In this document: positions 1 to 64,000 of the stretch, piece after piece | How positions within the stretch are numbered: the stretch's first letter is position 1 | Layout of the letters: each line of letters begins with the position of its first letter | NCBI RefSeq assembly: GCF_001577365.1 | Contig: NZ_CP014513.1 | Coordinates: 3,596,001 to 3,660,000 of the forward strand | Source: Frondihabitans sp. PAMC 28766 | Lineage (GTDB): Bacteria > Actinomycetota > Actinomycetes > Actinomycetales > Microbacteriaceae | Reading direction: 5' to 3' | DNA length: 64,000 nt | Position numbers and translations under genes: made by a program | Notes under the pieces: generated by a model | The model's database searches: none | The model's input: only the letters and a program-made list of their open reading frames with translations | What the model was told of the DNA's origin: nothing

Positions 1-244
1 TCCACTCTGGGGAGGCATTCCTCCGGGGCACTCCCTGATGCCATGGACGAACCGCCCCGTCCCGCAAGCGGTTCCCACTCGGGCGGTTCCCTCGTGCACA
101 TCTGCCAAGGCGTGCGGCGAACGTCTGCCTTCGCGCTCACTGAGGATGCCAGGGTCGCCACAGGGCGTCGGCCGACGGGTGGCGTCGTGGTCACCGCGGC
201 GGCGTGGACGCGTGGACGGCTGACATCGACGTTGCTGAAGGGGG
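1..244. other. Window edge, no gene recognised
   Basis: Both strands were read. Short open frames exist but none has a recognisable domain or a convincing ribosome binding site. It lies downstream of the MFS gene and may hold the end of a gene outside the window. Confidence 0.4.
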
Positions 245-1690
245 TTACCTTGCCTGGGCGGCCGCGCGCTGACCGTCTCGGGTGGCCGCGCCGATAGCCC
301 ATCGGCTGGTGGAGAGGAGCCCCAGGGCGAGGGCTGCGACGCCACAGCCGCCGAGGATGGCCCAGGCGACGTGACTGGAGGCGGTGAAGCCGGGGCCGGT
401 GCTGGCGACGAGCGATCCGGTGACCGCGACGCCGATGGAGGAGCCGAACTGACGGGCGCTGGCGGCGATTGCACCGGCGACGCCGACCTGGTCGGAGGGG
501 AGCCCGGAGACGGCGATGTTGGTGATCGTGGGGCTGATCATGCCGACGCCGAGGCCGAAGACCGCGTAGGCGACGATGAGGTACGCGGTGCCGGTGTGCG
601 GTGTGAGAGGGACCAGGAGGAAGCCGCCGGCGGCGAGGAGTGCGCCGCCTACCGTGAGAGGAAGTCGCGGGCCGCGCGCGGCGACGATGCGCCCGGAGAG
701 GTTGGCGGCGACGGCTTGGCCGAGGGCGAGAGGGATGATCATCAACCCGGCACGAAGCGGGGTCAAGCCTCGGACATCCTGAAGGTAGAGCGTGCTGAGA
801 AAGAGAAACCCGCCGAGACTGGCCGACATCAGGACGGAGATGCCATTGGCCCCCGAGAATGGCGGGCTGCGGAAGAACCGGAGGTCGATCAGAGGCTGTG
901 AGCGGCGCGGCTCGACGACGAGCAGGGCGATGAGGGCCATGACGGCGAGGGCGAACAGTCCGATGATCCAGGGGTCACTCCAGCCGCGGCGGGGGCCCTC
1001 GATCGTTGCAGCAATGATCGACGCGAAGAGCACGACGATGAGCACCTGCCCGAACGGGTCGAACCGACGTGCCGTGGCGGCCTTGGATTCGGGGACGAAC
1101 GTTCGGGTGAGCACGAGGGCGATGATCGCGATCGGCACGCTGATCCAGAACACCGACCGCCAGCCGAGTCCGCTGACCAGGAGGCCACCGAGGACGGGGC
1201 CGGCCGCGATGGTGATGCCGATGACGGATCCCCAGACGCCGATGGCACGGGCACGCTCGGCGCGGTCGGTGAACACGCTGGCGACGATCGACAGGGCGAC
1301 CGGGTTCAGCATCGACCCGCCGACGGCCTGCACGCTGACGAATGCGATCAGCCACCCGACGCTGGGTGCCAGACCGCACAGGAGAGAACCGGCGGCGAAG
1401 AGCACCAGGCCCAGCTGGAAGATGCGTCGCCGCCCGAACCTGTCGGCCATCGAGCCGGACAGCAGCAGGAGGCACGCCATGACGAGGGAGTAGGCGGACA
1501 CGGTCCACTGCAGGCTGCTGACCGACGCGTCGAGGTCTCGGCCGATCGAGGGCAGTGCCACGTTGACGATGGTGAGGTTGATTCCGGTCACACCCACACT
1601 CATGCAGCAGATGGCCAGGACCAGCCACCGGCGCACAGGACGCGAGGGGCCAGAAGTCTGGGGCCGGGCGGAGGAGTTCGTAGTGGTCAT
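245..1690 (-). CDS. MFS drug-exporter-like permease, DHA2 (EmrB/QacA) family
   Basis: 481-residue proton-coupled exporter of the 14-helix DHA2 type, expected in the cytoplasmic membrane and extruding small toxic compounds. The sequence is a chain of hydrophobic segments beginning near residue 20, with the motif DRFGRRR after the second helix (MFS motif A) and a GPVLGG-containing segment (motif C, typical of antiporters). The start at 1690 is chosen over an in-frame ATG 33 bp upstream because GAAGGA sits just before it. It is a single-gene unit; no TetR or MarR regulator is adjacent. The substrate cannot be told from sequence. Confidence 0.88.
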   Translation of the reverse strand: MTTTNSSARPQTSGPSRPVRRWLVLAICCMSVGVTGINLTIVNVALPSIGRDLDASVSSLQWTVSAYSLVMACLLLLSGSMADRFGRRRIFQLGLVLFAAGSLLCGLAPSVGWLIAFVSVQAVGGSMLNPVALSIVASVFTDRAERARAIGVWGSVIGITIAAGPVLGGLLVSGLGWRSVFWISVPIAIIALVLTRTFVPESKAATARRFDPFGQVLIVVLFASIIAATIEGPRRGWSDPWIIGLFALAVMALIALLVVEPRRSQPLIDLRFFRSPPFSGANGISVLMSASLGGFLFLSTLYLQDVRGLTPLRAGLMIIPLALGQAVAANLSGRIVAARGPRLPLTVGGALLAAGGFLLVPLTPHTGTAYLIVAYAVFGLGVGMISPTITNIAVSGLPSDQVGVAGAIAASARQFGSSIGVAVTGSLVASTGPGFTASSHVAWAILGGCGVAALALGLLSTSRWAIGAATRDGQRAAAQAR

Positions 1691-1777
1691 GGCGGATCCT
1701 TCATGAGGTTGGTATCGTTCCACCTAGAAACGGGAGGGTGCTCACATAATACGGAGACCCTGCCCACTTAATCAAGG

Positions 1778-1948
1778 ATGCCCGGATGCCTGACCATGCC
1801 CCTGCGACGAGAACCGATGCGGTTCGCAACCGCCAAAGCGAACACCGACAAGAAGATCACCGGCACCCCGAAGTCCGACCTCACCCTCTACAACGCGAAC
1901 TCGAAGCTCGACGCCGACAAAGACGGCATCGCCTGCGAGCTCGACTGA
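1778..1948 (+). pseudogene. Excalibur calcium-binding domain remnant
   Basis: An open frame of at most 56 codons whose last 25 or so residues carry YNANSKLDADKDGIACE, the hallmark C-terminal half of the excalibur (extracellular DxDxDG calcium-binding) domain found at the end of actinobacterial secreted nucleases and surface proteins. The first half of the domain (the part with the conserved NC and the GVGK-type turn) and any signal peptide are missing. An in-frame stop at 1769-1771 closes the frame upstream. This is best read as the 3' scrap of a deleted gene, not a functional small protein. Confidence 0.6.
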
Positions 1949-1960
1949 CTCCTCCCGCGC

Positions 1961-2990
1961 TCAGGCTTCCGGCGGCGCGGTCGAGCCGCGCACCACGAAA
2001 TGGGTGGCGAGCTCGATCCGCGTGACACCACGCGGTCGACCACGCGGAGCCCGCCGGTCTCGGATCAGATCCAGCAGGATCCGTAGTGCCACCGATCCCA
2101 TCTCGGCCGTCGGCTGCTGCACGGTCGTCATCGGCGGCGTCGCCCACTGCGCCTCGGGCAGGTCGTCGAAGCCGACCACGCTGAGATCCTGCGGGATCCG
2201 TAAGCCGAGCGACGCGGCCGCGTCGTAGATGCCGAACGCCATGCTCTCCGAACATGCGAAGAGAGCCGTCGGGCGGTCGGCACCGGCCAACACCGGGAGG
2301 ACGGCCTCGCCGGCCGCGTCGCGCGACCAGTCTCCGTGCACGATCCTCGACGTCGGCAGGTCGAGCCCCGCATTCGTGAGTGCCGAGCGGAAGCCGTCGA
2401 CGCGGGCGGCGTTGTACAGGGTGCCAGGCCCCGCGTCGACGATCCCGATGCGGCGATGCCCGAGGCCGACGAGGTGCTCGCCGGCCGAGCGCCCCCTTCC
2501 CAGTTCGTCGAGCCCACGCTCGAGACGTCGTCGGGCGGCTTGATCACAGGGTCGACGAGCACCACGGGAATGCCGGCGGCCGCCAGAGCGCCGAGCTGCA
2601 CCCCGGTCGGCCCGAGGCCGACGATGACGGCCCCCTCCGAGCGACGGCGCATCAGCCGCGTCATCCATTCGTCCGTGTCGCGCGCGATCGTCATGACCAC
2701 GCCGATTCCGGCGTCGGTCGCCTCGGCCTCGATGCCGCTCAGCGCGCGAGTCGCCCAAGCGTTGTCGACGGCGGTCAGGACGAGGTCTACCAGGGCCGGC
2801 ATCGAAGTCGTCTCCGAGCGCTGCCGGGCTGAAACACGCGGCTGGTACCCCGTGCGGGCCACGGCGTCGAGCACATGTTGGCGAGTCGCGGCGGAGACAT
2901 CCGTACCGCCCCGAAGCACCTTCGACACGGTCGGGACGCTTATGCCCGCGAGCCGCGCAACGACCTCCAGAGTCGGTCGGGGACGGGCAT
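1961..2990 (-). pseudogene. LacI-family transcriptional regulator, frameshifted
   Basis: Clear LacI/GalR regulator in two frames. The N-terminal helix-turn-helix reads TLEVVARLAGISVPTVSKVL and the first part of the periplasmic-binding-like domain follows (to STNWEGG). The frame then shifts at a run of five C (2492-2496) and resumes as RSAGEHLVGLGHRRIG through to the C-terminus (VVGFDDLPEAQW, TTVQQP). One added base in that run restores a continuous protein of about 340 residues. The start is also out of frame by one base: the only plausible ATG (2990) needs one more C in the following CCC. Either a decayed gene or two homopolymer sequencing errors. No sugar gene lies next to it, so the effector is unknown. 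Confidence 0.75.
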
Positions 2991-3016
2991 GAGGCCACCA
3001 TATCGAGATCCTGCAA

Positions 3017-3101
3017 TTTGCGCAAAGTAATTTGTCTTGCTTCGCAACAAAGTCTTCTGCATACTTCTGCCAGCGCAGTTCACCGCTCTGAACTTGCGCA
3101 A
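3017..3101. promoter_or_regulatory. Two TTGCGCAA operator-like palindromes
   Basis: TTTGCGCAAA (3017-3026, a perfect palindrome) and TTGCGCAA (3094-3101) lie about 75 bp apart, upstream of the LacI-type gene. CG-centred palindromes are the usual form of LacI-family operators, so these are candidate autoregulatory sites. The second overlaps the truncated 3' end of the MarR fragment. Confidence 0.4.
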
Positions 3102-3319
3102 ATGCTCTGGGGTCGCACGTAGATCATCCGCGCCAGCTCGGCCTGCGTTGCGGATCCGTTCACGTCGAGGTGGGTCAGGATCCCGAAGTCGACAGGGCTC
3201 AGATCGAACTGCGTCAGCGCATCCGTCACGAGGTAGCTCACCTTCCGCGCGGCACGGATGAGGCTCCACGGCAGGACCGCGTCGACATCACCGGACGAGA
3301 GCAGCGCTTGCTGAGACAT
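3080..3319 (-). pseudogene. MarR-family regulator, C-terminally truncated
   Basis: 79 residues matching the first half of a MarR protein: an N-terminal dimerisation helix, then SPVDFGILTHLDVNG and the start of the winged helix (TQAELARMIYVRPQS). Just where the recognition helix and wing should continue the frame runs into ASSER and a stop, so the DNA-binding wing and C-terminal helix are missing. It is divergent from an NmrA-like oxidoreductase gene, a common MarR-target layout. Almost certainly non-functional as it stands. Confidence 0.65.
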
Positions 3320-3342
3320 GCTCCCAGCGTAGGTGGCTAGTC

Positions 3343-3364
3343 TAGAAACAGATAACTGATTCTA
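3343..3364. promoter_or_regulatory. MarR-type operator candidate
   Basis: Inverted repeat TAGAAACAG - ATAA - CTGATTCTA, eight of nine positions complementary, in the short divergent promoter between the truncated marR-like gene and the NmrA-like gene. Size and placement fit a MarR operator; the regulator itself is truncated. Confidence 0.5.
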
Positions 3365-3374
3365 GGGAGTACGC

Positions 3375-4227
3375 ATGATTCTCGTGACGGGTGCCACCGA
3401 TCGGTCGAGAGGTCGTCGACCTCCTGCTCGCGGCGGGAGAGAAGGTGAGAGCCCTGTCTCGGGATCCTGCGCGTGCCGCTCTGCCGACCGGAGTCGAGGT
3501 GGTCCAGGGTGCCCCCTCGGACTACGCCGGCCTCGTCGCAGCGCTCGACGGTGTCGAGTCGGTGCTGCTCGTCGTTCCCGGCGATGCGAAGGAGTTGGGA
3601 CGCGCATTGACGGAGTCGCAGACGCGGAAGGCTGTTCTCGTCTCGTCCATCACGGCTCGGACGCGTCCGGAGTTGGCCTACGCACGGCATCTGCGCGAGA
3701 ACGAGACGCTCGTTCGCGCCGCCGTGCCCGGTGTGACGATCCTGCACCCCGGGCAGTTCGCGTCAAATGCCCTCTGGTGGCAGTCGATGGTCCAGGCCGG
3801 TACGGTCCGTGCGCCGTACGGAGACGTCGCGATACCCGTCATCGACCCGATCGACATCGCCGCCGTCGCCGCCGTCGCCCTGGTTGGCGACGAGCACGTC
3901 GGTGCCACCTTCACTCTCACCGGGCCCGAGCGGCTGAGCCCTCGGCAGAAGGTCGAGGTGCTCGCCGAGGCGATCCGGCGCCGGGTCGACTTCGCCGAGG
4001 TGACCGACGAGCAGTTCCGCGCGGCGAGCCCGCAGATGGGGCCCGACCTGCACGACTACCTCTCGGCTCTCACGGGCAGCCCGAAGCCCGACGAACTGGA
4101 GCTGACGGCCACGGTCGAGCAGGTCACGGGTCGATCGCCGCGGACGTTCGCCGACTGGGTGGCGCGCAATCGTCTCGCCTTCGAGACGCCGGAAATGCAG
4201 GCCAGCAGCAAGGAGAACGACCGATGA
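3375..4227 (+). pseudogene. NmrA-like NAD(P)-binding oxidoreductase, frameshifted near its start
   Basis: The start ATG at 3375 (GGGAG just upstream) opens MILVTGAT, the beginning of a Rossmann dinucleotide-binding motif, but the frame then departs. The rest of the protein continues in another frame from about 3405: IGREVVDLLLAAGEKVRALSRDP and on to the stop at 4225-4227. A normal family member would read GATGxIGR here, so a few bases (most simply five) are missing between ATG and IGR. The body is about 275 residues, the usual length for NmrA/quinone-reductase-like atypical SDRs. The stop overlaps the next gene by 4 bp (ATGA), so they formed an operon. Unlike the other frameshifts in the window this is not a homopolymer loss. 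Confidence 0.7.
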
Positions 4228-5264
4228 CCGGATACGCGGGGCCCCTCTTCGATGTCCAGGCTCACGCGATCGATCCTCGCGGGCTTGCAACCGCATCCTC
4301 GGGAATCAGGGAGGTGCCGGGCCTCTCCGAGGGGACGAAGGAGATCATCGTCTCTGATGTTCTCGCGACGGCGGCCGACGACCTGACGGGTGCGAGAAGA
4401 ATCGCCGCCCTGGAGGGTGGCACGCGTCAAATCGTGAGCATCACTCTCGATTTTCCCGACCTTCCCCCCGAGCAGCTCGTTGGAATGGCGGACCGGACGA
4501 ACACCTGGCTCGCGGGACGCGTCGCCGACCACCCCCAGTTGCTCGGAGTCGCGTCGATCGCGCCCCCTCCGGCGCTCGTGCGAGCGGGAACCGCCCCTGA
4601 CGGCCAGCTCTGGAGCGACAAGGGCGTCGGCGCGATGCGCCGTGCCATCGATGAGCTCGGCCTCGCCGCCGTCATCTTCATGTCGAACTACGGAGGCGTG
4701 CTCCTTGGCGATCCGGCCTTCGAGCCCTATTTCGCCGCGGCGGACGAACTGGGAATCCCGGTCGTCATCCACCCGTCGTGGGAGCCCGTCGAGTTTTCGG
4801 CTGTTCCACGCAAGAACATCCCGACCTTCTCGGGGTACCTCGACGACCAGCGAACGACACTGCTCGACATCGTCAAAGCAGGTGTGCTCGAGAATCATCC
4901 CGATCTCACGATCGTCGCCACACATCTCGGCGGCGGCATCCTCACCAGCCTGGGCCGGTTCGAGCAACTGTCGCTGAGGTTTCCCGACGACCAGTGGTAC
5001 ATCGCGAACGACGGACAGACGAGAAATCTGCCGCATCCGATATCCCATTACCTCGCGAAGATCCACTACGACTGCAACAATGCGACCGCCGTCGACATCG
5101 AGCACGCGATCCGCGTCGTCGGAGTCGAGCACCTGCTATCGGGGACGGACTTCCCGTGGGCATCCGACGAGTACACGAGGCAGGTGCTCGGCGAGCTGGA
5201 CCCCGCGGCTGCACGGGCCATCGCCTTCGACAACGCTGCTGCACTCTTCCGCGGCGAGCGCTGA
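4224..5264 (+). CDS. Amidohydrolase-2 (ACMSD-like) family protein
   Basis: 346-residue TIM-barrel metal-dependent hydrolase/decarboxylase of the amidohydrolase_2 family, relatives of which decarboxylate aromatic or 2-amino-muconate-type acids. Family landmarks: DVQAH at residues 10-14, VVIHPS in the middle, ATHLGGG, and SGTDFPW near the C-terminus carrying the conserved aspartate. The first histidine of the usual DxHxH metal motif is glutamine here (Q12), so metal binding or activity may be altered. It starts within the stop of the NmrA-like gene, so translation is probably coupled. Substrate unknown. Confidence 0.8.
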   Translation: MTGYAGPLFDVQAHAIDPRGLATASSGIREVPGLSEGTKEIIVSDVLATAADDLTGARRIAALEGGTRQIVSITLDFPDLPPEQLVGMADRTNTWLAGRVADHPQLLGVASIAPPPALVRAGTAPDGQLWSDKGVGAMRRAIDELGLAAVIFMSNYGGVLLGDPAFEPYFAAADELGIPVVIHPSWEPVEFSAVPRKNIPTFSGYLDDQRTTLLDIVKAGVLENHPDLTIVATHLGGGILTSLGRFEQLSLRFPDDQWYIANDGQTRNLPHPISHYLAKIHYDCNNATAVDIEHAIRVVGVEHLLSGTDFPWASDEYTRQVLGELDPAAARAIAFDNAAALFRGER

Positions 5265-5480
5265 CGACACGACGCGGGTTGACCTCACTCCGGGCTGATG
5301 TCGGCGCAGAAGGCCGTACCGATGGCCGTCGCACGGGCGGCCTTGAGCTGCGCGAGCCTGACGACTATACGATTCGGCACCTGAAACCGTTGCTCGCGAT
5401 GATCGACGCCTTTGACCATCAGGCGGTCGCAGTGATGAAGCGCGTCCGGACCCGGACGTCCTTGCCTCGAGCGGGAAGGG
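5265..5480. other. Decayed intergenic stretch
   Basis: No intact gene. Short open frames show no domain I can name. It separates the amidohydrolase from a histidine-kinase scrap and probably holds more of the same deleted material. Confidence 0.4.
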
Positions 5481-5693
5481 GAATTCGCAGCCGCCCTTCA
5501 GGCCCTCATGAACAGCGCACAGCACGCCGGCCCAGGCCCCGTGGCCCGCCAGGTCTCGGCATCCTGAGCGCACGACGAGTTCGTCGTGGTCATCGCCGAC
5601 GACGGAGTCGGCTTCGACACCTCGCAGGAGACCGCACGACTCGGCGTCCGGAAGTCGATCGTCGAGCGCCTCACGACGACGAGCGGTCAGCGC
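5481..5693 (+). pseudogene. Sensor histidine kinase ATPase-domain remnant
   Basis: One reading frame gives EFAAALQALMNSAQHAG (the N-box helix of a HATPase_c domain), then a TGA stop at 5565-5567, then, still in frame, VIADDGVGFD (G1/D-box) and LGVRKSIVERL. These match the ATP-binding domain of NarL-type sensor kinases such as those followed by LuxR-type response regulators. No sensor, dimerisation domain or response regulator remains. The fragment ends at the 3' end of the convergent mesD gene. A dead gene. Confidence 0.6.
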
Positions 5694-6724
5694 CGAACGA
5701 CAGTGAGCTCTGCGCGGACGATGTCCGCACCCGCGCTCAGCGCGCTCAGCTTCTCGAGCGCGAGGTCGCGGACGAACGGCGCCATGCCGCAGTTCGTGCT
5801 CGCGACGAGTTTGTCGGCGTCGACGAACTCGAGCGCCTTGCGAAGGGTGTCGGCGACCTCCTCGGGCGTCTCGACAGTGTCGCTTGCCACGTCGATGGCC
5901 CCGATCATGACCTTCTTGCCGCGGAGGAGCTCGATGAGGTCCATCGGCACGTGAGAGTGGTGACTCTCCAGCGAGACAGTGTCGATGATCGACTGCTGCA
6001 GAAGCGGGAACGACTTCTCGTACTGGCGCCACTCCGGCCCGAGCGTCGACTTCCAGTCGTTGTTCGCTTTGATCCCATAGCCGTAGCAGATGTGCACGAC
6101 GGTCTCGGCACGCAAGCCTTCCGCCGCTCGTTCGAGAGCCGCCACTCCCCAGTCCTGCACCTCGTCGTGGAAGACGTTGAATGCGGGCTCGTCGAACTGG
6201 ATGACGTCGACCCCCGCGGCTTCGAGCTCTCGAGCCTCCTGATTGAGGATCGTGGCGAACTCCCACGCCAGCTTCTCTCGGCTCTTGTAGTGGTTGTCGT
6301 AGAGGGTGTCGATCATCGTCATCGGGCCCGGCAGAGCCCACTTGATCGGCTGGTCGGTCTGCTGACGCAGGAACTTCGCGTCGTCGACGAACACGGGCTT
6401 GTCGCGGCTCACGGGCCCGACGACGGTCGGCACGCTCGCGTCGTAGCGGTCGCGGATCCGGACCGTCTCGCGTCGCTCGAAGTCGACTCCGCCGAGGTGC
6501 TCGATGAAGGTCGTGACGAAGTGCTGGCGGGTCTGTTCGCCGTCGCTGACGACGTCGATGCCGCGCCTCTGCTGCTCGTGGACTGCGAGGCGCAGCGCAT
6601 CCTGCTTGCCCTCGACCAACTCATCCCCCTCCAGCTTCCAGGGAGACCAGAGAGTCCCTGGCTCGGCCAGCCACGACGGCTTCGGCAGGCTGCCGACAAT
6701 GGAGGTGGGGAGGAGGCTGTTCAT
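5687..6724 (-). CDS. mesD: MesD-type folate-independent methionine synthase
   Basis: 345-residue protein equal to the catalytic half of MetE (cobalamin-independent methionine synthase) without the folate-binding N-terminal half. It begins LLPTSIVGSLPKPSW, carries VVSDGEQTRQHF, the His-x-Cys zinc site in HICYGYG, and the second cysteine in STNCGMAP. Published genetics assigns such core-MetE proteins next to DUF1852 to MesD, which needs the DUF1852 partner (MesX) and oxygen to make methionine from homocysteine. The start at 6724 follows GGAG and matches the family N-terminus; a start at 6748 overlapping the mesX stop is possible. It is the second gene of mesX-mesD. Confidence 0.85.
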   Translation of the reverse strand: MNSLLPTSIVGSLPKPSWLAEPGTLWSPWKLEGDELVEGKQDALRLAVHEQQRRGIDVVSDGEQTRQHFVTTFIEHLGGVDFERRETVRIRDRYDASVPTVVGPVSRDKPVFVDDAKFLRQQTDQPIKWALPGPMTMIDTLYDNHYKSREKLAWEFATILNQEARELEAAGVDVIQFDEPAFNVFHDEVQDWGVAALERAAEGLRAETVVHICYGYGIKANNDWKSTLGPEWRQYEKSFPLLQQSIIDTVSLESHHSHVPMDLIELLRGKKVMIGAIDVASDTVETPEEVADTLRKALEFVDADKLVASTNCGMAPFVRDLALEKLSALSAGADIVRAELTVVRR

Positions 6725-6744
6725 GATCGTCGATTCTCCGTCGG

Positions 6745-7737
6745 TCATCGGACGGGGGTGGGGTAGGTGGCGGCCCAGCGCTGCAGCACCTCGCCGTGCG
6801 GCTTCACGAAGTGCTCTTCGGTGAACCTGCCCTGCCTGACCGCGAGCTGGTTGCGCTCCTCGCGGTCGTAGGCGATGCCTGTCCGCGAGAAGTCCTCCTC
6901 GGTCAGGCTCGGTCGGTAGATGCTCGCGGCGGCCGAGTTCGCGTTGTAGATCTCCGGTCGATAGATCTTCTGGAAGGTCTCCATCGTGCTGATGGTGCCG
7001 ATGAGCTGCAGGGTGGAGTAGTCGTTCAGCAGGTCGCCTTTGAAGTAGAACGCGAGCGGCGCCACGCTGCCCGGCGGCATGAAGTACCGGACGGTCAACC
7101 CCATGCGCGCGAAGTAGTCGTCGGTCAGCGAGTAGTCGTCCTGTCGATACTCGACACCGAGGATCGGGTGGTGGTTCTCGGTGCGACGGTAGGTCTTGCT
7201 CGTCGAGACGCTGATGCAGATGACGGGCGACGTCGGGAAGCGCTCCTGGTACACGCCGGAGTCGAGGAAATGCTGGAACAGCCGGCCGTGCAGAGCGCCG
7301 AAGTCGTCGGGGACGGTGAATCCCGTGGCGCCGTCGTTGACCTCCGGCAGACGCACGCTGAAGTCGAAATCGCGCAGGTAGGACGAGAAGTTGTTGCCGA
7401 CGATCCCCTGGTGACGCGCACCGGTCTGCCGGTCGACGATCCGGATATCGAGGACCTCGAGCAGCGGGAACTCCTGGTCTTCGCCTCCCGCCGTGAACTG
7501 CAGCTCGACGGTGACGATCTCGAGTTCGACGGTGTAGCGATCTCCGGTGGGGTTGTCCCAGTGCGCGAGGTCGTTGAATCGACGGTCGATCATCGTCAGG
7601 GCGTTGCGGAGGTTCTGCTGGCGGTGCTCGCCTCGAGCCAGGTTGGCGAAGTTCGTCGTGGCGCGCGAGCTCTCGGACGGCGTGTAGTTTTCGTCGAAGC
7701 GGGTGGTGGTGATACTGAACGTGAACTCGTTCGCCAT
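6745..7737 (-). CDS. mesX: MesX (DUF1852), partner of MesD
   Basis: 330-residue DUF1852 protein; distinctive stretches include FDENYTPSESSRATTNFANL near the N-terminus and the long conserved SKTYRRTENHHPILGVEYR region. DUF1852 genes occur almost only beside core-MetE genes, and published work names the protein MesX, needed for MesD activity, possibly by supplying the methyl group in an oxygen-dependent way. The start at 7737 is chosen because homologues begin a few residues before FTFxIxxxxFDENY; a longer frame opens at 7818. No strong ribosome site is visible. The stop overlaps the alternative mesD start (ATGA). Confidence 0.83.
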   Translation of the reverse strand: MANEFTFSITTTRFDENYTPSESSRATTNFANLARGEHRQQNLRNALTMIDRRFNDLAHWDNPTGDRYTVELEIVTVELQFTAGGEDQEFPLLEVLDIRIVDRQTGARHQGIVGNNFSSYLRDFDFSVRLPEVNDGATGFTVPDDFGALHGRLFQHFLDSGVYQERFPTSPVICISVSTSKTYRRTENHHPILGVEYRQDDYSLTDDYFARMGLTVRYFMPPGSVAPLAFYFKGDLLNDYSTLQLIGTISTMETFQKIYRPEIYNANSAAASIYRPSLTEEDFSRTGIAYDREERNQLAVRQGRFTEEHFVKPHGEVLQRWAATYPTPVR

Positions 7738-7860
7738 GAGCGGCCAATCCGGTGGCTGATGGGCCGCGATGGCCTGGTGGAAGTCGATGTGTCCATCGTG
7801 CCCGAGCACAGGGGGCATCGAGTAATTCGCAGCTTCGATGGCGCCCTATAGTCTTTCCCT

Positions 7861-8802
7861 ATGGCCCGGCAGACGAGCGGCATCACGCTGCAGCAACTCC
7901 ACTACTTCATAGAAGTGGCCGCGGAAGGATCGATCACCGCGGCAGCCGACCTGCTCTTCGTCGCCCAGCCGACCATGTCCTCGGCGATGAAAGATCTCGA
8001 GACCCGAGTGGGCCGCTCGCTCCTCCTCCGCTCCGCTCGCGGGGTCACGCTCACCACCGACGGGACGGAGTTCCTGGGGTATGCACGGCAGGTCGTCGAG
8101 CAGGCGGCGCTCCTCGAGCAGCGCTACCTCGGTCGGCCGCCGTCGCGACGCCTGCTCGGGGTGTCGGCGCAGCATTACTCGTTCGCAGTCGATGCGTTCG
8201 TCCAGATGGTCAAGACGTCCGAGGCGGCCGAATACGAGTTCTCGCTGCGCGAGACCCGCACCTGGGACATCATCGAGGACGTCCGGACGCTGCGCAGCGA
8301 GCTGGGCATCCTCTACCGGAACGACTTCAACCGGAACGTCATCGACAAACTGCTCCGAGACTCCGGGCTCGTGTTCCACCCTCTCTTCGTCGCAGAACCG
8401 CACATCTTCATCTCGCGCAAGAACCCGCTGGCGTCGCAGGATCGCGCGACCCTGGCCGATCTCGCCGACCTGCCGCGGCTCACGTTCGACCAGGGGACGA
8501 ACAACTCGTTCTATTTCGCCGAGGAGATCCTCTCGACACTGTCGAGCAAGCGCGAGATCCGTGTGTCCGACCGGGCGACGATCTTCAACCTCATGATCGG
8601 GCTCAACGGCTACACCATCTCGACGGGCATCATCAGCGACGACCTCGACCCGGAGATCGTCGCTGTGCCCCTCGACGTCGACGAGCACATCGAGATCGGC
8701 TGGATCGGCCACTCCGCCATCCCCCTCACCGATCAGGGGCAGCGCTACCTCGCTGAGGTTCGGGCCGTCGTCGCCGGCTTCGGCGTTGCGCTGCTCGGCT
8801 AG
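7861..8802 (+). CDS. LysR-family regulator, likely of mesX-mesD
   Basis: 313 residues with a standard LysR helix-turn-helix at residues 9-65 (TLQQLHYFIEVAAEGSITAA, then VAQPTMSSAMKDLE) and a LysR substrate-binding domain of normal length. It is divergent from mesX across about 120 bp, the classic LysR layout, so regulation of methionine synthesis in response to a sulfur or methyl metabolite is a fair inference. TATAGT ends about 8 bp before the ATG and there is no Shine-Dalgarno, which suggests a leaderless transcript. Confidence 0.87.
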   Translation: MARQTSGITLQQLHYFIEVAAEGSITAAADLLFVAQPTMSSAMKDLETRVGRSLLLRSARGVTLTTDGTEFLGYARQVVEQAALLEQRYLGRPPSRRLLGVSAQHYSFAVDAFVQMVKTSEAAEYEFSLRETRTWDIIEDVRTLRSELGILYRNDFNRNVIDKLLRDSGLVFHPLFVAEPHIFISRKNPLASQDRATLADLADLPRLTFDQGTNNSFYFAEEILSTLSSKREIRVSDRATIFNLMIGLNGYTISTGIISDDLDPEIVAVPLDVDEHIEIGWIGHSAIPLTDQGQRYLAEVRAVVAGFGVALLG

Positions 8803-8849
8803 GTGCTCGGCCTGGGCGAGCGCGTCGTCGCACGAGGCCGAATTGTGCG

Positions 8850-10564
8850 CTAACGCCTCCGAAGCGTCACGACGAGATGCAGCAGCGGAAGAGCGGCGGC
8901 TGCCACGAGAATCCAGCCGAACACCTCGTCGGTCGGGTGCGCCAGCACTCCCCCGACGAGCAGAGCCGCGAAGACGATTGCTGAACCGAGCCGGTTCACC
9001 GAACGTTCGACGGCGCGGAGGCGCCGGTCGACCTCGGGGGTGCGAACGGCGAGTTGCCCACGATCGAGGCGAGTTGCGAGCTCGTCCAGCCTCTGCGGGA
9101 GCCGGGCCATCGTGGCACCGTACGAAAGGGCCTGTTGCGGCAGGTCGCGAAGGGCATCCCGGCCGTTGGAGCTCAGCAGAGTGCGCGCAAAGGGTTCGAC
9201 GGAGTCCCACATGTTGAAGTCGCGATCGAGGGCGCTCGTCACGCCCGAGACGAGCGAGATGGTGCGAATCAAGAGCAGGAAGCTCTCCGGCAGCTGGAAG
9301 GGAAGGCCCCGGATCGTCTCTCCGAACTGGCGGCCGAACGCCTCCAGCTCGCGCGGGTCGATGGTTTGTATCTCGGCGATCCCCATCCCTCCGAAACGTT
9401 CGAAGAGCGTGGTCATGGCACGTTCGAGTTCGTCCGTGTCGGCCGACGTCAAGAGCACGCCGAGCTCTTCGAGCGAGGCGACCAGAGCTCGGCTGTCTCG
9501 TCCGACGGCGGCGAGGATGAACTTCTGCAGGCCCCGCGGAGCGTGTCCGAGATCTCGCCCATCATGCCGAAATCGACGAAAGTCAGGTGCCAGCTCTCGC
9601 CCGCGCCCGACGCTGAATCGTTGCTCGTCGGAGTGACGAAGATGTTTCCCGGATGCGGGTCGGCGTGGAAGAACCCGGACACGAAGATCTGCTGGAACGT
9701 CACGCGAGCCAACTGTCCGGCGACTGCAGCCGGGTCGATGCCGGCTCGGGCCAGTGCTGCGACGTCCGTTATCTTGATCGCAGTGACGTCGGACAGGGTC
9801 AGTGCCCGCAGCGAACTGCGCTCCCAGACGACGACAGGTGCTTCCACCAGCGGGTCGGCGGCGAAATCGCGCGCGAATCGCTCGGCGTTCCCGGCCTCGT
9901 GCAGGTAGTTGATCTCTTCCAGGCTCGTGACCGCGAACTCCTCGACGAGCGCGGGTGCGTCCGCCCGTTTCGATACGAGGCGAACGTGCGACAGCCATCC
10001 GGCGATTCGGCGCAGCGCAGCGAGGTCGACGGCGACGATCTCGTCGATGCCCGGTCGCTGGACCTTGACGATGACGTCGTCGAAACCGAGATCCGCGGCA
10101 AGGGTCGGCGACAGGCGCGCGCGGTGGGCCTGGCCGAGGGATGCCGCTGCGATCGGCGTCGGTTCGAACGAGGTGTACGCCTGGCTCAGCGGCATCCCCA
10201 GCTCGGCCTCGGTCTGCGCACGGATCTTGTCGAATGGCTCCGCTGCCACCTCGTCTTGCAGCCCTTCGAGTTCACTCGTGATCTCGGGGGGCAGGATGTC
10301 GAGTCGCGCGGACAGGAACTGCCCGACCTTGATCATCAGCCCACCGAGATCGACCGCGAGGGCCCGGAACCGGCGGGCAAGGTGTTGCAGTCTCGCGGTC
10401 CTTCCTCGAGCCGAGAATCGGCGGAGGCCGATGCGCGGAAGGACGAGCTCGTACCACCAGGCCTGCGCCAGGAAGATCGCGGCGAATCGCACGATCTTCC
10501 GGTAGCGCGACCGCGAGGCTCGACTGGTCTGGGGTGCGGAAGGCGTGCTGCCGGCCTGCGGCAT
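8850..10564 (-). pseudogene. UbiB/ABC1 (AarF) kinase-like protein, single-base frameshift
   Basis: Atypical protein-kinase-like ATPase family that includes UbiB. The N-terminal frame carries the family motif KVGQFLSAR, the alanine-rich loop AAASLGQAHRA, the catalytic HADPHPGN and the metal-binding DFG in FVDFGMMGEISDTLR. After this the frame is lost at a run of four C (9532-9535); the other frame continues QKFILAAVGRDSRALV to a C-terminus with two predicted membrane helices (SAIVFAALLVGGVLAH and FGWILVAAAALPLLHLVV). One added base in the run restores a protein of about 570 residues, normal for the family. Catalytic residues are intact, so a sequencing error is likely. Four bp downstream of the padR-like gene. 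Confidence 0.8.
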
Positions 10565-10568
10565 GCTG

Positions 10569-11108
10569 TCAGCCTTCGGCGAGGATCGCGTAGAGCTTGC
10601 GGCGCGCCTCGTCGACGATGGCGACCGCGCGCTCGGACTGCTGAGGTGCCCCGGACTGCGCGATCTGCGTCAGCGCTTGGGCGAGCGCGACGCCCGACTT
10701 GGCGAGGATGACGGCGCTCTGGACGCCCTGACGACGCGGCTGCTCCCGTGGCGGCTCCGCGTCGGAAACCTCTGTGGCAGCGCGACGTCCGGCGTCTGTC
10801 AGCGTGTAGACCTTTCGTTCGCCGACCTGCTCGGCCACTACGAGTGCTTCGTCGACGAGCAACTGGAGAGTCGGGTAGACCGTGCCGGGACTCGGCGTCC
10901 ACAACCCGCCGGAGCGGGTCTCGATCGCACGGATGATCTGGTAGCCGTGCATCGGCTCTTCGCCGAGCTCGACCAGAACGGCCGTGCGGATGTCGCCGCC
11001 TTCCCGGCCGTCACTGCGCGTGCTCGCCGAGGCGACTGTGCTGAATGCGTTACGCAACCTGTCGGCCGCATTCCGCAGATCGAAGCCGTGGGAAGACGAT
11101 GGGGGCAT
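10569..11108 (-). CDS. PadR-family transcriptional regulator
   Basis: 179 residues. The winged helix shows the PadR signature: IRTAVLVELGEEPMHGYQII, then GTVYPTLQLLVDEALV and VYTLTDAGRRA. A C-terminal helical part of about 60 residues is likely for dimerisation. The start at 11108 follows AAAGGA. It is the first gene of a two-gene operon with the UbiB-like kinase (4 bp gap), so it may regulate its own operon; PadR proteins usually repress membrane or stress genes. Confidence 0.85.
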   Translation of the reverse strand: MPPSSSHGFDLRNAADRLRNAFSTVASASTRSDGREGGDIRTAVLVELGEEPMHGYQIIRAIETRSGGLWTPSPGTVYPTLQLLVDEALVVAEQVGERKVYTLTDAGRRAATEVSDAEPPREQPRRQGVQSAVILAKSGVALAQALTQIAQSGAPQQSERAVAIVDEARRKLYAILAEG

Positions 11109-11157
11109 GGGAGTGTCCTTTCAGGACGAGTGGCACTCCTCGACGATACTTCCTCCT

Positions 11158-11946
11158 CTACTTCAGCGCCCCCGCCGACAGTCCCCGCTCGAACAACCGC
11201 TGCAGCAGCAGGTACGCGACGACCTCGGGGATCGCGGTGAGCACGGCCGCCGCGAGGATCTTCGTCTGGTCGTTGTTGAACTCGCCGATGAAGAAGTCGG
11301 GCACCTGCGTGATCGTCTGGAGGTTCGGATCCTGCAGGAAGACCAGCGGCAGCAGGTAGTCGTTCCACGACCCGATCAGCGTCAGCACGACGAGCGCGGC
11401 GGCGATCGGCGAGGTCAGCGGCAGCACGATGTAGCGGAAGGCCTTCCAGGTGTCGGCGCCATCGACGCGGGCAGCGTCGATCAGCTCGTTCGGGATGCCG
11501 TCCATGAAGTTGCGGGCGAGCAGCACGGTGAACGGGATCTGCAGGGCAGCGAGCGGCAGGATCACCGAGAGGTACGTCCCGTAGATCCCGATCGCCGTCG
11601 CCGTGGCGAACAGCGGTGCCAGCAGCACCACCTCGGGCAGCGTGAGTGCTGCCAGCAGCAGCCAGAAGTAGACCTCTTTCGCGCGGATGTGCAGCTTCGA
11701 GAAGGCGAACGCCGCGAGCATCGTGCAGACGTAGACGATCGCGATGACCGAGGCCGAGATGATGACGCTGTTGCGGAAGAACAGCGGCAGCTGCGAGATG
11801 CCGAGCACCACGCGGTAGTTGTTCCACCCCGTGCCGGCCAGCGACCCCTGGATCATCGAGATCAGCGGAAAGATGAACGGCAAGACGAGCAGGGTGATGA
11901 CGATCTGCAGGATGACCTTCGACGGCCACCTCCGGGTCTCAAACAT
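11158..11946 (-). CDS. CUT1 sugar ABC transporter permease, MalG type
   Basis: 262-residue inner-membrane permease with six predicted helices and the EAA loop ELIDAARVDGADTWKAF that docks the ATPase. It is the last gene of a binding protein / MalF / MalG operon; its ATG lies 8 bp inside the end of the upstream permease gene, so they are translationally coupled (AGAGGA is the ribosome site). A GTG 27 bp upstream is a less likely start. No ATPase gene is present, so a shared MsiK-like ATPase elsewhere is expected. Confidence 0.9.
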   Translation of the reverse strand: MFETRRWPSKVILQIVITLLVLPFIFPLISMIQGSLAGTGWNNYRVVLGISQLPLFFRNSVIISASVIAIVYVCTMLAAFAFSKLHIRAKEVYFWLLLAALTLPEVVLLAPLFATATAIGIYGTYLSVILPLAALQIPFTVLLARNFMDGIPNELIDAARVDGADTWKAFRYIVLPLTSPIAAALVVLTLIGSWNDYLLPLVFLQDPNLQTITQVPDFFIGEFNNDQTKILAAAVLTAIPEVVAYLLLQRLFERGLSAGALK

Positions 11947-12820
11947 CTTCGACGATTCCTCTCTCGCGCCCACCGAGGCGCAGGATGATGGCGATGGCGA
12001 CGGCGAGGATCAGCAGCATGACACTCAGCGCCGCGGCGAAGCCCACCGCGTTCAGCGGGACGCCCTCGCGGTAGATGAACGTGCCGAGGAACTCGGTCGA
12101 GTAGTTCGGGCCGGCCTGCGAGACCAGCCAGGGGATGTCGAAGGTCTTGAGCGACCCGATGGCCGTCAGGATCGCGATGGCGACGGTCGTGCCACGCAGC
12201 CCCGGCCAGACGATGCTGACGATGGTGCGGATGTTGCCGGCCCCGTCGATCCTGGCCGCCTCGAGGATCTCGTTCTCGATCTGACTCATCGCCGCGAAGT
12301 AGAGGATGAACGAGATACCGGTGCCGCTCCAGATCGCGATCGACATGATCACCGAGAGCGACGTCGACGACTGGCCGAGCCACGGCTGCTGGAGGAAGCC
12401 GAGGCCGATGTGCGACAGCAGCGTGTTGAACTCACCTGTCGGCGAGTAGATCTGCCGGAAGACCGGGGCCATCGTCGCCGGAGCGAGCACGACGGGCAAG
12501 AACACGACCACCTTGTAGACGGCGGCGACCTTGACCTTCGAGTGCAGCAGCACGGCGAAGAGCAGGCCGAGGAAGACCTGGAAGACGAACGTGACGACGA
12601 AGAAGATGATCGTATGGATCATCGCCTTCCAGAACACCCGGTCGCCGAAGATCATGACGTAGTTCTTGAGGCCGACCGAGATCTTGTCGGGGCTGACGCC
12701 GTCCCAGTTGAGGGTCGAGATATAGCCGGTGTAGATGATGCAGTAGTAGATGAGGCCGACTGAGACGACCAGTGCGGGCAGGATCCAGATGAATCCCGAG
12801 GTTCGGATGGCGCGGTTCAC
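11939..12820 (-). CDS. CUT1 sugar ABC transporter permease, MalF type
   Basis: 293 residues, six predicted helices starting with SGFIWILPALVVSVGLIYY, and the EAA loop EILEAARIDGAGNIRTI. It starts with GTG at 12820 preceded by GGAG. It pairs with the MalG-type permease that it overlaps. The preceding binding-protein gene is separated by a long hairpin (12861-12918). Confidence 0.9.
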   Translation of the reverse strand: MNRAIRTSGFIWILPALVVSVGLIYYCIIYTGYISTLNWDGVSPDKISVGLKNYVMIFGDRVFWKAMIHTIIFFVVTFVFQVFLGLLFAVLLHSKVKVAAVYKVVVFLPVVLAPATMAPVFRQIYSPTGEFNTLLSHIGLGFLQQPWLGQSSTSLSVIMSIAIWSGTGISFILYFAAMSQIENEILEAARIDGAGNIRTIVSIVWPGLRGTTVAIAILTAIGSLKTFDIPWLVSQAGPNYSTEFLGTFIYREGVPLNAVGFAAALSVMLLILAVAIAIILRLGGRERGIVEDV

Positions 12821-12860
12821 GAGAGATCAACTCCGATCGGAGAACAGGGGTGGGCAGGGA

Positions 12861-12918
12861 GCAGCCCGCGGGGCGCAAGAGCCGGTGTTCGACTCTCGGC
12901 GTGCGCCCCGCGGGCTGC
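12861..12918 (-). terminator. Intercistronic 17-bp stem-loop between binding protein and permease
   Basis: Two perfectly complementary 17-base arms, 12861-12877 (begins GCAGCCCGCGG) and 12902-12918, enclose a 24-base loop that can itself pair AGAG with CTCT. It lies just after the solute-binding protein stop and before the permease start. With no U-run it is more likely an mRNA-stabilising or partial-termination element that keeps the binding protein in excess over the permeases. Confidence 0.7.
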
Positions 12919-12925
12919 GGATCGA

Positions 12926-14287
12926 CTACTGACCCGAGGCCCCCTGCAGTGTCGAGGCGGCGGCTTGCGGTGTCGCCTGCCCGCCGAGCACTGTCGACGC
13001 GGCGTCCTCGATCGCCTGGTCGAGTGCGGCCGAGATGTTCGCGAGGCGGGGCTGCGTCACGTTGCTCGACTGCTTGGCCGAGGCCTGCAGATACGGGGTC
13101 TGCACCGTCGGGTTGACCAGCTTGACCTGGCTGAGGTCGGCCGAGACGCTCGAGAGCACGGGGTCCTCGTCGAGGTTGTTGGCGATGATCTGCTGACCCT
13201 CGGTGGTGGAACTCAACCAGAGGGCGAAGGTGGTCGCTGCGGCGATGTGCTTCGACTTCTTGTTGACGCTCAGCGCGTAGTCGGGGTCGCCGAAGAGGCC
13301 GGGCTTGTTGTTCGCGCTGGTCAGCGACGGGAACGGGATCGGCACCATCGTGATGAGCTTCGTGCTGCTCGGCACGCCGGCGGCCGAGAGTGCGGCCTTG
13401 AGGTCGCTCTGCTCGGTGTACTGGCGGTACCAGGTGCCCATCTGCACCATCGGGGCCTTGCCCGACAGGAAGGCGTTGTTGGCGTCCGGGTACTGCTGGA
13501 TGCCGAGAGCGCCGGGGTCGAGGATGCCGTCGGTGTCGAGGGCCTTCCAGTCCTTCAGCATCTCGACTCCCGTGGCGGAGGTCCACTTCACCTTGCCGTC
13601 GGTCGCCTTGGTCCACCAGCCGGGCTGAATGCTGTCGGCGATCGAGTGGAGGGTGTCGACCTCGAATCCGGCGGTGTCGACGCCCTCCTTGAGGCAGCCG
13701 AGGCCGTTCGCACGGAAGGTCTTGCAGACCGAGATCCACTGCTTGAGGGTTGTCGGCGGCTTCAGCTTGTACTTGTCGAACAGGTCTTTGTTGATCCAGA
13801 GCATGCCGGCGGCGACCTTGCCCACCTGGGCGCCTTTCAGCTGGCCGTCGACGGTGAAGTCCTTGATGCCCGCGGCGTAGAGACCCTTCTTCCAGTCGGC
13901 TCCGCGGAGCTTGACCATGGCCGGGGTGAGGTTCACGGCGTCCGTGCCGTAGATGCTGATCGCCGCACCCGATCCGCCGACGAGCGTGTTGAAGACGTCG
14001 GGGCCGTCGTTGGAGGCGAGAGCCGGGCGGAGGGCGGCGCCGAAGGTCTGGTCCTGGATCTTCTTGTAGGTGACGTGGATCTTGGGGTACTTCTTCTCGA
14101 ACGCCGTGATGGCGCGGGCCGCGACATTGGTGTCGGGCGTCCAGCCCCACCAGGTGATGTTGCCGGAGTCGGCCGAGCCGGTGTTCGATGACGAGCCGCT
14201 CGAGCAGCCTGTCAGAGCCCCTGCCACGACTGCCAGCGCGCCGAGGGCCGCCAGAGATCGCGTCAGAGTTTTTCTACGAAACAACAT
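12926..14287 (-). CDS. CUT1 sugar ABC transporter substrate-binding lipoprotein
   Basis: 453-residue family-1 extracellular solute-binding protein. It has a lipoprotein signal peptide with arginines at residues 4-5, a hydrophobic core, and the lipobox LTGC (C28 lipidated). The mature part has ITWWGWTP at its start and a two-lobe binding fold. The start at 14287 follows AGGAG. It is the first gene of the operon, divergent from a GH5-like glycosidase, so the ligand is probably a glycoside or oligosaccharide processed by that enzyme. Confidence 0.9.
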   Translation of the reverse strand: MLFRRKTLTRSLAALGALAVVAGALTGCSSGSSSNTGSADSGNITWWGWTPDTNVAARAITAFEKKYPKIHVTYKKIQDQTFGAALRPALASNDGPDVFNTLVGGSGAAISIYGTDAVNLTPAMVKLRGADWKKGLYAAGIKDFTVDGQLKGAQVGKVAAGMLWINKDLFDKYKLKPPTTLKQWISVCKTFRANGLGCLKEGVDTAGFEVDTLHSIADSIQPGWWTKATDGKVKWTSATGVEMLKDWKALDTDGILDPGALGIQQYPDANNAFLSGKAPMVQMGTWYRQYTEQSDLKAALSAAGVPSSTKLITMVPIPFPSLTSANNKPGLFGDPDYALSVNKKSKHIAAATTFALWLSSTTEGQQIIANNLDEDPVLSSVSADLSQVKLVNPTVQTPYLQASAKQSSNVTQPRLANISAALDQAIEDAASTVLGGQATPQAAASTLQGASGQ

Positions 14288-14377
14288 TGTTTCTCCTTGG
14301 AGTCGGGACACTGCGGTGTGGCGGCGCTCAGGCTCTGCAGCGCTGCGTTTTCTGAGTCTAAAGACGGCTCAACCAAA

Positions 14378-14394
14378 TTACAATCAAATTGTAA
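14378..14394. promoter_or_regulatory. Perfect palindromic operator candidate, TTACAAT-CAA-ATTGTAA
   Basis: A 7-bp perfect inverted repeat with a 3-bp spacer in the A/T-rich divergent promoter between the sugar ABC operon and the GH5-like gene. Only one copy was noticed in this window. It is placed to control both transcription units; the regulator is not adjacent. Confidence 0.6.
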
Positions 14395-14456
14395 GAAAGT
14401 TTTTCGGGCTCCGATAAGCTGTTCGTCGGCACCTCCACCGGCGAAAGGACCCGCAC

Positions 14457-16415
14457 ATGAAGAGGCACTCGGCGAAGCTGATCCGAGATGGCGAACCCGT
14501 CACCTGGATCGGTGTCAACTTCTGGTCACGAGTCGGCGGGCCCCGGATGTGGCGCGACTACGACCCGGAAGTCGTCGGCAACGAGCTCGACGTGATGCGC
14601 GATCACGGCATGACCGTGACGCGCAGCTTCTTCTACTGGCACGACTTCATGCCGACCCCCGACGCCCTCGACGAGACGCTCGTCGAGCGCTTCCGCGACT
14701 TCCTCGACCAGCACGAGGCCCGCGGCATGACGACCATCCCGACCTTCCTCGTCGGGCACATGTCCGGCCAGAACTGGGACCCGGCGTGGCGCGGCGACCG
14801 CGAGCTCTACAGCGACGTCTGGTTCGTGGCCAAGCAGGCGTGGTACGTCAGAGAGTTGACCAGCCGGTTCGCGTCGCATCTTGCCGTCGCCGGCTGGCTG
14901 CTGAGCAACGAGATCCCCATCTACGGCGATTGGCGGTCGCGCGGCATCGGCACGAACAACTTCGAGACCGTGAACAGCTGGGCGCAGATCCTGATCGACG
15001 CGGTGAAGCTGGGCGGCGCGACGCAGCCGATCTCGATCGGCGACGGCGCGTGGGGCCGCGAGGTCACCGGAACCGACAACGGATTCCGCGTGCGCGACCT
15101 CGCACCTCTCGTCGACTTCCACGGCCCGCACGTCTACCGGATGGAGACCGACCAGATCAGGCAGAACCTCGGCGCGGCCTTCATCGCCGAGCTGCTGGAC
15201 ATCGGCGGCAAACCCGTGATCATGGAGGAGTTCGGCCTGACGAGCGACTACGTGAGCGAAGCCCACGCGGCCGACTACTACCGGCAGGTGCTTCACAACA
15301 CCCTGCTCGGCGGCGCGACCGGCTGGCTCGTCTGGAACAACACGGACTACGACGCGCTGGTCGAGGCAGAGCCGTACTCGCACCACCCGTTCGAGATGCA
15401 CTTCGGCGTCACCGATCGCGACGGCCGGCCGAAGGAGCAGGCGCGCGAGGTCAAACGGTTCGCCGAGCTGTCCGAGCGCGTCGGTTTCGGCCGGCTCACC
15501 CGGCCCGATGCCGAGGCGGTGCTCGTGGTGTCGTCCTTCCAGGAAGCCGACTACCCGTTCACCCAGCCGCAGGATGCGACGATCGTCTTCGAGACGGGGC
15601 GGCAGGCGTACATCGCCGCCCGCGAGGCCGATCTGCCCCTCGGCGTGGCCCGCGAGCTCGACGGGATCCCGACCGACGCCGCGCTCTACATCCTGCCGTC
15701 GGCGAAGCAGCTGCTCGCGCCGTCGTGGGTCGAGCTGCGCCGCCTGGCCGCCGCCGGCGCGACCGTCTACGCGTCGGTCTTCCTGGGCGAGCACGGCACC
15801 CAGCGCGGCCCGTGGTGGCCCGACCTCGACGAGACGTTCGGGGTGACGAAGCAGAGCCGCTACGGCCTGGTCGATCCGGTCGTCGACGACGAGCTGCGGG
15901 TGACGGTGGTGTCGGCGTTCGGTGGCCTCTCGGTCGGCGACGAGCTCGTCTTCCCGGTCGCGGGCACTGCGAACTCACGGGCGTACCTGCCCGTCGTGCC
16001 GACGACTGCCGAGGTGCTCGCCGTCGACCAGCGCGGCCGGCCCGCGTTCCTCCGCAACCGCGTGGGCGACGGCTGGATGGTGCTCGGCACGTACCCGATC
16101 GAGTACTTCGCCTCTGCAGCGCCGTTCGTCAACCCCGAACCGACCTGGCGGCTGTACGACGCACTCGCCACTGAGGCAGGAGTTCGGCGCGACGTCACGG
16201 TGCCCGATCCGATCGTCTCGGCCAGTGAGATGGTGCACGACGACGGCACGCGCTACGTCTGGTTCGTGAGCCAGTCGGACGCCGCCGTCACAGTCACCCC
16301 GGCCCTGCCCTCGGGCTCGCTCGAGACCCTCGACGGCGACGCAGTCACCTCCGTCGACCTCGCGCCGTTCGGTGTGATGGTCGCCATCCTCCGGGCCTCG
16401 TGCACGGTGCGGTGA
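14457..16415 (+). CDS. GH5/cellulase-like glycoside hydrolase with C-terminal GATase-like domain
   Basis: 652 residues, no signal peptide, so probably cytoplasmic. The N-terminal 340 residues form a TIM barrel resembling clan GH-A enzymes: LSNEIPIYG supplies the acid/base glutamate (E152) and VIMEEFG the nucleophile (probably E258). Residues of about 370-560 resemble a beta-galactosidase-trimerisation or GATase-like domain, followed by a small beta-rich end. Expected to cleave an imported beta-mannoside- or beta-glucoside-like oligosaccharide. GAAAGGA precedes the ATG. It is divergent from the ABC operon that probably imports its substrate. The exact subfamily cannot be fixed by eye. Confidence 0.75.
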   Translation: MKRHSAKLIRDGEPVTWIGVNFWSRVGGPRMWRDYDPEVVGNELDVMRDHGMTVTRSFFYWHDFMPTPDALDETLVERFRDFLDQHEARGMTTIPTFLVGHMSGQNWDPAWRGDRELYSDVWFVAKQAWYVRELTSRFASHLAVAGWLLSNEIPIYGDWRSRGIGTNNFETVNSWAQILIDAVKLGGATQPISIGDGAWGREVTGTDNGFRVRDLAPLVDFHGPHVYRMETDQIRQNLGAAFIAELLDIGGKPVIMEEFGLTSDYVSEAHAADYYRQVLHNTLLGGATGWLVWNNTDYDALVEAEPYSHHPFEMHFGVTDRDGRPKEQAREVKRFAELSERVGFGRLTRPDAEAVLVVSSFQEADYPFTQPQDATIVFETGRQAYIAAREADLPLGVARELDGIPTDAALYILPSAKQLLAPSWVELRRLAAAGATVYASVFLGEHGTQRGPWWPDLDETFGVTKQSRYGLVDPVVDDELRVTVVSAFGGLSVGDELVFPVAGTANSRAYLPVVPTTAEVLAVDQRGRPAFLRNRVGDGWMVLGTYPIEYFASAAPFVNPEPTWRLYDALATEAGVRRDVTVPDPIVSASEMVHDDGTRYVWFVSQSDAAVTVTPALPSGSLETLDGDAVTSVDLAPFGVMVAILRASCTVR

Positions 16416-16429
16416 CGCCCGGTCACCGC
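16409..16429. terminator. Bidirectional stem-loop between convergent genes
   Basis: GCGGTGAC - GCCCG - GTCACCGC, an 8-bp perfect stem with a 5-base loop, spanning the stop codons of the GH5-like gene and the convergent FUSC-like gene. It has no U-run, as is common in high-GC actinomycetes. Confidence 0.6.
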
Positions 16430-17235
16430 AGCGGCAGCGCCTCGATCGCCGGAACGCCGGCGCCGACAGTGGACGACAGCGCGTCGAGCTGGGCTGCTAT
16501 CCAGGCGGGCAGGGCGTCGTTGCCCGACACGGCGACCGCGACCCGGTCGAGCGCCTCGGTCAGGTGCAGCACGCGGTCCGTCAGGCCGACGAGCCGCCGC
16601 TGCCGCCGGCTCAGCGCACCCGGCTGGTGCGGGGTGGTCAGCAGCGCCGTTCGAAGGGGGGTGACACGATCCGCGGTCGGCCCACCGCGGACGCCGCGTC
16701 GAAGGCGGTCCAGCGCGCCCATGGCCGTCGACCACAGCGGGTCGATGTCGGGTGCCGGCAGGATCACGGTGGTCGCGACGATGACGCCCGCCGACGCGAT
16801 CCCCCACGCCGCGAGTCGCGGCAGAGCGGTGTCGATGCTCGCCGGCACCGTGCCGGCCAGCGTCAGCACGAACAGCGCCGCCGGCGTGCCGGTGGCGATC
16901 GCGGGGCTGACGACGCCCGTCAACGAGATGCAGAACGCGATCACCGCGATCCCCAGTGCAGCCACGACGATGTCGGTCGACATGAGCGAGCCGAGCGCGA
17001 CGAGCGCTGTCGTCGTGATGGTGAACAGCACCGTGCGCGCCTGCCGCCCGGGGCCGGTGAACTCGACGAAGAGCAGCTGGATCACCGACCCGAACGCCGC
17101 GAAGAGCGCGATCGAGGGCGGCATGACGAGACCGGCGAGCCCGAATGCGATCGGGGCCGTGATCGCGGCGCGGACGGCCCGGCGACTGGACCACGCGGGG
17201 ATCCTGCCGAGCTCTCTGCGGAGGGTCTGCCACAC
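16423..17235 (-). CDS. Short FUSC-like membrane protein
   Basis: 270 residues. The N-terminal 160 are hydrophobic, about five or six helices, resembling the N-terminal membrane domain of FUSC/aromatic-acid exporter proteins (AVRAAITAPIAFGLAGLVMPP, FGSVIQLLF). The rest is a soluble tail of about 100 residues. Typical FUSC proteins are about twice as long with two membrane blocks, so this is a half-size form that may work as an oligomer. GTG start with AGGA upstream. It ends 7 bp from the convergent glycosidase gene. Function not known. Confidence 0.6.
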   Translation of the reverse strand: MWQTLRRELGRIPAWSSRRAVRAAITAPIAFGLAGLVMPPSIALFAAFGSVIQLLFVEFTGPGRQARTVLFTITTTALVALGSLMSTDIVVAALGIAVIAFCISLTGVVSPAIATGTPAALFVLTLAGTVPASIDTALPRLAAWGIASAGVIVATTVILPAPDIDPLWSTAMGALDRLRRGVRGGPTADRVTPLRTALLTTPHQPGALSRRQRRLVGLTDRVLHLTEALDRVAVAVSGNDALPAWIAAQLDALSSTVGAGVPAIEALPLR

Positions 17236-17258
17236 GGTTGGATCCTATCGACGCCCGG

Positions 17259-18035
17259 TCAGGCGATGGCGACCGACGCGTCGAGCCGCACTCGGTCGCC
17301 GCAGAACCGGTCGAAGACCAGCTCGATCGGCACGCCCTCGTCCGAGAAGTAGGTCATCTCGCGCACGATCAGACTGCGGCCCTCTGCGATGCCGAGCGTC
17401 TTGGCCGTGTGTGCGTCGGCGTTGTCGCTGCCGATCGACACCTCCACGCGCCCGGGTGTCGTGTCGAAGAAGCCCGTCATCACGTCGAACATCGACACCG
17501 GCCCGTGCTTCGCCCACGGGTCGCTCGCGTAGACCTCCGAGAAGTACGCGGTGCGGAGGCCGAACACCTCCCCCTCGGTCACGAAGGTGTTCTCGATCAT
17601 CCGCACCGTCCCGTCGTCGATCTGCAGACGCTCGCGCACGAGCGGGAAGCTCGGCACCAGCCGGTCTTCGTGCACGCGCAGGTCGATGCTCTGCGTGCCG
17701 CCGTTGACCCGGATGTCGGTGAGCGGGATTCGCACGCCGAGGCTCGTCACCGTCGTGCCGACCCGCCTCTTGCGCTCGACGAAGCCGCTGTCGCTGAGCT
17801 GCGTGAGAGCCGTCCGCACCGAGCTCCGGCTCGAATCGAAGAGCCGCACGAGGTCGTCCTCGGCGAGCGGGGCGTCGGGGTTGATGTGCCCCTCGCGGAT
17901 CGACAGGCTGATCAGGTCTCGCACGCGTCGCGCTGAGAGCTGGCGGCCATGGGCAGTGCCGCCCTTGGCCCGAGGGTGCTCGGGGGCTTGGGGCTGCTCG
18001 GGGGCTCGGGGCCGGTCGGGGACCACTTCAGTCAT
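17259..18035 (-). CDS. GntR-family regulator with UTRA (HutC-type) domain
   Basis: 258 residues. A disordered proline-rich N-terminus (about 30 residues) precedes a GntR winged helix (RRVRDLISLSIREG, then LAEDDLVRLFDSSRSSVRTAL and GFVERKRRVGTTV) and a UTRA effector domain ending VPIELVFDRFCGDRVRLD. HutC-type proteins bind GTnTAnAC-like operators. It is divergent from the orphan family-5 binding protein and lies 5' of it by 250 bp, so that gene and the following monooxygenases are likely targets. The start at 18035 follows GGAG. Confidence 0.85.
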   Translation of the reverse strand: MTEVVPDRPRAPEQPQAPEHPRAKGGTAHGRQLSARRVRDLISLSIREGHINPDAPLAEDDLVRLFDSSRSSVRTALTQLSDSGFVERKRRVGTTVTSLGVRIPLTDIRVNGGTQSIDLRVHEDRLVPSFPLVRERLQIDDGTVRMIENTFVTEGEVFGLRTAYFSEVYASDPWAKHGPVSMFDVMTGFFDTTPGRVEVSIGSDNADAHTAKTLGIAEGRSLIVREMTYFSDEGVPIELVFDRFCGDRVRLDASVAIA

Positions 18036-18060
18036 AGCGACTCCAGGGAGAACGTCGAGG

Positions 18061-18074
18061 TGTGCGTTCGCACA
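18061..18074. promoter_or_regulatory. Inverted repeat upstream of the GntR/UTRA gene
   Basis: TGTGCG - TT - CGCACA, a perfect 6-bp inverted repeat 26 bp upstream of the GntR/UTRA start codon in the 250-bp divergent region. A candidate autoregulatory site. The rest of that region (18075-18285) shows no clear gene; a CAGCAT hexamer just before the binding-protein ATG may be a -10 element. Confidence 0.35.
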
Positions 18075-18285
18075 TTTCTCGCGTCATCAGTGACCCGCAC
18101 GCCTGAGGTGTGGCACGAGATTAGCAGGCCGGTCGCTCCGACGGCACCGTGACGAGGTTGCGTTACAAACGAACCCACCGCCTCTGATCAGCACTTTTCA
18201 GAGAACCCGAGCCGATCTGGCATGCGTAATCGGAGAGTCACGATTTCGGCGATCGGTCGAAACGTCCGGCCGCCAGCATTGCGCC

Positions 18286-19914
18286 ATGAGAAAACCTCGC
18301 AGGATCATCGCCGCACTTGCGCTCCTCACCGCGGGCACTTTCGCCCTCGCCGCCTGCAGCTCGTCGGGCAGCGCGTCCACCCCGGCCTCGACCTTCGTCA
18401 TAGTCACGGCAGCCCAGCCGCAGAGCTTCTCGTACGAGACGAGCGCCACCGGCTACGAGGCCGCCGAGTTCTTCACGAACACCGGTTCGACCCTCATCCG
18501 CAACAAGTACGTCGCGGGCACGGGCGGCCAGGCCCGCCACGAGGACTACAACTCGTTCACGCCGCTGCTCGCCAAGAGCTATGACGTCTCGAGCGACGGT
18601 CTGACGTACACCTTCCATCTCGACACGAAGGCGAAGAGCGTCGACGGCAACGCCTTGACGGCCGACGACGTGATCTTCTCGATGAAGCGGAAGTTCGGCA
18701 CCGCGACCAGCATCATCCCGTTCGCGAGCGCCCCCTTCATCACCTCGCCGACGCAGTTCACGAAGGTCGACAACGCGACCGTGCAGGTGAAGGTGGCCAA
18801 GGCGAGCTACGGCTACACGATGCTGTCGCTGCTCTCGAACGCCCTCTACAACATCTACGACCTGAAGGCGCTGAAGAGCCACATCACGGCCGCCGACCCG
18901 TACGCCGTCAAGTGGACGAACACCCACGCCGACTACGGCTTCGGCGCCTACAAGCTCGTCAGCTACACCCCGGGCGAGCAGATGATCTACGACGCCAACC
19001 CCGGCTACCCGCTCGGCGAGCCGAAAGTGAAGCGCATAGTGCAGAGGGTCGTGGCCGACGCCGGCACCCGCTCACAGTTGCTGAAGTCGGGCAGCGCCCA
19101 GATCGCCGTGCAGCTTCGCCCGGCCGACCAGGTGGCCCTCGCCAAGGCGAAGGAGGCGCAGATCTTCACGGTGCCGACGAACGCGTGGGTCTACATGCCC
19201 CTTTTGACGACCAAGGGCGTGTTCAAAGACGTCAACGTGCGCCGCGCCCTCGCCGCCGCGATCCCGTACAACGAGATCAACAAGAACGTCTACGCCGGCC
19301 GCGCCACGTCGAACTCGACGATCCTCTCGTCGACCGATCCGGGCTTCGACGGGTCGGGGCTGAAGGCCAACACGACGGACGTCGCCAAAGCGAAGTCGAT
19401 CCTGGCGGCCGCGGGCTACAAGTCGCCGATCAGTTTCACCCTGACGGTCAACAACTCGGTGCCCGACCTCGACGAGACGGCCGTGCAGATCCAGTCGGCG
19501 GTCAAAGCGGCAGGATTCGATGTGACCATCAACTCGGTCAACTCGGCCACCTTCCAGGCCGGGCTCACGGCGAAGACCTTCGAGGCCGACCTGCAGCGCG
19601 ACTATGCGGTGGTCCAGTCGCCGCCCTACGTGCTCTCGCTGTTCTACACGCCGCACTCGCCCGTCAACTTCCCCGACTTCACCGACTCGACACTGACGAA
19701 CGACATCGCGGCGGGCAACGACGCCGGCGACCCGACTCAGGCGGCAGCCGGCAAGCACTGGAACGCGGCCCAGAAGGTGCTGCAAGACCAGCAGCCGACG
19801 ATCTACATCAACTACGTGCAGCCGCTGAACGCCTTCGCGAACAACGTCGACGGCTACGTCTTCCGGTCGGACAGCGTCATCGACTATTCGCAGCTCAGCG
19901 TCTCCGGCAAGTAG
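18286..19914 (+). CDS. ABC transporter family-5 (peptide/opine/nickel type) substrate-binding lipoprotein
   Basis: 542-residue SBP_bac_5 protein. Lipoprotein signal: arginines at positions 2, 5 and 6, hydrophobic core, lipobox LAAC with C24 lipidated. The family hallmark DGLTYTFHLDTKAK and LTADDVIFSMKR follow, and IPYNEINKNVYAG lies in the C-terminal lobe. No dpp/opp permeases or ATPases are adjacent, so it is an orphan that must use a transporter encoded elsewhere. The next two genes are flavin monooxygenases, which suggests capture of an organosulfur or aminopolycarboxylate-like compound. No Shine-Dalgarno is obvious, so the start may be leaderless. Confidence 0.87.
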   Translation: MRKPRRIIAALALLTAGTFALAACSSSGSASTPASTFVIVTAAQPQSFSYETSATGYEAAEFFTNTGSTLIRNKYVAGTGGQARHEDYNSFTPLLAKSYDVSSDGLTYTFHLDTKAKSVDGNALTADDVIFSMKRKFGTATSIIPFASAPFITSPTQFTKVDNATVQVKVAKASYGYTMLSLLSNALYNIYDLKALKSHITAADPYAVKWTNTHADYGFGAYKLVSYTPGEQMIYDANPGYPLGEPKVKRIVQRVVADAGTRSQLLKSGSAQIAVQLRPADQVALAKAKEAQIFTVPTNAWVYMPLLTTKGVFKDVNVRRALAAAIPYNEINKNVYAGRATSNSTILSSTDPGFDGSGLKANTTDVAKAKSILAAAGYKSPISFTLTVNNSVPDLDETAVQIQSAVKAAGFDVTINSVNSATFQAGLTAKTFEADLQRDYAVVQSPPYVLSLFYTPHSPVNFPDFTDSTLTNDIAAGNDAGDPTQAAAGKHWNAAQKVLQDQQPTIYINYVQPLNAFANNVDGYVFRSDSVIDYSQLSVSGK

Positions 19915-19942
19915 CACCACCCCTCCCCACGAAAGGCACTGA

Positions 19943-21277
19943 ATGTTCCACCTCGGATGGTTCCTCGGCAACGGCTACGGCATTCAGCCCTGGAGCGCCA
20001 CCAACGGCGACGGCCCCTGGGTCGGCTCGAACGTCACCGACTGGATGAAGCCCGACATCTACATCGACCTCGCCACGAGTCTCGAGCGCGCAGGGTTCGA
20101 CTACATCCTGATCGAAGACACCTCGATGGTCGAAGACACGTACCAGCAGTCGGCCGAGACCAGTCTGCGGCGGGCGTTCATGGCCCCGAAGAGCGACCCG
20201 ATGCCGCTCGTGCCCCTCCTGACCGGGGCGACCAAGCACATCGGCATCATCCCGACGGTGTCGACGATCCAGTACCCGCCGTATCTCGCGGCACGGCTCT
20301 TCACCACGCTCGACCACCTCACGAACGGGCGAGTGGGGATGAACGTCGTGACGAGCGTGACCGATCGCGTGGCGCAGAACTTCGGCTACGAGCGCCACCT
20401 CGACCACGACGAGCGCTACCTCATGGCGATGGAGTGGATCGACGTGGTGACGCAGCTGCAGGATTCGTGGAAGGAGGGCGCGGTGATCGCCGACCCGATC
20501 TCGGGCGTCTACGCCGACCACACGAAGGTGCAGCCGATCGACTTCCGGGGCGAGTACTTCACGAGCCGCGGCCCGCTCAACACGATCCCGGGGCCGCAGC
20601 GACTGGTGCCGGTGTGCTCGGCCGGAAGCTCGGGCCCCGGCCGAGCCCTGGCCGCGAAGTACGACGACACGATGCTCGCCGCCGTCAAGACCGCCGCCGA
20701 GGCCCGTGCCTACCGCGAAGACATGCGTGCCCGCGTCGTGGCCGAGGAGCGCAACCCCGACGACGTGAAGTTCTTGTTCATCGTGACCCCGACGATCGCG
20801 GCCACCGACTCCGAGGCGCAGGATCACGCCGAGGCGGCCCGCCTCGCCATGGCCAGTGACAAGGCCGTCGAGTACAACCTCTGGAACATGTCGTACACCT
20901 CCGGCGGGCGTATCGACTTCGGCGGCATCGACCCCGACACGAAGGTCAGAGACATCGACCTCTCGAAGCAGAACGGCGAGCACACCTCGATCTCGAATCT
21001 CTTCGACGGGCGCGAGGACCAGACGCTGCGCGAGGTCGTCTCGACCAACCGCCAGACCGGCAACATGGGGCTCGTCGGCTCGCCCGCAACGGTCGCAGCG
21101 CAGATGGACGACTTGATGGACGAGATCGGCGGCGACGGATTCCTCTTCTACCTGCCGACCACACGCTTCAACATGGCGATGGTCGCCGACGGGCTCGCCC
21201 CCGAGCTGCGTCGCCGCGGGGCCATCCGCGACGGCTACTCGGGCGCGACCCTGCGCGAGAACCTCCTCGCGTTCTGA
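19943..21277 (+). CDS. LLM-class flavin-dependent monooxygenase (NtaA/SnaA/DszA type), copy 1
   Basis: 444-residue TIM-barrel monooxygenase that uses reduced FMN and oxygen, of the subgroup containing nitrilotriacetate, dibenzothiophene-sulfone and pristinamycin monooxygenases. Landmarks: FHLGWFLGNGYGIQPW at the start, GFDYILIEDT, NGRVGMNVVTS and GLVGSPATVAAQM. GAAAGG precedes the ATG. It forms an operon with the orphan binding protein and a close paralogue. A flavin reductase is needed but is not encoded nearby. Confidence 0.88.
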   Translation: MFHLGWFLGNGYGIQPWSATNGDGPWVGSNVTDWMKPDIYIDLATSLERAGFDYILIEDTSMVEDTYQQSAETSLRRAFMAPKSDPMPLVPLLTGATKHIGIIPTVSTIQYPPYLAARLFTTLDHLTNGRVGMNVVTSVTDRVAQNFGYERHLDHDERYLMAMEWIDVVTQLQDSWKEGAVIADPISGVYADHTKVQPIDFRGEYFTSRGPLNTIPGPQRLVPVCSAGSSGPGRALAAKYDDTMLAAVKTAAEARAYREDMRARVVAEERNPDDVKFLFIVTPTIAATDSEAQDHAEAARLAMASDKAVEYNLWNMSYTSGGRIDFGGIDPDTKVRDIDLSKQNGEHTSISNLFDGREDQTLREVVSTNRQTGNMGLVGSPATVAAQMDDLMDEIGGDGFLFYLPTTRFNMAMVADGLAPELRRRGAIRDGYSGATLRENLLAF

Positions 21278-21334
21278 GTCGCTCCCCTTCTTCTCTTCGC
21301 AACGGCCCCGCGCGGTGGGGCGGACAGGACACAC

Positions 21335-22636
21335 ATGTTCCACATGGCTTGGTTCCTCGGCTACGGGTTCGGCGCATACGCGTGGAACCAGCAGTGGTCG
21401 GGCAACGTCGGCAAAGACGTCGCCAACCCCCAGCTCTTCATCGACATGGCGACCTCGCTCGAGCGCGCGGGGTTCGACTACATGATGCTCGAAGACTCGA
21501 GCGTGCTGCCCGACGTCCTGGGCGGCTCGTTCGAGCACGCGCTGCGTGTCGGCACCGTCCGCCACGACCCGATGCCGCTCGTGCCGCTGCTCGCGGCGGC
21601 CACCGAGAAGCTCGGCATCATCGCCACCGCCGCAACGCCGTTCTACCCGCCCTTCCTCGCGGCCCGGCTGATGAACACGCTCGACCACCTCAGCCACGGG
21701 CGGGTGGGCATCAATCTCGTCACCGCGAGCCCGCACGCGGCCGCCCAGAACTACGGCTACGACCAGCACTTCGAACACGACCTGCGCTACGAGATGGCCG
21801 ACGAGTGGGTGCAGGCCGTCAAGGCGCTCTGGGACTCCTGGGACGCCGACGCGCTCGTGCTCGACGAGGCCTCGGGCGTCTTCGCCGATTCGTCGAAGGT
21901 GCGTCACGCCAACTTCGAGGGGCAGTTCTACAAGACCCGCGGCCCGCTCAACACCGTGCCGTCGCCGCAGCACTATCCCGTCATCTGCCAGGCCGGCGGG
22001 TCACCCGCCGGCCGCGACCTCGGAGCGAAGAACGCCGACACGCTGATCGCCACGGCTCCCGGCGTCGACAGGATGAAGGAGTACCGAGACGACATCCGCC
22101 GCCGGGCCGCCGGGTTCGGCCGCGACGCCGACGATGCCAAGGTGCTCTTCCTCGTCTCGCCCATCCTCGCCGACACCGACGCCGAGGCGCACGAGAAGAA
22201 GGCACGCATGGACGAGGCCGGCCGCGAGAACGTGAAGGTCGACCTCGCCGCCCTCTCGTACGCGAGCGGCTTCGACTTCTCGAAGTTCGACCTCGACGAG
22301 CCCCTGCCCGACCTCACCGGCAGGAGCAACGGCCACCAGAGCGTCGTCGACGCCTTCATGAAGCAGGCGACGGGCAAGACGCTGCGGGAGGCCCTCCCGG
22401 CGCAGCGCCTCACCAGCAACTCGGTCGAGCTCATCGGCACGCCGGCGACGGTCGCGGCGAAGATGGACGAGGTCATGCAGGAGGTCGGCGGCGACGGCTT
22501 CCTCATCGGCCTCCCGGTGACCCGGAAGAACATCACCGAGGTCTGCGACGGGCTGGCCCCCGAGCTGCGTCGTCGCGGCCTCATCCGCGACGGCTACGAG
22601 CACGACACCTTCCGGGAGAACCTGCTGGCGTTCTGA
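21335..22636 (+). CDS. LLM-class flavin-dependent monooxygenase (NtaA/SnaA/DszA type), copy 2
   Basis: 433-residue paralogue of the previous gene, sharing the order FHMAWFLGYGFGAYAW, GFDYMMLEDS, HGRVGINLVTAS, and even the same ending (LRENLLAF / FRENLLAF). A tandem duplication followed by divergence is likely; the two may act on different substrates or successive oxidations. AGGA precedes the ATG. The 57-bp gap before it holds a short GCCCC/GGGGC hairpin. Confidence 0.88.
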   Translation: MFHMAWFLGYGFGAYAWNQQWSGNVGKDVANPQLFIDMATSLERAGFDYMMLEDSSVLPDVLGGSFEHALRVGTVRHDPMPLVPLLAAATEKLGIIATAATPFYPPFLAARLMNTLDHLSHGRVGINLVTASPHAAAQNYGYDQHFEHDLRYEMADEWVQAVKALWDSWDADALVLDEASGVFADSSKVRHANFEGQFYKTRGPLNTVPSPQHYPVICQAGGSPAGRDLGAKNADTLIATAPGVDRMKEYRDDIRRRAAGFGRDADDAKVLFLVSPILADTDAEAHEKKARMDEAGRENVKVDLAALSYASGFDFSKFDLDEPLPDLTGRSNGHQSVVDAFMKQATGKTLREALPAQRLTSNSVELIGTPATVAAKMDEVMQEVGGDGFLIGLPVTRKNITEVCDGLAPELRRRGLIRDGYEHDTFRENLLAF

Positions 22637-22673
22637 CTCCCGGACGCCGTTTCCTCTCGACGCGCCGCTTCAT

Positions 22674-22689
22674 AGATCCTGTAGGATCT
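22674..22689. promoter_or_regulatory. Operator candidate AGATCC-TGTA-GGATCT
   Basis: A perfect 6-bp inverted repeat with a 4-bp spacer, 35 bp before the DhaK-DhaL start. Its core ATCCTGTAGGA is almost the same as ATCCTATAGGA at 27761-27771 in the divergent promoter downstream. The GntR/FCD regulator encoded between them is the obvious candidate to bind both. Confidence 0.6.
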
Positions 22690-22723
22690 TCGACGACACA
22701 GCTGGTCCAATGGAGGAGCACAC

Positions 22724-24508
22724 GTGACACGTCTATGGAACGACCCGCAACGGTTCGTCGACGAGATGATCGACGGGTTCGCCCTCGCCAACCCCGGCTA
22801 CGTGCGGCAGGTGCGCGGCGGCGTGACGCGCACGACGCGCTCGCCCGAGGCGGGCCCGTCGCTCGTGATCGGCGGCGGCTCCGGCCACTACCCCGCGTTC
22901 GCCGGGCTCGTCGGGCCGGGCCTCGCTCACGGTGCCGCGATGGGCAACCTCTTCGCGTCGCCCTCGACCACCCAGGTCGAGTCGGTCATCCGCGCGAGCG
23001 ACCGCGGCAAGGGCACTCTGCTCAGCTACGGCAACTACGCCGGCGACGTCATCAACTTCACGGCGGCGCAGGAGGCGGTGCGGGCAGACGGCATCGACTG
23101 CCGCACCGTGCTCGTCACCGACGACATCTTCAGCGCCACCCCCGACAAGCGCGACACCCGCCGCGGCATCGCCGGCGACCTCACCGTCTTCAAGGTCGCG
23201 GGCGCCGCCGCCGAGGAGGGGCAGAGCCTCGACGACGTCGAACGCCTCGCGATCCTGGCCAACGAGCGCACGCGATCCATGGGCGTCGCCTTCACCGGGT
23301 GCACCCTGCCCGGGGCGGACGAGCCGCTCTTCTCGGTGCCCGAGGGGCGCATGGCCATCGGGCTCGGCATTCACGGCGAGCCGGGCATCGACGAGACCGA
23401 CATCCCGACGGCCGACGGGCTCGCCCGGCTCTTCGTCGAGCACCTGCTGGCCGACGCCGAGATCCCCGCGGGGGTGAGCGTCGACGGCGCCCGAGTCGTG
23501 CCCATCCTCAACGGGCTGGGCTCGGTCAAGAGCGAAGAGCTCTTCGTCGTCTACCGGTCGCTGGCGGGTCTGCTCGGCGACCGCGGGCTCGTCATCGTCG
23601 ATCCGCAGATCGGCGAGTTCTGCACCAGCTTCGACATGGCCGGGGCCTCGCTGACGCTGCTCTGGGTCGACGACGAGCTGGAGCGCCTCTGGCTGGCTCC
23701 GACCGACACTCCCGCGTTCCGTCGCGGCGCGGTCGCCGCCCACCCTGTGGCAGAGACGGCTGCGGCCGCCACCACCGAAGGCCGTGACGACGTACAGGAG
23801 TCCGTGCCCGAGGCATCGACCGACTCCCACGCGGCAGCGTCACGCCTCGCCACCGTCCTCGAGAAGATCGCTGACATCGCAGCCGACTCCGCCTCCGAGT
23901 GGGGCCACCTCGACTCGATCGCCGGCGACGGTGACCACGGCATCGGTATGCAGCGCGGGGCGAACGCCGCCCTCGACGCCGCCCGCGAGGCTCTCGCCGC
24001 AGGGGCCGGCGCTCGCACCCTCCTCGAGCGCGCGGCGGCCGCCTGGGCCGACCGGGCAGGCGGGACCTCGGGTGCCCTGTGGGGGCTGATCCTCCGCAGC
24101 ATCGCGAATCAGCTGTCCGACACCGTGGTGCCGACGGCCGAGCAGGTCGCCATCGGTGTCGACGAAGGCCGCCTGTCGGTGATGCGGGTCGGCGGCGCCG
24201 GGCTCGGCGACAAGACCATGATCGACGCCCTCGTGCCGTTCGCCGACACCCTCGCCGCGCAGGTGGGTGCAGGCACCTCGCTCGCCGAGGCGTGGGCGGA
24301 CGCCGCGGAGGCCGCGGCGCGCGGAGCCGAGTCGACGACCGCCCTGTCGCCGAAGCTCGGGCGCGCCAAGACGCACGGCGAGAAGGCGGTGGGGTCTCCT
24401 GATCCTGGTGCCGTGTCTTTCGCAGCCCTCGCGGCTGCCGTCGCGGCCACGCTCTCAGAACAGCACGAGAACCAGCACGACAACCAGCACGACAAGGAGA
24501 CATCATGA
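22724..24508 (+). CDS. Dihydroxyacetone kinase-type DhaK-DhaL fusion, probable tetrulose kinase
   Basis: 594 residues. The DhaK domain (about 1-335) has GGGSGH (50-55) and GLGIHGEPG with the histidine (H217) that forms a hemiaminal with the ketose carbonyl. A linker of about 45 residues leads to the ATP-binding DhaL domain (from about 380) with IAGDGDHG (399-406) and RAGGTSGALWG. Single-chain kinases of this class phosphorylate dihydroxyacetone or, in mycobacterial threitol/erythritol pathways, erythrulose. The RpiB-like isomerase next door favours erythrulose. GTG start after GGAGGA. Its stop overlaps the isomerase start (ATGA). Confidence 0.85.
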   Translation: MTRLWNDPQRFVDEMIDGFALANPGYVRQVRGGVTRTTRSPEAGPSLVIGGGSGHYPAFAGLVGPGLAHGAAMGNLFASPSTTQVESVIRASDRGKGTLLSYGNYAGDVINFTAAQEAVRADGIDCRTVLVTDDIFSATPDKRDTRRGIAGDLTVFKVAGAAAEEGQSLDDVERLAILANERTRSMGVAFTGCTLPGADEPLFSVPEGRMAIGLGIHGEPGIDETDIPTADGLARLFVEHLLADAEIPAGVSVDGARVVPILNGLGSVKSEELFVVYRSLAGLLGDRGLVIVDPQIGEFCTSFDMAGASLTLLWVDDELERLWLAPTDTPAFRRGAVAAHPVAETAAAATTEGRDDVQESVPEASTDSHAAASRLATVLEKIADIAADSASEWGHLDSIAGDGDHGIGMQRGANAALDAAREALAAGAGARTLLERAAAAWADRAGGTSGALWGLILRSIANQLSDTVVPTAEQVAIGVDEGRLSVMRVGGAGLGDKTMIDALVPFADTLAAQVGAGTSLAEAWADAAEAAARGAESTTALSPKLGRAKTHGEKAVGSPDPGAVSFAALAAAVAATLSEQHENQHDNQHDKETS

Positions 24509-24963
24509 CGACCTTTCGCATAGTGATCGGCTCGGACGACGCCGGCTACGACTACAAAGAGGCGATCAAGAAGGATCTCGAGGCGAACGACCGCGTAGCG
24601 AGCGTGGTCGACGTCGGCGTGGATGCGTCGGGCGGCACGAACTACCCGACCGTCGCGACGGCCGCCGCCGAGATCGTGGCCCGCGGCGAAGCCGACCGGG
24701 CCATCCTCTTCTGCGGCACAGGCCTCGGCGTGGCCATCTCGGCGAACAAGGTGCCCGGGATCCGCGCGGTGACGGCGCACGACAGCTACTCGGTCGAGCG
24801 CAGCATCCTGTCGAACGACGCCCAGGTGCTCTGTCAGGGCCAGCGCGTCGTCGGGCTCGAGGTCGCGCGGCGCAACGTGCGCGAGTGGCTCACCTACGAG
24901 TTCGACCCATCGAGCGCGTCGAACGACAAGGTCGAGGAGATCCGCGCCTACGAGGCGCGCTGA
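24505..24963 (+). CDS. RpiB/LacAB-family sugar-phosphate isomerase
   Basis: 152 residues with the RpiB fold: IGSDDAGYDYKE at the phosphate/base site, catalytic cysteine C70 in LFCGTGLG, and ISANKVPGIRA. RpiB relatives linked to DhaK-type kinases isomerise tetrulose 4-phosphate to erythrose 4-phosphate in tetritol catabolism (EryI/DerI class). A pentose-phosphate role is less likely in this setting. Translation is coupled to the kinase by a 4-bp overlap. Confidence 0.82.
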   Translation: MTTFRIVIGSDDAGYDYKEAIKKDLEANDRVASVVDVGVDASGGTNYPTVATAAAEIVARGEADRAILFCGTGLGVAISANKVPGIRAVTAHDSYSVERSILSNDAQVLCQGQRVVGLEVARRNVREWLTYEFDPSSASNDKVEEIRAYEAR

Positions 24964-25045
24964 CGACCCGTGTTCAGGGCCGATTCGCCCGCGATCCGTC
25001 TGCCGTCCGCGGCTTCGTCATCGAGGTCCCTAGGCTGAGAGCCTC

Positions 25046-25759
25046 ATGAGCGACCCCCTCTTCCCCCTCGCGGCCGTGCGCTCGATCGAGCGCCGGGGCC
25101 TCCGCGACCACGTCTACGACCGGGTGCTCGACGTGCTGCTCGGCCCTGACGTGGAGCCCGGGGCGAGGCTGTCGATCGACTCCATCGCCCGCGAACTCGG
25201 CGTGTCACCGACACCCGTCCGCGAAGCGCTCGTGCAGCTCGAACGCACCGGGCTCGTGACCCGCGTCGCCAACAAGGGCTACCGCGTCTCGCCGCCGCTC
25301 GCCGCCGAACAGCTCGACGCGCTCTTCGACGCCCGAGCCCTGCTCGAAGGCGGAGCGACCGAGTTGGCCGCCGCTCACGCGTCGGCTCTCGTGCCCCGAC
25401 TCGAGAAGGCCCTCGCCCGCCACGCCGAGACGGCCGCCGCCGTCGACGAGGCCGTCGCTCGCGGCGACCTCCCCGTCGAGCTGCTGCGCACCTACTTCGC
25501 CGACGACTGGAACTTCCACCACGTCATCTTCGAGTCGACCGGCAACCCCTTCCTGGTCGACATGTCGGAGGCGATCTCGACCCGGGTGCACCGCATGCGG
25601 CAGACCCTCAAGACCGGCATCAGCGACGCCGACGACGCCATCGTCGAGCACCGCGCCATCATCGACGCGCTTGGCGTGGGCCCGGCTGCCGCCGCCGACG
25701 CGATGCGCTCGCACATCGAGAACGTGCGCGAGCGATCGCGGCTCGACTCGACGCGCTGA
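25046..25759 (+). CDS. GntR-family regulator, FCD (FadR) type
   Basis: 237 residues: winged helix LRDHVYDRVLDVLLG, LSIDSIARELGVSPTPVREAL, then an FCD ligand domain with the metal-binding pattern (WNFHHVIFE, MRSHIEN). It lies after the kinase-isomerase pair and convergent to the dehydrogenase/TIM-barrel operon, so it is the likely controller of the whole 22.7-29.8 kb module through the ATCCTrTAGGA sites. TAGGCT lies 9 bp before the ATG with no clear Shine-Dalgarno, which suggests a leaderless start. Confidence 0.86.
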   Translation: MSDPLFPLAAVRSIERRGLRDHVYDRVLDVLLGPDVEPGARLSIDSIARELGVSPTPVREALVQLERTGLVTRVANKGYRVSPPLAAEQLDALFDARALLEGGATELAAAHASALVPRLEKALARHAETAAAVDEAVARGDLPVELLRTYFADDWNFHHVIFESTGNPFLVDMSEAISTRVHRMRQTLKTGISDADDAIVEHRAIIDALGVGPAAAADAMRSHIENVRERSRLDSTR

Positions 25760-25766
25760 CCCGGCT

Positions 25767-26720
25767 TCAGCCGAGGGGTGCGGGGCCCAGCTCGGCGAGC
25801 ATCTTCGCCATCGCCACGTAGGCGCGGTTGCGGTAGGCGACCAACTCGGCGGTCTTGTCGGCGGGCACGTCGAGGTAGCCGGACCCTGTCTTCGTGCCGA
25901 ACTCCCCCGCCTCGACGTGGGCGGCCAGCGACGGCGGTGTCGCGAAGCGCTCGGGCCAGCGGGTCTGCAGCGACTCGTAGCAGAACGCGTAGACATCGAG
26001 CCCGGCCATGTCGGCGATCGCGAACGGCCCGAACACCGGCAGTCGGAATCCGAACGTGGTGCGGACGATCCTGTCGACGTCAGCCGCGGTCGCGATGCCC
26101 TCGTCGACGATCTCGCTCGCCTCGCTGAACAGGGCGTACTGCAGGCGGTTGAGCACGAAGCCGACGCTGTCGTTCACGCGCGCGGTCTGCTTGCCCGTCG
26201 CCTGCACGACGCCCTCGGCCAGCGCGAAGGCCGACTCGGCGGTGGCCTGGTGCGGGATGAGCTCGACCCCGGGGATGAAGGGCGCAGGATTCGAGAAGTG
26301 GACCCCCAAGAACCGCTCCGGCTTGTCGACCGCCTCGGCGAGCGCACCGATCTGGATGGTCGAGGTGTTGGAGCCGATCACGGCGTCCGGCCGAGCCGCC
26401 GCGCTGATGCGGCGCAGGGTCTCGTGCTTGATGGCGATCTTCTCGGGCACGGCCTCTTCGATGAAGTCCGCGTCGGCGACTGCGGCCTCGACCGATTCGG
26501 CGGGCGACACGAGTGACGAGATGCGCTCGACGGCGTCGGCGGGGAAGAGGCCGTCCGCGACGAACTGGCGGGCCTCGGCGATCAGTCGCTCATAGTTGCT
26601 CGCGGCGATCTCTGCGGTGACGTCGGCCAGGGCGACCTGCGCGCCGGAGAGCGCGAGCATCTGCGCGATGCCGCCGCCCATGTAGCCGGAGCCGACCACG
26701 GCTGTCTTCAGTGGACTCAT
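25767..26720 (-). CDS. 3-hydroxyacyl-CoA dehydrogenase-like NAD-dependent dehydrogenase
   Basis: 317 residues. N-terminal Rossmann domain AVVGSGYMGGGIAQMLA, then FIEEAVPEKIAIKHE, the catalytic-histidine stretch FLGVHFSNP, and the C-terminal helical domain beginning VNDSVGFVLNRLQYAL. The short single-enzyme form also includes sugar-acid dehydrogenases such as L-gulonate 3-dehydrogenase. Beside a kinase, an isomerase and a TIM-barrel sugar epimerase, oxidation of a sugar or sugar acid is more likely than fatty-acid oxidation. The start at 26720 follows GAAGGAG. It is the second gene of an operon with the TIM-barrel protein. Confidence 0.8.
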   Translation of the reverse strand: MSPLKTAVVGSGYMGGGIAQMLALSGAQVALADVTAEIAASNYERLIAEARQFVADGLFPADAVERISSLVSPAESVEAAVADADFIEEAVPEKIAIKHETLRRISAAARPDAVIGSNTSTIQIGALAEAVDKPERFLGVHFSNPAPFIPGVELIPHQATAESAFALAEGVVQATGKQTARVNDSVGFVLNRLQYALFSEASEIVDEGIATAADVDRIVRTTFGFRLPVFGPFAIADMAGLDVYAFCYESLQTRWPERFATPPSLAAHVEAGEFGTKTGSGYLDVPADKTAELVAYRNRAYVAMAKMLAELGPAPLG

Positions 26721-26755
26721 CGTCGGGTTCTCCTTCGTGGTGGGGGTGTTCGGGG

Positions 26756-27730
26756 TCACGCGACCGGCAGCGGGGCTTTCGGCAGGAGGCCGCGGATGTA
26801 CCCCTGGTTGGTCGCACAGACGCCGAGGCTGTCGCCGCCGTACTGCTCGGTCATGATGATGCCGCGGAAGCCCGCGTCCATCGCCTCGCGGAAGACCTGC
26901 CGGTAGTTGATGAGGCCGTCCTCCATGTTCGTCGGCACCGACGTCGCCCAGCTGCCGTCGCCGGCCTCGTCTCGCGAGTAGTTCTTGACGTGGAGGTAGT
27001 TGGCGTAGGGCAGCGTGGCCGCGAAGACGTCGCGCCAGTTCTCGACCGGGCGGTGCAGCCGGATCAGGTTCGCCACGTCGGGGTTCAGGCCGACGTTGTC
27101 GAGGCCCACGGCCTCGACGAAGCGGACGGCGCTCTCGGCCGTGCCGAGGTACGTGTCTTCGTACATCTCGAGGGCGAGCGGGAGGCCCACGTCGGACGCG
27201 TGCTTGCCGAGCTCGCGGATGGACTTCACGGCGTGGTTCCAGACGTCGGCGTTGTCGGGATCCTGCGGCCCCTTTGCCGTCCAGAACCAGAGGGCACGGC
27301 GCTGCGCGTCGCTGAACGGCTGGTGCAGCCCGGTCGAGAACACCTGCATTCCCCACGCGGCCGCGCCGTCGATGGTGGCGTGGGCGTAGGCGAGATTCTC
27401 GTCTTCGTGGCCGGGCTGGATCACGCTGCGGCGCTGCAGATGCACCGACGGGACGCCGACGCCGTGCGAGGCGGCGATCGAGAGCAGCTCGTCGCGCCGG
27501 CTCGGCGACAGGTCGGCGGGGCGGATGTGGCTGTCGGCCATCTCGGCAAGGGTGAAGCCGACGTCTTCGATCTGGGCGAACATGTCGTCCCACACCTCGG
27601 GTGCGGCGTCGTGGAGGGCTGTGCCCTGCTTGTCGACGGGAGCGAAGCCGTGGAGGCAGGTGGCGATGGGCCAGGTGTCGGCCGTCCAGGTGGCAGCGTC
27701 CCAGTTCTGGTCGTTGGTGCGTGAGTTCAC
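26756..27730 (-). CDS. Xylose-isomerase-like TIM-barrel sugar isomerase/epimerase
   Basis: 324 residues of the AP_endonuc_2 fold. Expected metal/catalytic residues sit in LALEMYEDTYLG (glutamate), GLNPDVANL, NYLHVKNY and MTEQYGGD. Related proteins act as hydroxypyruvate isomerases, tagatose epimerases or inosose enzymes. GTG start with GGAGGA close by. It begins about 30 bp from the ATCCTATAGGA palindrome and is divergent from the aldo-keto reductase. Substrate unknown, probably a small ketose or its acid. Confidence 0.75.
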   Translation of the reverse strand: MNSRTNDQNWDAATWTADTWPIATCLHGFAPVDKQGTALHDAAPEVWDDMFAQIEDVGFTLAEMADSHIRPADLSPSRRDELLSIAASHGVGVPSVHLQRRSVIQPGHEDENLAYAHATIDGAAAWGMQVFSTGLHQPFSDAQRRALWFWTAKGPQDPDNADVWNHAVKSIRELGKHASDVGLPLALEMYEDTYLGTAESAVRFVEAVGLDNVGLNPDVANLIRLHRPVENWRDVFAATLPYANYLHVKNYSRDEAGDGSWATSVPTNMEDGLINYRQVFREAMDAGFRGIIMTEQYGGDSLGVCATNQGYIRGLLPKAPLPVA

Positions 27731-27760
27731 GAATCCTCCATTGGCGACGTCAACCCCTCG

Positions 27761-27772
27761 ATCCTATAGGAA
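27761..27772. promoter_or_regulatory. Operator candidate ATCCTATAGGAA
   Basis: Contains the perfect palindrome TCCTATAGGA (27762-27771) in the 63-bp divergent promoter between the TIM-barrel gene and the aldo-keto reductase gene. It matches the core of the inverted repeat before the DhaK-DhaL gene. Confidence 0.6.
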
Positions 27773-27793
27773 AGAGGGTCTAGCGTTGATCTC

Positions 27794-28825
27794 ATGGACT
27801 ACAGAACCCTCGGAAACAGCGGCGCAATCGTGTCGGAGCTGACACTCGGCACCATGACCTTCGGCAACGAGGCCGACGAACCCACTTCTCATCAGATCCT
27901 CGACACGTTCGTCGAGCACGGCGGCACTTTCATCGACACGGCCGACGTCTACTCGGCAGGCGTCTCGGAGACGATCATCGGCCGCTGGCTCGCCACCCAC
28001 CCCGAGGAGGCGAAGCAGGTCGTCATCGCGACGAAGGGCCGATTCCCCATGGGCGACGGGCCGAACGACGTCGGCCTCTCGCGCCGCCACCTCCGCACCG
28101 CCCTCGACGCGTCGCTGACGCGCCTCGGCGTCGACCACATCGACCTCTACCAGATGCACGCGTGGGACGCGATCACGCCCCTCGACGAGACGCTCACCTT
28201 CTTGAACGACGCCGTCACCGCCGGCAAGATCGGCTACTACGGCTTCTCGAACTACCTCGGCTGGCAGCTGACGAAGGCCGTGCACCGCGCGATCGCCCTG
28301 CACCTCGCCCCGCCGGTCACTCTGCAGCCGCAGTACAGCCTGCTCGTGCGCGACATCGAGCACGAGGTCGTGCCGGCCTCGCTCGACGCGAGCATCGGCC
28401 TCCTGCCCTGGTCGCCCCTCGGCGGCGGCTGGCTCACCGGCAAGTACAAGCGCGACGAGTCGCCCACCGGCGCATCCCGTCTCGGCGAGAACCCCACGCG
28501 CGGCATGGAGGCATGGGAGGCCCGCAACGCCGACGAGCGCACCTGGACGATCCTCGACGCAGTCACCAAGGCGGCGCAGGATCACGGCGCCACGGCCTCG
28601 CAGGTCGCGATCGCCTGGTTGCTCGCCAAGCCGGCCGTCACCAGCGTGATCCTGGGCGCCCGCACCGTCGACCAGCTCGTCGACAACCTGGGTGCGTCGT
28701 CGGTGAAGCTGTCGGCCGACGACGTCGCGAAGCTCGACGAGGCCAGCACGCCGCGAGTCGACGAGTACCCCTACGGCACCGCAGGCGTCGCACAGCGGAG
28801 CCGCAAGCTCACCGGAGGCCGTTGA
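27794..28825 (+). CDS. Aldo-keto reductase
   Basis: 343-residue (alpha/beta)8 NADPH-dependent oxidoreductase. The catalytic tetrad is visible as D48 (FIDTADVY), Y53, K81 (IATKGRF) and H122 (YQMHAWD). It resembles the AKR11/YajO-like group, which act on sugar aldehydes or 2-oxo sugars. TAGCGT lies 7 bp before the ATG and there is no Shine-Dalgarno, suggesting a leaderless transcript under the ATCCTATAGGA operator. The epimerase gene follows directly. Confidence 0.87.
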   Translation: MDYRTLGNSGAIVSELTLGTMTFGNEADEPTSHQILDTFVEHGGTFIDTADVYSAGVSETIIGRWLATHPEEAKQVVIATKGRFPMGDGPNDVGLSRRHLRTALDASLTRLGVDHIDLYQMHAWDAITPLDETLTFLNDAVTAGKIGYYGFSNYLGWQLTKAVHRAIALHLAPPVTLQPQYSLLVRDIEHEVVPASLDASIGLLPWSPLGGGWLTGKYKRDESPTGASRLGENPTRGMEAWEARNADERTWTILDAVTKAAQDHGATASQVAIAWLLAKPAVTSVILGARTVDQLVDNLGASSVKLSADDVAKLDEASTPRVDEYPYGTAGVAQRSRKLTGGR

Positions 28826-28827
28826 CC

Positions 28828-29829
28828 ATGTCCGCCCTGACACTGCTCTTCATCGGTGGCACCGGAATCATCAGCTCGGCCGCCGCCGCCCGCGCGATCG
28901 ACCTCGGCCACGAGGTCACGCTGCTCAACCGGGGCAGCTCGCACACCCGGCCCGTGCCGGCCGGCGCCGAGGTGCTGACGGGCGACGTCTCCGACCCCGC
29001 GAGCGTCCGGTCGGCGATCGGCGACCGCTCGTTCGACGTCGTCGTGGACTTCGTCGCGTTCACGCCCGCCCAGGTGCAAGCCGACATCGACCTCTTCACC
29101 GGCCGGGCCGGCCAGTACGTCTTCATCAGCTCGGCGTCGGCCTACCAGAAGCCCGTCGCAAGCCTGCCGATCCGCGAGTCGTCGCCGCTCCGCAACCCGT
29201 GGTGGCAGTATTCGCGCGACAAGATCGCCTGCGAAGACCTGCTGGTGGGCGCCTACCGGTCGACAGGATTCCCGGTCACGATCATCCGGCCGTCGCACAC
29301 GTACGACCGCACGTCGATCCCGATCACGGGTGGCTGGACTGCCATCGACCGCTTCCGGCGCGGCCTCGAGGTCATCGTGCCGGGCGACGGCACGTCGCTC
29401 TGGACTCTGACGCACCACGCCGACTTCGCTCGCGCGTTCGTCGGCCTTCTCGGCCTCCCGTCGGCCATCGGCGACGTCTTCCACATCACGTCGGACGAGG
29501 CCCTGCCGTGGAACCAGATCTACACGACCCTCGCCGCGGCCGCAGGTGTCGACGACCCGAAGCTGGTGCACGTGGCCAGCGAGAGCGTGGCCCGGGTCGC
29601 GCCCGAGTGGGGCCCCGGCATCCTGGGCGACAAGGCGCACTCGGTGGTGTTCGACAACAGCAAGGTCAAGGCGTTCGTGCCCGGCTGGAAGGCGACGACC
29701 CCGTGGTGGGCCGGCGCGCGAGAGATCGTCGAGTGGTATGACGCCGACGCCTCCCGGCAGGCGATCGACGAGGGTGCGAACCAGGCGTTCGAGCGCCTGC
29801 TCGCCGGGGCACGGTCGTTCGGGGCCTGA
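28828..29829 (+). CDS. NAD-dependent epimerase/dehydratase family protein
   Basis: 333 residues. The nucleotide-binding motif is TLLFIGGTGIISSAAAARA, slightly unusual in having IIS where most have FIG. The mid-region FISSASAYQKP and the later SRDKIACEDLL (lysine after a tyrosine-poor stretch) match the extended-SDR group of RNA-binding-like or isoflavone-reductase-like proteins rather than classical UDP-sugar epimerases. GGAGG precedes the ATG, 2 bp after the aldo-keto reductase stop. Role in the module is not known. Confidence 0.75.
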   Translation: MSALTLLFIGGTGIISSAAAARAIDLGHEVTLLNRGSSHTRPVPAGAEVLTGDVSDPASVRSAIGDRSFDVVVDFVAFTPAQVQADIDLFTGRAGQYVFISSASAYQKPVASLPIRESSPLRNPWWQYSRDKIACEDLLVGAYRSTGFPVTIIRPSHTYDRTSIPITGGWTAIDRFRRGLEVIVPGDGTSLWTLTHHADFARAFVGLLGLPSAIGDVFHITSDEALPWNQIYTTLAAAAGVDDPKLVHVASESVARVAPEWGPGILGDKAHSVVFDNSKVKAFVPGWKATTPWWAGAREIVEWYDADASRQAIDEGANQAFERLLAGARSFGA

Positions 29830-29893
29830 TCGACGCTCTCCTTCGCGCGTAGTGGGGGTGTCGCCCCGGGGCGCCGTCGGCCATGCTGAACGC

Positions 29894-30403
29894 ATGCCCG
29901 ACCCCGCGCCCCGTGGCGACTCCCCCGCGTCGCCGTTCGACGCCGTCACCATCGACGTCCTCTTGGCGTGGCAGGGCCTCGAGCTCGCCAGCCGCCATGC
30001 CCGAGAGAGCTTCGCCGCTCGCGCGAACGTGTCGCTGACCGACTTCCAGGCGCTCGTCTTCCTCTCGGAGAAGAACGGCATGGCGCCCAAAGAGGTCGGC
30101 GCGATCCTGGGCATCACGACCGGGGCGATGACCGCTCTCATCGACCGGCTCGAGGGTGCGGGCTACGTCGTGCGTCGACCGCACCCCACCGACCGCCGAA
30201 GCACTCGCCTCACTCTGACCGCCGAGGGGCGCTCCGCTGTCAGCGGAGCCGGCGCTCTCTATGCCGAGGTCCTCGAGAGGGTCGTGCCCGAGGCAGAGCG
30301 CGAGGCGGTGAGCTCGCTCTTCCGGCGGTTGGCGCAGGCACTCGACGCGCGCGAGCCTGCTGCGAACGAAGAACCGGCGGATTCACGGCCTGAAGGCGCA
30401 TAG
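29894..30403 (+). CDS. MarR-family transcriptional regulator
   Basis: 169 residues: LTDFQALVFLSEKNGMAPKEVGAILGITTGAMTALIDRLEGAGYVVRRPHPTDRRS, a complete MarR winged helix with the wing motif DRRSTRLTLT. A short acidic C-terminal tail follows. CATGCT lies 6 bp before the ATG without a Shine-Dalgarno, suggesting a leaderless start. It has no obvious catabolic partner; the small membrane protein follows after 7 bp. Confidence 0.85.
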   Translation: MPDPAPRGDSPASPFDAVTIDVLLAWQGLELASRHARESFAARANVSLTDFQALVFLSEKNGMAPKEVGAILGITTGAMTALIDRLEGAGYVVRRPHPTDRRSTRLTLTAEGRSAVSGAGALYAEVLERVVPEAEREAVSSLFRRLAQALDAREPAANEEPADSRPEGA

Positions 30404-30410
30404 TCACGGG

Positions 30411-30614
30411 GTGAACACCATCACGGCGATCGGCCTCGGCCACCTCGGCGGCTTCGGCGGCGGTCGCATCAGCTCCATCATCCTGCACCTCGCGATCTGG
30501 AGCCTGCTGCGCCGTCTCTTCATCGACTACCCCGAGATCGCGTGGCCCGTCGTGATTGCGCTCGTCGCCTTCCTCGTCATCCGCGACATCCGGCGGCGGC
30601 GCAACTTCCGCTAG
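30411..30614 (+). CDS. Small membrane protein, unknown function
   Basis: 67 residues. A glycine-rich start is followed by one amphipathic segment and a clear C-terminal membrane helix (AWPVVIALVAFLVI), ending in a basic tail (RDIRRRRNFR). GTG start, 7 bp after the MarR stop. No family recognised. Confidence 0.5.
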   Translation: MNTITAIGLGHLGGFGGGRISSIILHLAIWSLLRRLFIDYPEIAWPVVIALVAFLVIRDIRRRRNFR

Positions 30615-30650
30615 CCGGGCGGCACCCCGCACGGTCGTTAGCATCGGAGG

Positions 30651-31379
30651 ATGACGACACCGCGCATCCTGGCGACCTCCGGAGGCATCCGACCCGGCAA
30701 GTGGACGTATTGGGCCCCCGCCCCGCTGATGCTCGAGGCGATCGCCCTGTCGGCCCACCCGGGCGCCGCCCGCCTCGCCTACCTCGGCACGGCCATGGGC
30801 GATCGCCCCGACGACGGCTTCAACATCACGCAGGCGTTCGCCGGCACGTCGACCGAGGTGTCGGTGGTGAGCGTCATGCCGCACCCCAACGTCGCCGACC
30901 TCCGCGAACACCTTCTGGCGCAGGATGTCATCTGGGTCGGAGGCGGGTCCGTCGCGGGCCTGCTCGCCCTGTGGCGACTGCACGGGCTCGACGTGATCCT
31001 GCGCGAGGCGTGGGAGGCGGGCGTGGTGCTCGCGGGCGTCTCGGCCGGGTCGATCTGCTGGCACGTCGGCGGGCCGACCGACTCGTTCGGGCCCGAGCTG
31101 CGGGGCATCGACAACGCGCTCGCGCTGCTGCCCTACGGCAACGGGGTGCACTACGACGCGGAGGAGCAGCGGCGACCGCTGCTGCACTCTCTGGTGGGCG
31201 ATGGCACGCTGCCGCTCTCGTACGCGACCGACAACGGCGTGGGCCTGCTCTACGAGGGCACCGAGTTCGTCGAGGCGCTCAGCGAGCGCGAGGGCGCCGG
31301 GGCCTACCGGGTCGAGCGGACGGCCGACGGCAGCGTGGTCGAGACGCGGATCGAGCCGCGGGTGCTGCCGGGCGCGTGA
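30651..31379 (+). CDS. pepE: Peptidase E-like (S51) Asp-specific dipeptidase family protein
   Basis: 242 residues with a class-I-glutaminase-like fold: the nucleophile serine is S131 in the elbow GVSAGS, and DVIWVGGGSVAGLL precedes it as in S51 peptidases. Family members hydrolyse Asp-X dipeptides in the cytoplasm. TAGCAT ends 6 bp before the ATG and the GGAGG directly abuts it, so a leaderless start is more likely than ribosome-site initiation. A single-gene unit, convergent with the GntR gene. Confidence 0.83.
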   Translation: MTTPRILATSGGIRPGKWTYWAPAPLMLEAIALSAHPGAARLAYLGTAMGDRPDDGFNITQAFAGTSTEVSVVSVMPHPNVADLREHLLAQDVIWVGGGSVAGLLALWRLHGLDVILREAWEAGVVLAGVSAGSICWHVGGPTDSFGPELRGIDNALALLPYGNGVHYDAEEQRRPLLHSLVGDGTLPLSYATDNGVGLLYEGTEFVEALSEREGAGAYRVERTADGSVVETRIEPRVLPGA

Positions 31380-31413
31380 CGCCGACCCCGCGTTACCGAG
31401 GGCGTCGCCGGGC

Positions 31414-32190
31414 TCAGCCGACGGGCGGCGACCCCGGGTGCTCGTGCATGAAGTCCTGCACCGCGAGCAGGTGCGTCCCCATGCGCAGGCGCGCCCCTTC
31501 CGGGTCGTGGAGCCGCAGCGAGTGCAGGATCGCCCGGTGCTCGCCGTGCGTGACCGCCAGAACACCCTGCTCGGTGATCGCGCGCCAGGTGCGAGCCCGC
31601 AGGGTGCGCGACGACAGCGCCTCGATGAGCGCTTCGAGCGCGGGGTTGCCCGCCGCGTGCGAGACCACACGGTGGAAGGCGATGTCGGCCTCGATGAACG
31701 CGTCGTAGCTCGGGGGCGACCCCGTGGTGGTGAGCGGGTCGACGGAGGCGAGGATCGACTCGGCCTCGTCGAGGGCCTCGTCGCCGATAGTGATGGCCGC
31801 GCGGCCGGCGGCCTCCGTCTCGAGCACCCGGCGCACCGCCTGCACGTGCGACATGTCGGACACGTCCTGCAGGTCGACGAGGAAGCTCATCGGTGCCAGC
31901 AGCAGGCTCGGATCGAGGGAGGTGACGTAGGTGCCGTCGCCCTGCCGGGTCTCGAGCACGCCCATGCTCGCGAGGGCGCGCACTCCCTCGCGCAGCGAAC
32001 TGCGAGAGACGCCGAGTTCGAGCGCCAGGTCTTTCTCGACGGGCAACCGTGATCCGGCCCGCAGCGAACCGCTCGTGATCATGCCTTTGATGCCGTCGAC
32101 GACGGTGTCGGTGCGCGACTGGAGGTTCGGCAGCGGTGCGGGCGCTGCACCCTCCGGGGCCTCGGAGACGGCCTCGCTCTCGGCGCTCAC
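31414..32190 (-). CDS. GntR-family regulator, FCD type, in the fucose-catabolism operon
   Basis: 258 residues. The winged helix LPVEKDLALELGVSRSSLREGVRALASMGVLETRQGDGTYVT is textbook FadR/LldR type; the FCD domain has AFHRVVSHAAGNP and the C-terminal helix with MGTHLLAVQD. GTG start overlapping the upstream SDR stop (GTGA). It is the last gene of the mutarotase-hydrolase-dehydrogenase operon, so it probably senses an L-fucose intermediate and controls this operon and the divergent GH29 gene. Confidence 0.87.
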   Translation of the reverse strand: MSAESEAVSEAPEGAAPAPLPNLQSRTDTVVDGIKGMITSGSLRAGSRLPVEKDLALELGVSRSSLREGVRALASMGVLETRQGDGTYVTSLDPSLLLAPMSFLVDLQDVSDMSHVQAVRRVLETEAAGRAAITIGDEALDEAESILASVDPLTTTGSPPSYDAFIEADIAFHRVVSHAAGNPALEALIEALSSRTLRARTWRAITEQGVLAVTHGEHRAILHSLRLHDPEGARLRMGTHLLAVQDFMHEHPGSPPVG

Positions 32191-32948
32191 GGCGCCTCGA
32201 CCGGCCGGAGCCGCAGCTCTTGCATGCCGCCGTCGACTGCGATGCTCGTGCCGGTCGTCGAGCGGGACCGCGGGCTCGCGAGATAGGCCACTGCCCCCGC
32301 GACCTCGTCGGCCGACACGAGGCGACCGTGCGGCTGGCGAGCCTCGAGGGCCGCCCGCTCGGCGACCGGGTCGGAGGCGCTGTCGAGGAGGCGCTGCACC
32401 CAGGGCGTGTCCGCCGTCCCGGGGTTCACGCAGTTGACCCGGATCCCTTCGCGCAGGTGATCCGTCGCCATGGCGCGTGTGAGCGACAGGACCGCCCCCT
32501 TGGTCGCGCTGTAGAGAGCGCGCTCGGGCAGGCCCGCCGTCGCGGCGATCGAGCAGGTGTTGACGATGGCTGCGGCCGGCGACTGCCGGAGGTGCGGCAG
32601 AGCGGCGCGGCTCACCCGGACGGCGCCCACGACGTTCACGTCGAAGACCGTGTGCCACTGCTCGTCGGAGTTGGCCTCGATGGTGCCCTGGGCGCCGATG
32701 CCCGCGTTGTTGATGACGATGTCGAGCCGCCCGAAGTGCTCGACGACGGCCTCGACAGCGGCCGTGACCGAGGCGTCGTCGCTGACGTCGGTGGCGATGG
32801 CGAAGGTGCCGGCCTGGGCCCCCTCGGGGTTGAGGTCGAGAACCGCCACGTCGGCCCCGCCGTCGGTGAGGGCGCGGACGATCGCGGCGCCGATGCCGGA
32901 TGCCCCGCCGGTGACGAGTGCGGTGAGCCCGTCGAATTCGCTGGTCAT
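32187..32948 (-). CDS. SDR oxidoreductase, likely 2-keto-3-deoxy-L-fuconate 4-dehydrogenase
   Basis: 253-residue classical SDR: TGGASGIG (13-20), NNAG, catalytic serine in NTCSIAA (S133) and YSATK (Y146, K150). In the non-phosphorylating L-fucose route a homologous SDR oxidises 2-keto-3-deoxy-L-fuconate to the 2,4-diketo acid, which the FAH hydrolase next door then splits. The direct neighbourhood of the hydrolase, mutarotase and fucosidase makes this assignment likely, though L-fucose 1-dehydrogenase is another SDR activity in such loci. Confidence 0.8.
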   Translation of the reverse strand: MTSEFDGLTALVTGGASGIGAAIVRALTDGGADVAVLDLNPEGAQAGTFAIATDVSDDASVTAAVEAVVEHFGRLDIVINNAGIGAQGTIEANSDEQWHTVFDVNVVGAVRVSRAALPHLRQSPAAAIVNTCSIAATAGLPERALYSATKGAVLSLTRAMATDHLREGIRVNCVNPGTADTPWVQRLLDSASDPVAERAALEARQPHGRLVSADEVAGAVAYLASPRSRSTTGTSIAVDGGMQELRLRPVEAP

Positions 32949-32984
32949 GCTGACTGCCTTTCTGTCGTGCCGTCCGGTGCGCGG

Positions 32985-33833
32985 TCACGCATCGAAGAAC
33001 TCCTGTCGCGCGCGGCCGAGACCCGCGATCTCGATTTCGACCACGTCGCCCGAGGTGAGGTAGGGGAAGCGGCCCGACAGAGCGACACCGGCAGGGGTGC
33101 CGGTCAGGATGAGATCGCCGGCCTCGAGCTCCATGAACTGGCTGAGGTACCAGACGAGGTGGTCGACGCCGAAGACGAGGTCGGCCGTCGTCGAATCCTG
33201 CCGCGGGTCGCCGTTGACGAAGCTCTGCAGGCGCAGGTTCTCGTGCGAGACCTCGTCAGGCGTGACGAGCCAGGGGCCGGTCGGGCTGAAGCCCGGAGCC
33301 GACTTGCCCTTCGACCACTGGCCGCCCGAGATCTCGAGCTGGAATTCACGTTCGGAGACGTCGTTGGCTGCCACGAACCCGGCGATGTGCGCGGCGGAGT
33401 CGCTCGGCGACCCGAGGTACGTCGCGTTCCGGCCGATGACGACGCCGAGCTCGACCTCCCAGTCGGTCTTGGTGCTGCCGCGAGGGATGGCGACACGGTC
33501 GTTCGGGCCGACGACGGTGTTCGGCGTCTTGAAGAAGATGACGGGCGAGGTCGGCGGCTCGGATCCTGACTCGGCCGCGTGCGCCGCGTAGTTCATGCCG
33601 ATGCAGATGACGGCGCTCGGGCGTGCGATGGGGGCGCCGACGCGAAGCGACTCCGCGCCCTCGAGCAACGGCAGCTCGCCCGCCTCGAGCGCGGACCGGA
33701 CGGCCGCGGGGCCGCCGCCGGCGAAGAAGCGCCCGTCGATGTCGGGGGTGATGCCCTGGAGGTCGTAGACCCCGTCGTCAGTCATGAGGACGGGCGTCTC
33801 GTGACCCTTCGCGCCCAACCGAGCGAACTTCAT
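32985..33833 (-). CDS. FAH-family hydrolase, likely 2,4-diketo-3-deoxy-L-fuconate hydrolase
   Basis: 282 residues. FAH-fold metal ligands E126 and E128 (WEVELGVVIG) and D158 (ANDVSER), with catalytic-dyad histidine H85 in GMNYAAHAAE and the FKTPNTVVGP substrate loop. In the L-fucose route this enzyme cleaves 2,4-diketo-3-deoxy-L-fuconate to pyruvate and L-lactate. GAAGGAG precedes the ATG at 33833, and the start overlaps the mutarotase stop (ATGA). Acylpyruvase or fumarylacetoacetate activity is the fallback reading. Confidence 0.85.
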   Translation of the reverse strand: MKFARLGAKGHETPVLMTDDGVYDLQGITPDIDGRFFAGGGPAAVRSALEAGELPLLEGAESLRVGAPIARPSAVICIGMNYAAHAAESGSEPPTSPVIFFKTPNTVVGPNDRVAIPRGSTKTDWEVELGVVIGRNATYLGSPSDSAAHIAGFVAANDVSEREFQLEISGGQWSKGKSAPGFSPTGPWLVTPDEVSHENLRLQSFVNGDPRQDSTTADLVFGVDHLVWYLSQFMELEAGDLILTGTPAGVALSGRFPYLTSGDVVEIEIAGLGRARQEFFDA

Positions 33834-34171
33834 CGTGCGTCTCCTTCGTGCTGCTTCTGCGTCTCGAAGTCCCACACCTGCCGGAGCAGCGGGGACCCTC
33901 CATCTTCGCCCTCCACGAACCGTTCGACGAACGGGCCGATCATCGCCTGCCAGCGCCTGTTCGCCGGATCGTCCGCCAGGCGGGCGTCGGCCGCGGCGTA
34001 GTCGTCGGCGACGACGACGTGGAAGAGGTCGCGGCCCGACCTCCAGATCGTCCAGGAGGTGATCCCGACGCGGTCGAAGGATTCCACGAGATCGTGGGGC
34101 ACGGCGCCGTGAGTCTTCTCGTAGTCGGCTTCGGACCCCTCGCGAATGATCGAATGCAAAGCGACTCGCAC
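33830..34171 (-). CDS. L-rhamnose/L-fucose mutarotase (RhaM/COG3254 family)
   Basis: 113-residue dimeric alpha/beta-barrel protein; VALHSIIREGSEADYEKTH, TSWTIWRSGRDLFHVVVADDY and PANRRWQAMIGPF match the rhamnose-mutarotase family. It interconverts alpha and beta anomers of a 6-deoxy sugar. Beside fucosidase and fucose enzymes, L-fucose is the likely substrate. GTG start after GAGG. First gene of the operon, divergent from the GH29 gene. Confidence 0.83.
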   Translation of the reverse strand: MRVALHSIIREGSEADYEKTHGAVPHDLVESFDRVGITSWTIWRSGRDLFHVVVADDYAAADARLADDPANRRWQAMIGPFVERFVEGEDGGSPLLRQVWDFETQKQHEGDAR

Positions 34172-34199
34172 CAGAAAAACCTCTCAATCATCAGTTCTA

Positions 34200-34247
34200 T
34201 TGTCGTCATTCTGGCAGTTTGTGGGCTGATTTGTCATTTTTTCTGGC
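34200..34247. repeat. Imperfect direct repeat in divergent fucose promoter
   Basis: TTGTCGTCATTCTGGC (34200-34215) is followed 31 bp later by TTGTCATTTTTTCTGGC (34231-34247), three helical turns apart, between the mutarotase operon and the GH29 gene. A candidate pair of binding sites for the GntR/FCD regulator. TTACTATT further on may be the -10 of the GH29 promoter. Confidence 0.4.
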
Positions 34248-34301
34248 GAATGAGCAGATGACTGTGGTTACTATTGGGCCGCAACCAAAGGAGACGCATC
34301 A

Positions 34302-35582
34302 ATGGCGACCGAATCCTCGGCCTGGTTCACACACGACCGCTTCGGCATGTTCGTACACTGGGGCCTGTATGCCCTGCCCGCCCGTCACGAGTGGGTCATG
34401 AACTACGAGCGCATCACCACAGGCGACTACGAGAAGTACTTCGACCACTTCGAACCCGATCTCTACGACCCGGATGCGTGGGCGCAGGCCGCCAAGGACG
34501 CCGGTATGAAGTACGTCGTGCTCACCACAAAGCACCACGAGGGGTTCTGCCTCTGGGACACCGCGCTGACCGACTACAAGTCGACGAACACGATGGCCGG
34601 GCGCGACCTCGTCCGCCCGTTCGTCGATGCGGTCCGCAAGGCGGGCCTCAAGGTCGGGTTCTACCACTCGCTGATCGACTGGCACCACCCCGACTTCCTG
34701 GTCGACGGCCGCCACCCCAACCGCGACGACCCCGATGCCGAAGAGCAGAACGTCGGCCGCGACATGGCGAAGTACCGCGAATACCTCCACGGGCAGGTGC
34801 GCGAGCTGCTGACCGACTACGGCCGGATCGACTACCTCTTCTTCGACTTCTCGTACAAGGGCGACCCCCGCGGCGAGGTCTGGGGCGCGAAGGGCCGCGA
34901 CGACTGGGACTCCGAGAAGCTCCTGGCGATGTGCCGCGAGCTGCAGCCCGGCATCCTGGTCAACGACCGCCTCGACATCCCCGGCGACTTCGTGACTCCC
35001 GAGCAGTACCAGCCGGCCGGCCCGATGACGGAGGGCGGCGAAGAGGTGCTGTGGGAGGCGTGCCAGACGCTCAACGGCAGCTGGGGCTACTTCCGGGACA
35101 ACGACAACTACAAGAGCCCCGACCTGCTGGTCAGGATGCTGATCGACGGGGTCTCGAAGAACGGCAACCTCCTGCTCAACGTCGGCCCGACCGCCCGCGG
35201 CGTCTTCGAGGCCGAGGCCGTCGACTCGCTCTCGCAGATCGGCGACTGGATGAGGTTCCATTCGCGCTCGATCTACGGAGCCGGCGCCTCGTCGTTCACG
35301 CCGCCGCCTGACGCACGCTACACGCAGCGCGGAGACCGCCTCTACCTGCACCTCTTCGCGTGGCCGTTCGAGCACGTCCACCTGCCCGGCCTCGCCGGCC
35401 GTGTCGAGTACGCCCAGCTGCTGAACGACGCGTCCGAGGTCTTCATGCAGGAGATCGATCCCGACGCCGTCGGATTCCACACCGGCATGGGCGCTCAGCC
35501 GCCCGGCACCCTGACGCTGACCTTGCCCGTCGTCCGCCCGGACGTCGCCGTGCCCGTCGTCGAGCTCTTCCTGACCAGTTGA
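34302..35582 (+). CDS. Alpha-L-fucosidase, GH29, copy 1
   Basis: 426 residues, no signal peptide, so it acts on imported fucosides in the cytoplasm. GH29 landmarks: FGMFVHWG near the start, TTKHHEGF (75-82), and the nucleophile aspartate D182 in YLFFDFSYKG, then NGNLLLNVGPTARG. It releases L-fucose with retention of configuration. AAAGGAGA precedes the ATG. A single gene divergent from the fucose-catabolic operon. Confidence 0.92.
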   Translation: MATESSAWFTHDRFGMFVHWGLYALPARHEWVMNYERITTGDYEKYFDHFEPDLYDPDAWAQAAKDAGMKYVVLTTKHHEGFCLWDTALTDYKSTNTMAGRDLVRPFVDAVRKAGLKVGFYHSLIDWHHPDFLVDGRHPNRDDPDAEEQNVGRDMAKYREYLHGQVRELLTDYGRIDYLFFDFSYKGDPRGEVWGAKGRDDWDSEKLLAMCRELQPGILVNDRLDIPGDFVTPEQYQPAGPMTEGGEEVLWEACQTLNGSWGYFRDNDNYKSPDLLVRMLIDGVSKNGNLLLNVGPTARGVFEAEAVDSLSQIGDWMRFHSRSIYGAGASSFTPPPDARYTQRGDRLYLHLFAWPFEHVHLPGLAGRVEYAQLLNDASEVFMQEIDPDAVGFHTGMGAQPPGTLTLTLPVVRPDVAVPVVELFLTS

Positions 35583-35584
35583 CA

Positions 35585-35666
35585 GCGAAACGTTACGCGG
35601 CTATTTCGTCGCCACCGCTAGACAGCGATCTCAGACCTTCATAGCATCAGGGCGAAACGTTTTGAC
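35585..35666. promoter_or_regulatory. Two LacI-type operator candidates, CGAAACGTT core
   Basis: GCGAAACGTTACGC (35585-35598) and GGCGAAACGTTTTGACC (35651-35667) share the core of the perfect palindrome GGCGAAACGTTTCGCC at 49239-49254. They sit 66 bp apart in the promoter of the mutarotase-GH151-ABC operon and could be bridged by a LacI tetramer or occupied separately. Confidence 0.6.
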
Positions 35667-35703
35667 CGGCGTTTCCCAGCAGGACTTCGACAAAGGTGAC
35701 GAT

Positions 35704-36117
35704 GTGCTCAGATACGACTTGCTCCACCCGCCGCTGCTCTCGGCCCTCGGCGCCGCGGGCCACGGCTCGAAGATCCTGCTGGCCGACGGCAACTACCCGT
35801 ACCTCACGGTCCGCAACCCGCGCGCAGAGCTCGTCCACCTGAATCTGCGACCCGGGGTGCTCACAGTGAACGAGGTGCTGTCGACCCTTCTCGGGGCGGT
35901 CAACTTCGAATCGGCGACCCTCATGGGCCCGGGCGACGGCACCGTCGTCGAGGCGCACAGCGACTACCGCTCACTCCTCGGCGACGACGTCCCGTTCGAC
36001 CTCGTCGACCGGTTCGCGTTCTACGACGTCGCCCGCTCGGACGACGTCGGGCTCATTGTGGCGACGGCAGACCAGCGGCTCTTCGCGAACCTGCTGCTGA
36101 CCATCGGACTGAGGTAG
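35704..36117 (+). CDS. fucU: RbsD/FucU-family sugar mutarotase
   Basis: 137 residues: MLRYDLLHPPLLSALGAAGHG with the catalytic-site histidine, LLADGNYP, and LIVATADQRLFANLLL near the end. RbsD and FucU share this fold; FucU catalyses fucose anomer interconversion. Genetic context points to L-fucose. The start is set at GTG 35704 because AAAGGTG sits 5 bp upstream and the length then matches the family; a longer frame opens at 35662. First gene of a five-gene fucoside uptake operon. Confidence 0.82.
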   Translation: MLRYDLLHPPLLSALGAAGHGSKILLADGNYPYLTVRNPRAELVHLNLRPGVLTVNEVLSTLLGAVNFESATLMGPGDGTVVEAHSDYRSLLGDDVPFDLVDRFAFYDVARSDDVGLIVATADQRLFANLLLTIGLR

Positions 36118-36119
36118 TG

Positions 36120-38147
36120 ATGACAGAACTGTTCTTCCCCAAACGCACGGTGCACCTCGACTTCCACACCGGGCCCCAGGTGCCCGGCGTGGGCGCGAAG
36201 TTCGACCCCGAGGCCTTCGCCGACACCTTCGCGCGTGCTGACGTCGACAGCGTGACCGTCTTCGCGAAGTGCCACCACGGGCACCTCTACTACGACACCG
36301 ACCGGCCCGAGCGGCACCCCGGCCTCGCCCGCGACCTCGATCTGCTCGAGCAGCAGATCGAGGCCCTCCACTCGCGCGGCATCCGGGCGCCGATCTACGT
36401 CAGCGTCCAGTGCGACGAGTACGCGGCGAACCTCCACCCCGACTGGATCGCGATGGACGGCCTCGAGCAGGTCAAATGGTCCGACGGCACGTTCGACGCC
36501 GGCTGGCAGATCCTCGATATGTCGAGCCCGTACCAGGACTTCCTCGCCGAGCAGGTGCAGGAGGTCATCGACCGGTTCGCCCCTCTCGACGGGCTCTTCC
36601 TCGACATGTGCTGGGACCAGCCGAGCACCTCCGTGTGGGCCAAGCGCGGGATGCAGGATGCCGGGCGGGATCCTGAATCCGTCGACGACCGGGCCGTCTA
36701 CGCGCGCCAGGTCGCCCACCAGTACATGCAGCGCTTCCAGGCGATGGTCGAGCCGCACCTCGACCCGGAGGTCGCCTCCGGCGTCTGGTTCAACAGCCGG
36801 CCGAAGACCGCTCTCGACGTCGAGGAGAAGTTCTTGCGCCACATCGAGATCGAGGCGCTGCCGTCGGGCGGCTGGGGCTACTCGTTCTTCCCGTACACGG
36901 CGCGGTTCGTGCGCCCCCTGGGCAAACCGACCCTCAGCCACACCGGCCGGTTCCACATGAGCTGGGGCGACAACGGAGGCCTCAAGCCGAAAGCGGCCCT
37001 CCACTACGAGACCAGCCAGATCCTCTCGCAGGGCCTGACCTCGGGCGTCGGCGACCTCCTCGCCCCCTCGGGCGAACTCAACCCCGCCATCTACGACCTC
37101 GTCGGCAGCGCCTATCACCATGTGAAGGCGTGCGAGCCGTTCATCGAGGGCGCCTCGGTGCGCACCGAGGCGGCGCTCGTGATCGACCCGGCACTCGGTG
37201 ACACCCCGGGGCCGTCGGGCATCGGGGCGCTCCGAGGGCTTCAGCAGCTGCGGGTGCAGTTCGACATCGTGCCGCCCTCGGCCGACCTGTCGAGATACGA
37301 GCTCGTGGTGGTGCCCGAGACCACGGCCGTCACCGGCCCCCTCGCCGACAGCCTGGCCGCACGGGCCGCGGCGGGCGCGTCGATCCTGATCTCGCGCGGC
37401 GCCGACTCCGGCAGCGGCGAGCGCGACGAACTGTCCGCGCTCGGCGTGCTGCTCGGCGACGACCTGCCGTACTCGCACGTCTTCCTCCGACCTACGCCCG
37501 CGATCGGCGGGTCGAACGGCTTCGACCACGTCATCTACCGGCGCGGCGTGACCCTCGAGCCGACCGGCGACGCCGAGGTGCTCTGCCAGATCGTGACGCC
37601 CTACTTCGAGCGCGAGTGGGACCACTTCAGCGGCCACTCGTACACGCCGTCGAGCGGCGAGGTCTTCTCGTCGCCCGCCGTCGTGCAGGTCGGCAGCGTG
37701 ATCGTCACCGGCGTCCCGCTGCTGTCGTCGATCGCCACCGACGCGGCACCGGCCTTCCGCGACCTCCTCCGCGCGCTCGTCGACCGACTCCTCCCCCGCC
37801 CGCTCGTCCGTGCCGGCGGCCCGGTCCACCTCGAGACCAGCGTCATGACGACGCCCTCTCGGGCCGTGCTGCACCTCACGAGCTTCGTCTCGACACGGTC
37901 GGCCGAGATCAGCGGCGCAGCGAAAGTGCGCCACACGGGTCTCGACCTCGTCGAGGATCCCTTCCCCCTCGTCGAGGTCGACGTCGCCCTGCGCGTCGAC
38001 CAAGAGATCGCCGCCGTCCACCTGCAACCGGACGGCCTCCCGCTCGACCACACGGTCGAAGACGGCTACCTGAAAATCGCTCCGACCATCCTGAACGGCC
38101 ACGCCATGGTCGTCGTCGACTACGCGGTCGACGCGGCAACAGCGTGA
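36120..38147 (+). CDS. GHL6/GH151-like glycoside hydrolase, copy 1
   Basis: 675 residues. N-terminal TIM-barrel resembling hypothetical glycoside hydrolase 6 (HLDFHTGPQVPGVG, SVTVFAKCHHGHLYYDT, DGLFLDMCWDQP), then a beta-galactosidase-trimerisation-like domain (about 360-560) and a C-terminal beta domain. Proteins of this architecture include GH151, a family with characterised alpha-L-fucosidases. No signal peptide. It lies between a fucose mutarotase and a sugar ABC transporter, which supports a cytoplasmic fucosidase role. Start at 36120 after GAGG; a GTG 3 bp earlier is possible. Confidence 0.75.
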   Translation: MTELFFPKRTVHLDFHTGPQVPGVGAKFDPEAFADTFARADVDSVTVFAKCHHGHLYYDTDRPERHPGLARDLDLLEQQIEALHSRGIRAPIYVSVQCDEYAANLHPDWIAMDGLEQVKWSDGTFDAGWQILDMSSPYQDFLAEQVQEVIDRFAPLDGLFLDMCWDQPSTSVWAKRGMQDAGRDPESVDDRAVYARQVAHQYMQRFQAMVEPHLDPEVASGVWFNSRPKTALDVEEKFLRHIEIEALPSGGWGYSFFPYTARFVRPLGKPTLSHTGRFHMSWGDNGGLKPKAALHYETSQILSQGLTSGVGDLLAPSGELNPAIYDLVGSAYHHVKACEPFIEGASVRTEAALVIDPALGDTPGPSGIGALRGLQQLRVQFDIVPPSADLSRYELVVVPETTAVTGPLADSLAARAAAGASILISRGADSGSGERDELSALGVLLGDDLPYSHVFLRPTPAIGGSNGFDHVIYRRGVTLEPTGDAEVLCQIVTPYFEREWDHFSGHSYTPSSGEVFSSPAVVQVGSVIVTGVPLLSSIATDAAPAFRDLLRALVDRLLPRPLVRAGGPVHLETSVMTTPSRAVLHLTSFVSTRSAEISGAAKVRHTGLDLVEDPFPLVEVDVALRVDQEIAAVHLQPDGLPLDHTVEDGYLKIAPTILNGHAMVVVDYAVDAATA

Positions 38148-38191
38148 CAACCGACGTCACCGCCGACGTCTCCCATCCGAGAGGAAACACC

Positions 38192-39529
38192 ATGCACATC
38201 ACCACCAAGAGGCGGACGCTGCTCGCAGCAGCGGCCCTCGCCTCCGCCACAGCACTCGTTTTGACCGGGTGCTCCGGCTCGAGCAGCAACGGCACCGCCT
38301 CCAAGAGCATCACCGTCCAGGTGCAGACCGGGCAGGAGGCCGAGGTCGCCGCCTTCATCAAGGTCTTCAAGAAGCAGCACCCGGGAGACACTGTGAAGAC
38401 CGTGTCCGTCTCGCAGACCGCGAAGACGGGCTCGAACCTGCAGGTCCTGACGTCGAGCAACGCCCCCGACGTCGCGATCGTGCCGACGAACACCCAGGTG
38501 TTCTCGCGCCTGACGCAGGGCAAGCAGCTGCTCTCGCTCAGCGACGTCTGGAAGAAGGCCGACCTTCAGAAGCTCTACGGCAACTCCCTCGCGAACTCGC
38601 TCAAGACGAACGGGACCCCCTACGTCGTCTCGATCGACTCGACGATCTACAACATCGTCTACTACAACAAGGCGCTCTTCAAGAAGGCCGGCATCGCCAC
38701 CCCGACCGATCACCGCATCGCGTCGCTCTCCGACCTGGAGTCGATGGTCACCAAGCTCAAGGGGATCGGCAAGCAGGGTCTGTCGATCGGGCCCGGCGAC
38801 AACTTCCAGTCCAGCTGGATGATCGACGCCTTCCTGCCGACGGCGTCGTCGACCAGCCAGCTGCAGAACTACCTGACGAACTGGGAGTCGAGCAAGACGA
38901 AGATCACGGCGAAGTACACCGACGCCCCCTTCGTCGACTCGATCTCGCGCATCCAGGCGATGGGCAAGGCCGGCGTCTTCCAGACCGGCTACCTCGGCCA
39001 GACCGTGCCGCAGTCGGAGTCGAACTTCGTGCAGCAGAGCGCCGGCATGGTGCTCGACGGCAGCTACAGCCCGGCGACGTTCAAGAAGGACGGCATCAAC
39101 TTCGACTACGACTGGGCGCTCCTGCCTCCGATCGACTCGTCGAAGAAGACGCAGGTCTCGCTGTACAACGGCGACGCCTACGCCATCCCGGCCCGCGCCA
39201 AGAACCCGACCGTCGCGAAGCAGTTCCTCGAGTCGGTCATGTCGGCCGAGGGCCAGACGACGACGATCGCCTCGGGCAGCCTTCCCGCGACGAACAACGT
39301 GCCGAAGAGCGCCTTCAGCGGCACCGCCGTCCAGGTGCAGGAGATCCTCGCCGACGAGGCGAAGAACGGCGGTCAGCCCGGCTGGACCTCGGTCGTGCCC
39401 GGCGGCCTCGGCCAGCAGCTCGTCGACCCGAAGATCCAGGAGCTGCTGAACGGCAACGGCTCGGCTCAGGCGATCGGCCAGGCGGTCGACTCCGAGCTCC
39501 AGACCGTCCGCTCCGGCAACGCCAACTAG
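38192..39529 (+). CDS. CUT1 sugar ABC transporter substrate-binding lipoprotein (fucoside type)
   Basis: 445 residues. Signal peptide with KRR near the start, hydrophobic core and lipobox LTGC (C27). The mature protein has the family-1 fold: FIKVFKKQHPGDTVK, NAPDVAIVP, YNIVYYNKALFKKAGI. GAGAGGAA precedes the ATG. It sits between a GH151-like gene and two permease genes, so the ligand is probably L-fucose or a small fucoside. Confidence 0.88.
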   Translation: MHITTKRRTLLAAAALASATALVLTGCSGSSSNGTASKSITVQVQTGQEAEVAAFIKVFKKQHPGDTVKTVSVSQTAKTGSNLQVLTSSNAPDVAIVPTNTQVFSRLTQGKQLLSLSDVWKKADLQKLYGNSLANSLKTNGTPYVVSIDSTIYNIVYYNKALFKKAGIATPTDHRIASLSDLESMVTKLKGIGKQGLSIGPGDNFQSSWMIDAFLPTASSTSQLQNYLTNWESSKTKITAKYTDAPFVDSISRIQAMGKAGVFQTGYLGQTVPQSESNFVQQSAGMVLDGSYSPATFKKDGINFDYDWALLPPIDSSKKTQVSLYNGDAYAIPARAKNPTVAKQFLESVMSAEGQTTTIASGSLPATNNVPKSAFSGTAVQVQEILADEAKNGGQPGWTSVVPGGLGQQLVDPKIQELLNGNGSAQAIGQAVDSELQTVRSGNAN

Positions 39530-39546
39530 CAATCCGCTGCGGCCCC

Positions 39547-39572
39547 GGGGGCGGGCGACATGACCCGCCCCC
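39547..39572 (+). terminator. Intercistronic 9-bp G/C stem-loop between binding protein and permease
   Basis: GGGGGCGGG - 8-base loop - CCCGCCCCC, a perfect 9-bp stem lying 17 bp after the binding-protein stop and before the first permease. It is the same arrangement as at 12861-12918 in the other sugar ABC operon. Likely role: protect the upstream mRNA or attenuate permease transcription. Confidence 0.65.
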
Positions 39573-39605
39573 TCCGGTCGCCCCTGCAACCGAAAGGAAG
39601 ACATC

Positions 39606-40570
39606 GTGGCCACAATCGACAGCGGACGCGCCGCTCGGCGACCGAGAGCGGCGAGCCCGACCACGGGCACCCCCCGGCCCTCCCGCCGACCGGGCATCGT
39701 CGGAAGCAAGCGCTCGACACTGGCCATCGCCGTCCTCCCCGCGGTCGTCCTGATGGTCGGCTTCGTGGGCGTCCCCGCGATCCAGGGCATCCGGATCGCG
39801 TTCTCCGACTGGCGCGGATTCGGGCCAGTCGATTTCATCGGCTTCGGCAACTTCGTCGACGCCTTCAACAACACCCCCTTTCTTGGCTCGCTGGGCACCA
39901 CCGCGATCTACTCGCTGTCGAGCATGGTCGGCATCGTGGTGCTGGCCACGCTGCTCGCCGTCGCGGTCAGCTCGCGCATGAAGGGCTCGCCCTTCTACCG
40001 GGTGGTCTGGTTCCTGCCGGCATCGCCCCGGTGGCCGCCGCCGGTGTCTTCTGGTCGGTGGCCTTCCAGCCGCGCACCGGAATCGTCAACGTCTTCCTCG
40101 GCGCCATCGGCCTCGGCAGCAATCACGCCTGGCTCGCCAGCGAGAACCTGTCGATCTACCCCACGATCTTCGTCACCATCTGGGCGAACGTCGGGTTCGC
40201 CTTCCTCCTGCTGCTCGGGGCGGTCGAGCAGATCCCGATCTCGACCTACGAGGCGGCCAGGATCGACGGTGCCAGCGCGGTCCGGACGTTCTTCTCGATC
40301 ACTCTTCCGCTTATCCGGCCGGTGCTCGCCGTCACGGCCATCCTCGAGTTGATCTTCCAGTTCAACGGCTTCACGATCATCTTCGCGATGACGCAGGGCG
40401 GGCCCGGGTACGCCACCAGCGTGCTGCCCGTGCTCGTCTACAAGGAGGCCTTCCAGCAGGTCAACTTCGGGCTCGCGAGCGCGATGGCCGTCATGGGCGG
40501 GGCGATCCTCATCGTCGTCGGCCTCGTGAGCATCCGGCTCAGCCGGTCGAAGCAAGAGGAGAAGATCTGA
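39606..40570 (+). pseudogene. CUT1 sugar ABC permease, MalF type, single-base frameshift
   Basis: The first frame runs from a GTG at 39606 (GAAAGGAAG upstream) through a basic N-terminus and the first helix (TLAIAVLPAVVLMVGFVGVP) to YRVVWFLP. At about 40015-40022 the frame changes; the other frame continues IAPVAAAGVFWSVAF, the EAA loop STYEAARIDGASAVRTF, and the end at 40570. A single extra base in the CCGGCATC stretch joins them into a normal 320-residue permease. All functional parts are present, so this is probably a sequence error; if real, the fucoside transporter is dead. Confidence 0.8.
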
Positions 40571-41409
40571 TGCTGAAGCGACGCCTGGGGCTCACCGTCG
40601 GGCAGATCCTGCTCATCGCCTGGACCCTGCTCACCCTGCTGCCCTTCCTGCTCATCGCCGTCTCGTCGCTCCGCGACAACGCGGGGCTGTTCAACTATCC
40701 GCTGGGCATCGGCGGGACCTACCACGCGAGCAACTACGCCACCGCCTGGAAGGGCCCGAGCGGCACGACCGGCATGGTGACGTACTTCCGCAACACGGGG
40801 CTCGCTGCCGTGGTGGCGCTGCTCGTCACCCTCACGTTCGGCACGACGGCGGCCTACTTCGCGACGAAGCTGAGCCAGCGGTCACGGTCGGCTTTCCTCG
40901 CCGTCTTCCTCGGCGGTCAGGTCGTGCCGTTCGTGCTGATCCTGGTGCCGTACTTCCAGGTCTTCAACGCCCTGTCGATCCTGAGCAACCCGGCTGCTCT
41001 CGGCGTCGCCTATGGCGTGCTCACGCTGCCGACGACGGTGCTGGTGCTCAACTCCTTCTTCACCGACTTCCCGCAGGAGCTGATCGAGGCGGCGACGGTC
41101 GACGGCCTGGGAGAGTTCTCGGCCTACCTGCGCATCGTGCTGCCGCTCTCGAAGGGCGCCATCACCGCCGTCGGCATGCTCGCTCTCATCTACGTCTGGG
41201 GTGAGGCCCAGCTGGGCGTCGTCCTGCTGCAGTCGCCGCAGTCGCAGACGGTCACCGTCGGCCTCCTCGGGTTCCAGGGGCAGTTCACATCCGACCTGGG
41301 GCCGCTGTTCGCAGGGCTCAGCATCGCCTCGATCCCCGTCATAGTCATCTACCTGATCTTCAATCGCTTCATCACCAAGGGAATCGCTCTCGGCGGGGTG
41401 TTCCGGTGA
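40570..41409 (+). CDS. CUT1 sugar ABC transporter permease, MalG type
   Basis: 279 residues, six predicted helices, EAA loop ELIEAATVDGLGEFSAYLR. It starts at the A of the upstream TGA stop (coupled). Last gene of the mutarotase-GH151-ABC operon. No ATPase gene nearby. Convergent with the LtnD-like dehydrogenase gene. Confidence 0.9.
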   Translation: MLKRRLGLTVGQILLIAWTLLTLLPFLLIAVSSLRDNAGLFNYPLGIGGTYHASNYATAWKGPSGTTGMVTYFRNTGLAAVVALLVTLTFGTTAAYFATKLSQRSRSAFLAVFLGGQVVPFVLILVPYFQVFNALSILSNPAALGVAYGVLTLPTTVLVLNSFFTDFPQELIEAATVDGLGEFSAYLRIVLPLSKGAITAVGMLALIYVWGEAQLGVVLLQSPQSQTVTVGLLGFQGQFTSDLGPLFAGLSIASIPVIVIYLIFNRFITKGIALGGVFR

Positions 41410-41421
41410 CCTCGGCCGGCC

Positions 41422-42315
41422 TCATTCTTTCGGGGCGACGACCGTGATGACCGCCGAGTCGTCGGCGGTGGCGAGGCCGGCCGCGGCCCCCATCAGGAAC
41501 AGCTGCTCGGCGGCCGATGCGACCGGTGTCGGCAGCCCCAGGCCCTTGGCCGACCGTGTGACGATCCCCAGATCCTTCACGAAGATGTCGAGGCGGCTCA
41601 GCACCTCGGCGCCGGCGTCGTCGTAGGCCTCGAGCATGCGAGGCCCACGGTTCGCGAGCATGAACGACTCGGCAGCCCCGGTGGAGAGAGTGGCGAGCAC
41701 GCTCGGCACGTCGAGGCCGAGGCGACCGGCGAGGGCGAGCGCCTCGGTGGCGGCTGCGATGTGCACGCCGCAGAGCAGCTGGTTGACCGTCTTGAACGCC
41801 TGCCCGGCCCCCGGGTGGTCGCCGACGATCGTCAGCGTCGAGGCCAGGAGGTCGAGCGCCGGCCGAGAGCGCTCGACCGCTGACGGGGTCGCCCCGACGA
41901 CGACCAGGAGATCGCCCTCGCCGGCCCGGACCGGACCGCCGCTCAGAGGCGCATCGACGAGGCTTACCCCCCTCTCGTCGAGGCGGCTGGCGATCGACAC
42001 GATGCCGTCCATTCCGACGGTGCTGGTCAGGATGACTACGCAGCCCCTCGGGAGCGCTTCGACGATGCCGTCGGCGCCGAACAGGGCCTCTTCGAGCTGG
42101 CTGGAGTCGCGGACGGCCAGAAGCACCGCGTCGACCCCCTGCGAGCATTCCACAGCGGATGCGAATGTCGTGATCCCGCGCGTCTCGGCGAGCGCCAGCC
42201 GATCCTCCGCGATGTCGAATCCGTGCACCGTCAGCCCGCTGGCGAGGCGGCTCGCCATCGGCAGGCCCATGGCCCCGAGGCCGATGACCCCGACCGTGTA
42301 TTCGTGTTCGCTCAT
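41422..42315 (-). CDS. NAD-binding beta-hydroxyacid dehydrogenase, L-threonate-dehydrogenase-like
   Basis: 297 residues: GVIGLGAMGLPMASRLA (Rossmann), VDAPLSGGPVRAGEGDL (the conserved DAPVSGG substrate loop), and the catalytic lysine in AGQAFKTVNQLLCG. Tight pairing with a DUF1537 kinase is the signature of threonate/erythronate pathways, in which the dehydrogenase oxidises the four-carbon acid before the kinase phosphorylates the 3-oxo product. AAGGAA precedes the ATG; the kinase stop lies 4 bp upstream. Confidence 0.82.
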   Translation of the reverse strand: MSEHEYTVGVIGLGAMGLPMASRLASGLTVHGFDIAEDRLALAETRGITTFASAVECSQGVDAVLLAVRDSSQLEEALFGADGIVEALPRGCVVILTSTVGMDGIVSIASRLDERGVSLVDAPLSGGPVRAGEGDLLVVVGATPSAVERSRPALDLLASTLTIVGDHPGAGQAFKTVNQLLCGVHIAAATEALALAGRLGLDVPSVLATLSTGAAESFMLANRGPRMLEAYDDAGAEVLSRLDIFVKDLGIVTRSAKGLGLPTPVASAAEQLFLMGAAAGLATADDSAVITVVAPKE

Positions 42316-42319
42316 TCCG

Positions 42320-43762
42320 TCATTCCTTCTCTTCGTCTTCGGGACCACCGCGGCCGGTCGGCCGAGCGCTGAGGCGGTCGACGACGACCGCCAGAGAGTC
42401 GTCGTCGCCGACGTTTCCGGCGAAGACGACGAACGGCACCCCTCGGGCGGGCCCCTCCGCGGGCTGCCAGAGCGAGACGAGCCCGGGCAGGAGCGATCCG
42501 CGCACGATCGCACGCCGGATCCCGAGCCCTTCGGTGGCCACATCGCTCGACGTGATGCCGCCCTTCGCGACCACGAACCGCGGCGTGGTGATCTCACTGA
42601 CGCCTCGAACGACCGACACGACGAGCTCGGAGACCCGGCGTGCGAGCCGCAGGCTCTCGTCGGCATCGGCGCCGCGGATGAGGCTGCGGCTGGTGAAGAG
42701 CACTACGTCACCGCGGGTCAGCGCGTCGGCCACGCTCGCCGAGATGGTCGCTGCGTAGTCGGCCGCGTCGGAATCCGCCGTCGCCGCATCGAGCTCGACG
42801 GCGGTGAGATCGGGGCGCGCCGCGATGAGCCGCGCCAGCTGCCGCGTGGTGAGCTCGACATGCGAGCCGACCACGATCAGGCCGCCGCGATCGTCGGTGC
42901 TGAGCCCGGCCAGCTGGGCTTCCGTCAGGGGCCCGGCCGCGCCCTGTCCGATCCGCGCACGGACGAACGGCGGGCCGACCCGGTAGAGGAACACCTTGCC
43001 GGCGGCCTCCGCGCGAGCGAGCCCGGCCGCCACCACGCGAAGGTCGTCGTCGGTCACCGCGTCGACGACGACGGGCGACCCGCCGTCGACCTGCGACAGA
43101 AGGGCGGCGACAGCCGCCGGGCCGTGGCGAACGACACCGAGGCCGAGCCGCACGACGGCGCCGGCGGCATAGCGGCCACCCGACTTCTCGGCCACCCAGT
43201 CGGCCAGATCGGAGTGCGTGTACCCGAACGTCGCGTCGCGGGCGTAGTCGGTCGCTGCCACCTCGACCATCTCGGATCCTGCCCGCACGTAGTGGACCCC
43301 GTCGACGGTGATCCTGCCCGCGTCGGGGAAGGCGGGCACGATCAGGATGCCGTCGACCGTCGTGCCGCGCTCGTGTCGCAGCGTCTCGGCGATGACGTCG
43401 GTCTCGAGCGGGAAGTGCCCCCGCAGGGTCGAATCGCTGCGGCTGACGAAGGCCAGTCGGCGGGTGCCGCCGACCGCCAGGGCGTGACGGACGACTTCGG
43501 CGTCGCGCGCTGCCGCGGCCGCAGGATCGAGGCTGCGCGTGTTGGTCAGCACGTAGACCGCCCGGGCCCCGCTCTCGAACGCCCACGTGAAGTCGGCGAC
43601 GGCCCACGTCGTCAGCACCGGCAGGTCGCGGACGGACTGCGTGCCGGTCGGGTCGTCGTCGAGCACGACGAAGACCGCACCGTCGTCGTCGAGAGTGGCG
43701 CTCTCGTCACCCGTCAGGAACCTCTCGGGGGGTTGCCCGAGAAGAAGCTCGTGTTCGTCCAT
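42320..43762 (-). CDS. DUF1537 four-carbon acid sugar kinase
   Basis: 480 residues. N-terminal substrate domain with VVLDDDPTGTQSVRDLP, the family signature, then TNTRSL and SRSDSTLRGHFPLE; the C-terminal ATP domain has KGGITSSDVATEGLG and LWQPAEGPARGVPFVVFAGNVG. The family phosphorylates D- or L-threonate, erythronate or their 3-oxo forms. ATG at 43762 with AAGGG upstream; a GTG 6 bp earlier is possible. With the LtnD-like gene it forms a two-gene operon divergent from the L-fucose dehydrogenase operon. Confidence 0.87.
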   Translation of the reverse strand: MDEHELLLGQPPERFLTGDESATLDDDGAVFVVLDDDPTGTQSVRDLPVLTTWAVADFTWAFESGARAVYVLTNTRSLDPAAAAARDAEVVRHALAVGGTRRLAFVSRSDSTLRGHFPLETDVIAETLRHERGTTVDGILIVPAFPDAGRITVDGVHYVRAGSEMVEVAATDYARDATFGYTHSDLADWVAEKSGGRYAAGAVVRLGLGVVRHGPAAVAALLSQVDGGSPVVVDAVTDDDLRVVAAGLARAEAAGKVFLYRVGPPFVRARIGQGAAGPLTEAQLAGLSTDDRGGLIVVGSHVELTTRQLARLIAARPDLTAVELDAATADSDAADYAATISASVADALTRGDVVLFTSRSLIRGADADESLRLARRVSELVVSVVRGVSEITTPRFVVAKGGITSSDVATEGLGIRRAIVRGSLLPGLVSLWQPAEGPARGVPFVVFAGNVGDDDSLAVVVDRLSARPTGRGGPEDEEKE

Positions 43763-43792
43763 GATCACCCTTTGATCGAATAGAACTGATGT

Positions 43793-43802
43793 ATTTGCAA
43801 AT
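43793..43802. promoter_or_regulatory. Palindrome ATTTGCAAAT upstream of DUF1537 kinase
   Basis: A perfect 10-bp palindrome 31 bp upstream of the kinase start, in an A/T-rich segment of the divergent promoter. A candidate operator for the DUF1537/LtnD pair; regulator unknown. Confidence 0.4.
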
Positions 43803-43851
43803 TCAAGTCAAACTCGCCCCGATTTCCGCCGCACAGAGTGCCTCTCACCAG

Positions 43852-43872
43852 GATTGATCATATGTCTATACT
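43852..43872. promoter_or_regulatory. Conserved 21-bp promoter block (copy 1), GTCTATAC core
   Basis: A 21-bp block starting GATTGATCATATG and containing GTCTATAC (43864-43871), which fits the GTnTAnAC operator consensus of HutC-type GntR proteins. It matches the block at 56606-56626 at 19 of 21 positions. TATACT could be the -10, so a bound repressor would cover it. It lies 32 bp before the aldo-keto reductase start. Confidence 0.65.
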
Positions 43873-43903
43873 AACAAGCACGTCATCTGAAGAAAGGCCT
43901 CCG

Positions 43904-44893
43904 ATGCAGACTCGCACGACGAGAACCGGTCTGGCTCTCACCGAGCTCGGCTTCGGCGGGGCTCCCCTGGGCAATCTCTACACCGAGGTGACCGACGAGG
44001 AGGCCGCAGGTGCCGTTGAAGCCGCCTGGGAGAGCGGCGTCCGCTACTTCGACACGGCACCGCACTACGGTGTCGGGCTCAGTGAGCGGCGCCTGGGTGC
44101 ACTTCTCGCGCGATACCCCCGCGACGAGTACTTCCTGTCGACGAAGGTCGGACGACTGCTCGCCGCCGACCCTGGCGCGACCGGTCGAGACGGGCAGGGC
44201 TTCGACGTGCCGGCGACGACGAAACGGGTCTGGGGCTTCAGCCGCGACGGCGTCCTTCGCTCGGTCGACGAGAGCCTCGAGCGCCTCGGCCTCGACCGGA
44301 TCGACATCCTCTACGTGCACGACCCCGACGACCACTACCTCGAGGCGTCTCTCGAAGCCGTGCCGGCCCTCGTCGAACTGCGCGAGCAGGGCGTGGTCAG
44401 CACCATCGGGGTCGGCATGAACCAGACCGAGCTGCCGGCTCGGTTCATCCGCGAGACCGATGTCGACCTGGTCATGCTGGCCGGCCGCTACACGCTCCTC
44501 GACCAGAGCGGTCTCGACGAGCTGCTGCCCCTGGCCGAGGAGCGCGGCGTCGGCATCGTCGCCGCCGGCGTCTACAACTCGGGGCTGCTGGCGACGGACC
44601 GCCCGACGACCGACGCCAAGTACGACTACGAAGACGCGCCGGAAGACCTCGTCTCGCGCGCCCACCTTCTGGCCGACATCGCCGAATCGCACGGCGCAAC
44701 CCTTCCCGAGGCGGCCGTCGCATTCCCGCTCCGCCACCCCTCCGTGCTCTCGGTCGTTCTCGGGGCCCGCGACGCGGCGCAGGTGACGAGCAACGTCGGG
44801 CGCTACCGAGCTCCCCTGCCACAAGAGCTGTGGGACGACCTGATCACCCAGGGCTTCATCGCCGAACGCCCTGCGAGCAAGGAGACGAAATGA
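43904..44893 (+). CDS. Aldo-keto reductase, likely L-fucose 1-dehydrogenase
   Basis: 329 residues. Catalytic tetrad D50 and Y55 (YFDTAPHYG), K81 (STKVGRLL) and H139 (YVHDPDD). The group contains D-threo-aldose/L-fucose 1-dehydrogenases and pyridoxal dehydrogenase. It oxidises L-fucose to the lactone that the amidohydrolase two genes on would open. GAAAGG precedes the ATG, which is 32 bp after the conserved promoter block. Its stop overlaps the fuconate dehydratase start (ATGA). Confidence 0.85.
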
Positions 44894-46208
44894 CGAAGAT
44901 CACCGGAGCGACCGTCTACGACGTGCGGTTCCCCACCTCGAAGAGCATGGACGGCTCGGACGCCATGAACAAGGACGGCGACTACTCGGCGGCCTACGTG
45001 GTGCTGCACACCGACGATCCGGCCCTCTCTGGGTTCGGTTTCACGTTCACGATCGGCCGGGGCAACGACATCTGCGTGCTCGCCGCCCAGCAGCGGGCGC
45101 TCCCCTCGTCGGTCGCGACGTCGACGAGATGGTGGCCGATCTCGGCGGCGTCTACCGCGGTCTCAAGTCGGACTCGCAGTTGCGCTGGCTCGGCCCGGAG
45201 AAAGGCGTCGAGCACCTGGCGATGGCGGCCGTCATGAACGCCGTCTGGGATCTCGCCGCCCGCCGGGCCGGGAAGCCGCTGTGGCGCCTCCTGGTCGACA
45301 TGACGCCCGAGCAGCTCGTCGACGTGGCCGACCTCACCTACCTGTCGGACGTGCTCACGCGCGAGGAGGCGATCTCGATGCTCGAAGAACTCGCCCCCAC
45401 CCGTGCCGAGCGCATCGCCCAGCTCGACCGCACCGGCTACCCCTGCTACACGACGAGTGCCGGCTGGCTCGGCTACTCCGACGAGAAGCTCCGGCGCCTC
45501 GCCCAGGAGGCCGTCGACGAAGGCTACTCGAACATCAAGCTGAAGGTGGGGGCGAACGTCGACGACGACATCCGGCGCCTCCGCATCGCCCGCGAGGTGG
45601 TCGGGCCCGACGCCAACATCATGATCGACGCCAACCAGGTGTGGGACGTGCCCGAGGCCATCGAGTGGGTGCTCAAGCTCAAGGAGTTCAAGCCGCTCTG
45701 GATCGAGGAGCCGACGAGCCCCGACGACATCCTGGGCCACGCCGCCGTGCGGCGCGCCGTCGCGCCCATCGGCGTCGCGACCGGCGAGCACGGCATGAAC
45801 CGGGTGCTCTTCAAGCAGATGTTCCAGGCGGGGGCGATCGACTACTGCCAGCTCGACTCGGCGCGGCTGGCGAGCATCAACGAGATCCTGGCCGTCTATC
45901 TGATGGCCAAGAAGTTCGACGTGCCGGTGTGCCCGCACGCCGGCGGGGTCGGGCTCTGCGAGCTCGTGCAGCACCTCTCGATCGTCGACTACGTCGCTCT
46001 CTCGGGCGACCTCGAGGGCAGGATCACCGAATACGTCGACCACCTCCACGAGCACTTCGTCGAGCCGTGCGTCGTCGCGAACGGGGCCTACGTGCTGCCG
46101 ACCGCGCCGGGGTACAGCGCCGAGATGTTCCAGGAGAGCGTCGAGACCTACAGCTTTCCGAACGGCGCCTACTGGACCTCCGCCGAGGCGGGCACCCAGG
46201 TCGCCTGA
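44890..46208 (+). pseudogene. L-fuconate dehydratase (enolase superfamily), single-base frameshift
   Basis: N-terminal frame: [19 protein letters not shown] and [16 protein letters not shown], characteristic of L-fuconate dehydratase. At a run of four C (45102-45105) the frame is lost and continues in the other as [33 protein letters not shown], then KLKVG (catalytic lysine), MIDANQ, IEEPTSPDD and CPHAGGVGLCE to the end. One more C gives an unbroken protein of about 440 residues, normal for FucD. All active-site parts are present, so a base-calling error is likely. It dehydrates L-fuconate to 2-keto-3-deoxy-L-fuconate. Confidence 0.85.
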
Positions 46209-46209
46209 G

Positions 46210-47121
46210 ATGGCCGTCATCGACGCGCACCAGCACGTCTGGGATCTCTCGCGCTCACCCTACGCGTGGTTGACGTCGGCCCCCGACAGTCTGAATCGGA
46301 CGATCGACTTCGACGCGGTCGTGCCCGAGCTGCGAGCGGCCGGCATCGATGCGACAGTGCTGGTGCAGGCCGACGACGACGCCGGCGACACCGCGCACAT
46401 GCTCGAGGTCGCGGCCGCGCACCCGGAGGTGGTCGGTGTGGTCGCGTACGCGCCGCTGCACGAGCCTGCGAACGCCGCGCGCCGTCTCGAGTCGCTGCGC
46501 CAGGATCCGCTGGTGGTCGGCATCCGCAACCTCGTGCACGATCGGCCCGACCCCGACTGGCTGCTCCGCCCGGACGTCGACGAGAGTCTCGGCCTGCTCG
46601 AGGAGGCAGACGTGCCGTTCGATCTCGTCGGCGTCCTCCCCCGCCACCTCGAGATCATCCCGATCCTGTCGGAGCGGCACCCTCGCCTCCGGATGGTCGT
46701 CGACCACCTGAACAAGCCTCCGATCGGTCTGTCCGAGCGGGAGCCGTGGTGGTCGCTCATCGCCGCGGCGGCCGACAACCCGCTGGTGTCGGCGAAGGTC
46801 TCGGGGCTGTACTCGGCCACGGCCGACGGCGGCGCCTGGACCGTCGACCAGGTGCGGCCGTTCGTCGAGCGCGCGATCGAGCTGTTCGGCGCCGACCGGC
46901 TGATGTACGGAGGCGACTGGCCGGTCTCGGTGCCGAACGGCGGATATCAGCGCGTCTGGTCGGGGCTGTCGCAGATTCTCGCCGACGTCGACGCGGACGC
47001 ACGACGGGCGATCCTCGGAACCACTGCGCAGAGCTTCTACGGAATCGCTCAGGCCCGCGTCGACGCCGCCGTCGCGCAGCGGATCACGACGAGTGGAGAG
47101 ACGCCACCGACCCTCCGATGA
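46210..47121 (+). CDS. Amidohydrolase, L-fuconolactonase
   Basis: 303 residues of the COG3618 lactonase group: metal ligands H7 and H9 in DAHQHVWD, D165-H166 in VVDHLNKPP, and D236 in YGGDWPVS. It opens L-fucono-lactone to L-fuconate, between the dehydrogenase and dehydratase encoded just upstream. It starts 1 bp after the dehydratase stop. Its 3' end overlaps the convergent LacI gene by 38 bp. Confidence 0.88.
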   Translation: MAVIDAHQHVWDLSRSPYAWLTSAPDSLNRTIDFDAVVPELRAAGIDATVLVQADDDAGDTAHMLEVAAAHPEVVGVVAYAPLHEPANAARRLESLRQDPLVVGIRNLVHDRPDPDWLLRPDVDESLGLLEEADVPFDLVGVLPRHLEIIPILSERHPRLRMVVDHLNKPPIGLSEREPWWSLIAAAADNPLVSAKVSGLYSATADGGAWTVDQVRPFVERAIELFGADRLMYGGDWPVSVPNGGYQRVWSGLSQILADVDADARRAILGTTAQSFYGIAQARVDAAVAQRITTSGETPPTLR

Positions 47122-48097
47122 CGAGCCTCCCCGGGAGGGTGACCACGGAGGGCTCCCAGGAGTCATTCTGCTCGCCGCTGAGGCGCGCGCTCATGAGGGC
47201 GGCTGCCTCCCGGGCGATCGCCTCGAGGGGCTGGATCACGACGGTGAGCGGCGGGCGTGCGACCTGCGCGAGCTCCGTGCTGTCGAAGCCGATGAACGAC
47301 ATGTCGTTCGGGATGCGGAGCCCCGACTCGTTGAGAGCGATCAGCGCGCCGAGGGTGAGCTCGTAGTTGGCGCAGAAAACGGCCGTGGGGCGGTCGCGCA
47401 GGGCCAGGAAGGCCTGCATGGCGGCGTGGCCCGAATCAACGGTGAGCGGCCCCGACGACACGAGGACGTCGGCCGGAGACAGCCCTCGGTCGGCGAGAGC
47501 GCTCTCGAACCCGGCCGCCCGCTCGCGCATGGTCGAGATATCCTCGAGCCCGCCGACCATCGCGATCCGTCGGTGGCCGTGGTCGGCGAGGTGGCGCGCG
47601 GCCATGGCCCCTGCCCCGACGTTGTCGAGCACTACGGCGTCGGCCGTGAGCCGGTCGACGACCCAGTCGACCATCACGACGGGCACGCCCCGGTCGGCGA
47701 CCCCGCGAAGCGCGTCGACGACGTTGGCCGACGGCACGGCGATGATGCCGTCGACCATCTTGCTCATCATGAGGTCGACGGCGTCGTTGCGGGGGCGCCC
47801 GCCGGCGTGGCTCGACGACACGAGGACGCTGACGCCCTCGCCGCCGAGAGCCTGCTCGACCCCGGCGATGATCGAGAGGTGGAAGTCGTTGTCGAGCTCG
47901 GGCAGCAGGACGCCCACGGTGCGCGACCGTCGGGCACGCAGGTTGCGCGCGAAGCCGTTGATACGGAATCCCAGCCTCTCGGCGGCCTCCTCGATCGCCG
48001 CGCGGTTCTCGTCGAGCACGGTGCGGCCGTTGTAGTACTTCGAGATCGTGGACAGCGACAGCCCGGTGGCCTGCTGGATGTCCTTGTAGGTGGCCAT
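47084..48097 (-). CDS. LacI-family regulator with atypical recognition helix
   Basis: 337 residues. Helix-turn-helix TYKDIQQATGLSLSTISKYYNGR, where most relatives have S-VSxVLN, so operator specificity may be unusual. The ligand domain has RTVGVLLPELDNDFHLSIIAG and the C-terminal MSFIGFDSTELAQVARPPLT. It is the second gene after an aldo-keto reductase (6 bp gap), whose promoter has the perfect palindrome at 49239-49254. Likely an L-fucose- or fucoside-responsive repressor of this operon and of the operon at 35.7 kb. Confidence 0.87.
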   Translation of the reverse strand: MATYKDIQQATGLSLSTISKYYNGRTVLDENRAAIEEAAERLGFRINGFARNLRARRSRTVGVLLPELDNDFHLSIIAGVEQALGGEGVSVLVSSSHAGGRPRNDAVDLMMSKMVDGIIAVPSANVVDALRGVADRGVPVVMVDWVVDRLTADAVVLDNVGAGAMAARHLADHGHRRIAMVGGLEDISTMRERAAGFESALADRGLSPADVLVSSGPLTVDSGHAAMQAFLALRDRPTAVFCANYELTLGALIALNESGLRIPNDMSFIGFDSTELAQVARPPLTVVIQPLEAIAREAAALMSARLSGEQNDSWEPSVVTLPGRLVIGGSVASLHSS

Positions 48098-48103
48098 GAC
48101 GTC

Positions 48104-49207
48104 TCAGGATGCCGGATGCGCCGCGGCCTCGTCGACGGCGCGCGCAACGGGCCGCGCATCGGCTTCGTACCCCTGCCAGCCGGGGATCGTCCCGTCGACG
48201 TCCCAGAGATCGAGCCACGAGCGCGACCCCGGCCAGAGGAAGACCTGCCCCTTGATGAGTCGGTTGTTGCGCTCGACCGAGCGCATGGCCTCGATCTCGG
48301 CCGGGGTCAGTGGATCGTCCACGACCGCCGCGAGGTTGGCCCGATACTGGCTCTCTTTGACCGAGAAGGGGATGGGGATCTGCCCCCGGGCGACGGCCCA
48401 CTTCAGGCAGACGAGAGCGGGGTGGATGCCGTGCGCCTCGGCGATGCGCCTCACGACGGGATGGTCCAAGTCGACGAGATCACCCTCGGTGCGGTCTCGT
48501 TCGGGCCGCGACGGCGAGCCGAGCGGAGAGTAGCCGACGGGCTGGATGCCCTGGTCGACGGCGTACCGGAAGAGCTCGGGCTGCTGGAAGCCGGGGTGCA
48601 GCTCCATCTCGATGAGCGCGGGCCGGGTCTCGACGTCGCGCAGGATCAACCGGAGCTTCGGCAGGGTGACGTTCGAGACGCCCAGGTGCCTGACGACCCC
48701 TTCGGCGACGAGCGCCTCGAGAGCCCGCCAGGTGGCGAGGAACTCGTCGTGCAGGTAGGGCCGGGCGTGGGGGTCCCGGGCGTCGGCGTCGGCCATCGGC
48801 GCATGCGAGTTCGGGAAGGGCCAGTGCACGAACACGGCGTCGAGATGGTCGAGCCGCAGGTCGGCGAAGGATCGTCGCACCGAGGCCCGAGCGTCCTCCG
48901 GCGAGTGGGCGTCGTTCCACACTTTCGACATGACGAACAGGTCGTCGCGGTCGAGGCCCCCGCGGAGTGCATCCTGCAGCACCGCGCCGACCTGGGCTTC
49001 GTTGCCGTAGACGGCCGCGCAGTCGATCAGGCGGTAACCCGCCCGCAGGCCGCCGGCGACCGCTGCGGCCACCTGGTCGGGCCCGTAGGTGTCCGAGCCG
49101 AACGTGCCCATGCCGATGGCGGGGATACGAGCGCCGGATGCCAGGGCGAGCGTGGGCACCCGCGACGGATCGACGCTCGCGCACTGCTCTGCCGGAATGG
49201 ACCCCAT
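48104..49207 (-). CDS. Aldo-keto reductase
   Basis: 367 residues. Tetrad D62 and Y67 (LIDCAAVYGNE), K95 (MSKVWN) and H128 (VHWPFP). The fold matches classical AKR2/AKR3-type reductases, with a C-terminal extension of about 60 residues after VERNNRLIKG that is longer than usual. Probably acts on a sugar aldehyde. First gene of an operon with the LacI regulator; a LacI-type palindrome lies 31 bp upstream. Confidence 0.85.
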   Translation of the reverse strand: MGSIPAEQCASVDPSRVPTLALASGARIPAIGMGTFGSDTYGPDQVAAAVAGGLRAGYRLIDCAAVYGNEAQVGAVLQDALRGGLDRDDLFVMSKVWNDAHSPEDARASVRRSFADLRLDHLDAVFVHWPFPNSHAPMADADARDPHARPYLHDEFLATWRALEALVAEGVVRHLGVSNVTLPKLRLILRDVETRPALIEMELHPGFQQPELFRYAVDQGIQPVGYSPLGSPSRPERDRTEGDLVDLDHPVVRRIAEAHGIHPALVCLKWAVARGQIPIPFSVKESQYRANLAAVVDDPLTPAEIEAMRSVERNNRLIKGQVFLWPGSRSWLDLWDVDGTIPGWQGYEADARPVARAVDEAAAHPAS

Positions 49208-49238
49208 CGAACGACCTCTCGACCCCGCACGCCGCCAC

Positions 49239-49254
49239 GGCGAAACGTTTCGCC
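49239..49254. promoter_or_regulatory. LacI operator candidate, GGCGAAACGTTTCGCC
   Basis: A perfect 16-bp CG-centred palindrome upstream of the aldo-keto reductase/LacI operon. Its core recurs twice before the mutarotase-GH151-ABC operon (35585-35598 and 35651-35667), so one repressor probably controls both. Confidence 0.7.
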
Positions 49255-49305
49255 CTCGAGTGTAGGGAGGCCCGTGAGAGCAGTCAAGCGAGCGTGTCGC
49301 GCGAG

Positions 49306-49749
49306 TCAGCGTTCGACGAGGTACACGTGGGTGAGCACCATGACCGTCTCGCCGTGCTGGTTGGTCGTCGTGACGAGCTCGTCGACGAATCCGTACCTCT
49401 CGGGCTGCTTCGGATGCGGGCGAACGGCAGTGATCGCGGCGGTCGAGGTGATCGTGTCACCGATGAACACGGGGGCGACGAACCGCACCCGGTCGTAGCC
49501 GTAGCTCATGGCACGGGGGTTGATGTCGCCGGCCGTCATGCCGACGGCCACCGACAGGACGAGCGTGCCGTGCGCGATCCTGCGACCGAACGGCTGGGTG
49601 GCGGCCCACTCGGCGTCCATGTGGTGAGGGTAGAGGTCGCCCGTCTGGCCGGCGTGCAGCACGATGTCGGCCTCGGTGATGGTGCGGCCGGTCGTCCGCC
49701 GCTCGTCGCCGACCTCGTAGTCGTCGAACCGTCGCTCTGCAACCTGCAC
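49306..49749 (-). CDS. MaoC-like hot-dog-fold hydratase/dehydratase
   Basis: 147 residues. The active-site pattern of (R)-hydratases is visible: D38 and H43 in GDLYPHHMD, then [15 protein letters not shown]. Family members hydrate enoyl-CoA thioesters. GTG start after GGAGG. It is divergent from a CoA-transferase gene, so both probably handle the same CoA ester. Confidence 0.83.
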
Positions 49750-49801
49750 GGGGCCTCCTTCTGCCGGGTGCCAGCCAAGCTAGCCAGCGTGAGCCCCTCA
49801 G

Positions 49802-49847
49802 TCAATCGATTGAGCACTTTCTGGGCAACTCTGCGCAAACGATTGAC
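49802..49847. promoter_or_regulatory. Pair of CAAwCGATTG operator-like sites
   Basis: TCAATCGATTGA (49802-49813, perfect palindrome) and CAAACGATTGAC (49836-49847) in the divergent promoter between the MaoC gene and the CoA-transferase/LacI operon. CG-centred, LacI-like; the LacI regulator that ends the operon is the natural candidate. Confidence 0.55.
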
Positions 49848-49912
49848 CATCACGACTCGACTTCGTAGCATCGATGCCACGAGCACCGACGACGAGGCGG
49901 AAGGGCGACACG

Positions 49913-51091
49913 ATGGCGACCGAGATCGACCTGCCCCTCGAAGGCGTCCTGGTGCTCGACTTCAGCCAGTTCCTCGCCGGCCCGGTCGCCGCCATGCGTC
50001 TCGCCGACCTGGGTGCGCGGGTGATCAAGATCGAGCGGCCGGTCACCGGCGACATCGGCCGCACCCTGGCCTTCGCCGGCGCCCGGGCCGACGGCGACAC
50101 GCTCTCGTTCCACGCCATGAACCGCAACAAGGAGGGCGTGACCGCCGACCTCAAGGACGCCGACGACCTCGCACGGGTGCGCTCGCTCGTCGAGAAGGCC
50201 GACGTGCTCATCCAGAACTTCCGCCCCGGCGTGATGGAGCGGATCGGTCTCGACTGGGCCACGGTGAAAGACCTCAACCCGCGGCTCGTCTACGCCAGCG
50301 CCTCGGGGTTCGGCGAAGAGGGCCCGTGGAAGCACCGCCCCGGGCAGGATCTCCTCGCTCAAGCGGTCACCGGCCTGCCCTGGCTCAATGGCTCACGCGA
50401 CGACGGCCCCGTGCCGATGGGCCTCTCGATCGCCGATCACCTCACCAGCTGCCACCTCGCCGAAGGCGTGACCGCGCTGCTCTTCCGCCGCGAGCGCACC
50501 GGCCGGGGCGGCCTCGTTCAGACGAGCCTGCTGGAGGCCATGCTCGACCTGCAGTTCGAGTTGCTCACGACGAAGCTCAACGACGACTCCATCCACGTCC
50601 GGCGAGGCGGCCCGCACTCGGCGCACGCGTTCTTATCGGCGCCGTACGGCACGTACCCGACGGCGGACGGCCACATCGCACTCGCGATGAACCCGGTCGA
50701 CCGCATCGGGGGCCTCCTGGCACTCCCCGAGCTCGAGGCGCTCACCGACCCGGAGGCGTGGTGGGGGCAACAGGATCGCATCGAGGCGGTTCTGGCAGAC
50801 TGCTTCCGTGGCGAGACGACCGACCACTGGCTCGGCATCCTGGATGCCGCCGACGTCTGGTGCGCGCCCGTTCTCACGCTCGACGAGCTGATCGAGCACG
50901 ACGGCTTCCGGTCGATCGGCATGACGCAGGAGATCGTCCGCGACGCTTCGCTCACGCGCGACGGCGAAGAACTGACACTGCGTACGACGCGCAGCCCGAT
51001 CCGCATCGACGGGCAGCCGCTCCGGGCCGCGTCGGCCGCGCCGCTGCTCGGGCAGCACGACGCCGCGGTCGCGAAGGAGTTCTTCGCGTGA
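49913..51091 (+). CDS. Class III CoA-transferase (CaiB/BaiF family)
   Basis: 392 residues: VLDFSQFLAGPVAAMRLADLGARVIKIE at the CoA-binding N-terminus, LIQNFRPG, and the catalytic aspartate D146 in RPGQDLLAQA. These enzymes move CoA between carboxylic acids through aspartyl and glutamyl anhydrides. First gene of a three-gene overlapping operon with a solute-binding-like protein and a LacI regulator. The acid substrate is unknown. A CoA-transferase is unexpected in a sugar locus. Confidence 0.88.
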   Translation: MATEIDLPLEGVLVLDFSQFLAGPVAAMRLADLGARVIKIERPVTGDIGRTLAFAGARADGDTLSFHAMNRNKEGVTADLKDADDLARVRSLVEKADVLIQNFRPGVMERIGLDWATVKDLNPRLVYASASGFGEEGPWKHRPGQDLLAQAVTGLPWLNGSRDDGPVPMGLSIADHLTSCHLAEGVTALLFRRERTGRGGLVQTSLLEAMLDLQFELLTTKLNDDSIHVRRGGPHSAHAFLSAPYGTYPTADGHIALAMNPVDRIGGLLALPELEALTDPEAWWGQQDRIEAVLADCFRGETTDHWLGILDAADVWCAPVLTLDELIEHDGFRSIGMTQEIVRDASLTRDGEELTLRTTRSPIRIDGQPLRAASAAPLLGQHDAAVAKEFFA

Positions 51092-52233
51092 GCACTCTGC
51101 GCGGCATCACCTGGGAGCACCCCCGCGGCCTCGACTGCTTCGTCGCAGCCTCGGCCGTGTACTCCGAGGCGCATCCCGGCACGACGATCGAGTGGGCCGC
51201 GCGGTCGCTGCAGGCCTTCGCCGACGCCCCCCTCGAGACGCTGGCGCGAGAGTACGACCTGCTCGTGATCGACCATCCGCACGTCCCTGTTGCCGCTCGC
51301 GACGGCCTCCTGATGACACTGGACGGGCGCAACCACGACGACGATCTCGAGCTGCTCGCCGAGCAGTCGGTGGGTCGATCGCATGCGAGCTACGCGTCGG
51401 GCGGCCACCAGTACGGCCTGGCGACCGACGCTGCGGCGCAGGTCTCGGCGTCGCGTCCCGACCTCATCGCGCGCCCTCCCGACGACTGGGACGGCGTGCT
51501 CGAGCTGGCTCGCGAGGGGCGTGTGCTCTGGCCGGCGAAGCCGATCGACGCTCTCTCCAGCCTCATCACCATCGCGGGAGCGCACGGGGCGTCGCCGGTC
51601 GACGAGCCAGGTGTCTTCCTGCGCCGCGAGAAGCTGCTCGAGGCTCTCGACCTGATGCACCGGCTGGCCGACGCCGTGCCCGCCGACTGTCTCGCCCAGA
51701 ACCCTATCGAGGTGGCCGAGGCCCTCGCGCACTCCGATCGGCACTGCTACGCGCCGCTGCTCTTCGGCTACAGCAACTACGCCCGCGCGGGCTTTCGCGG
51801 CAATCGCCTGCGGTACCACGACGCCCCGGCGGGGCCAGACGGTATCGCCGGCTCGCTGCTCGGCGGGGCCGGCATCGCCGTCTCCGGTGCGACGCCCCAC
51901 GAGCGCGAGGCGCTCGACTTCGCGTTCTGGGTGGCCTCCGCCGAAGCCCAGCGGGGCTCGTACTTCGACGCCGGCGGCCAGCCGGGCAACGCCGAGGCGT
52001 GGGACGACGACCGTGCCAACGGCCTCACCCTCGACTTCTTCCGCGACACGTGGGAGACCCTCGATCGCGCCTGGGTGCGCCCGTCGACCACGGGGTGGCT
52101 GGCCTTTCAGGATCTCGTGGCCCCGTGGGTGACCGAGGCGCTGGCGCGGGAGCTGAGCGACGACGAGCTCGGCAGGCGTCTCGACGAGGCGGCCGCCGAG
52201 CTGCTGCTCGTCGCTGAGAGAGCAGGATCCTGA
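51088..52233 (+). CDS. Signal-less solute-binding-protein-like cytoplasmic protein
   Basis: 381 residues resembling family-1 extracellular solute-binding proteins (LRGITWEHPRGLDCFVAA, IEWAARSLQAFAD, YDLLVIDHPHVP, and a C-terminal GGQPGNAEAWDD) but starting straight at the mature fold, with no signal peptide, lipobox or membrane helix. It should therefore stay in the cytoplasm. GTG start overlapping the CoA-transferase stop (GTGA); its own stop overlaps the LacI start. Tight coupling suggests it binds a substrate or product of the transferase, or acts as a sensor, but the function is not established. Confidence 0.7.
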   Translation: MSTLRGITWEHPRGLDCFVAASAVYSEAHPGTTIEWAARSLQAFADAPLETLAREYDLLVIDHPHVPVAARDGLLMTLDGRNHDDDLELLAEQSVGRSHASYASGGHQYGLATDAAAQVSASRPDLIARPPDDWDGVLELAREGRVLWPAKPIDALSSLITIAGAHGASPVDEPGVFLRREKLLEALDLMHRLADAVPADCLAQNPIEVAEALAHSDRHCYAPLLFGYSNYARAGFRGNRLRYHDAPAGPDGIAGSLLGGAGIAVSGATPHEREALDFAFWVASAEAQRGSYFDAGGQPGNAEAWDDDRANGLTLDFFRDTWETLDRAWVRPSTTGWLAFQDLVAPWVTEALARELSDDELGRRLDEAAAELLLVAERAGS

Positions 52234-53276
52234 TGGCCGTGACCCTGAGCGACGTCGCCGAGAAGGCGGGCGTCTCGGTCTCGGCCGTCTCGCGTGTGCT
52301 GACCAATGCGCCCTCGGCCCGGGTCGGCCAGGCCACGCGCGAGCGCATCGAGGAGGCGGCACGCGAGCTCGGCTACCGCCCGAACTTCGCGGGGCGCGCC
52401 CTGAAGTTCTCGCGGTCGAACGTCGTGGCCATGGTGGTGCCGGATCTGACCAACGCCATCTTCAGCGAGCTGATGCGCGGGGTCGAGGACGCGGGCATCG
52501 AGCACGACCACCTCGTGCTGCTCGGGCGGAGCGAAGACATGCAGCCCGGCGGCCCCACGCTGACCAAGCTGATCGGCGAGGGCCGCGTCGACGGCATGCT
52601 GCTGCAGGCGAGCGACGAGATCTACCCGCGCGAGATCGAGGCGCTGCTCGACAGCGAGTCACCCGTCGTCTTCATCAACTCGATCCGGGGCGCGGGCCGC
52701 TCGTCGGTCTCGCTGCCCGACCGCGAGGGCGCTCGCGTCGCGACCCGCGCCCTTCTCGACCTGGGGCACCGCGACATCGCCTTCGTCGGTGGCACGCCCT
52801 TCGCCGGCACCGCGCTCCCCCGCGAGCGTGGCTTCCGCGACGAGCTCGCGGCGGCAGGCATCGACACGCGCGACGAGTGGGTCACCGACCTCGGCTACAC
52901 GGCCGTGCAGGGCCGGGCCGCCCTGCAGCAGCTCTGGTCGTTGCCCCGGCACCCGACCGCCGTCGTCGTGGCCAACCTCAACGCCGCCATCGGGCTGCTC
53001 GCCGAGGCCCGCCAGGTCGGCGTGAACGTGCCCGACGACCTCTCGGTGATCGCGATCCACGACGCCTGGACGGCCGAGAACACCTCACCGGCGCTGACGA
53101 CGGTGCGCATGCCCCTGTACGAGCTGGGGCGCGCCGGGCTCGAAGCGCTGCTCGGCGCGATGTCCGGGCAGGAGGCACGCGACGAGACGATCTCCGATCC
53201 TGAGCCGCTGCTCGTCGCTCGCGACTCGACCCGGGCTCTCCGTCGCCCCCTCCACCGAACACCCCGATCGACCTGA
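52233..53276 (+). CDS. LacI-family transcriptional regulator
   Basis: 347 residues with a canonical helix-turn-helix: TLSDVAEKAGVSVSAVSRVLTNAP, hinge PNFAGRALKFSRSN, ligand domain with VVPDLTNAIFSELMRG and a C-terminal end at LSVIAIHDAWTAENTSPALTTVRMPL. Last gene of the CoA-transferase operon; likely autoregulated through the CAAwCGATTG pair 2.4 kb upstream. A short AGCCGCGGCT-containing hairpin (53283-53304) separates it from the GH151-like gene. Confidence 0.88.
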   Translation: MAVTLSDVAEKAGVSVSAVSRVLTNAPSARVGQATRERIEEAARELGYRPNFAGRALKFSRSNVVAMVVPDLTNAIFSELMRGVEDAGIEHDHLVLLGRSEDMQPGGPTLTKLIGEGRVDGMLLQASDEIYPREIEALLDSESPVVFINSIRGAGRSSVSLPDREGARVATRALLDLGHRDIAFVGGTPFAGTALPRERGFRDELAAAGIDTRDEWVTDLGYTAVQGRAALQQLWSLPRHPTAVVVANLNAAIGLLAEARQVGVNVPDDLSVIAIHDAWTAENTSPALTTVRMPLYELGRAGLEALLGAMSGQEARDETISDPEPLLVARDSTRALRRPLHRTPRST

Positions 53277-53329
53277 CCCCTGGCCGACAGCCGCGGCTTT
53301 CGGCGACCAGCACCCCTGAAGGAGAACCA

Positions 53330-55447
53330 GTGACCACCGGCGTTCACTCACGAAGCGCGTGGCTCCATCCCGACCTCGAGGCGATCGCCCCGCGGCCTCG
53401 CCGCAAGGTGCACCTCGACTACCACAACTCGCAGTTCGAGCCGCGGGTCGGCTACGCGTTCGACCCCGACGAGTTCGTCGCGACGCTGAAGAAGGCGTCG
53501 ATCGACTCGATCGTCGTGTTCGCCAAAGACATGCACGGCTACTTCTACTACCCGTCCGAGCACGGCCCGGTGCACCCGGGGCTCGAGGGCCTCGATCTCA
53601 TGGGCGAGCAGGTCGAGGCCTGTCGCCGGGCCGGCATCAAGGTCTACACGTATTACTGCGTCACCTGGGACAACTACCTGGCCGAGCACCACCCCGAGTG
53701 GCTGTGCTTTCGCCGCGAGCGCGACACCTACCTGCCCGCCTTCGACGAGACGCCGAACTGGACGGCGCTCTGCCTCTCGAACGACGACTACGTCGAGCTG
53801 ATGCTCGACCACACCCGCGAGATCCTGTCGCGCTGCCGACCGGACGGGGTCTGGTACGACATGCCGATGCCGAACCCCGAGGTCGAGTGCTTCTGCCACA
53901 ACTGCCTGGAGGCCATCCGGGCCGAGGGCAAAGACCCCTTCGACATCCGGGTCCAGCGCGAGCGCATGCAGGAGCTGCTCACCATGTGGCTGCGGCGCTC
54001 GAAAGAGGTCGTCGACGAGGTGGCGCCGGGTGTCGAGCTCGAGCAGAACAATCAGACGCGGCTGGGTCTGGCCGAGAGAGCCGAGTATCTCTACAACGTC
54101 GACATCGAGGCGCTGCCCAGCGGCGAGTGGGGTTACGGCTACTTCCCGCTCAACGCGCGCTATGTGCGCTCGCTCGACCTCCCGAGTACGGGCATGACCG
54201 GCCGGTTCCTCCTCACCTGGGCCGACTTCGGCGGCCTCAAGTCGGAGAACCAGCTGACCCTCGAGACCGCGTGGATCGCCGCGACGGGCTCGGCGGTCTG
54301 CATCGGCGACCAGGCGCCCCCGTCGGCGCGGCTCGAGCCGGGCGTCTACCGCACGATCGGGGCGGCCTACGGCAGCCTCGCCGCCATCGACGACGTGCTC
54401 GAGGGCGCGGTGGGTGTGGCCGAAGCCGCTCTCGTCGTCTCCGGGCTGCAGCTCGCCGACTACGGCCGCACCGAGCGGCACGGCACACACGCGATCAGCG
54501 ACGGGGCGAGCGGCGCGGCGAAGATGCTGAGCGAGCTCGGGGTGCAGTACGACGTGGTCGAGGCGGGCACGGTCGACCTCGACCGCTACCCGCTCGTGAT
54601 CGTGGCCGAAGGCGACGAGCTCACGCCCGCGGTGACCGCCGAACTCGAAGCGTATGTCGAGGCGGGTGGCACGCTCGTGCACTCGGCCGTGCCGGGCACG
54701 ACCCTCGACGAGGCTCCGTGGCTGCGCGACCTGGGTGTGACGCACAGCGAGCCCTCACCCTTCACGCCCGCCTACCTGCGTATCGCCGACGGCTTCGGCG
54801 ACACGGTCGACGGCTACGACTTCGCGCTCTACGACGGCGCCGACCGCTGGACTCTCGGCGGCGACGCCCCGAGCGACTCGGTGCAGGTCGCCGCAACCCT
54901 CGGCGAGCCGCTCTTCCAGCGCTCACCCGAGCACTACACGAGCCATCACCAGAGCCCGGTCGCCACCCAGACCGGCAAGCCGGTGGTGCTGGTGGGCGAC
55001 CGTCTCGCCGCTTTCGCCTTCCCCGTCGCCAGCGGCTATTACGCCCACGGCTACTGGCTCTACGCCGAGCTCTTCCGCCGCGTGCTCGACTCGGTTCACC
55101 CCGAGCGCCTGGTGCGCTCGTCGGCCCCATCCAGCCTCGAGCTCGGCCTCACGCACCAGCCCGAGACCGCGACCCACGGCGAGCGCTTCATCCTGCACGC
55201 CGTCAACTTCGCGGGCGCGACCCGGCGCGGGCGCGACCACACCGAGTACTTCGACCAGGTGGTGCCCCAGTCGGGCGTTCCGGTCGAGCTCGACCTACCC
55301 CTCGACGTCGCCCGGGTCTACGACGCGCGCACCGGCCTCGACGTCGAGAGCACGGGCGAGGGCGGCAGGATTCAGGTCACGCTGCCCGCGGTCGCCATCC
55401 ACGGTGTGCTGGTGCTCGAGGCGACCCGCCGCAGTGATCTGCCGTGA
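53330..55447 (+). CDS. GHL6/GH151-like glycoside hydrolase, copy 2
   Basis: 705 residues, same architecture as copy 1: HLDYHNSQFEPRVGYAF, SIVVFAKDMHGYFYYPS, VYTYYCVTWDNYL, then the active-site-like stretch DGVWYDMPMPNPEVECFCHNC, a trimerisation-like domain and a C-terminal beta domain. The cysteine cluster (CFCHNC) near the barrel end is absent from copy 1. No signal peptide. GTG start after GAAGGAG. Probably a cytoplasmic fucosidase or related 6-deoxyhexosidase; it leads the operon into the Gfo/Idh gene with a 4-bp overlap. Confidence 0.75.
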   Translation: MTTGVHSRSAWLHPDLEAIAPRPRRKVHLDYHNSQFEPRVGYAFDPDEFVATLKKASIDSIVVFAKDMHGYFYYPSEHGPVHPGLEGLDLMGEQVEACRRAGIKVYTYYCVTWDNYLAEHHPEWLCFRRERDTYLPAFDETPNWTALCLSNDDYVELMLDHTREILSRCRPDGVWYDMPMPNPEVECFCHNCLEAIRAEGKDPFDIRVQRERMQELLTMWLRRSKEVVDEVAPGVELEQNNQTRLGLAERAEYLYNVDIEALPSGEWGYGYFPLNARYVRSLDLPSTGMTGRFLLTWADFGGLKSENQLTLETAWIAATGSAVCIGDQAPPSARLEPGVYRTIGAAYGSLAAIDDVLEGAVGVAEAALVVSGLQLADYGRTERHGTHAISDGASGAAKMLSELGVQYDVVEAGTVDLDRYPLVIVAEGDELTPAVTAELEAYVEAGGTLVHSAVPGTTLDEAPWLRDLGVTHSEPSPFTPAYLRIADGFGDTVDGYDFALYDGADRWTLGGDAPSDSVQVAATLGEPLFQRSPEHYTSHHQSPVATQTGKPVVLVGDRLAAFAFPVASGYYAHGYWLYAELFRRVLDSVHPERLVRSSAPSSLELGLTHQPETATHGERFILHAVNFAGATRRGRDHTEYFDQVVPQSGVPVELDLPLDVARVYDARTGLDVESTGEGGRIQVTLPAVAIHGVLVLEATRRSDLP

Positions 55448-56553
55448 CGGGCCGCCTGTATGCGACTCCGGAGTTCTCGCCCGATCCGGTCTACACGCTG
55501 GAGGCTCCGCGGCATCCGCGCCCCATCGTGATCCTGGGGGCCGGAGGGATCGTGCGCGACGCTCACCTGCCGGCCTACGCGAAGGCCGGCTTCACGGTGG
55601 CCGGGATCTGCGACCGCGACGTACCGAGGGCGCAGAGGCTCGCCGACCAGTACGGCATGGCAGCCGTCTTCGGCTCGGTCGGCGACGCCGTCGCCGCCGC
55701 GCCGACCGACGCCGTCTTCGACCTGGCCCTGATGCCCGAGCACTACGCCGAGGTGCTCGAGCAGCTGCCCGACGGGGCGGCCGTGCTGATCCAGAAGCCG
55801 CTGGGCAACACCTGGGCCGACGTCGAGCGGGTGGTCGAGATCTGCCACCGCAAATCGCTGGTCGCGGCAGTCAACACGCAGCTGCGCTTCGCGCCCTACG
55901 TCGCCGTGGCCCGAGCGCTGATCGCGTCGGGCGAGATCGGCGAGCTCTACGACCTCGAGATCCAGGTCGAGGTGAACACCCCGTGGGAGATGTTCCCCAG
56001 CGTGCTCGCCCTCGACCGCCTCGAGATCAACATGCACAGCGTGCACTACCTCGACCTCGTGCGCAGCTTCGTCGGCGACCCCGACAGCGTGTCGGCCGTC
56101 ACCGTTCGTCACCCCGAGAAGACGCACGCCAACTCGCGCTCGGCCATCGTCTTCCACTACGGCGGCCGGCCCCTGCGCGCACTCGTGACGACCAACCACG
56201 ACCACCACTTCGGCGAGAAGTACGAGCAGAGCTACGTCAAGTGGGAGGGCACGAAAGGCGCGCTCCGGGCGCAGATGGGGTTGCTCATGGCGTACCCCGA
56301 GGGTCGAGAAGACCTCCTCGAGATCCAGCGCGACTCCGACGATCCGGCGTCGTGGCAGTCCGTGCCGTTCGACGGCACCTGGTTCCCCGACGCCTTCGTG
56401 GGCTCGATGGGCGCACTGATGCGCTACCTCGAGGGGTCGGTGCCCAATCTGCCCACGAGCATCGACGATGTGCTCGTCACAATGGCCACTGTCGAGGCGG
56501 CCTATGAGGCGAGTGGTGTCGGCGGAGTCCCGATCCGCACATTATTGAACTGA
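55444..56553 (+). CDS. Gfo/Idh/MocA-family oxidoreductase
   Basis: 369 residues. Rossmann motif VILGAGGIVRDAHLPAY, then VLIQKPLGN, where the usual EKP is QKP with lysine K118 kept, and MHSVHYLDLVRSF in the C-terminal domain. Members oxidise or reduce sugars, inositols or sugar amines with NAD(P). GTG start overlapping the GH151 stop. It may pre- or post-process a sugar released by that glycosidase, for example in oxidative glycoside cleavage. Confidence 0.85.
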   Translation: MTGRLYATPEFSPDPVYTLEAPRHPRPIVILGAGGIVRDAHLPAYAKAGFTVAGICDRDVPRAQRLADQYGMAAVFGSVGDAVAAAPTDAVFDLALMPEHYAEVLEQLPDGAAVLIQKPLGNTWADVERVVEICHRKSLVAAVNTQLRFAPYVAVARALIASGEIGELYDLEIQVEVNTPWEMFPSVLALDRLEINMHSVHYLDLVRSFVGDPDSVSAVTVRHPEKTHANSRSAIVFHYGGRPLRALVTTNHDHHFGEKYEQSYVKWEGTKGALRAQMGLLMAYPEGREDLLEIQRDSDDPASWQSVPFDGTWFPDAFVGSMGALMRYLEGSVPNLPTSIDDVLVTMATVEAAYEASGVGGVPIRTLLN

Positions 56554-56605
56554 TGAATTGACTGTTGCAGAACACGAACGGGCACTTCCTGACTCATTTG
56601 TGCGT

Positions 56606-56626
56606 GATTGATCGTATGTCTAGACT
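56606..56626. promoter_or_regulatory. Conserved 21-bp promoter block (copy 2), GTCTAGAC core
   Basis: Starts GATTGATCGTATG and contains the perfect palindrome GTCTAGAC (56618-56625), matching the GTnTAnAC consensus of HutC-type GntR regulators. It differs from copy 1 (43852-43872) at two positions. It lies 49 bp before the second GH29 gene. Confidence 0.65.
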
Positions 56627-56675
56627 GGTCCCGCCGCGCCCACCCCTCTGATTTCACCGACGAAAGCAGCTCTCC

Positions 56676-58052
56676 ATGGCGATGTTCAAGCCCGACTCCG
56701 TCCGGCCCGCCCCCTACGAGAAGTTCGCGCACCAGAGCCCCGCCTGGTTCACCGACGCGAAGCTCGGCATCTTCGTTCACTGGGGCGCCTACTCGGTCGC
56801 CGCCTGGGCCGAGCCCCTCGGCGACATGGGCACCGACGAGGTGCCCGACTCGTTCGCCCGCAACCCCTACGCCGAGTGGTACATGAACACCTCCAGGATC
56901 GAGGGCAGCCCGGCGTGGAAGCACCACCGGGAGGTCTTCGGAGGCGCCGACTACTACGACCTCCTCGACCTCTGGAGGGCCGAGAACTTCGACGCCGACG
57001 AGGTGCTCGCTCTCGTCAAGCACACCGGCGCCCGCTACTTCGTGCCGACCACGAAGCACCACGACGGCATCACCCTGTGGGACGCGCCCGAGACGGGCGA
57101 CCTCAACACGGTGGCCCGCGGCCCGAAGCGCGACCTGGTCGCCGAGTTCGCCGATGCGACGCGCCGCGCGGGCCTCAAGTTCGGGGTCTACTACTCGGGC
57201 GGCCTCGACTGGCACTTCGCCCCGGCGCCACCGCTCGTCGACAAGCCCGACGACCTCGACGAGATGTTCTCGTCGCGCCCCGTCGACGACTCCTACGCCC
57301 GCTACGCCTTCACCCACGTCGACGACCTGATCACGAAGTTCGCGCCCGACGTGCTCTGGGACGACATCGACTGGCCCGACGCGGGCAAGCCGCCCGGCGA
57401 CCACAGCCTCGTGAGGCTGTTCGAGCGCTACTACGCTGCCGTGCCGGAGGGCATGATCAACGACCGCTGGGGCGACACCCACTGGGACTACCGCACCACC
57501 GAGTACGCCATGGGCGCGACGACCGGCTCGGACGAGCCGTGGGAGAACTGCCGAGGCGTCGGCTACTCGTTCGGCTACAACCAGCTCGAAGACGAGACGA
57601 CCACGCTCTCGGGCGACGAGCTGATCCGCCATTTCGTCGACGTCGTGTCGCGCGGCGGCAACCTTCTGCTCAACATCGGCCTGATGGCCGACGGCACTGT
57701 GCCTCCGATCCAGCGCCGCAGCCTAGAGGCCCTCGGCGACTGGAACGCCGCGCACGGCGACGCGATCTTCTCGTCCGTGATCGTCGACTCTGCAGTCGCG
57801 CGGCCGAGCAACGAGCCGTGGGTGCGCTGGACGGCTACCGATGCGGGGGTGCGCGCGATCGTCGATGCCGACGGCGAGGTGCGGTTGGATGCCGATGCCG
57901 CGCTCCTCGATCCTGCGACCGCCGTTCTCAGTGACGGAGCCGCGGTGACCGTGAACCTCGACGGCGACTCTCTCGTCGTGACGCTGCCGCCGCGCGCGGC
58001 CGGCGCCGGTCCGCACGTCGTCACGTTCGCGACGGCAGCCGTCTCGCGATGA
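56676..58052 (+). CDS. Alpha-L-fucosidase, GH29, copy 2
   Basis: 458 residues, no signal peptide. KLGIFVHWGAYSV, the TTKHHDG histidine pair (126-131), and the nucleophile in VLWDDIDWP (probably D230). C-terminal beta-sandwich from about 350. This copy has the longer GH29-A style N-terminus compared with copies 1 and 3. Its stop overlaps the third GH29 gene by 4 bp. Confidence 0.9.
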   Translation: MAMFKPDSVRPAPYEKFAHQSPAWFTDAKLGIFVHWGAYSVAAWAEPLGDMGTDEVPDSFARNPYAEWYMNTSRIEGSPAWKHHREVFGGADYYDLLDLWRAENFDADEVLALVKHTGARYFVPTTKHHDGITLWDAPETGDLNTVARGPKRDLVAEFADATRRAGLKFGVYYSGGLDWHFAPAPPLVDKPDDLDEMFSSRPVDDSYARYAFTHVDDLITKFAPDVLWDDIDWPDAGKPPGDHSLVRLFERYYAAVPEGMINDRWGDTHWDYRTTEYAMGATTGSDEPWENCRGVGYSFGYNQLEDETTTLSGDELIRHFVDVVSRGGNLLLNIGLMADGTVPPIQRRSLEALGDWNAAHGDAIFSSVIVDSAVARPSNEPWVRWTATDAGVRAIVDADGEVRLDADAALLDPATAVLSDGAAVTVNLDGDSLVVTLPPRAAGAGPHVVTFATAAVSR

Positions 58053-59368
58053 CTGGCTCCGTGCGCGATGGCGTCGACCTGGCCGACTGGTTCACGGGCG
58101 CCGGGCTCGGCGTCTTCGTGCACTGGGACCACGCCAGCCAGCAGGGCATCGAGATCTCGTGGCCGATCGTCGGAGAGTCGATCATCCCCGGCCGGGATCG
58201 ACCCGAAGACGAGGTGACGGTCGAGCAGTACCACTCGTCTGCGGCGACCTTCGACCCGACTCGATGGAACCCGGCAGCCGTCGCGCGCCTGATCCGGGCC
58301 TCGGGCGCGCGCTACGTGGTCTTCACCGCGCGGCACCACTCGGGCTATGCGATGTACCACACCCGGTTCTCCGACTTCTCGGTCGAGCACTCCCCCTACG
58401 GCCGCGACATCACGCGCGAATTCGTCGACGCAGCCCGCGCCGAAGGCCTTCGCATCGGCGTCTATTACAGCCTGCCCGACTGGCACCACGTCGACTATCC
58501 CGCCTTCACCGACGCCGACCGCCCCTACCCGGCCGAGCATCAGCCCCAGTTCGACCCGCAGGATGCCACACAGCGTCACCGCCGCCCCTCGCCCGAGGCC
58601 TGGGCGCGCTACGTCACCTACCTGCGAGACCAGCTCACCGAGCTGCTGACCGACTACGGGCGCGTCGACCTCTTGTGGTTCGACGGCGAGTGGGAGCGGA
58701 CCGCCGACGAATGGCACACCCGCGAGTTGCGGCAGCTGATCAAGTCACTGCAGCCGGACGTGATCATCAACGACCGGCTGACCGACGCCGGCGACTACGC
58801 GACGCCCGAGCAGGGGCTGCCGAGCACACCCCCGGCCGGCCCGTGGGAGCTCTGCATGACCATGAGCGACGCCTGGGCCTATCGTCCGACCGACACCGCC
58901 TACAAGTCCTCGCGCACCCTCGTCGAAATGCTGATCGAGACGACGAGCCGCGGCGGCAACCTGCTCGTCAACGTCGGGCCGCGGGGCGACGGGTCGATCC
59001 CCGAGCCGGAGACGGTGCGGCTGAAAGAGATCGGCTCGTGGATCGCCGGCCACGGCGAAAGCGTGATCGGCGTCGAGCCCGACCTGGCGATCGAGTTCTC
59101 CGGGCCGGTCACCCGGCGCCCGGAGACGATCTACCTGCATCTCGTGGCCCGGCCCGTCGAGGCCTTCACCGTGCGGGGCGTGCCCGTCGGGCGCGTCCGC
59201 GGCGTTCGCCTCCTGGGGGCGGAAACCTCTCTCGGCTTCACCGCCGACCGCAACGTGCACGAATTCGTCGCCGACGAAAAGGCCCGCATTGGAGAGCTGC
59301 GCATTGAGGCGCCAGAGCCGACCGGCGCCCTCGTCGACGTCGTCGCCATCGAGCTGGAGCCCGTGTGA
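58049..59368 (+). CDS. Alpha-L-fucosidase, GH29, copy 3
   Basis: 439 residues, no signal peptide. GLGVFVHWDHAS near the start (Asp in place of the usual Gly after HW), FTARHHSGY (TKHHxG variant with Arg for Lys), nucleophile D212 in LLWFDGEWE, and GGNLLVNVGPRGDG. Substitutions around the active site suggest a linkage or substrate different from copies 1 and 2. Overlaps both neighbours by 4 bp. Confidence 0.88.
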   Translation: MTGSVRDGVDLADWFTGAGLGVFVHWDHASQQGIEISWPIVGESIIPGRDRPEDEVTVEQYHSSAATFDPTRWNPAAVARLIRASGARYVVFTARHHSGYAMYHTRFSDFSVEHSPYGRDITREFVDAARAEGLRIGVYYSLPDWHHVDYPAFTDADRPYPAEHQPQFDPQDATQRHRRPSPEAWARYVTYLRDQLTELLTDYGRVDLLWFDGEWERTADEWHTRELRQLIKSLQPDVIINDRLTDAGDYATPEQGLPSTPPAGPWELCMTMSDAWAYRPTDTAYKSSRTLVEMLIETTSRGGNLLVNVGPRGDGSIPEPETVRLKEIGSWIAGHGESVIGVEPDLAIEFSGPVTRRPETIYLHLVARPVEAFTVRGVPVGRVRGVRLLGAETSLGFTADRNVHEFVADEKARIGELRIEAPEPTGALVDVVAIELEPV

Positions 59369-60474
59369 CCGGCGTGGCCGCGTCGCGAGATGCAATCGTC
59401 CGTGCCGAGGCGTGGCTCTGCGACCTCCCGGTCGAGACCGTGCGCACCGACGCGATGCAGAGCTTCCTCTCGCAGGAGACGATCTTCGTCCGCATCGAGA
59501 CGGCATCGGGTGCCACCGGGCTCGGCTACAGCTACACGATCGGCACCGGAGGCGGCGCCGTCCTCGACCTCCTCCGCACGGTGTTGCTGGACGCCGTCAC
59601 GGGCCTCGACGCCTCCCGCCACGAGGCCGTCTGGCGGGCGATGATCTCGTCGACCCGCGCGACGACAGTGGGTGCGGTGAGCTCGCTCGCCTTCGCCGCC
59701 ATCGACACGGCCGTCTGGGACGTGAAGGCGAAGTCCAGCAACGCGCCCCTCTGGATCGCCGCCGGTGGCGCCCGCGAGTCGATCCCGCTCTACGACACCG
59801 AGGGCGGGTGGCTGCACCTCAGCGGCGACGAACTCGTCGAGAGCGCTCTCTCCGCGCAGCGCCACGGCCTCGGCGGCGTCAAGATCAAGGTCGGCAAGCC
59901 GCGCGGTGCCGAAGACGCCGAGCGCCTGCGGGCCGTGCGCGACGCCGTCGGCTGGGGCTTCGACATCATGGTCGACGCCAACCAGGCCTTCACCGCGGCC
60001 GAGGCGATCCGGCGCGCAGCACAGTTCGACGACATCGGGCTGGCGTGGTTCGAAGAGCCGCTGCCCGCCGAAGACGTCTCGGGGCATGCCTCGCTCGCGA
60101 GATCTTCGAGCATCCCGATCGCGGTCGGAGAGAGCATGTACTCGATCGGACACTTCAAGGAGTATCTGCACGCGGGCGCCGCCTCGATCCTGCAGCCCGA
60201 CGTCGCGCGGATCGGCGGAATCACGCCCTGGCTCAAGGTCGCCCACCTCGCCGAGGCCTACAACGTCGCCGTCGCGCCGCACTTCTTGATGGAGCTGCAC
60301 GTCGCGCTGACCTGCGCGGTGCCCAACTCGCTCTACCTCGAGCACATCCCGCAGCTGCGCGCCCTCACGAACGGCGACATGGCGATCGAGTCGGGCGCCG
60401 GAGTCCCCTCCGACACCCCCGGCCTCGGCATCGACTGGAACCTCGACGCGATCGACGGGCTGCGGGTTCGGTAG
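59365..60474 (+). CDS. Mandelate racemase/enolase-superfamily dehydratase
   Basis: 369 residues. Catalytic KIKVGK on strand 2; metal ligands in MVDANQ (Asp), WFEEPL (Glu) and VGESMY (Glu); histidine in APHFLMELH. This is the mandelate-racemase-type subgroup, clearly distinct from the L-fuconate dehydratase at 44.9 kb. Probably dehydrates another aldonic acid (for example from a different 6-deoxy sugar or galactose). GTG start overlapping the GH29 stop. Last gene of the operon. Confidence 0.85.
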   Translation: MTGVAASRDAIVRAEAWLCDLPVETVRTDAMQSFLSQETIFVRIETASGATGLGYSYTIGTGGGAVLDLLRTVLLDAVTGLDASRHEAVWRAMISSTRATTVGAVSSLAFAAIDTAVWDVKAKSSNAPLWIAAGGARESIPLYDTEGGWLHLSGDELVESALSAQRHGLGGVKIKVGKPRGAEDAERLRAVRDAVGWGFDIMVDANQAFTAAEAIRRAAQFDDIGLAWFEEPLPAEDVSGHASLARSSSIPIAVGESMYSIGHFKEYLHAGAASILQPDVARIGGITPWLKVAHLAEAYNVAVAPHFLMELHVALTCAVPNSLYLEHIPQLRALTNGDMAIESGAGVPSDTPGLGIDWNLDAIDGLRVR

Positions 60475-60485
60475 GCGAGCTGATT

Positions 60486-60501
60486 CAGCCGTCAGCGGCT
60501 G
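60486..60501. terminator. Stem-loop between convergent genes
   Basis: CAGCCG - TCAG - CGGCTG, a perfect 6-bp stem with a tetraloop after the dehydratase stop and overlapping the stop of the convergent membrane protein gene. A candidate bidirectional terminator without a U-run. Confidence 0.5.
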
Positions 60502-61025
60502 CCGACCGAGCCACCCGCGCGGCCGGCAGCCCGGAAGTACCGACGGAGACGCTCCGTGAAGTAGAAGAGGACGAACAAGCCCACCACGACCACGGCGCTG
60601 AGGGCGACGTTGCCCCCGAACGCCACCCGCGAAGCATAGTCGGACGACTTGAGGCCCACAGCCGACTGCACGAGCGGGCCGAGAGCCAGCACGGCCGCAG
60701 CCGGAACCAGGACGAGGGCGTAACGCTTCGTGAAGCCGCGCACCTGCCGCCACCAGAGGACGACGCCGAACAGGCAGGCGGCGAACCCGGCCCAGTAGAC
60801 CCACGAGTCGGACGTGTACCGCCAGCCGTGATACTGCCGCCAGCGCGCGAACTCGGTGCCGAACGTCGCGAACTGGTGATCGTTGCCACTCCGACTCGGC
60901 AGCGGGATCAACGGCAGCCCCAGCAGGGCGAGCACCAGCAGCACGAGGGCGATGGCCCCCAGCACGACGGGCACCCCGCGCGAACGCGGGCGGAACGAAC
61001 TGGCGGCCGGGCTCGCTGAAGACAT
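60492..61025 (-). CDS. Four-helix membrane protein, unknown function
   Basis: 177 residues with four predicted membrane helices (GVPVVLGAIALVLLVLALLG; WVYWAGFAACLFGVVLWW; YALVLVPAAAVLALGPLV; VALSAVVVVGLFVLFYF). A 35-residue extracytoplasmic loop follows helix 1 and a basic C-terminus ends the protein. GAGGAG precedes the ATG at 61025. No family recognised. It follows the ion-channel-like gene on the same strand. Confidence 0.6.
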   Translation of the reverse strand: MSSASPAASSFRPRSRGVPVVLGAIALVLLVLALLGLPLIPLPSRSGNDHQFATFGTEFARWRQYHGWRYTSDSWVYWAGFAACLFGVVLWWRQVRGFTKRYALVLVPAAAVLALGPLVQSAVGLKSSDYASRVAFGGNVALSAVVVVGLFVLFYFTERLRRYFRAAGRAGGSVGSR

Positions 61026-61120
61026 CGTTGCTCCTCGTCGCCCGGCTTCGGGTGCCGGGCTCGTCCCCTGGAACCTATCGCGGCGGCGAGGCGCGCGCCC
61101 ACGGGGACGGACGCCGGCGT

Positions 61121-62298
61121 TCAGCGCTGCTCGCGGCCGCCTCGCGAGTGACCGCGGCCGCGCCGCAGCATCTGCGGGTCGTCGGCCGTGACGCCGGAGG
61201 CCGTGCGGTTGCTCGGGCGCGACGGCGGCATCGGCTCGGACGGGAAGCGGCGATCGCCGCTCCACAACGCAGGCGGCGCGTCGATGGCGTAGGCGAGCGC
61301 GTAGGCGACCTGCTCGTAGTTGACCCGCCACCCGCGGAAGTGCGGCCAGGCCTGCTCGCTGGCCACCTCGATCGGGTAGTCGACCTGCTTCAGGTGCTCG
61401 ACCGCGACCTCGAAGTCCGCGTAGGTCACGTCGAGGGCGAGTCGGGGTCAGGATCGTCGTCGTGCGGGATGCCCGCGGCTCGCGCGATCTGGTTGAGACA
61501 GGTGAACCCCATCCGAAGGCACAGTCGCGCGCGCATCCCCGGGGCCGTGCTCGGGCTGAGGGCGAGCTGGAGGGCCGCCGCGTCCATCACGCTGACGAGA
61601 GAGATCAGCCAGTTCGAGTAGGGGGCCGGCGACCGGAACCACAGCAGCGACAGGTACGAACTGTGCGACTCGGCGACCTCGGCCGACCAGCGCTCCCAGT
61701 CGCGGTAGAGGTCGCTGAGCTCGTCGGTGCTGTCTTGCGCGGCCATGCCGAACCGGGTGCGGGCCAGCAGCTCGGGGCCCCACGACGGCGAGCCGACTCG
61801 CGAGACCAGGAGCGTCACCGCCCGCTCGCGCTTGTTGAACGCGGCGTAGAGAGTGGGCAGGTATCCCACCTGAAGCGCGATGACGACGAGGCCCGTGTAG
61901 GCGGCGGCGTACACCAGCACCGAGTTGCCCACGCTGCTGGGCGCCGCATAGCCGAGGGTGAACATCGCCGACCCGGCCTCGCTCGCCGCCCGCCAGCCGT
62001 CGGCGCCGACGAACGGCACGAGCATCAGCGTGAACGACACGTCGAGCAGCACCATCCACACCAGCAGGCGCACGAAGATCGTCATCGGCGACTGCCATGC
62101 GAGGATCCTGTCGCGGCGCACGTACGGCATCGACCCCATGGTCGCCGCCCGGAACATCATCCGTGTCATCGACGCCGTCGTGCGCGTCAGCGCACTGGAG
62201 AAGGATCGCGGCACGATCAGCGACCCGATGACGCTCACCCAGGTCACGACCAGGAGGAACACGCCGACGGCGAAGACCACCCAGCTCAGAAAGATCAC
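61121..62298 (-). pseudogene. Two-TM ion-channel-like membrane protein, single-base frameshift
   Basis: The N-terminal frame (GTG at 62298, GAGGGG upstream) has three hydrophobic segments and a pore-like FTLGYAAP before the last helix, then a soluble domain up to HDDDPDPDSP. At GGG 61435-61437 the frame is lost. The other frame continues LDVTYADFEVAVEHLKQVDYPIEV and AWPHFRGWRVNYEQVAYALAYAIDAPPALW, which is the usual C-terminus of this actinobacterial protein family. One more base in the run joins them into about 390 residues. A sequence error is likely. It lies 12 bp after the SDR gene. Possibly a potassium-channel-like protein. Confidence 0.7.
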
Positions 62299-62310
62299 CC
62301 GTTCGCCCCT

Positions 62311-63078
62311 CTAGTAGACGGTGTAGCCGCCGTCGATGGTGAGCACGGAGCCGGTCATGAAGCTGGAGGCGTCGCTGGCAAGGAAGACCATCGCCGGGCC
62401 CAGCTCGTCGGGTTCGCCGGCGCGCTGCTGCGGGGCATCCTCGATCCAGTGGCGGTAGAACTGCGGGTCGTCGATCGGCGCCATGTCGGTGTGCATGTAG
62501 CCCGGGGCGATGGCGTTCACCCGCACGTGCGACGGCGCCCACTCGGCGGCGAGACTGCGCGTGAGATGGTGCACGGCCGCCTTCGACGCGTTGTAGGCGG
62601 GCTGCCACTGCGGCCGGTTCACGATGGACGCCGACATCGAACCCACGTTGACGATCGACCCGCCGCCCCGTTCGACCATGTGCCGCCCGAACACCTGACT
62701 GGCGATCCAGAGGCCGTCGAGGTTGACGCTCATCACGTCGCGCCACTCGTCGTCGGTGACGTCGAGGGCCGGCTTGTGGATGCAGGTGCCCGCGTTGTTG
62801 ACAAGCACATCGACTCGCCCGAACCGTTCGACCGCCGCGCTCAGAAGCCGCTCGACGTCGGGGCGCTTCGTCACGTCGGCAAGCACGGTCAGGACGCCGA
62901 CGCCCAGCGCCTCGAGCTCGGCCTGCACCGAGGCGGCAGCCGCTGCGTCCCGGCCGACGATCACGACGTTCGATCCTGCCTCGGCGAGCGCCGTGGCGAA
63001 GGCGCGACCGAGCCCTCGCGTGGACCCGGTGACGACCGACGTGCGCCCCGTCATGTCGAACTTCTCCAGAACAGGCAT
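62311..63078 (-). CDS. SDR-family oxidoreductase
   Basis: 255 residues. TGSTRGLGRA (cofactor), NNAGTC, catalytic serine in NVGSMSAS, YNASK with Tyr and Lys, and PGYMHTDM. Resembles polyol/ketose dehydrogenases such as D-arabitol or threitol dehydrogenase. GAGGG precedes the ATG. It may reduce or oxidise a sugar alcohol; it is separate from the fucose operons. 63079-63299 upstream shows no gene. Confidence 0.83.
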   Translation of the reverse strand: MPVLEKFDMTGRTSVVTGSTRGLGRAFATALAEAGSNVVIVGRDAAAAASVQAELEALGVGVLTVLADVTKRPDVERLLSAAVERFGRVDVLVNNAGTCIHKPALDVTDDEWRDVMSVNLDGLWIASQVFGRHMVERGGGSIVNVGSMSASIVNRPQWQPAYNASKAAVHHLTRSLAAEWAPSHVRVNAIAPGYMHTDMAPIDDPQFYRHWIEDAPQQRAGEPDELGPAMVFLASDASSFMTGSVLTIDGGYTVY

Positions 63079-63299
63079 CGACGCCCTCGTCTCTCGTGTT
63101 GTGGCTGCTCGCCGCTCGGGCAGAGTGCTGCCGTCTCGTCCTGCCAGTTATATCGTGTGTCGCGTCGCAGTCACAGTCGCCTGCACCTCGAGAACGTGTG
63201 ACATTGACACGGAGAGGCGGCGCCCAGTGCGAAATACCGTCGAGAAACCCTCTGCGGTGAGGCGGACGAACACTCGCATTCGTCCGCCGGGCCGGGTGG

Positions 63300-63602
63300 T
63301 CACCGGAAGGCCGGCATGACCTGCTGGGCGTATGTTTCGAGCTGGTAGCGCTGGACGGCGTCCCAATCCGGGAATGGCATGGACTGGGTCCACGACTCCG
63401 AGATGAGCCAGTCGAGGTCGCCTTCGCCGTAGAGGCTCGCCGTCCCGGCAAGCTGGTCGTGGACCTGTTCGGCGGTGCCGCAGAGCAACTGCCCGGCGTC
63501 GTACATCCGCTGCGTGAGCGCGCGGGCGTCGAGGAAGCTCAGGGGACGCTGGGGCGGGTCGTCGTCGTTCCGGTAACCCTCGTTGAACCAGCCGGCTGGC
63601 AC
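63300..63602 (-). pseudogene. Luciferase-like (LLM) monooxygenase, C-terminal fragment
   Basis: About 100 residues, PAGWFNEGYRNDDDPPQRPL through LLCGTAEQVHDQLAG, GEGDLDWLISESW and a C-terminal helix: the last third of an LLM-class flavin oxidoreductase. The N-terminal two thirds, including the flavin-binding barrel strands, are missing; instead a gene on the opposite strand begins. A deletion relic. Confidence 0.7.
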
Positions 63603-63646
63603 CGGAGCCCGCGCCGAACCTCTCGGCCAGCAGCGATTCGCGAACC

Positions 63647-64000
63647 GTGAGCCGCTCCGACTGGTCTCTGCTCCACGGCCTGCAGATCGACGGCCGAGCC
63701 AGCTACGCCGACCTCGCCCGGACGACAGGGCTCCCTCAACCCGTCGTCACACGCCGGGTCACCCGACTCCTCTCGAGCGGCATCGCCGTTCTCGACGTGG
63801 ACATCGCCCCCCACATCCTCGAAAACAAGGTCGCCGCCCAGATCTGGATGTCGGCGACACCCGATCGACTCGAGGCGTCCGGCCGGGCACTCGCCGCGTT
63901 TCCCGAGGTCGCGTTCGCCGCGGCGGTCTCAGGCACGAGAAACCTTGTCGTGTTCATCGAGTGCGCACGGCACGAAGACATCTTCCGCTTCATCACCACC
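63647..64000 (+). CDS. Lrp/AsnC-family regulator, 5'-truncated and running off the window
   Basis: 118 residues from a GTG at 63647 to the window end: SLLHGLQIDGRASYADLARTTGLPQPVVTRRVTRLL (AsnC helix-turn-helix), then LDVDIAPHILENKVAAQIWMSATP and VAFAAAVSGTRNLVVFIEC (RAM-like ligand domain). It resembles the second half of actinobacterial two-repeat AsnC proteins, so the first repeat is probably lost at the breakpoint near 63600-63646. An in-frame stop at about 63583-63585 closes the frame upstream. Confidence 0.65.
   Translation, partial: MSRSDWSLLHGLQIDGRASYADLARTTGLPQPVVTRRVTRLLSSGIAVLDVDIAPHILENKVAAQIWMSATPDRLEASGRALAAFPEVAFAAAVSGTRNLVVFIECARHEDIFRFITT

Follow-up and report, generated by a model that had tools for sequence, protein, structure and literature searches.

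The region 31414–60474 of the DNA analysed here (64,000 nucleotides from Frondihabitans sp. PAMC 28766, hereafter the window) is best read, from its gene content, as an intracellular fucoside/fucose catabolic locus of two interlocked parts. One part corresponds to an oxidative L-fucose route. The other is a conserved and apparently undescribed module encoding a CaiB-type CoA-transferase, a cytosolic protein of the sugar-binding-protein fold (SBP2), a MaoC hydratase and a GFO/IDH/MocA dehydrogenase (GFO). It is conceivable, at a little less than an even chance in our estimation, that this module supplements the oxidative route: a sugar acid derived from fucose, or a related one, would be activated and then dehydrated by a CaiB/CaiD-like pair of CoA-transferase and hydratase.

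Gene content of the fucoside and fucose locus

The genes listed for this region in the first-pass annotation were borne out by Pfam matches, enzyme by enzyme (Table 1): three GH29 fucosidases, two GHL6/GH151-like glycosidases, two unrelated mutarotases (RbsD/FucU and RhaM) and a sugar ABC transporter consisting of one lipoprotein-like substrate-binding protein and two permeases, permease A having a split frame. The glycosidases had been described as free of signal peptides, and inspection of the translations by eye revealed none at the five N-termini. The gene content also supports the idea, put forward at the same time, that fucosides would be imported and then cleaved in the cytosol. This strategy had been called unusual, which did not hold, as the Bifidobacterium kashiwanohense fum locus already has the same arrangement according to the available portion of its description (PMC6817895).

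Table 1 Features of the locus in window coordinates
Feature	Position	Strand	Basis or remark
GntR/FCD regulator	31414..32190	-	PF00392, PF07729
SDR, probable 2-keto-3-deoxy-L-fuconate 4-dehydrogenase	32187..32948	-	Pfam adh_short_C2; role from context
FAH-family hydrolase, probable 2,4-diketo-3-deoxy-L-fuconate hydrolase	32985..33833	-	PF01557; homologues in related loci
RhaM-type mutarotase	33830..34171	-	PF05336 E 6e-17
GH29a, alpha-L-fucosidase family	34302..35582	+	PF01120 E 1.2e-92
FucU/RbsD-type mutarotase	35698..36117	+	PF05025; start chosen in this analysis
GH151a-like (GHL6 + GH42M)	36117..38147	+	PF14871, PF08532
SBP1, ABC sugar-binding lipoprotein	38192..39529	+	PF01547; lipobox-like N-terminus read from translation
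ABC permease A	39606..40570	+	tblastn pieces in two frames; frame scan; broken ~40019
ABC permease B	40570..41409	+	PF00528
Operator-like element, copy 1	43852..43872	+	precedes AKR1-dehydratase-lactonase operon
AKR1, probable L-fucose dehydrogenase	43904..44893	+	beside fuconate dehydratase in relatives
L-fuconate dehydratase, enolase superfamily	44890..46208	+	2HXT E 1.9e-147; frame broken between 45090 and 45105
LacN, amidohydrolase-family lactonase	46210..47121	+	PF04909; best PDB 4DLF
LacI-family regulator 1	47084..48097	-	profile matches
AKR2, DkgA-like	48104..49207	-	PF00248; NCBIfam under cut-off
MaoC hydratase	49306..49749	-	PF01575; PDB 4FFU E 1.9e-46; divergent to CaiB
CaiB-type family III CoA-transferase	49913..51091	+	PF02515 E 8e-99
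SBP2, predicted cytosolic protein of sugar-binding-protein fold	51088..52233	+	4-base overlap with CaiB stop
LacI-family regulator 2	52233..53276	+	PF00356, PF13377
GH151b-like (GHL6 + GH42M)	53330..55447	+	PF14871; 29 relatives in named organisms
GFO/IDH/MocA dehydrogenase	55444..56553	+	PF01408; homologues in module loci
Operator-like element, copy 2	56606..56626	+	precedes GH29b-GH29c-MLE2 operon
GH29b	56676..58052	+	PF01120
GH29c	58049..59368	+	PF01120
MLE2, enolase-superfamily sugar-acid dehydratase-like	59365..60474	+	PF13378/PF02746

A search of the whole genome with PF01120 returned five matches, all inside the locus, namely the three GH29 proteins and cross-matches of the two GHL6 proteins. 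Both of the latter combine GHL6 with a GH42-type trimerisation domain, which we take to be the mark of GH151; they are therefore named GH151-like by domain content and are predicted to be alpha-L-fucosidase-like enzymes. GH151 is one of the families reported with exo-fucosidase activity in the accessible part of PMC10154630. Among the 150 family genomes searched, a 58% homologue of GH151a occurred in one other genome (G058). No ATPase gene for the ABC transporter was found in the locus, and the single OB_MalK-type ATPase match of the genome lies outside it. Genome G101 has a relative of this transporter (40% identity for the SBP, 57% and 48% for the permeases) immediately next to an orthologue of GH151b (78%), which fits fucoside import; this contig differs from the one carrying the L-fuconate dehydratase of that genome. 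The first-pass annotation took the window transporter to import short fucosides rather than free fucose; judged by sequence, it may carry either.

The non-phosphorylating pathway had been claimed to be complete. The enzyme families are indeed present, the lactonase, SDR and FAH hydrolase included, and their homologues accompany fuconate dehydratase elsewhere, but completeness is unproven because the frames of L-fuconate dehydratase and permease A are broken in this assembly. Residues 1–67 of a related dehydratase match one frame up to 45090 and residues 73–421 another from 45105, and the match of the frame 45129–46208 to 2HXT spans residues 83–434 of 441 only. Both breaks were detected by a codon-usage frame scan, and the dehydratase is a single open frame of 432–574 codons in ten related loci. 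Several specific enzyme names score under their NCBIfam cut-offs, including L-fuconolactonase for LacN (154 against 400), NF053535, didehydro-deoxy-rhamnonate hydrolase, for the FAH hydrolase (248 bits against 500) and talarate/galactarate dehydratase for MLE2 (281 bits against 500). By family, the pathway enzymes fit the oxidative L-fucose route, and action on L-fucose intermediates is predicted.

Homologues of the GntR/FCD regulator with at least 60% identity were found in 7 of 33 compared loci, each with fuconate dehydratase. The operator-like element (21 positions, 19 of them fixed) has two exact copies in the 4.77-Mb genome, with 0 expected in the window, and no further copies with up to three mismatches elsewhere in the genome. 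As it stands only before the AKR1 and GH29b operons, these two look co-regulated; the CaiB/MaoC region of the window does not contain it. Additionally, LacI operator-like palindromes were observed, GCGAAACGTTTCGC at 49240 with variants at 35585 and 35652, and GTCAATCGATTGAG at 49801; their count in the window does not exceed chance, and in 13 relatives the palindromes ahead of CaiB followed no consistent pattern.

The CoA module and its recurrence

The first-pass list did not include CaiB, the cytosolic SBP-like protein, MaoC, GFO and the second AKR, nor the two LacI regulators, the GntR/FCD regulator, a DUF1537 kinase with its threonate-dehydrogenase-like partner and the second enolase-superfamily protein. 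The kinase and its partner were rejected as core members, since neither had a match in the 33 compared loci. The observations from which the proposal starts are the gene set, its recurrence and linkage, the catalytic-type residues and the predicted SBP fold without a signal peptide. Asp146 of CaiB, which we take to be the catalytic Asp of family III CoA-transferases, was kept in 37 of 38 copies, the remaining copy being truncated at that point, and Asp38/His43 of MaoC in 32/32 copies.

The structure predicted for SBP2 (AlphaFold pLDDT 93.4) is MalE-like according to Foldseek (TM ~0.8). By sequence inspection, the protein has neither signal peptide nor lipobox, and its homologues begin directly at the first strand of the fold; it is thus predicted to be cytosolic, and export was rejected because the relatives lack an N-terminal extension. 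The correlation of pairwise distances was highest for CaiB and SBP2 (0.87); it is not corrected for kinship and is a rough value, because SBP2 was extracted short in 4 of 38 loci (38 aa in both G101 and L016, 136 aa in G054 and 273 aa in G785). Four long proteins were found, none of them a CaiB-SBP2 fusion; in these SBP2 is fused with an enolase-superfamily protein, with part of an aldehyde dehydrogenase, with a LacI regulator and with a stretch of no assignment, the last three joins possibly being artefacts.

In genomes of the same family, in Alphaproteobacteria (Sinorhizobium meliloti pSymB included), in Chloroflexota-labelled bins and on one Bacteroidota plasmid, module genes are again found next to L-fuconate dehydratase, lactonase, mutarotase or fucosidases. 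In the family, CaiB orthologues (at least 59% identity) occurred in 14 of 150 genomes, all 14 of which carry L-fuconate dehydratase, itself present in 57 of the 150 (P 4e-7 for the association, not corrected for kinship); the two genes lie no more than 16 kb apart in 11 of the 14. Operons of Labrenzia, Shinella, Nitratireductor, S. meliloti ABS7 and Ponticoccus contain CaiB, SBP2, GFO and MaoC together with mutarotase, SDR and L-fuconate dehydratase or UxaA. In Ponticoccus, UxaA takes the place of L-fuconate dehydratase and the module is still kept. The alphaproteobacterial module operons also hold a second enolase-superfamily protein, and in S. meliloti CaiB-SBP2 lies ~18 kb away from MaoC. 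The module stands beside relatives of GH151b in 11 of 29 loci, one of which (L016, the G101 contig) shows no MaoC; no GFO is shown in the G082 locus. Thirty-nine loci (the window and 38 others, L016 being the same contig as G101) were chosen for holding module genes, so their counts are no frequencies, and AKR1 and GFO are both present in ten of them, including the window.

Other arrangements were also found. The operon of G062 combines RhaT, GFO, lactonase, RhaM, a DHDPS-type aldolase, SBP2, two CaiB and MaoC; it contains no enolase- or IlvD-type dehydratase, and the whole genome gave no L-fuconate dehydratase match at E 1e-20. Where the CaiB-SBP2 pair occurs in paralogous operons, the place of MaoC is taken by a crotonase-family enoyl-CoA hydratase; the paralogous operon of Pseudosulfitobacter contains GFO, SDR, FAH and an epimerase-like protein, with no classical dehydratase listed. 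No other annotated fuconate-pathway genes were seen near the module loci of Rufibacter and Croceibacterium; the first “beta-galactosidase” of Croceibacterium was considered as a GH151 and rejected, being a GH42.

L-fuconate dehydratase was found in 8 of 10 module-bearing whole genomes searched (own genome included), and also in the 1.3-Mb genome G104. The module as a strict replacement of the dehydratase was rejected, as the two mostly co-occur. At the same time, the module was absent from 20 kb around the dehydratase in nine of 18 loci (drawn from the 19 closest dehydratase matches) and is thus optional. SBP2 is rare, occurring in 3/396 genomes of a phylum-wide sample (single sequence, E 1e-30, own genome included) and in 3/251 (alignment, E 1e-50, centre genome included). 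Plasmid records with matches numbered 224 for MaoC and 145 for SBP2, and 13 regions among them were examined.

A possible CoA-dependent dehydration of sugar acids

In the first part of the proposed scheme, fucosides would enter through the ABC transporter, be cleaved in the cytosol by GH29/GH151 and pass through the mutarotases, AKR dehydrogenase, lactonase, L-fuconate dehydratase, SDR and FAH hydrolase to pyruvate and lactate. For the module, all the reactions, the substrate and the part played by SBP2 are inferred. GFO with the lactonase would convert L-fucose or a close relative into a sugar acid; CaiB with SBP2, which would present or select this acid, would transfer CoA onto it; MaoC would take water out across C2–C3 to give a 2-keto-3-deoxy acyl-CoA; and CaiB would then move the CoA on to the following substrate, in the manner of CaiB/CaiD in carnitine metabolism. 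More tentatively still, several phyla may degrade fucose-type sugar acids via CoA thioesters, with a CoA-transferase, a cytosolic ABC-derived binding protein and an enoyl-CoA hydratase (MaoC or crotonase) acting together as a sugar-acid dehydratase. If so, aldonates would be dehydrated in a further way, in addition to the dehydratases of the enolase superfamily, IlvD/EDD and UxaA, and the SBP fold would have gained a new function. Many bacteria of soil, plant, algal and gut habitats meet fucose and fucosides as carbon sources, and the oxidative pathway is generally regarded as understood; CoA enzymes and a cytosolic “transport” protein travelling with fucose genes would mean either an unseen branch of it or another sugar processed along with fucose.

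The readings diverge on the substrate of the module, because the usual co-occurrence of L-fuconate dehydratase makes redundant dehydration of fuconate by the module unparsimonious. The same chemistry could serve the acid of a sugar accompanying fucose in glycans, such as an O-methylated or other 6-deoxy sugar or L-galactose, the two pathways sharing transporter, mutarotase and lactonase; we consider this rather unlikely. Besides that co-occurrence in place of mutual replacement, the joint presence of AKR1 and GFO and the second enolase-superfamily protein of the alphaproteobacterial operons point in this direction, as do the nearest solved relatives of AKR1, which are L-galactose dehydrogenases (first the plant enzyme 8SCC, E 2e-37). 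Against it, the G062 operon, with one dehydrogenase, lactonase, mutarotase and aldolase plus the module, reads as a single pathway, and no direct evidence points to another sugar.

It is improbable that the CoA genes act after cleavage on a short acid (lactate, a pyruvate-derived acid or a glycan acyl group), the hydratase then adding water. The PDB relatives of CaiB do include formyl-CoA:oxalate and succinate-hydroxymethylglutarate CoA-transferases, and among the relatives of MaoC are methylmalyl-CoA and itaconyl-CoA enzymes; yet no lyase or thiolase is seen constantly beside the module, the fold of SBP2 is sugar-binding, and mutarotase, lactonase and GFO are recurrent companions of the module. 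That module genes keep company with fucosidases or fucose genes in several phyla makes it quite improbable that the window holds an ordinary locus of the bifidobacterial type with unrelated pathways nearby, a description that would suit the DUF1537 kinase and threonate-dehydrogenase-like genes, for which the 33 compared loci show no conserved fucose link. Finally, SBP2 is most improbably a transporter subunit with a missed signal and CaiB/MaoC as its passengers: its fold is that of MalE and its homologues are annotated as “extracellular solute-binding protein” or similar, but those homologues start at the first strand, its own start in the window sits inside the CaiB stop, in one cluster of homologues it is joined to an enolase-superfamily enzyme, and in Rufibacter it accompanies a RhaT symporter with no ABC permease or ATPase annotated in an incomplete gene table.

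Comparison with known systems

The intracellular fucoside import locus is already known from bifidobacteria, and the CoA module is apparently the new part. As given in the accessible text of PMC6817895, the fum locus of B. kashiwanohense encodes GH95 and GH29 fucosidases without predicted signal peptides, an ABC substrate-binding protein, two permeases, mutarotase, lactonase, dehydrogenase, L-fuconate dehydratase and an aldolase, and recombinant work was consistent with fucosyllactose uptake. The window shares with it the binding protein and two permeases, signal-less fucosidases, mutarotase, lactonase, dehydrogenase, L-fuconate dehydratase and a LacI regulator. However, the fum locus ends in the aldolase FumF, whereas the window has SDR and FAH hydrolase instead, no DHDPS-type 2-keto-3-deoxy-fuconate aldolase being matched among the scanned locus proteins; moreover, the fum gene table, in the part of the paper at hand, names neither the CoA-transferase nor the MaoC that the window has. 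No description of a CoA-transferase, CaiB or MaoC module for fucose or sugar acids was found in the open-access literature searched, which is weak evidence of absence from print; the fucose genes treated in the visible part of PMC11378808 differ from the module genes.

With the classic oxidative L-fucose pathway, the window shares a dehydratase of the XcFucD family, solved as 2HXT/1YEY, and differs from it in the broken frame of this gene in the assembly and in the added parallel module. In carnitine metabolism, CaiB and CaiD form a CoA-transferase/hydratase pair that dehydrates by cycling CoA. The CaiB-MaoC pair of the window likewise places a family III CoA-transferase beside an enoyl-CoA hydratase and may, by analogy, work in the same way on a 3-hydroxy acid, a CoA thioester of the hydroxy acid being the proposed intermediate; we do not file it as a member of that system. 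It differs in its sugar context, in having MaoC where CaiD is a crotonase (crotonase-family hydratases appearing only in the paralogous operons) and in its SBP-fold partner, which to our knowledge is not part of carnitine operons. CaiB/BaiF proteins, their precise function given as unknown, were found enriched in sponge SAR202 Chloroflexi and were suggested to funnel substrates into degradation, shuffling CoA without energy use; unlike the present case, that account, in its available sections, draws no link to fucose catabolism and has no SBP partner (PMC6306507). SBP2 resembles ABC sugar-binding proteins (6DTQ, 1EU8) in fold but has no signal peptide and is coupled to CaiB, not to permeases.

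The fucose-type operon on pSymB of S. meliloti 1021 is like the window in its lactonase, ABC, enolase-type protein, RhaM, GFO, MaoC, SDR, FAH and L-fuconate dehydratase genes, and also contains IclR. It differs in giving no fucosidase or AKR1 match over this stretch, GFO being present instead. In strain ABS7, CaiB-SBP2 lies ~10 kb beyond the lactonase. As S. meliloti is genetically tractable and has the genes, the choice between an unseen branch of the fucose pathway and another sugar processed along with it is directly testable there.

The fucose locus and its CoA module

The gene list of the first-pass annotation, which had claimed a large locus for L-fucose and fucoside utilization, was borne out by Pfam scans of the window (G000:C1:3596001-3660000; 4.77-Mb genome in 4 contigs) with further genes added, and all five PF01120 matches of the genome lie inside this locus. 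Its view of fucoside import as an unusual strategy does not hold, since PMC6817895 already describes this strategy in bifidobacteria. The locus also carries, at 41422-43768 on the minus strand, a four-carbon acid sugar kinase of the DUF1537 type and a partner resembling L-threonate dehydrogenase, a pair with no match among 33 locus rows compared. Genes for an AP_endonuc_2 protein and for a clear aldo/keto reductase diverge from each other upstream of the locus (26756-28825) and possibly represent another sugar pathway.

Four genes of the locus, encoding a CoA-transferase (CaiB), a cytosolic protein with a sugar-binding-protein fold (SBP2), a hydratase (MaoC), and a GFO/IDH/MocA dehydrogenase (GFO), are referred to here as the CoA module.

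Positions of the CoA module genes in the window
Gene	Position	Arrangement
CaiB	49913-51091	overlaps SBP2 by 4 bases
SBP2	51088-52233	overlaps CaiB by 4 bases
MaoC	49306-49749	divergent from CaiB-SBP2
GFO	55444-56553	

The Asp of the CaiB PGQD motif is present in 37 of 38 copies, the remaining one being truncated at that point, and Asp38 and His43 of MaoC are present in all 32 copies; we take these residues to be catalytic, as in their families. Across the loci compared, MaoC shares 59-74% identity with that of the window, except for second MaoC copies (36-38%); a close relative has been solved (4FFU). The predicted SBP2 structure (pLDDT 93.4, pTM 0.90) matches MalE-type sugar-binding proteins, but SBP2 relatives open directly with the fold's first strand. 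In 31 of 39 mapped loci (L016 duplicates G101), CaiB and SBP2 are same-strand neighbours whose matches are less than 150 bases apart, and SBP2 is fused to an enolase-superfamily enzyme in one homologue cluster of seven sequences. P0121 (800 aa) is a natural-looking fusion of this kind, joining a cytosolic SBP2-type protein to an enolase-superfamily enzyme.

Two otherwise well-conserved genes of the window, those for L-fuconate dehydratase and permease A, have broken reading frames in this assembly. Alignment with an alphaproteobacterial L-fuconate dehydratase placed residues 1-67 in one frame, ending at 45090, and residues 73-421 in another, starting at 45105; permease A of genome G101 revealed a similar split at about 40019, and a frame scan of the window found the same changes in both genes. 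The dehydratase is a single open frame of 432-574 codons in 10 related loci (G043, G115, G060, G091, G007, G011, G039, G104, G130, and G082). Our first guess is a small assembly error in each gene, the alternative being that the breaks are real.

The sequence GATTGATCNTATGTCTANACT occurs at 43852, ahead of the genes for the probable L-fucose dehydrogenase (AKR1), dehydratase, and lactonase, and at 56606, ahead of GH29b-GH29c-MLE2, with no third site genome-wide within three mismatches; by neighbourhood, the GntR/FCD protein is a candidate regulator. A perfect GCGAAACGTTTCGC palindrome lies at 49240-49253, ahead of AKR2-LacI1, and two variants lie at 35585-35665, ahead of the FucU-GH151a-transporter operon; these are possible LacI1 sites, although such palindromes are no more numerous in the window than by chance.

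Distribution of the module

Among 150 genomes of the same family, that of the window included, CaiB orthologues (at least 59% identity) were found in 14, GFO homologues (E 1e-60) in 13, and L-fuconate dehydratase (E 1e-120) in 57. Eleven of the GFO genomes belong to the CaiB group, the others being G062 and G096. All 14 CaiB genomes carry the dehydratase (P 4e-7, uncorrected for kinship), within 16 kb of CaiB in 11 of them; it lies elsewhere in G101 and G028, and in G054 it and CaiB are on separate short contigs. The gene order in G060 is CaiB-SBP2-MaoC-LacI-AKR1-dehydratase-(GntR)-lactonase-two unassigned frames-GFO-FAH-SDR. In the 1.3-Mb genome G104, a single 20-kb stretch holds RhaM, dehydratase, AKR1, SDR, SBP2, MaoC, lactonase, CaiB, a second MaoC, GFO, and FAH, together with GntR-like and transporter-like frames named from their translations. 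Against this pattern, we count the absence of the module from 9 of the 18 loci fetched for the 19 closest dehydratase matches (G022, G026, G071, G087, G036, G085, G097, G009, and G114), the lack of a visible MaoC at the G101 locus, and the siting of GFO elsewhere in the G082 genome.

Beyond the family, the module was found, whole or mostly, at 11 of 29 named loci of the glycosidase GH151b: two of actinobacteria (L016, L017), seven with the label Thermomicrobiales, Chloroflexi or Roseiflexaceae, one labelled just "bacterium" (L018), and one labelled Singulisphaera (L040). The other 18, some on short contigs, had no CaiB, SBP2 or MaoC match; every locus labelled Acidobacteria/Bryobacterales, Verrucomicrobiota, Opitutaceae or Bacteroidia is among them, as is one Anaerolineae locus (L027). 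No L-fuconate dehydratase, AKR1, SDR or FAH was seen within the fetched stretches of the nine non-actinobacterial module loci, six of which carry GH95 or GH29; the dehydratase is located elsewhere in the genomes of L018, L020, and L021 (partial, at a contig end, in L020). All nine encode a second SBP-like protein, which has no visible signal in L020; near GH151b in Chloroflexota-type loci it occupies L018 8741-9991, L020 8734-9963, and L021 5106-6359.

Among 13 plasmid regions viewed, those of Labrenzia, Shinella, Nitratireductor, and Ponticoccus have the module inside fucose-type operons, as does that of S. meliloti ABS7, where CaiB-SBP2 is set apart. The 28 kb fetched from S. meliloti 1021 contain GFO and MaoC, with CaiB-SBP2 not seen; judging by other strains, the pair would be found shortly beyond this stretch. 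In Martelella and Thalassospira the module adjoins a mutarotase and a lactonase, with L-fuconate dehydratase on the same plasmid about 9 and 147 kb away, respectively. It stands beside GH29 and GH42 in Croceibacterium, and with RhaT and two CaiB in Rufibacter (Bacteroidota), where other fuconate genes are not annotated.

Proposed chemistry of the module

A crotonase-family enoyl-CoA hydratase adjoins paralogous CaiB-SBP2 pairs in Pseudosulfitobacter, where Pfam confirms the crotonase, in Sinorhizobium C101, in G142 of the same family, and in G210 of the same phylum, and in Martelella a CaiB-crotonase set adjoins the MaoC module itself. The alternation of two unrelated enoyl-CoA hydratases beside one CoA-transferase-SBP pair speaks for genuine acyl-CoA chemistry. 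The Pseudosulfitobacter operon comprises GFO, an AP_endonuc_2-type isomerase, a DUF4432 epimerase-like protein, SDR, CaiB, SBP2-like, ECH_1, and FAA hydrolase; its annotation includes no dehydratase of the enolase, IlvD or UxaA type, and a search confined to the plasmid matched neither IlvD nor L-fuconate dehydratase. Sugar operons of this paralogous kind, with CaiB, an SBP2-like protein, and a crotonase-family hydratase, occupy L121 4776-13103, L123 9920-17157, and L104 8550-12300. Methylobacterium nodulans (L122 8328-12724) has yet another arrangement, the third, in which MaoC-CaiB-SBP2-like is accompanied by an AMP-binding protein and lies beside PdxA and a four-carbon acid sugar kinase.

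The cleanest clue to the mechanism comes from the G062 operon, in which a symporter, mutarotase, GFO, lactonase, and aldolase are accompanied by two CaiB, SBP2, and MaoC where a dehydratase would stand. No L-fuconate dehydratase match (E 1e-20) was found in this 98% complete genome. One IlvD-family gene lies elsewhere in it, and of four enolase-superfamily matches the two compared were 27-31% identical, one having AKR- and lactonase-like neighbours of its own. We therefore propose a CoA-based dehydration of sugar acids: the acid would be activated by CoA transfer and dehydrated by MaoC, after which CoA would be recycled. A strong rival to L-fuconate as the substrate is another sugar acid, the main argument being that L-fuconate dehydratase co-occurs with the module in other genomes.

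No description of the module was found in the open-access literature searched; the nearest published idea is a remark in PMC6306507 on sponge Chloroflexi, whose CaiB proteins may channel substrates into degradation via CoA shuffling.
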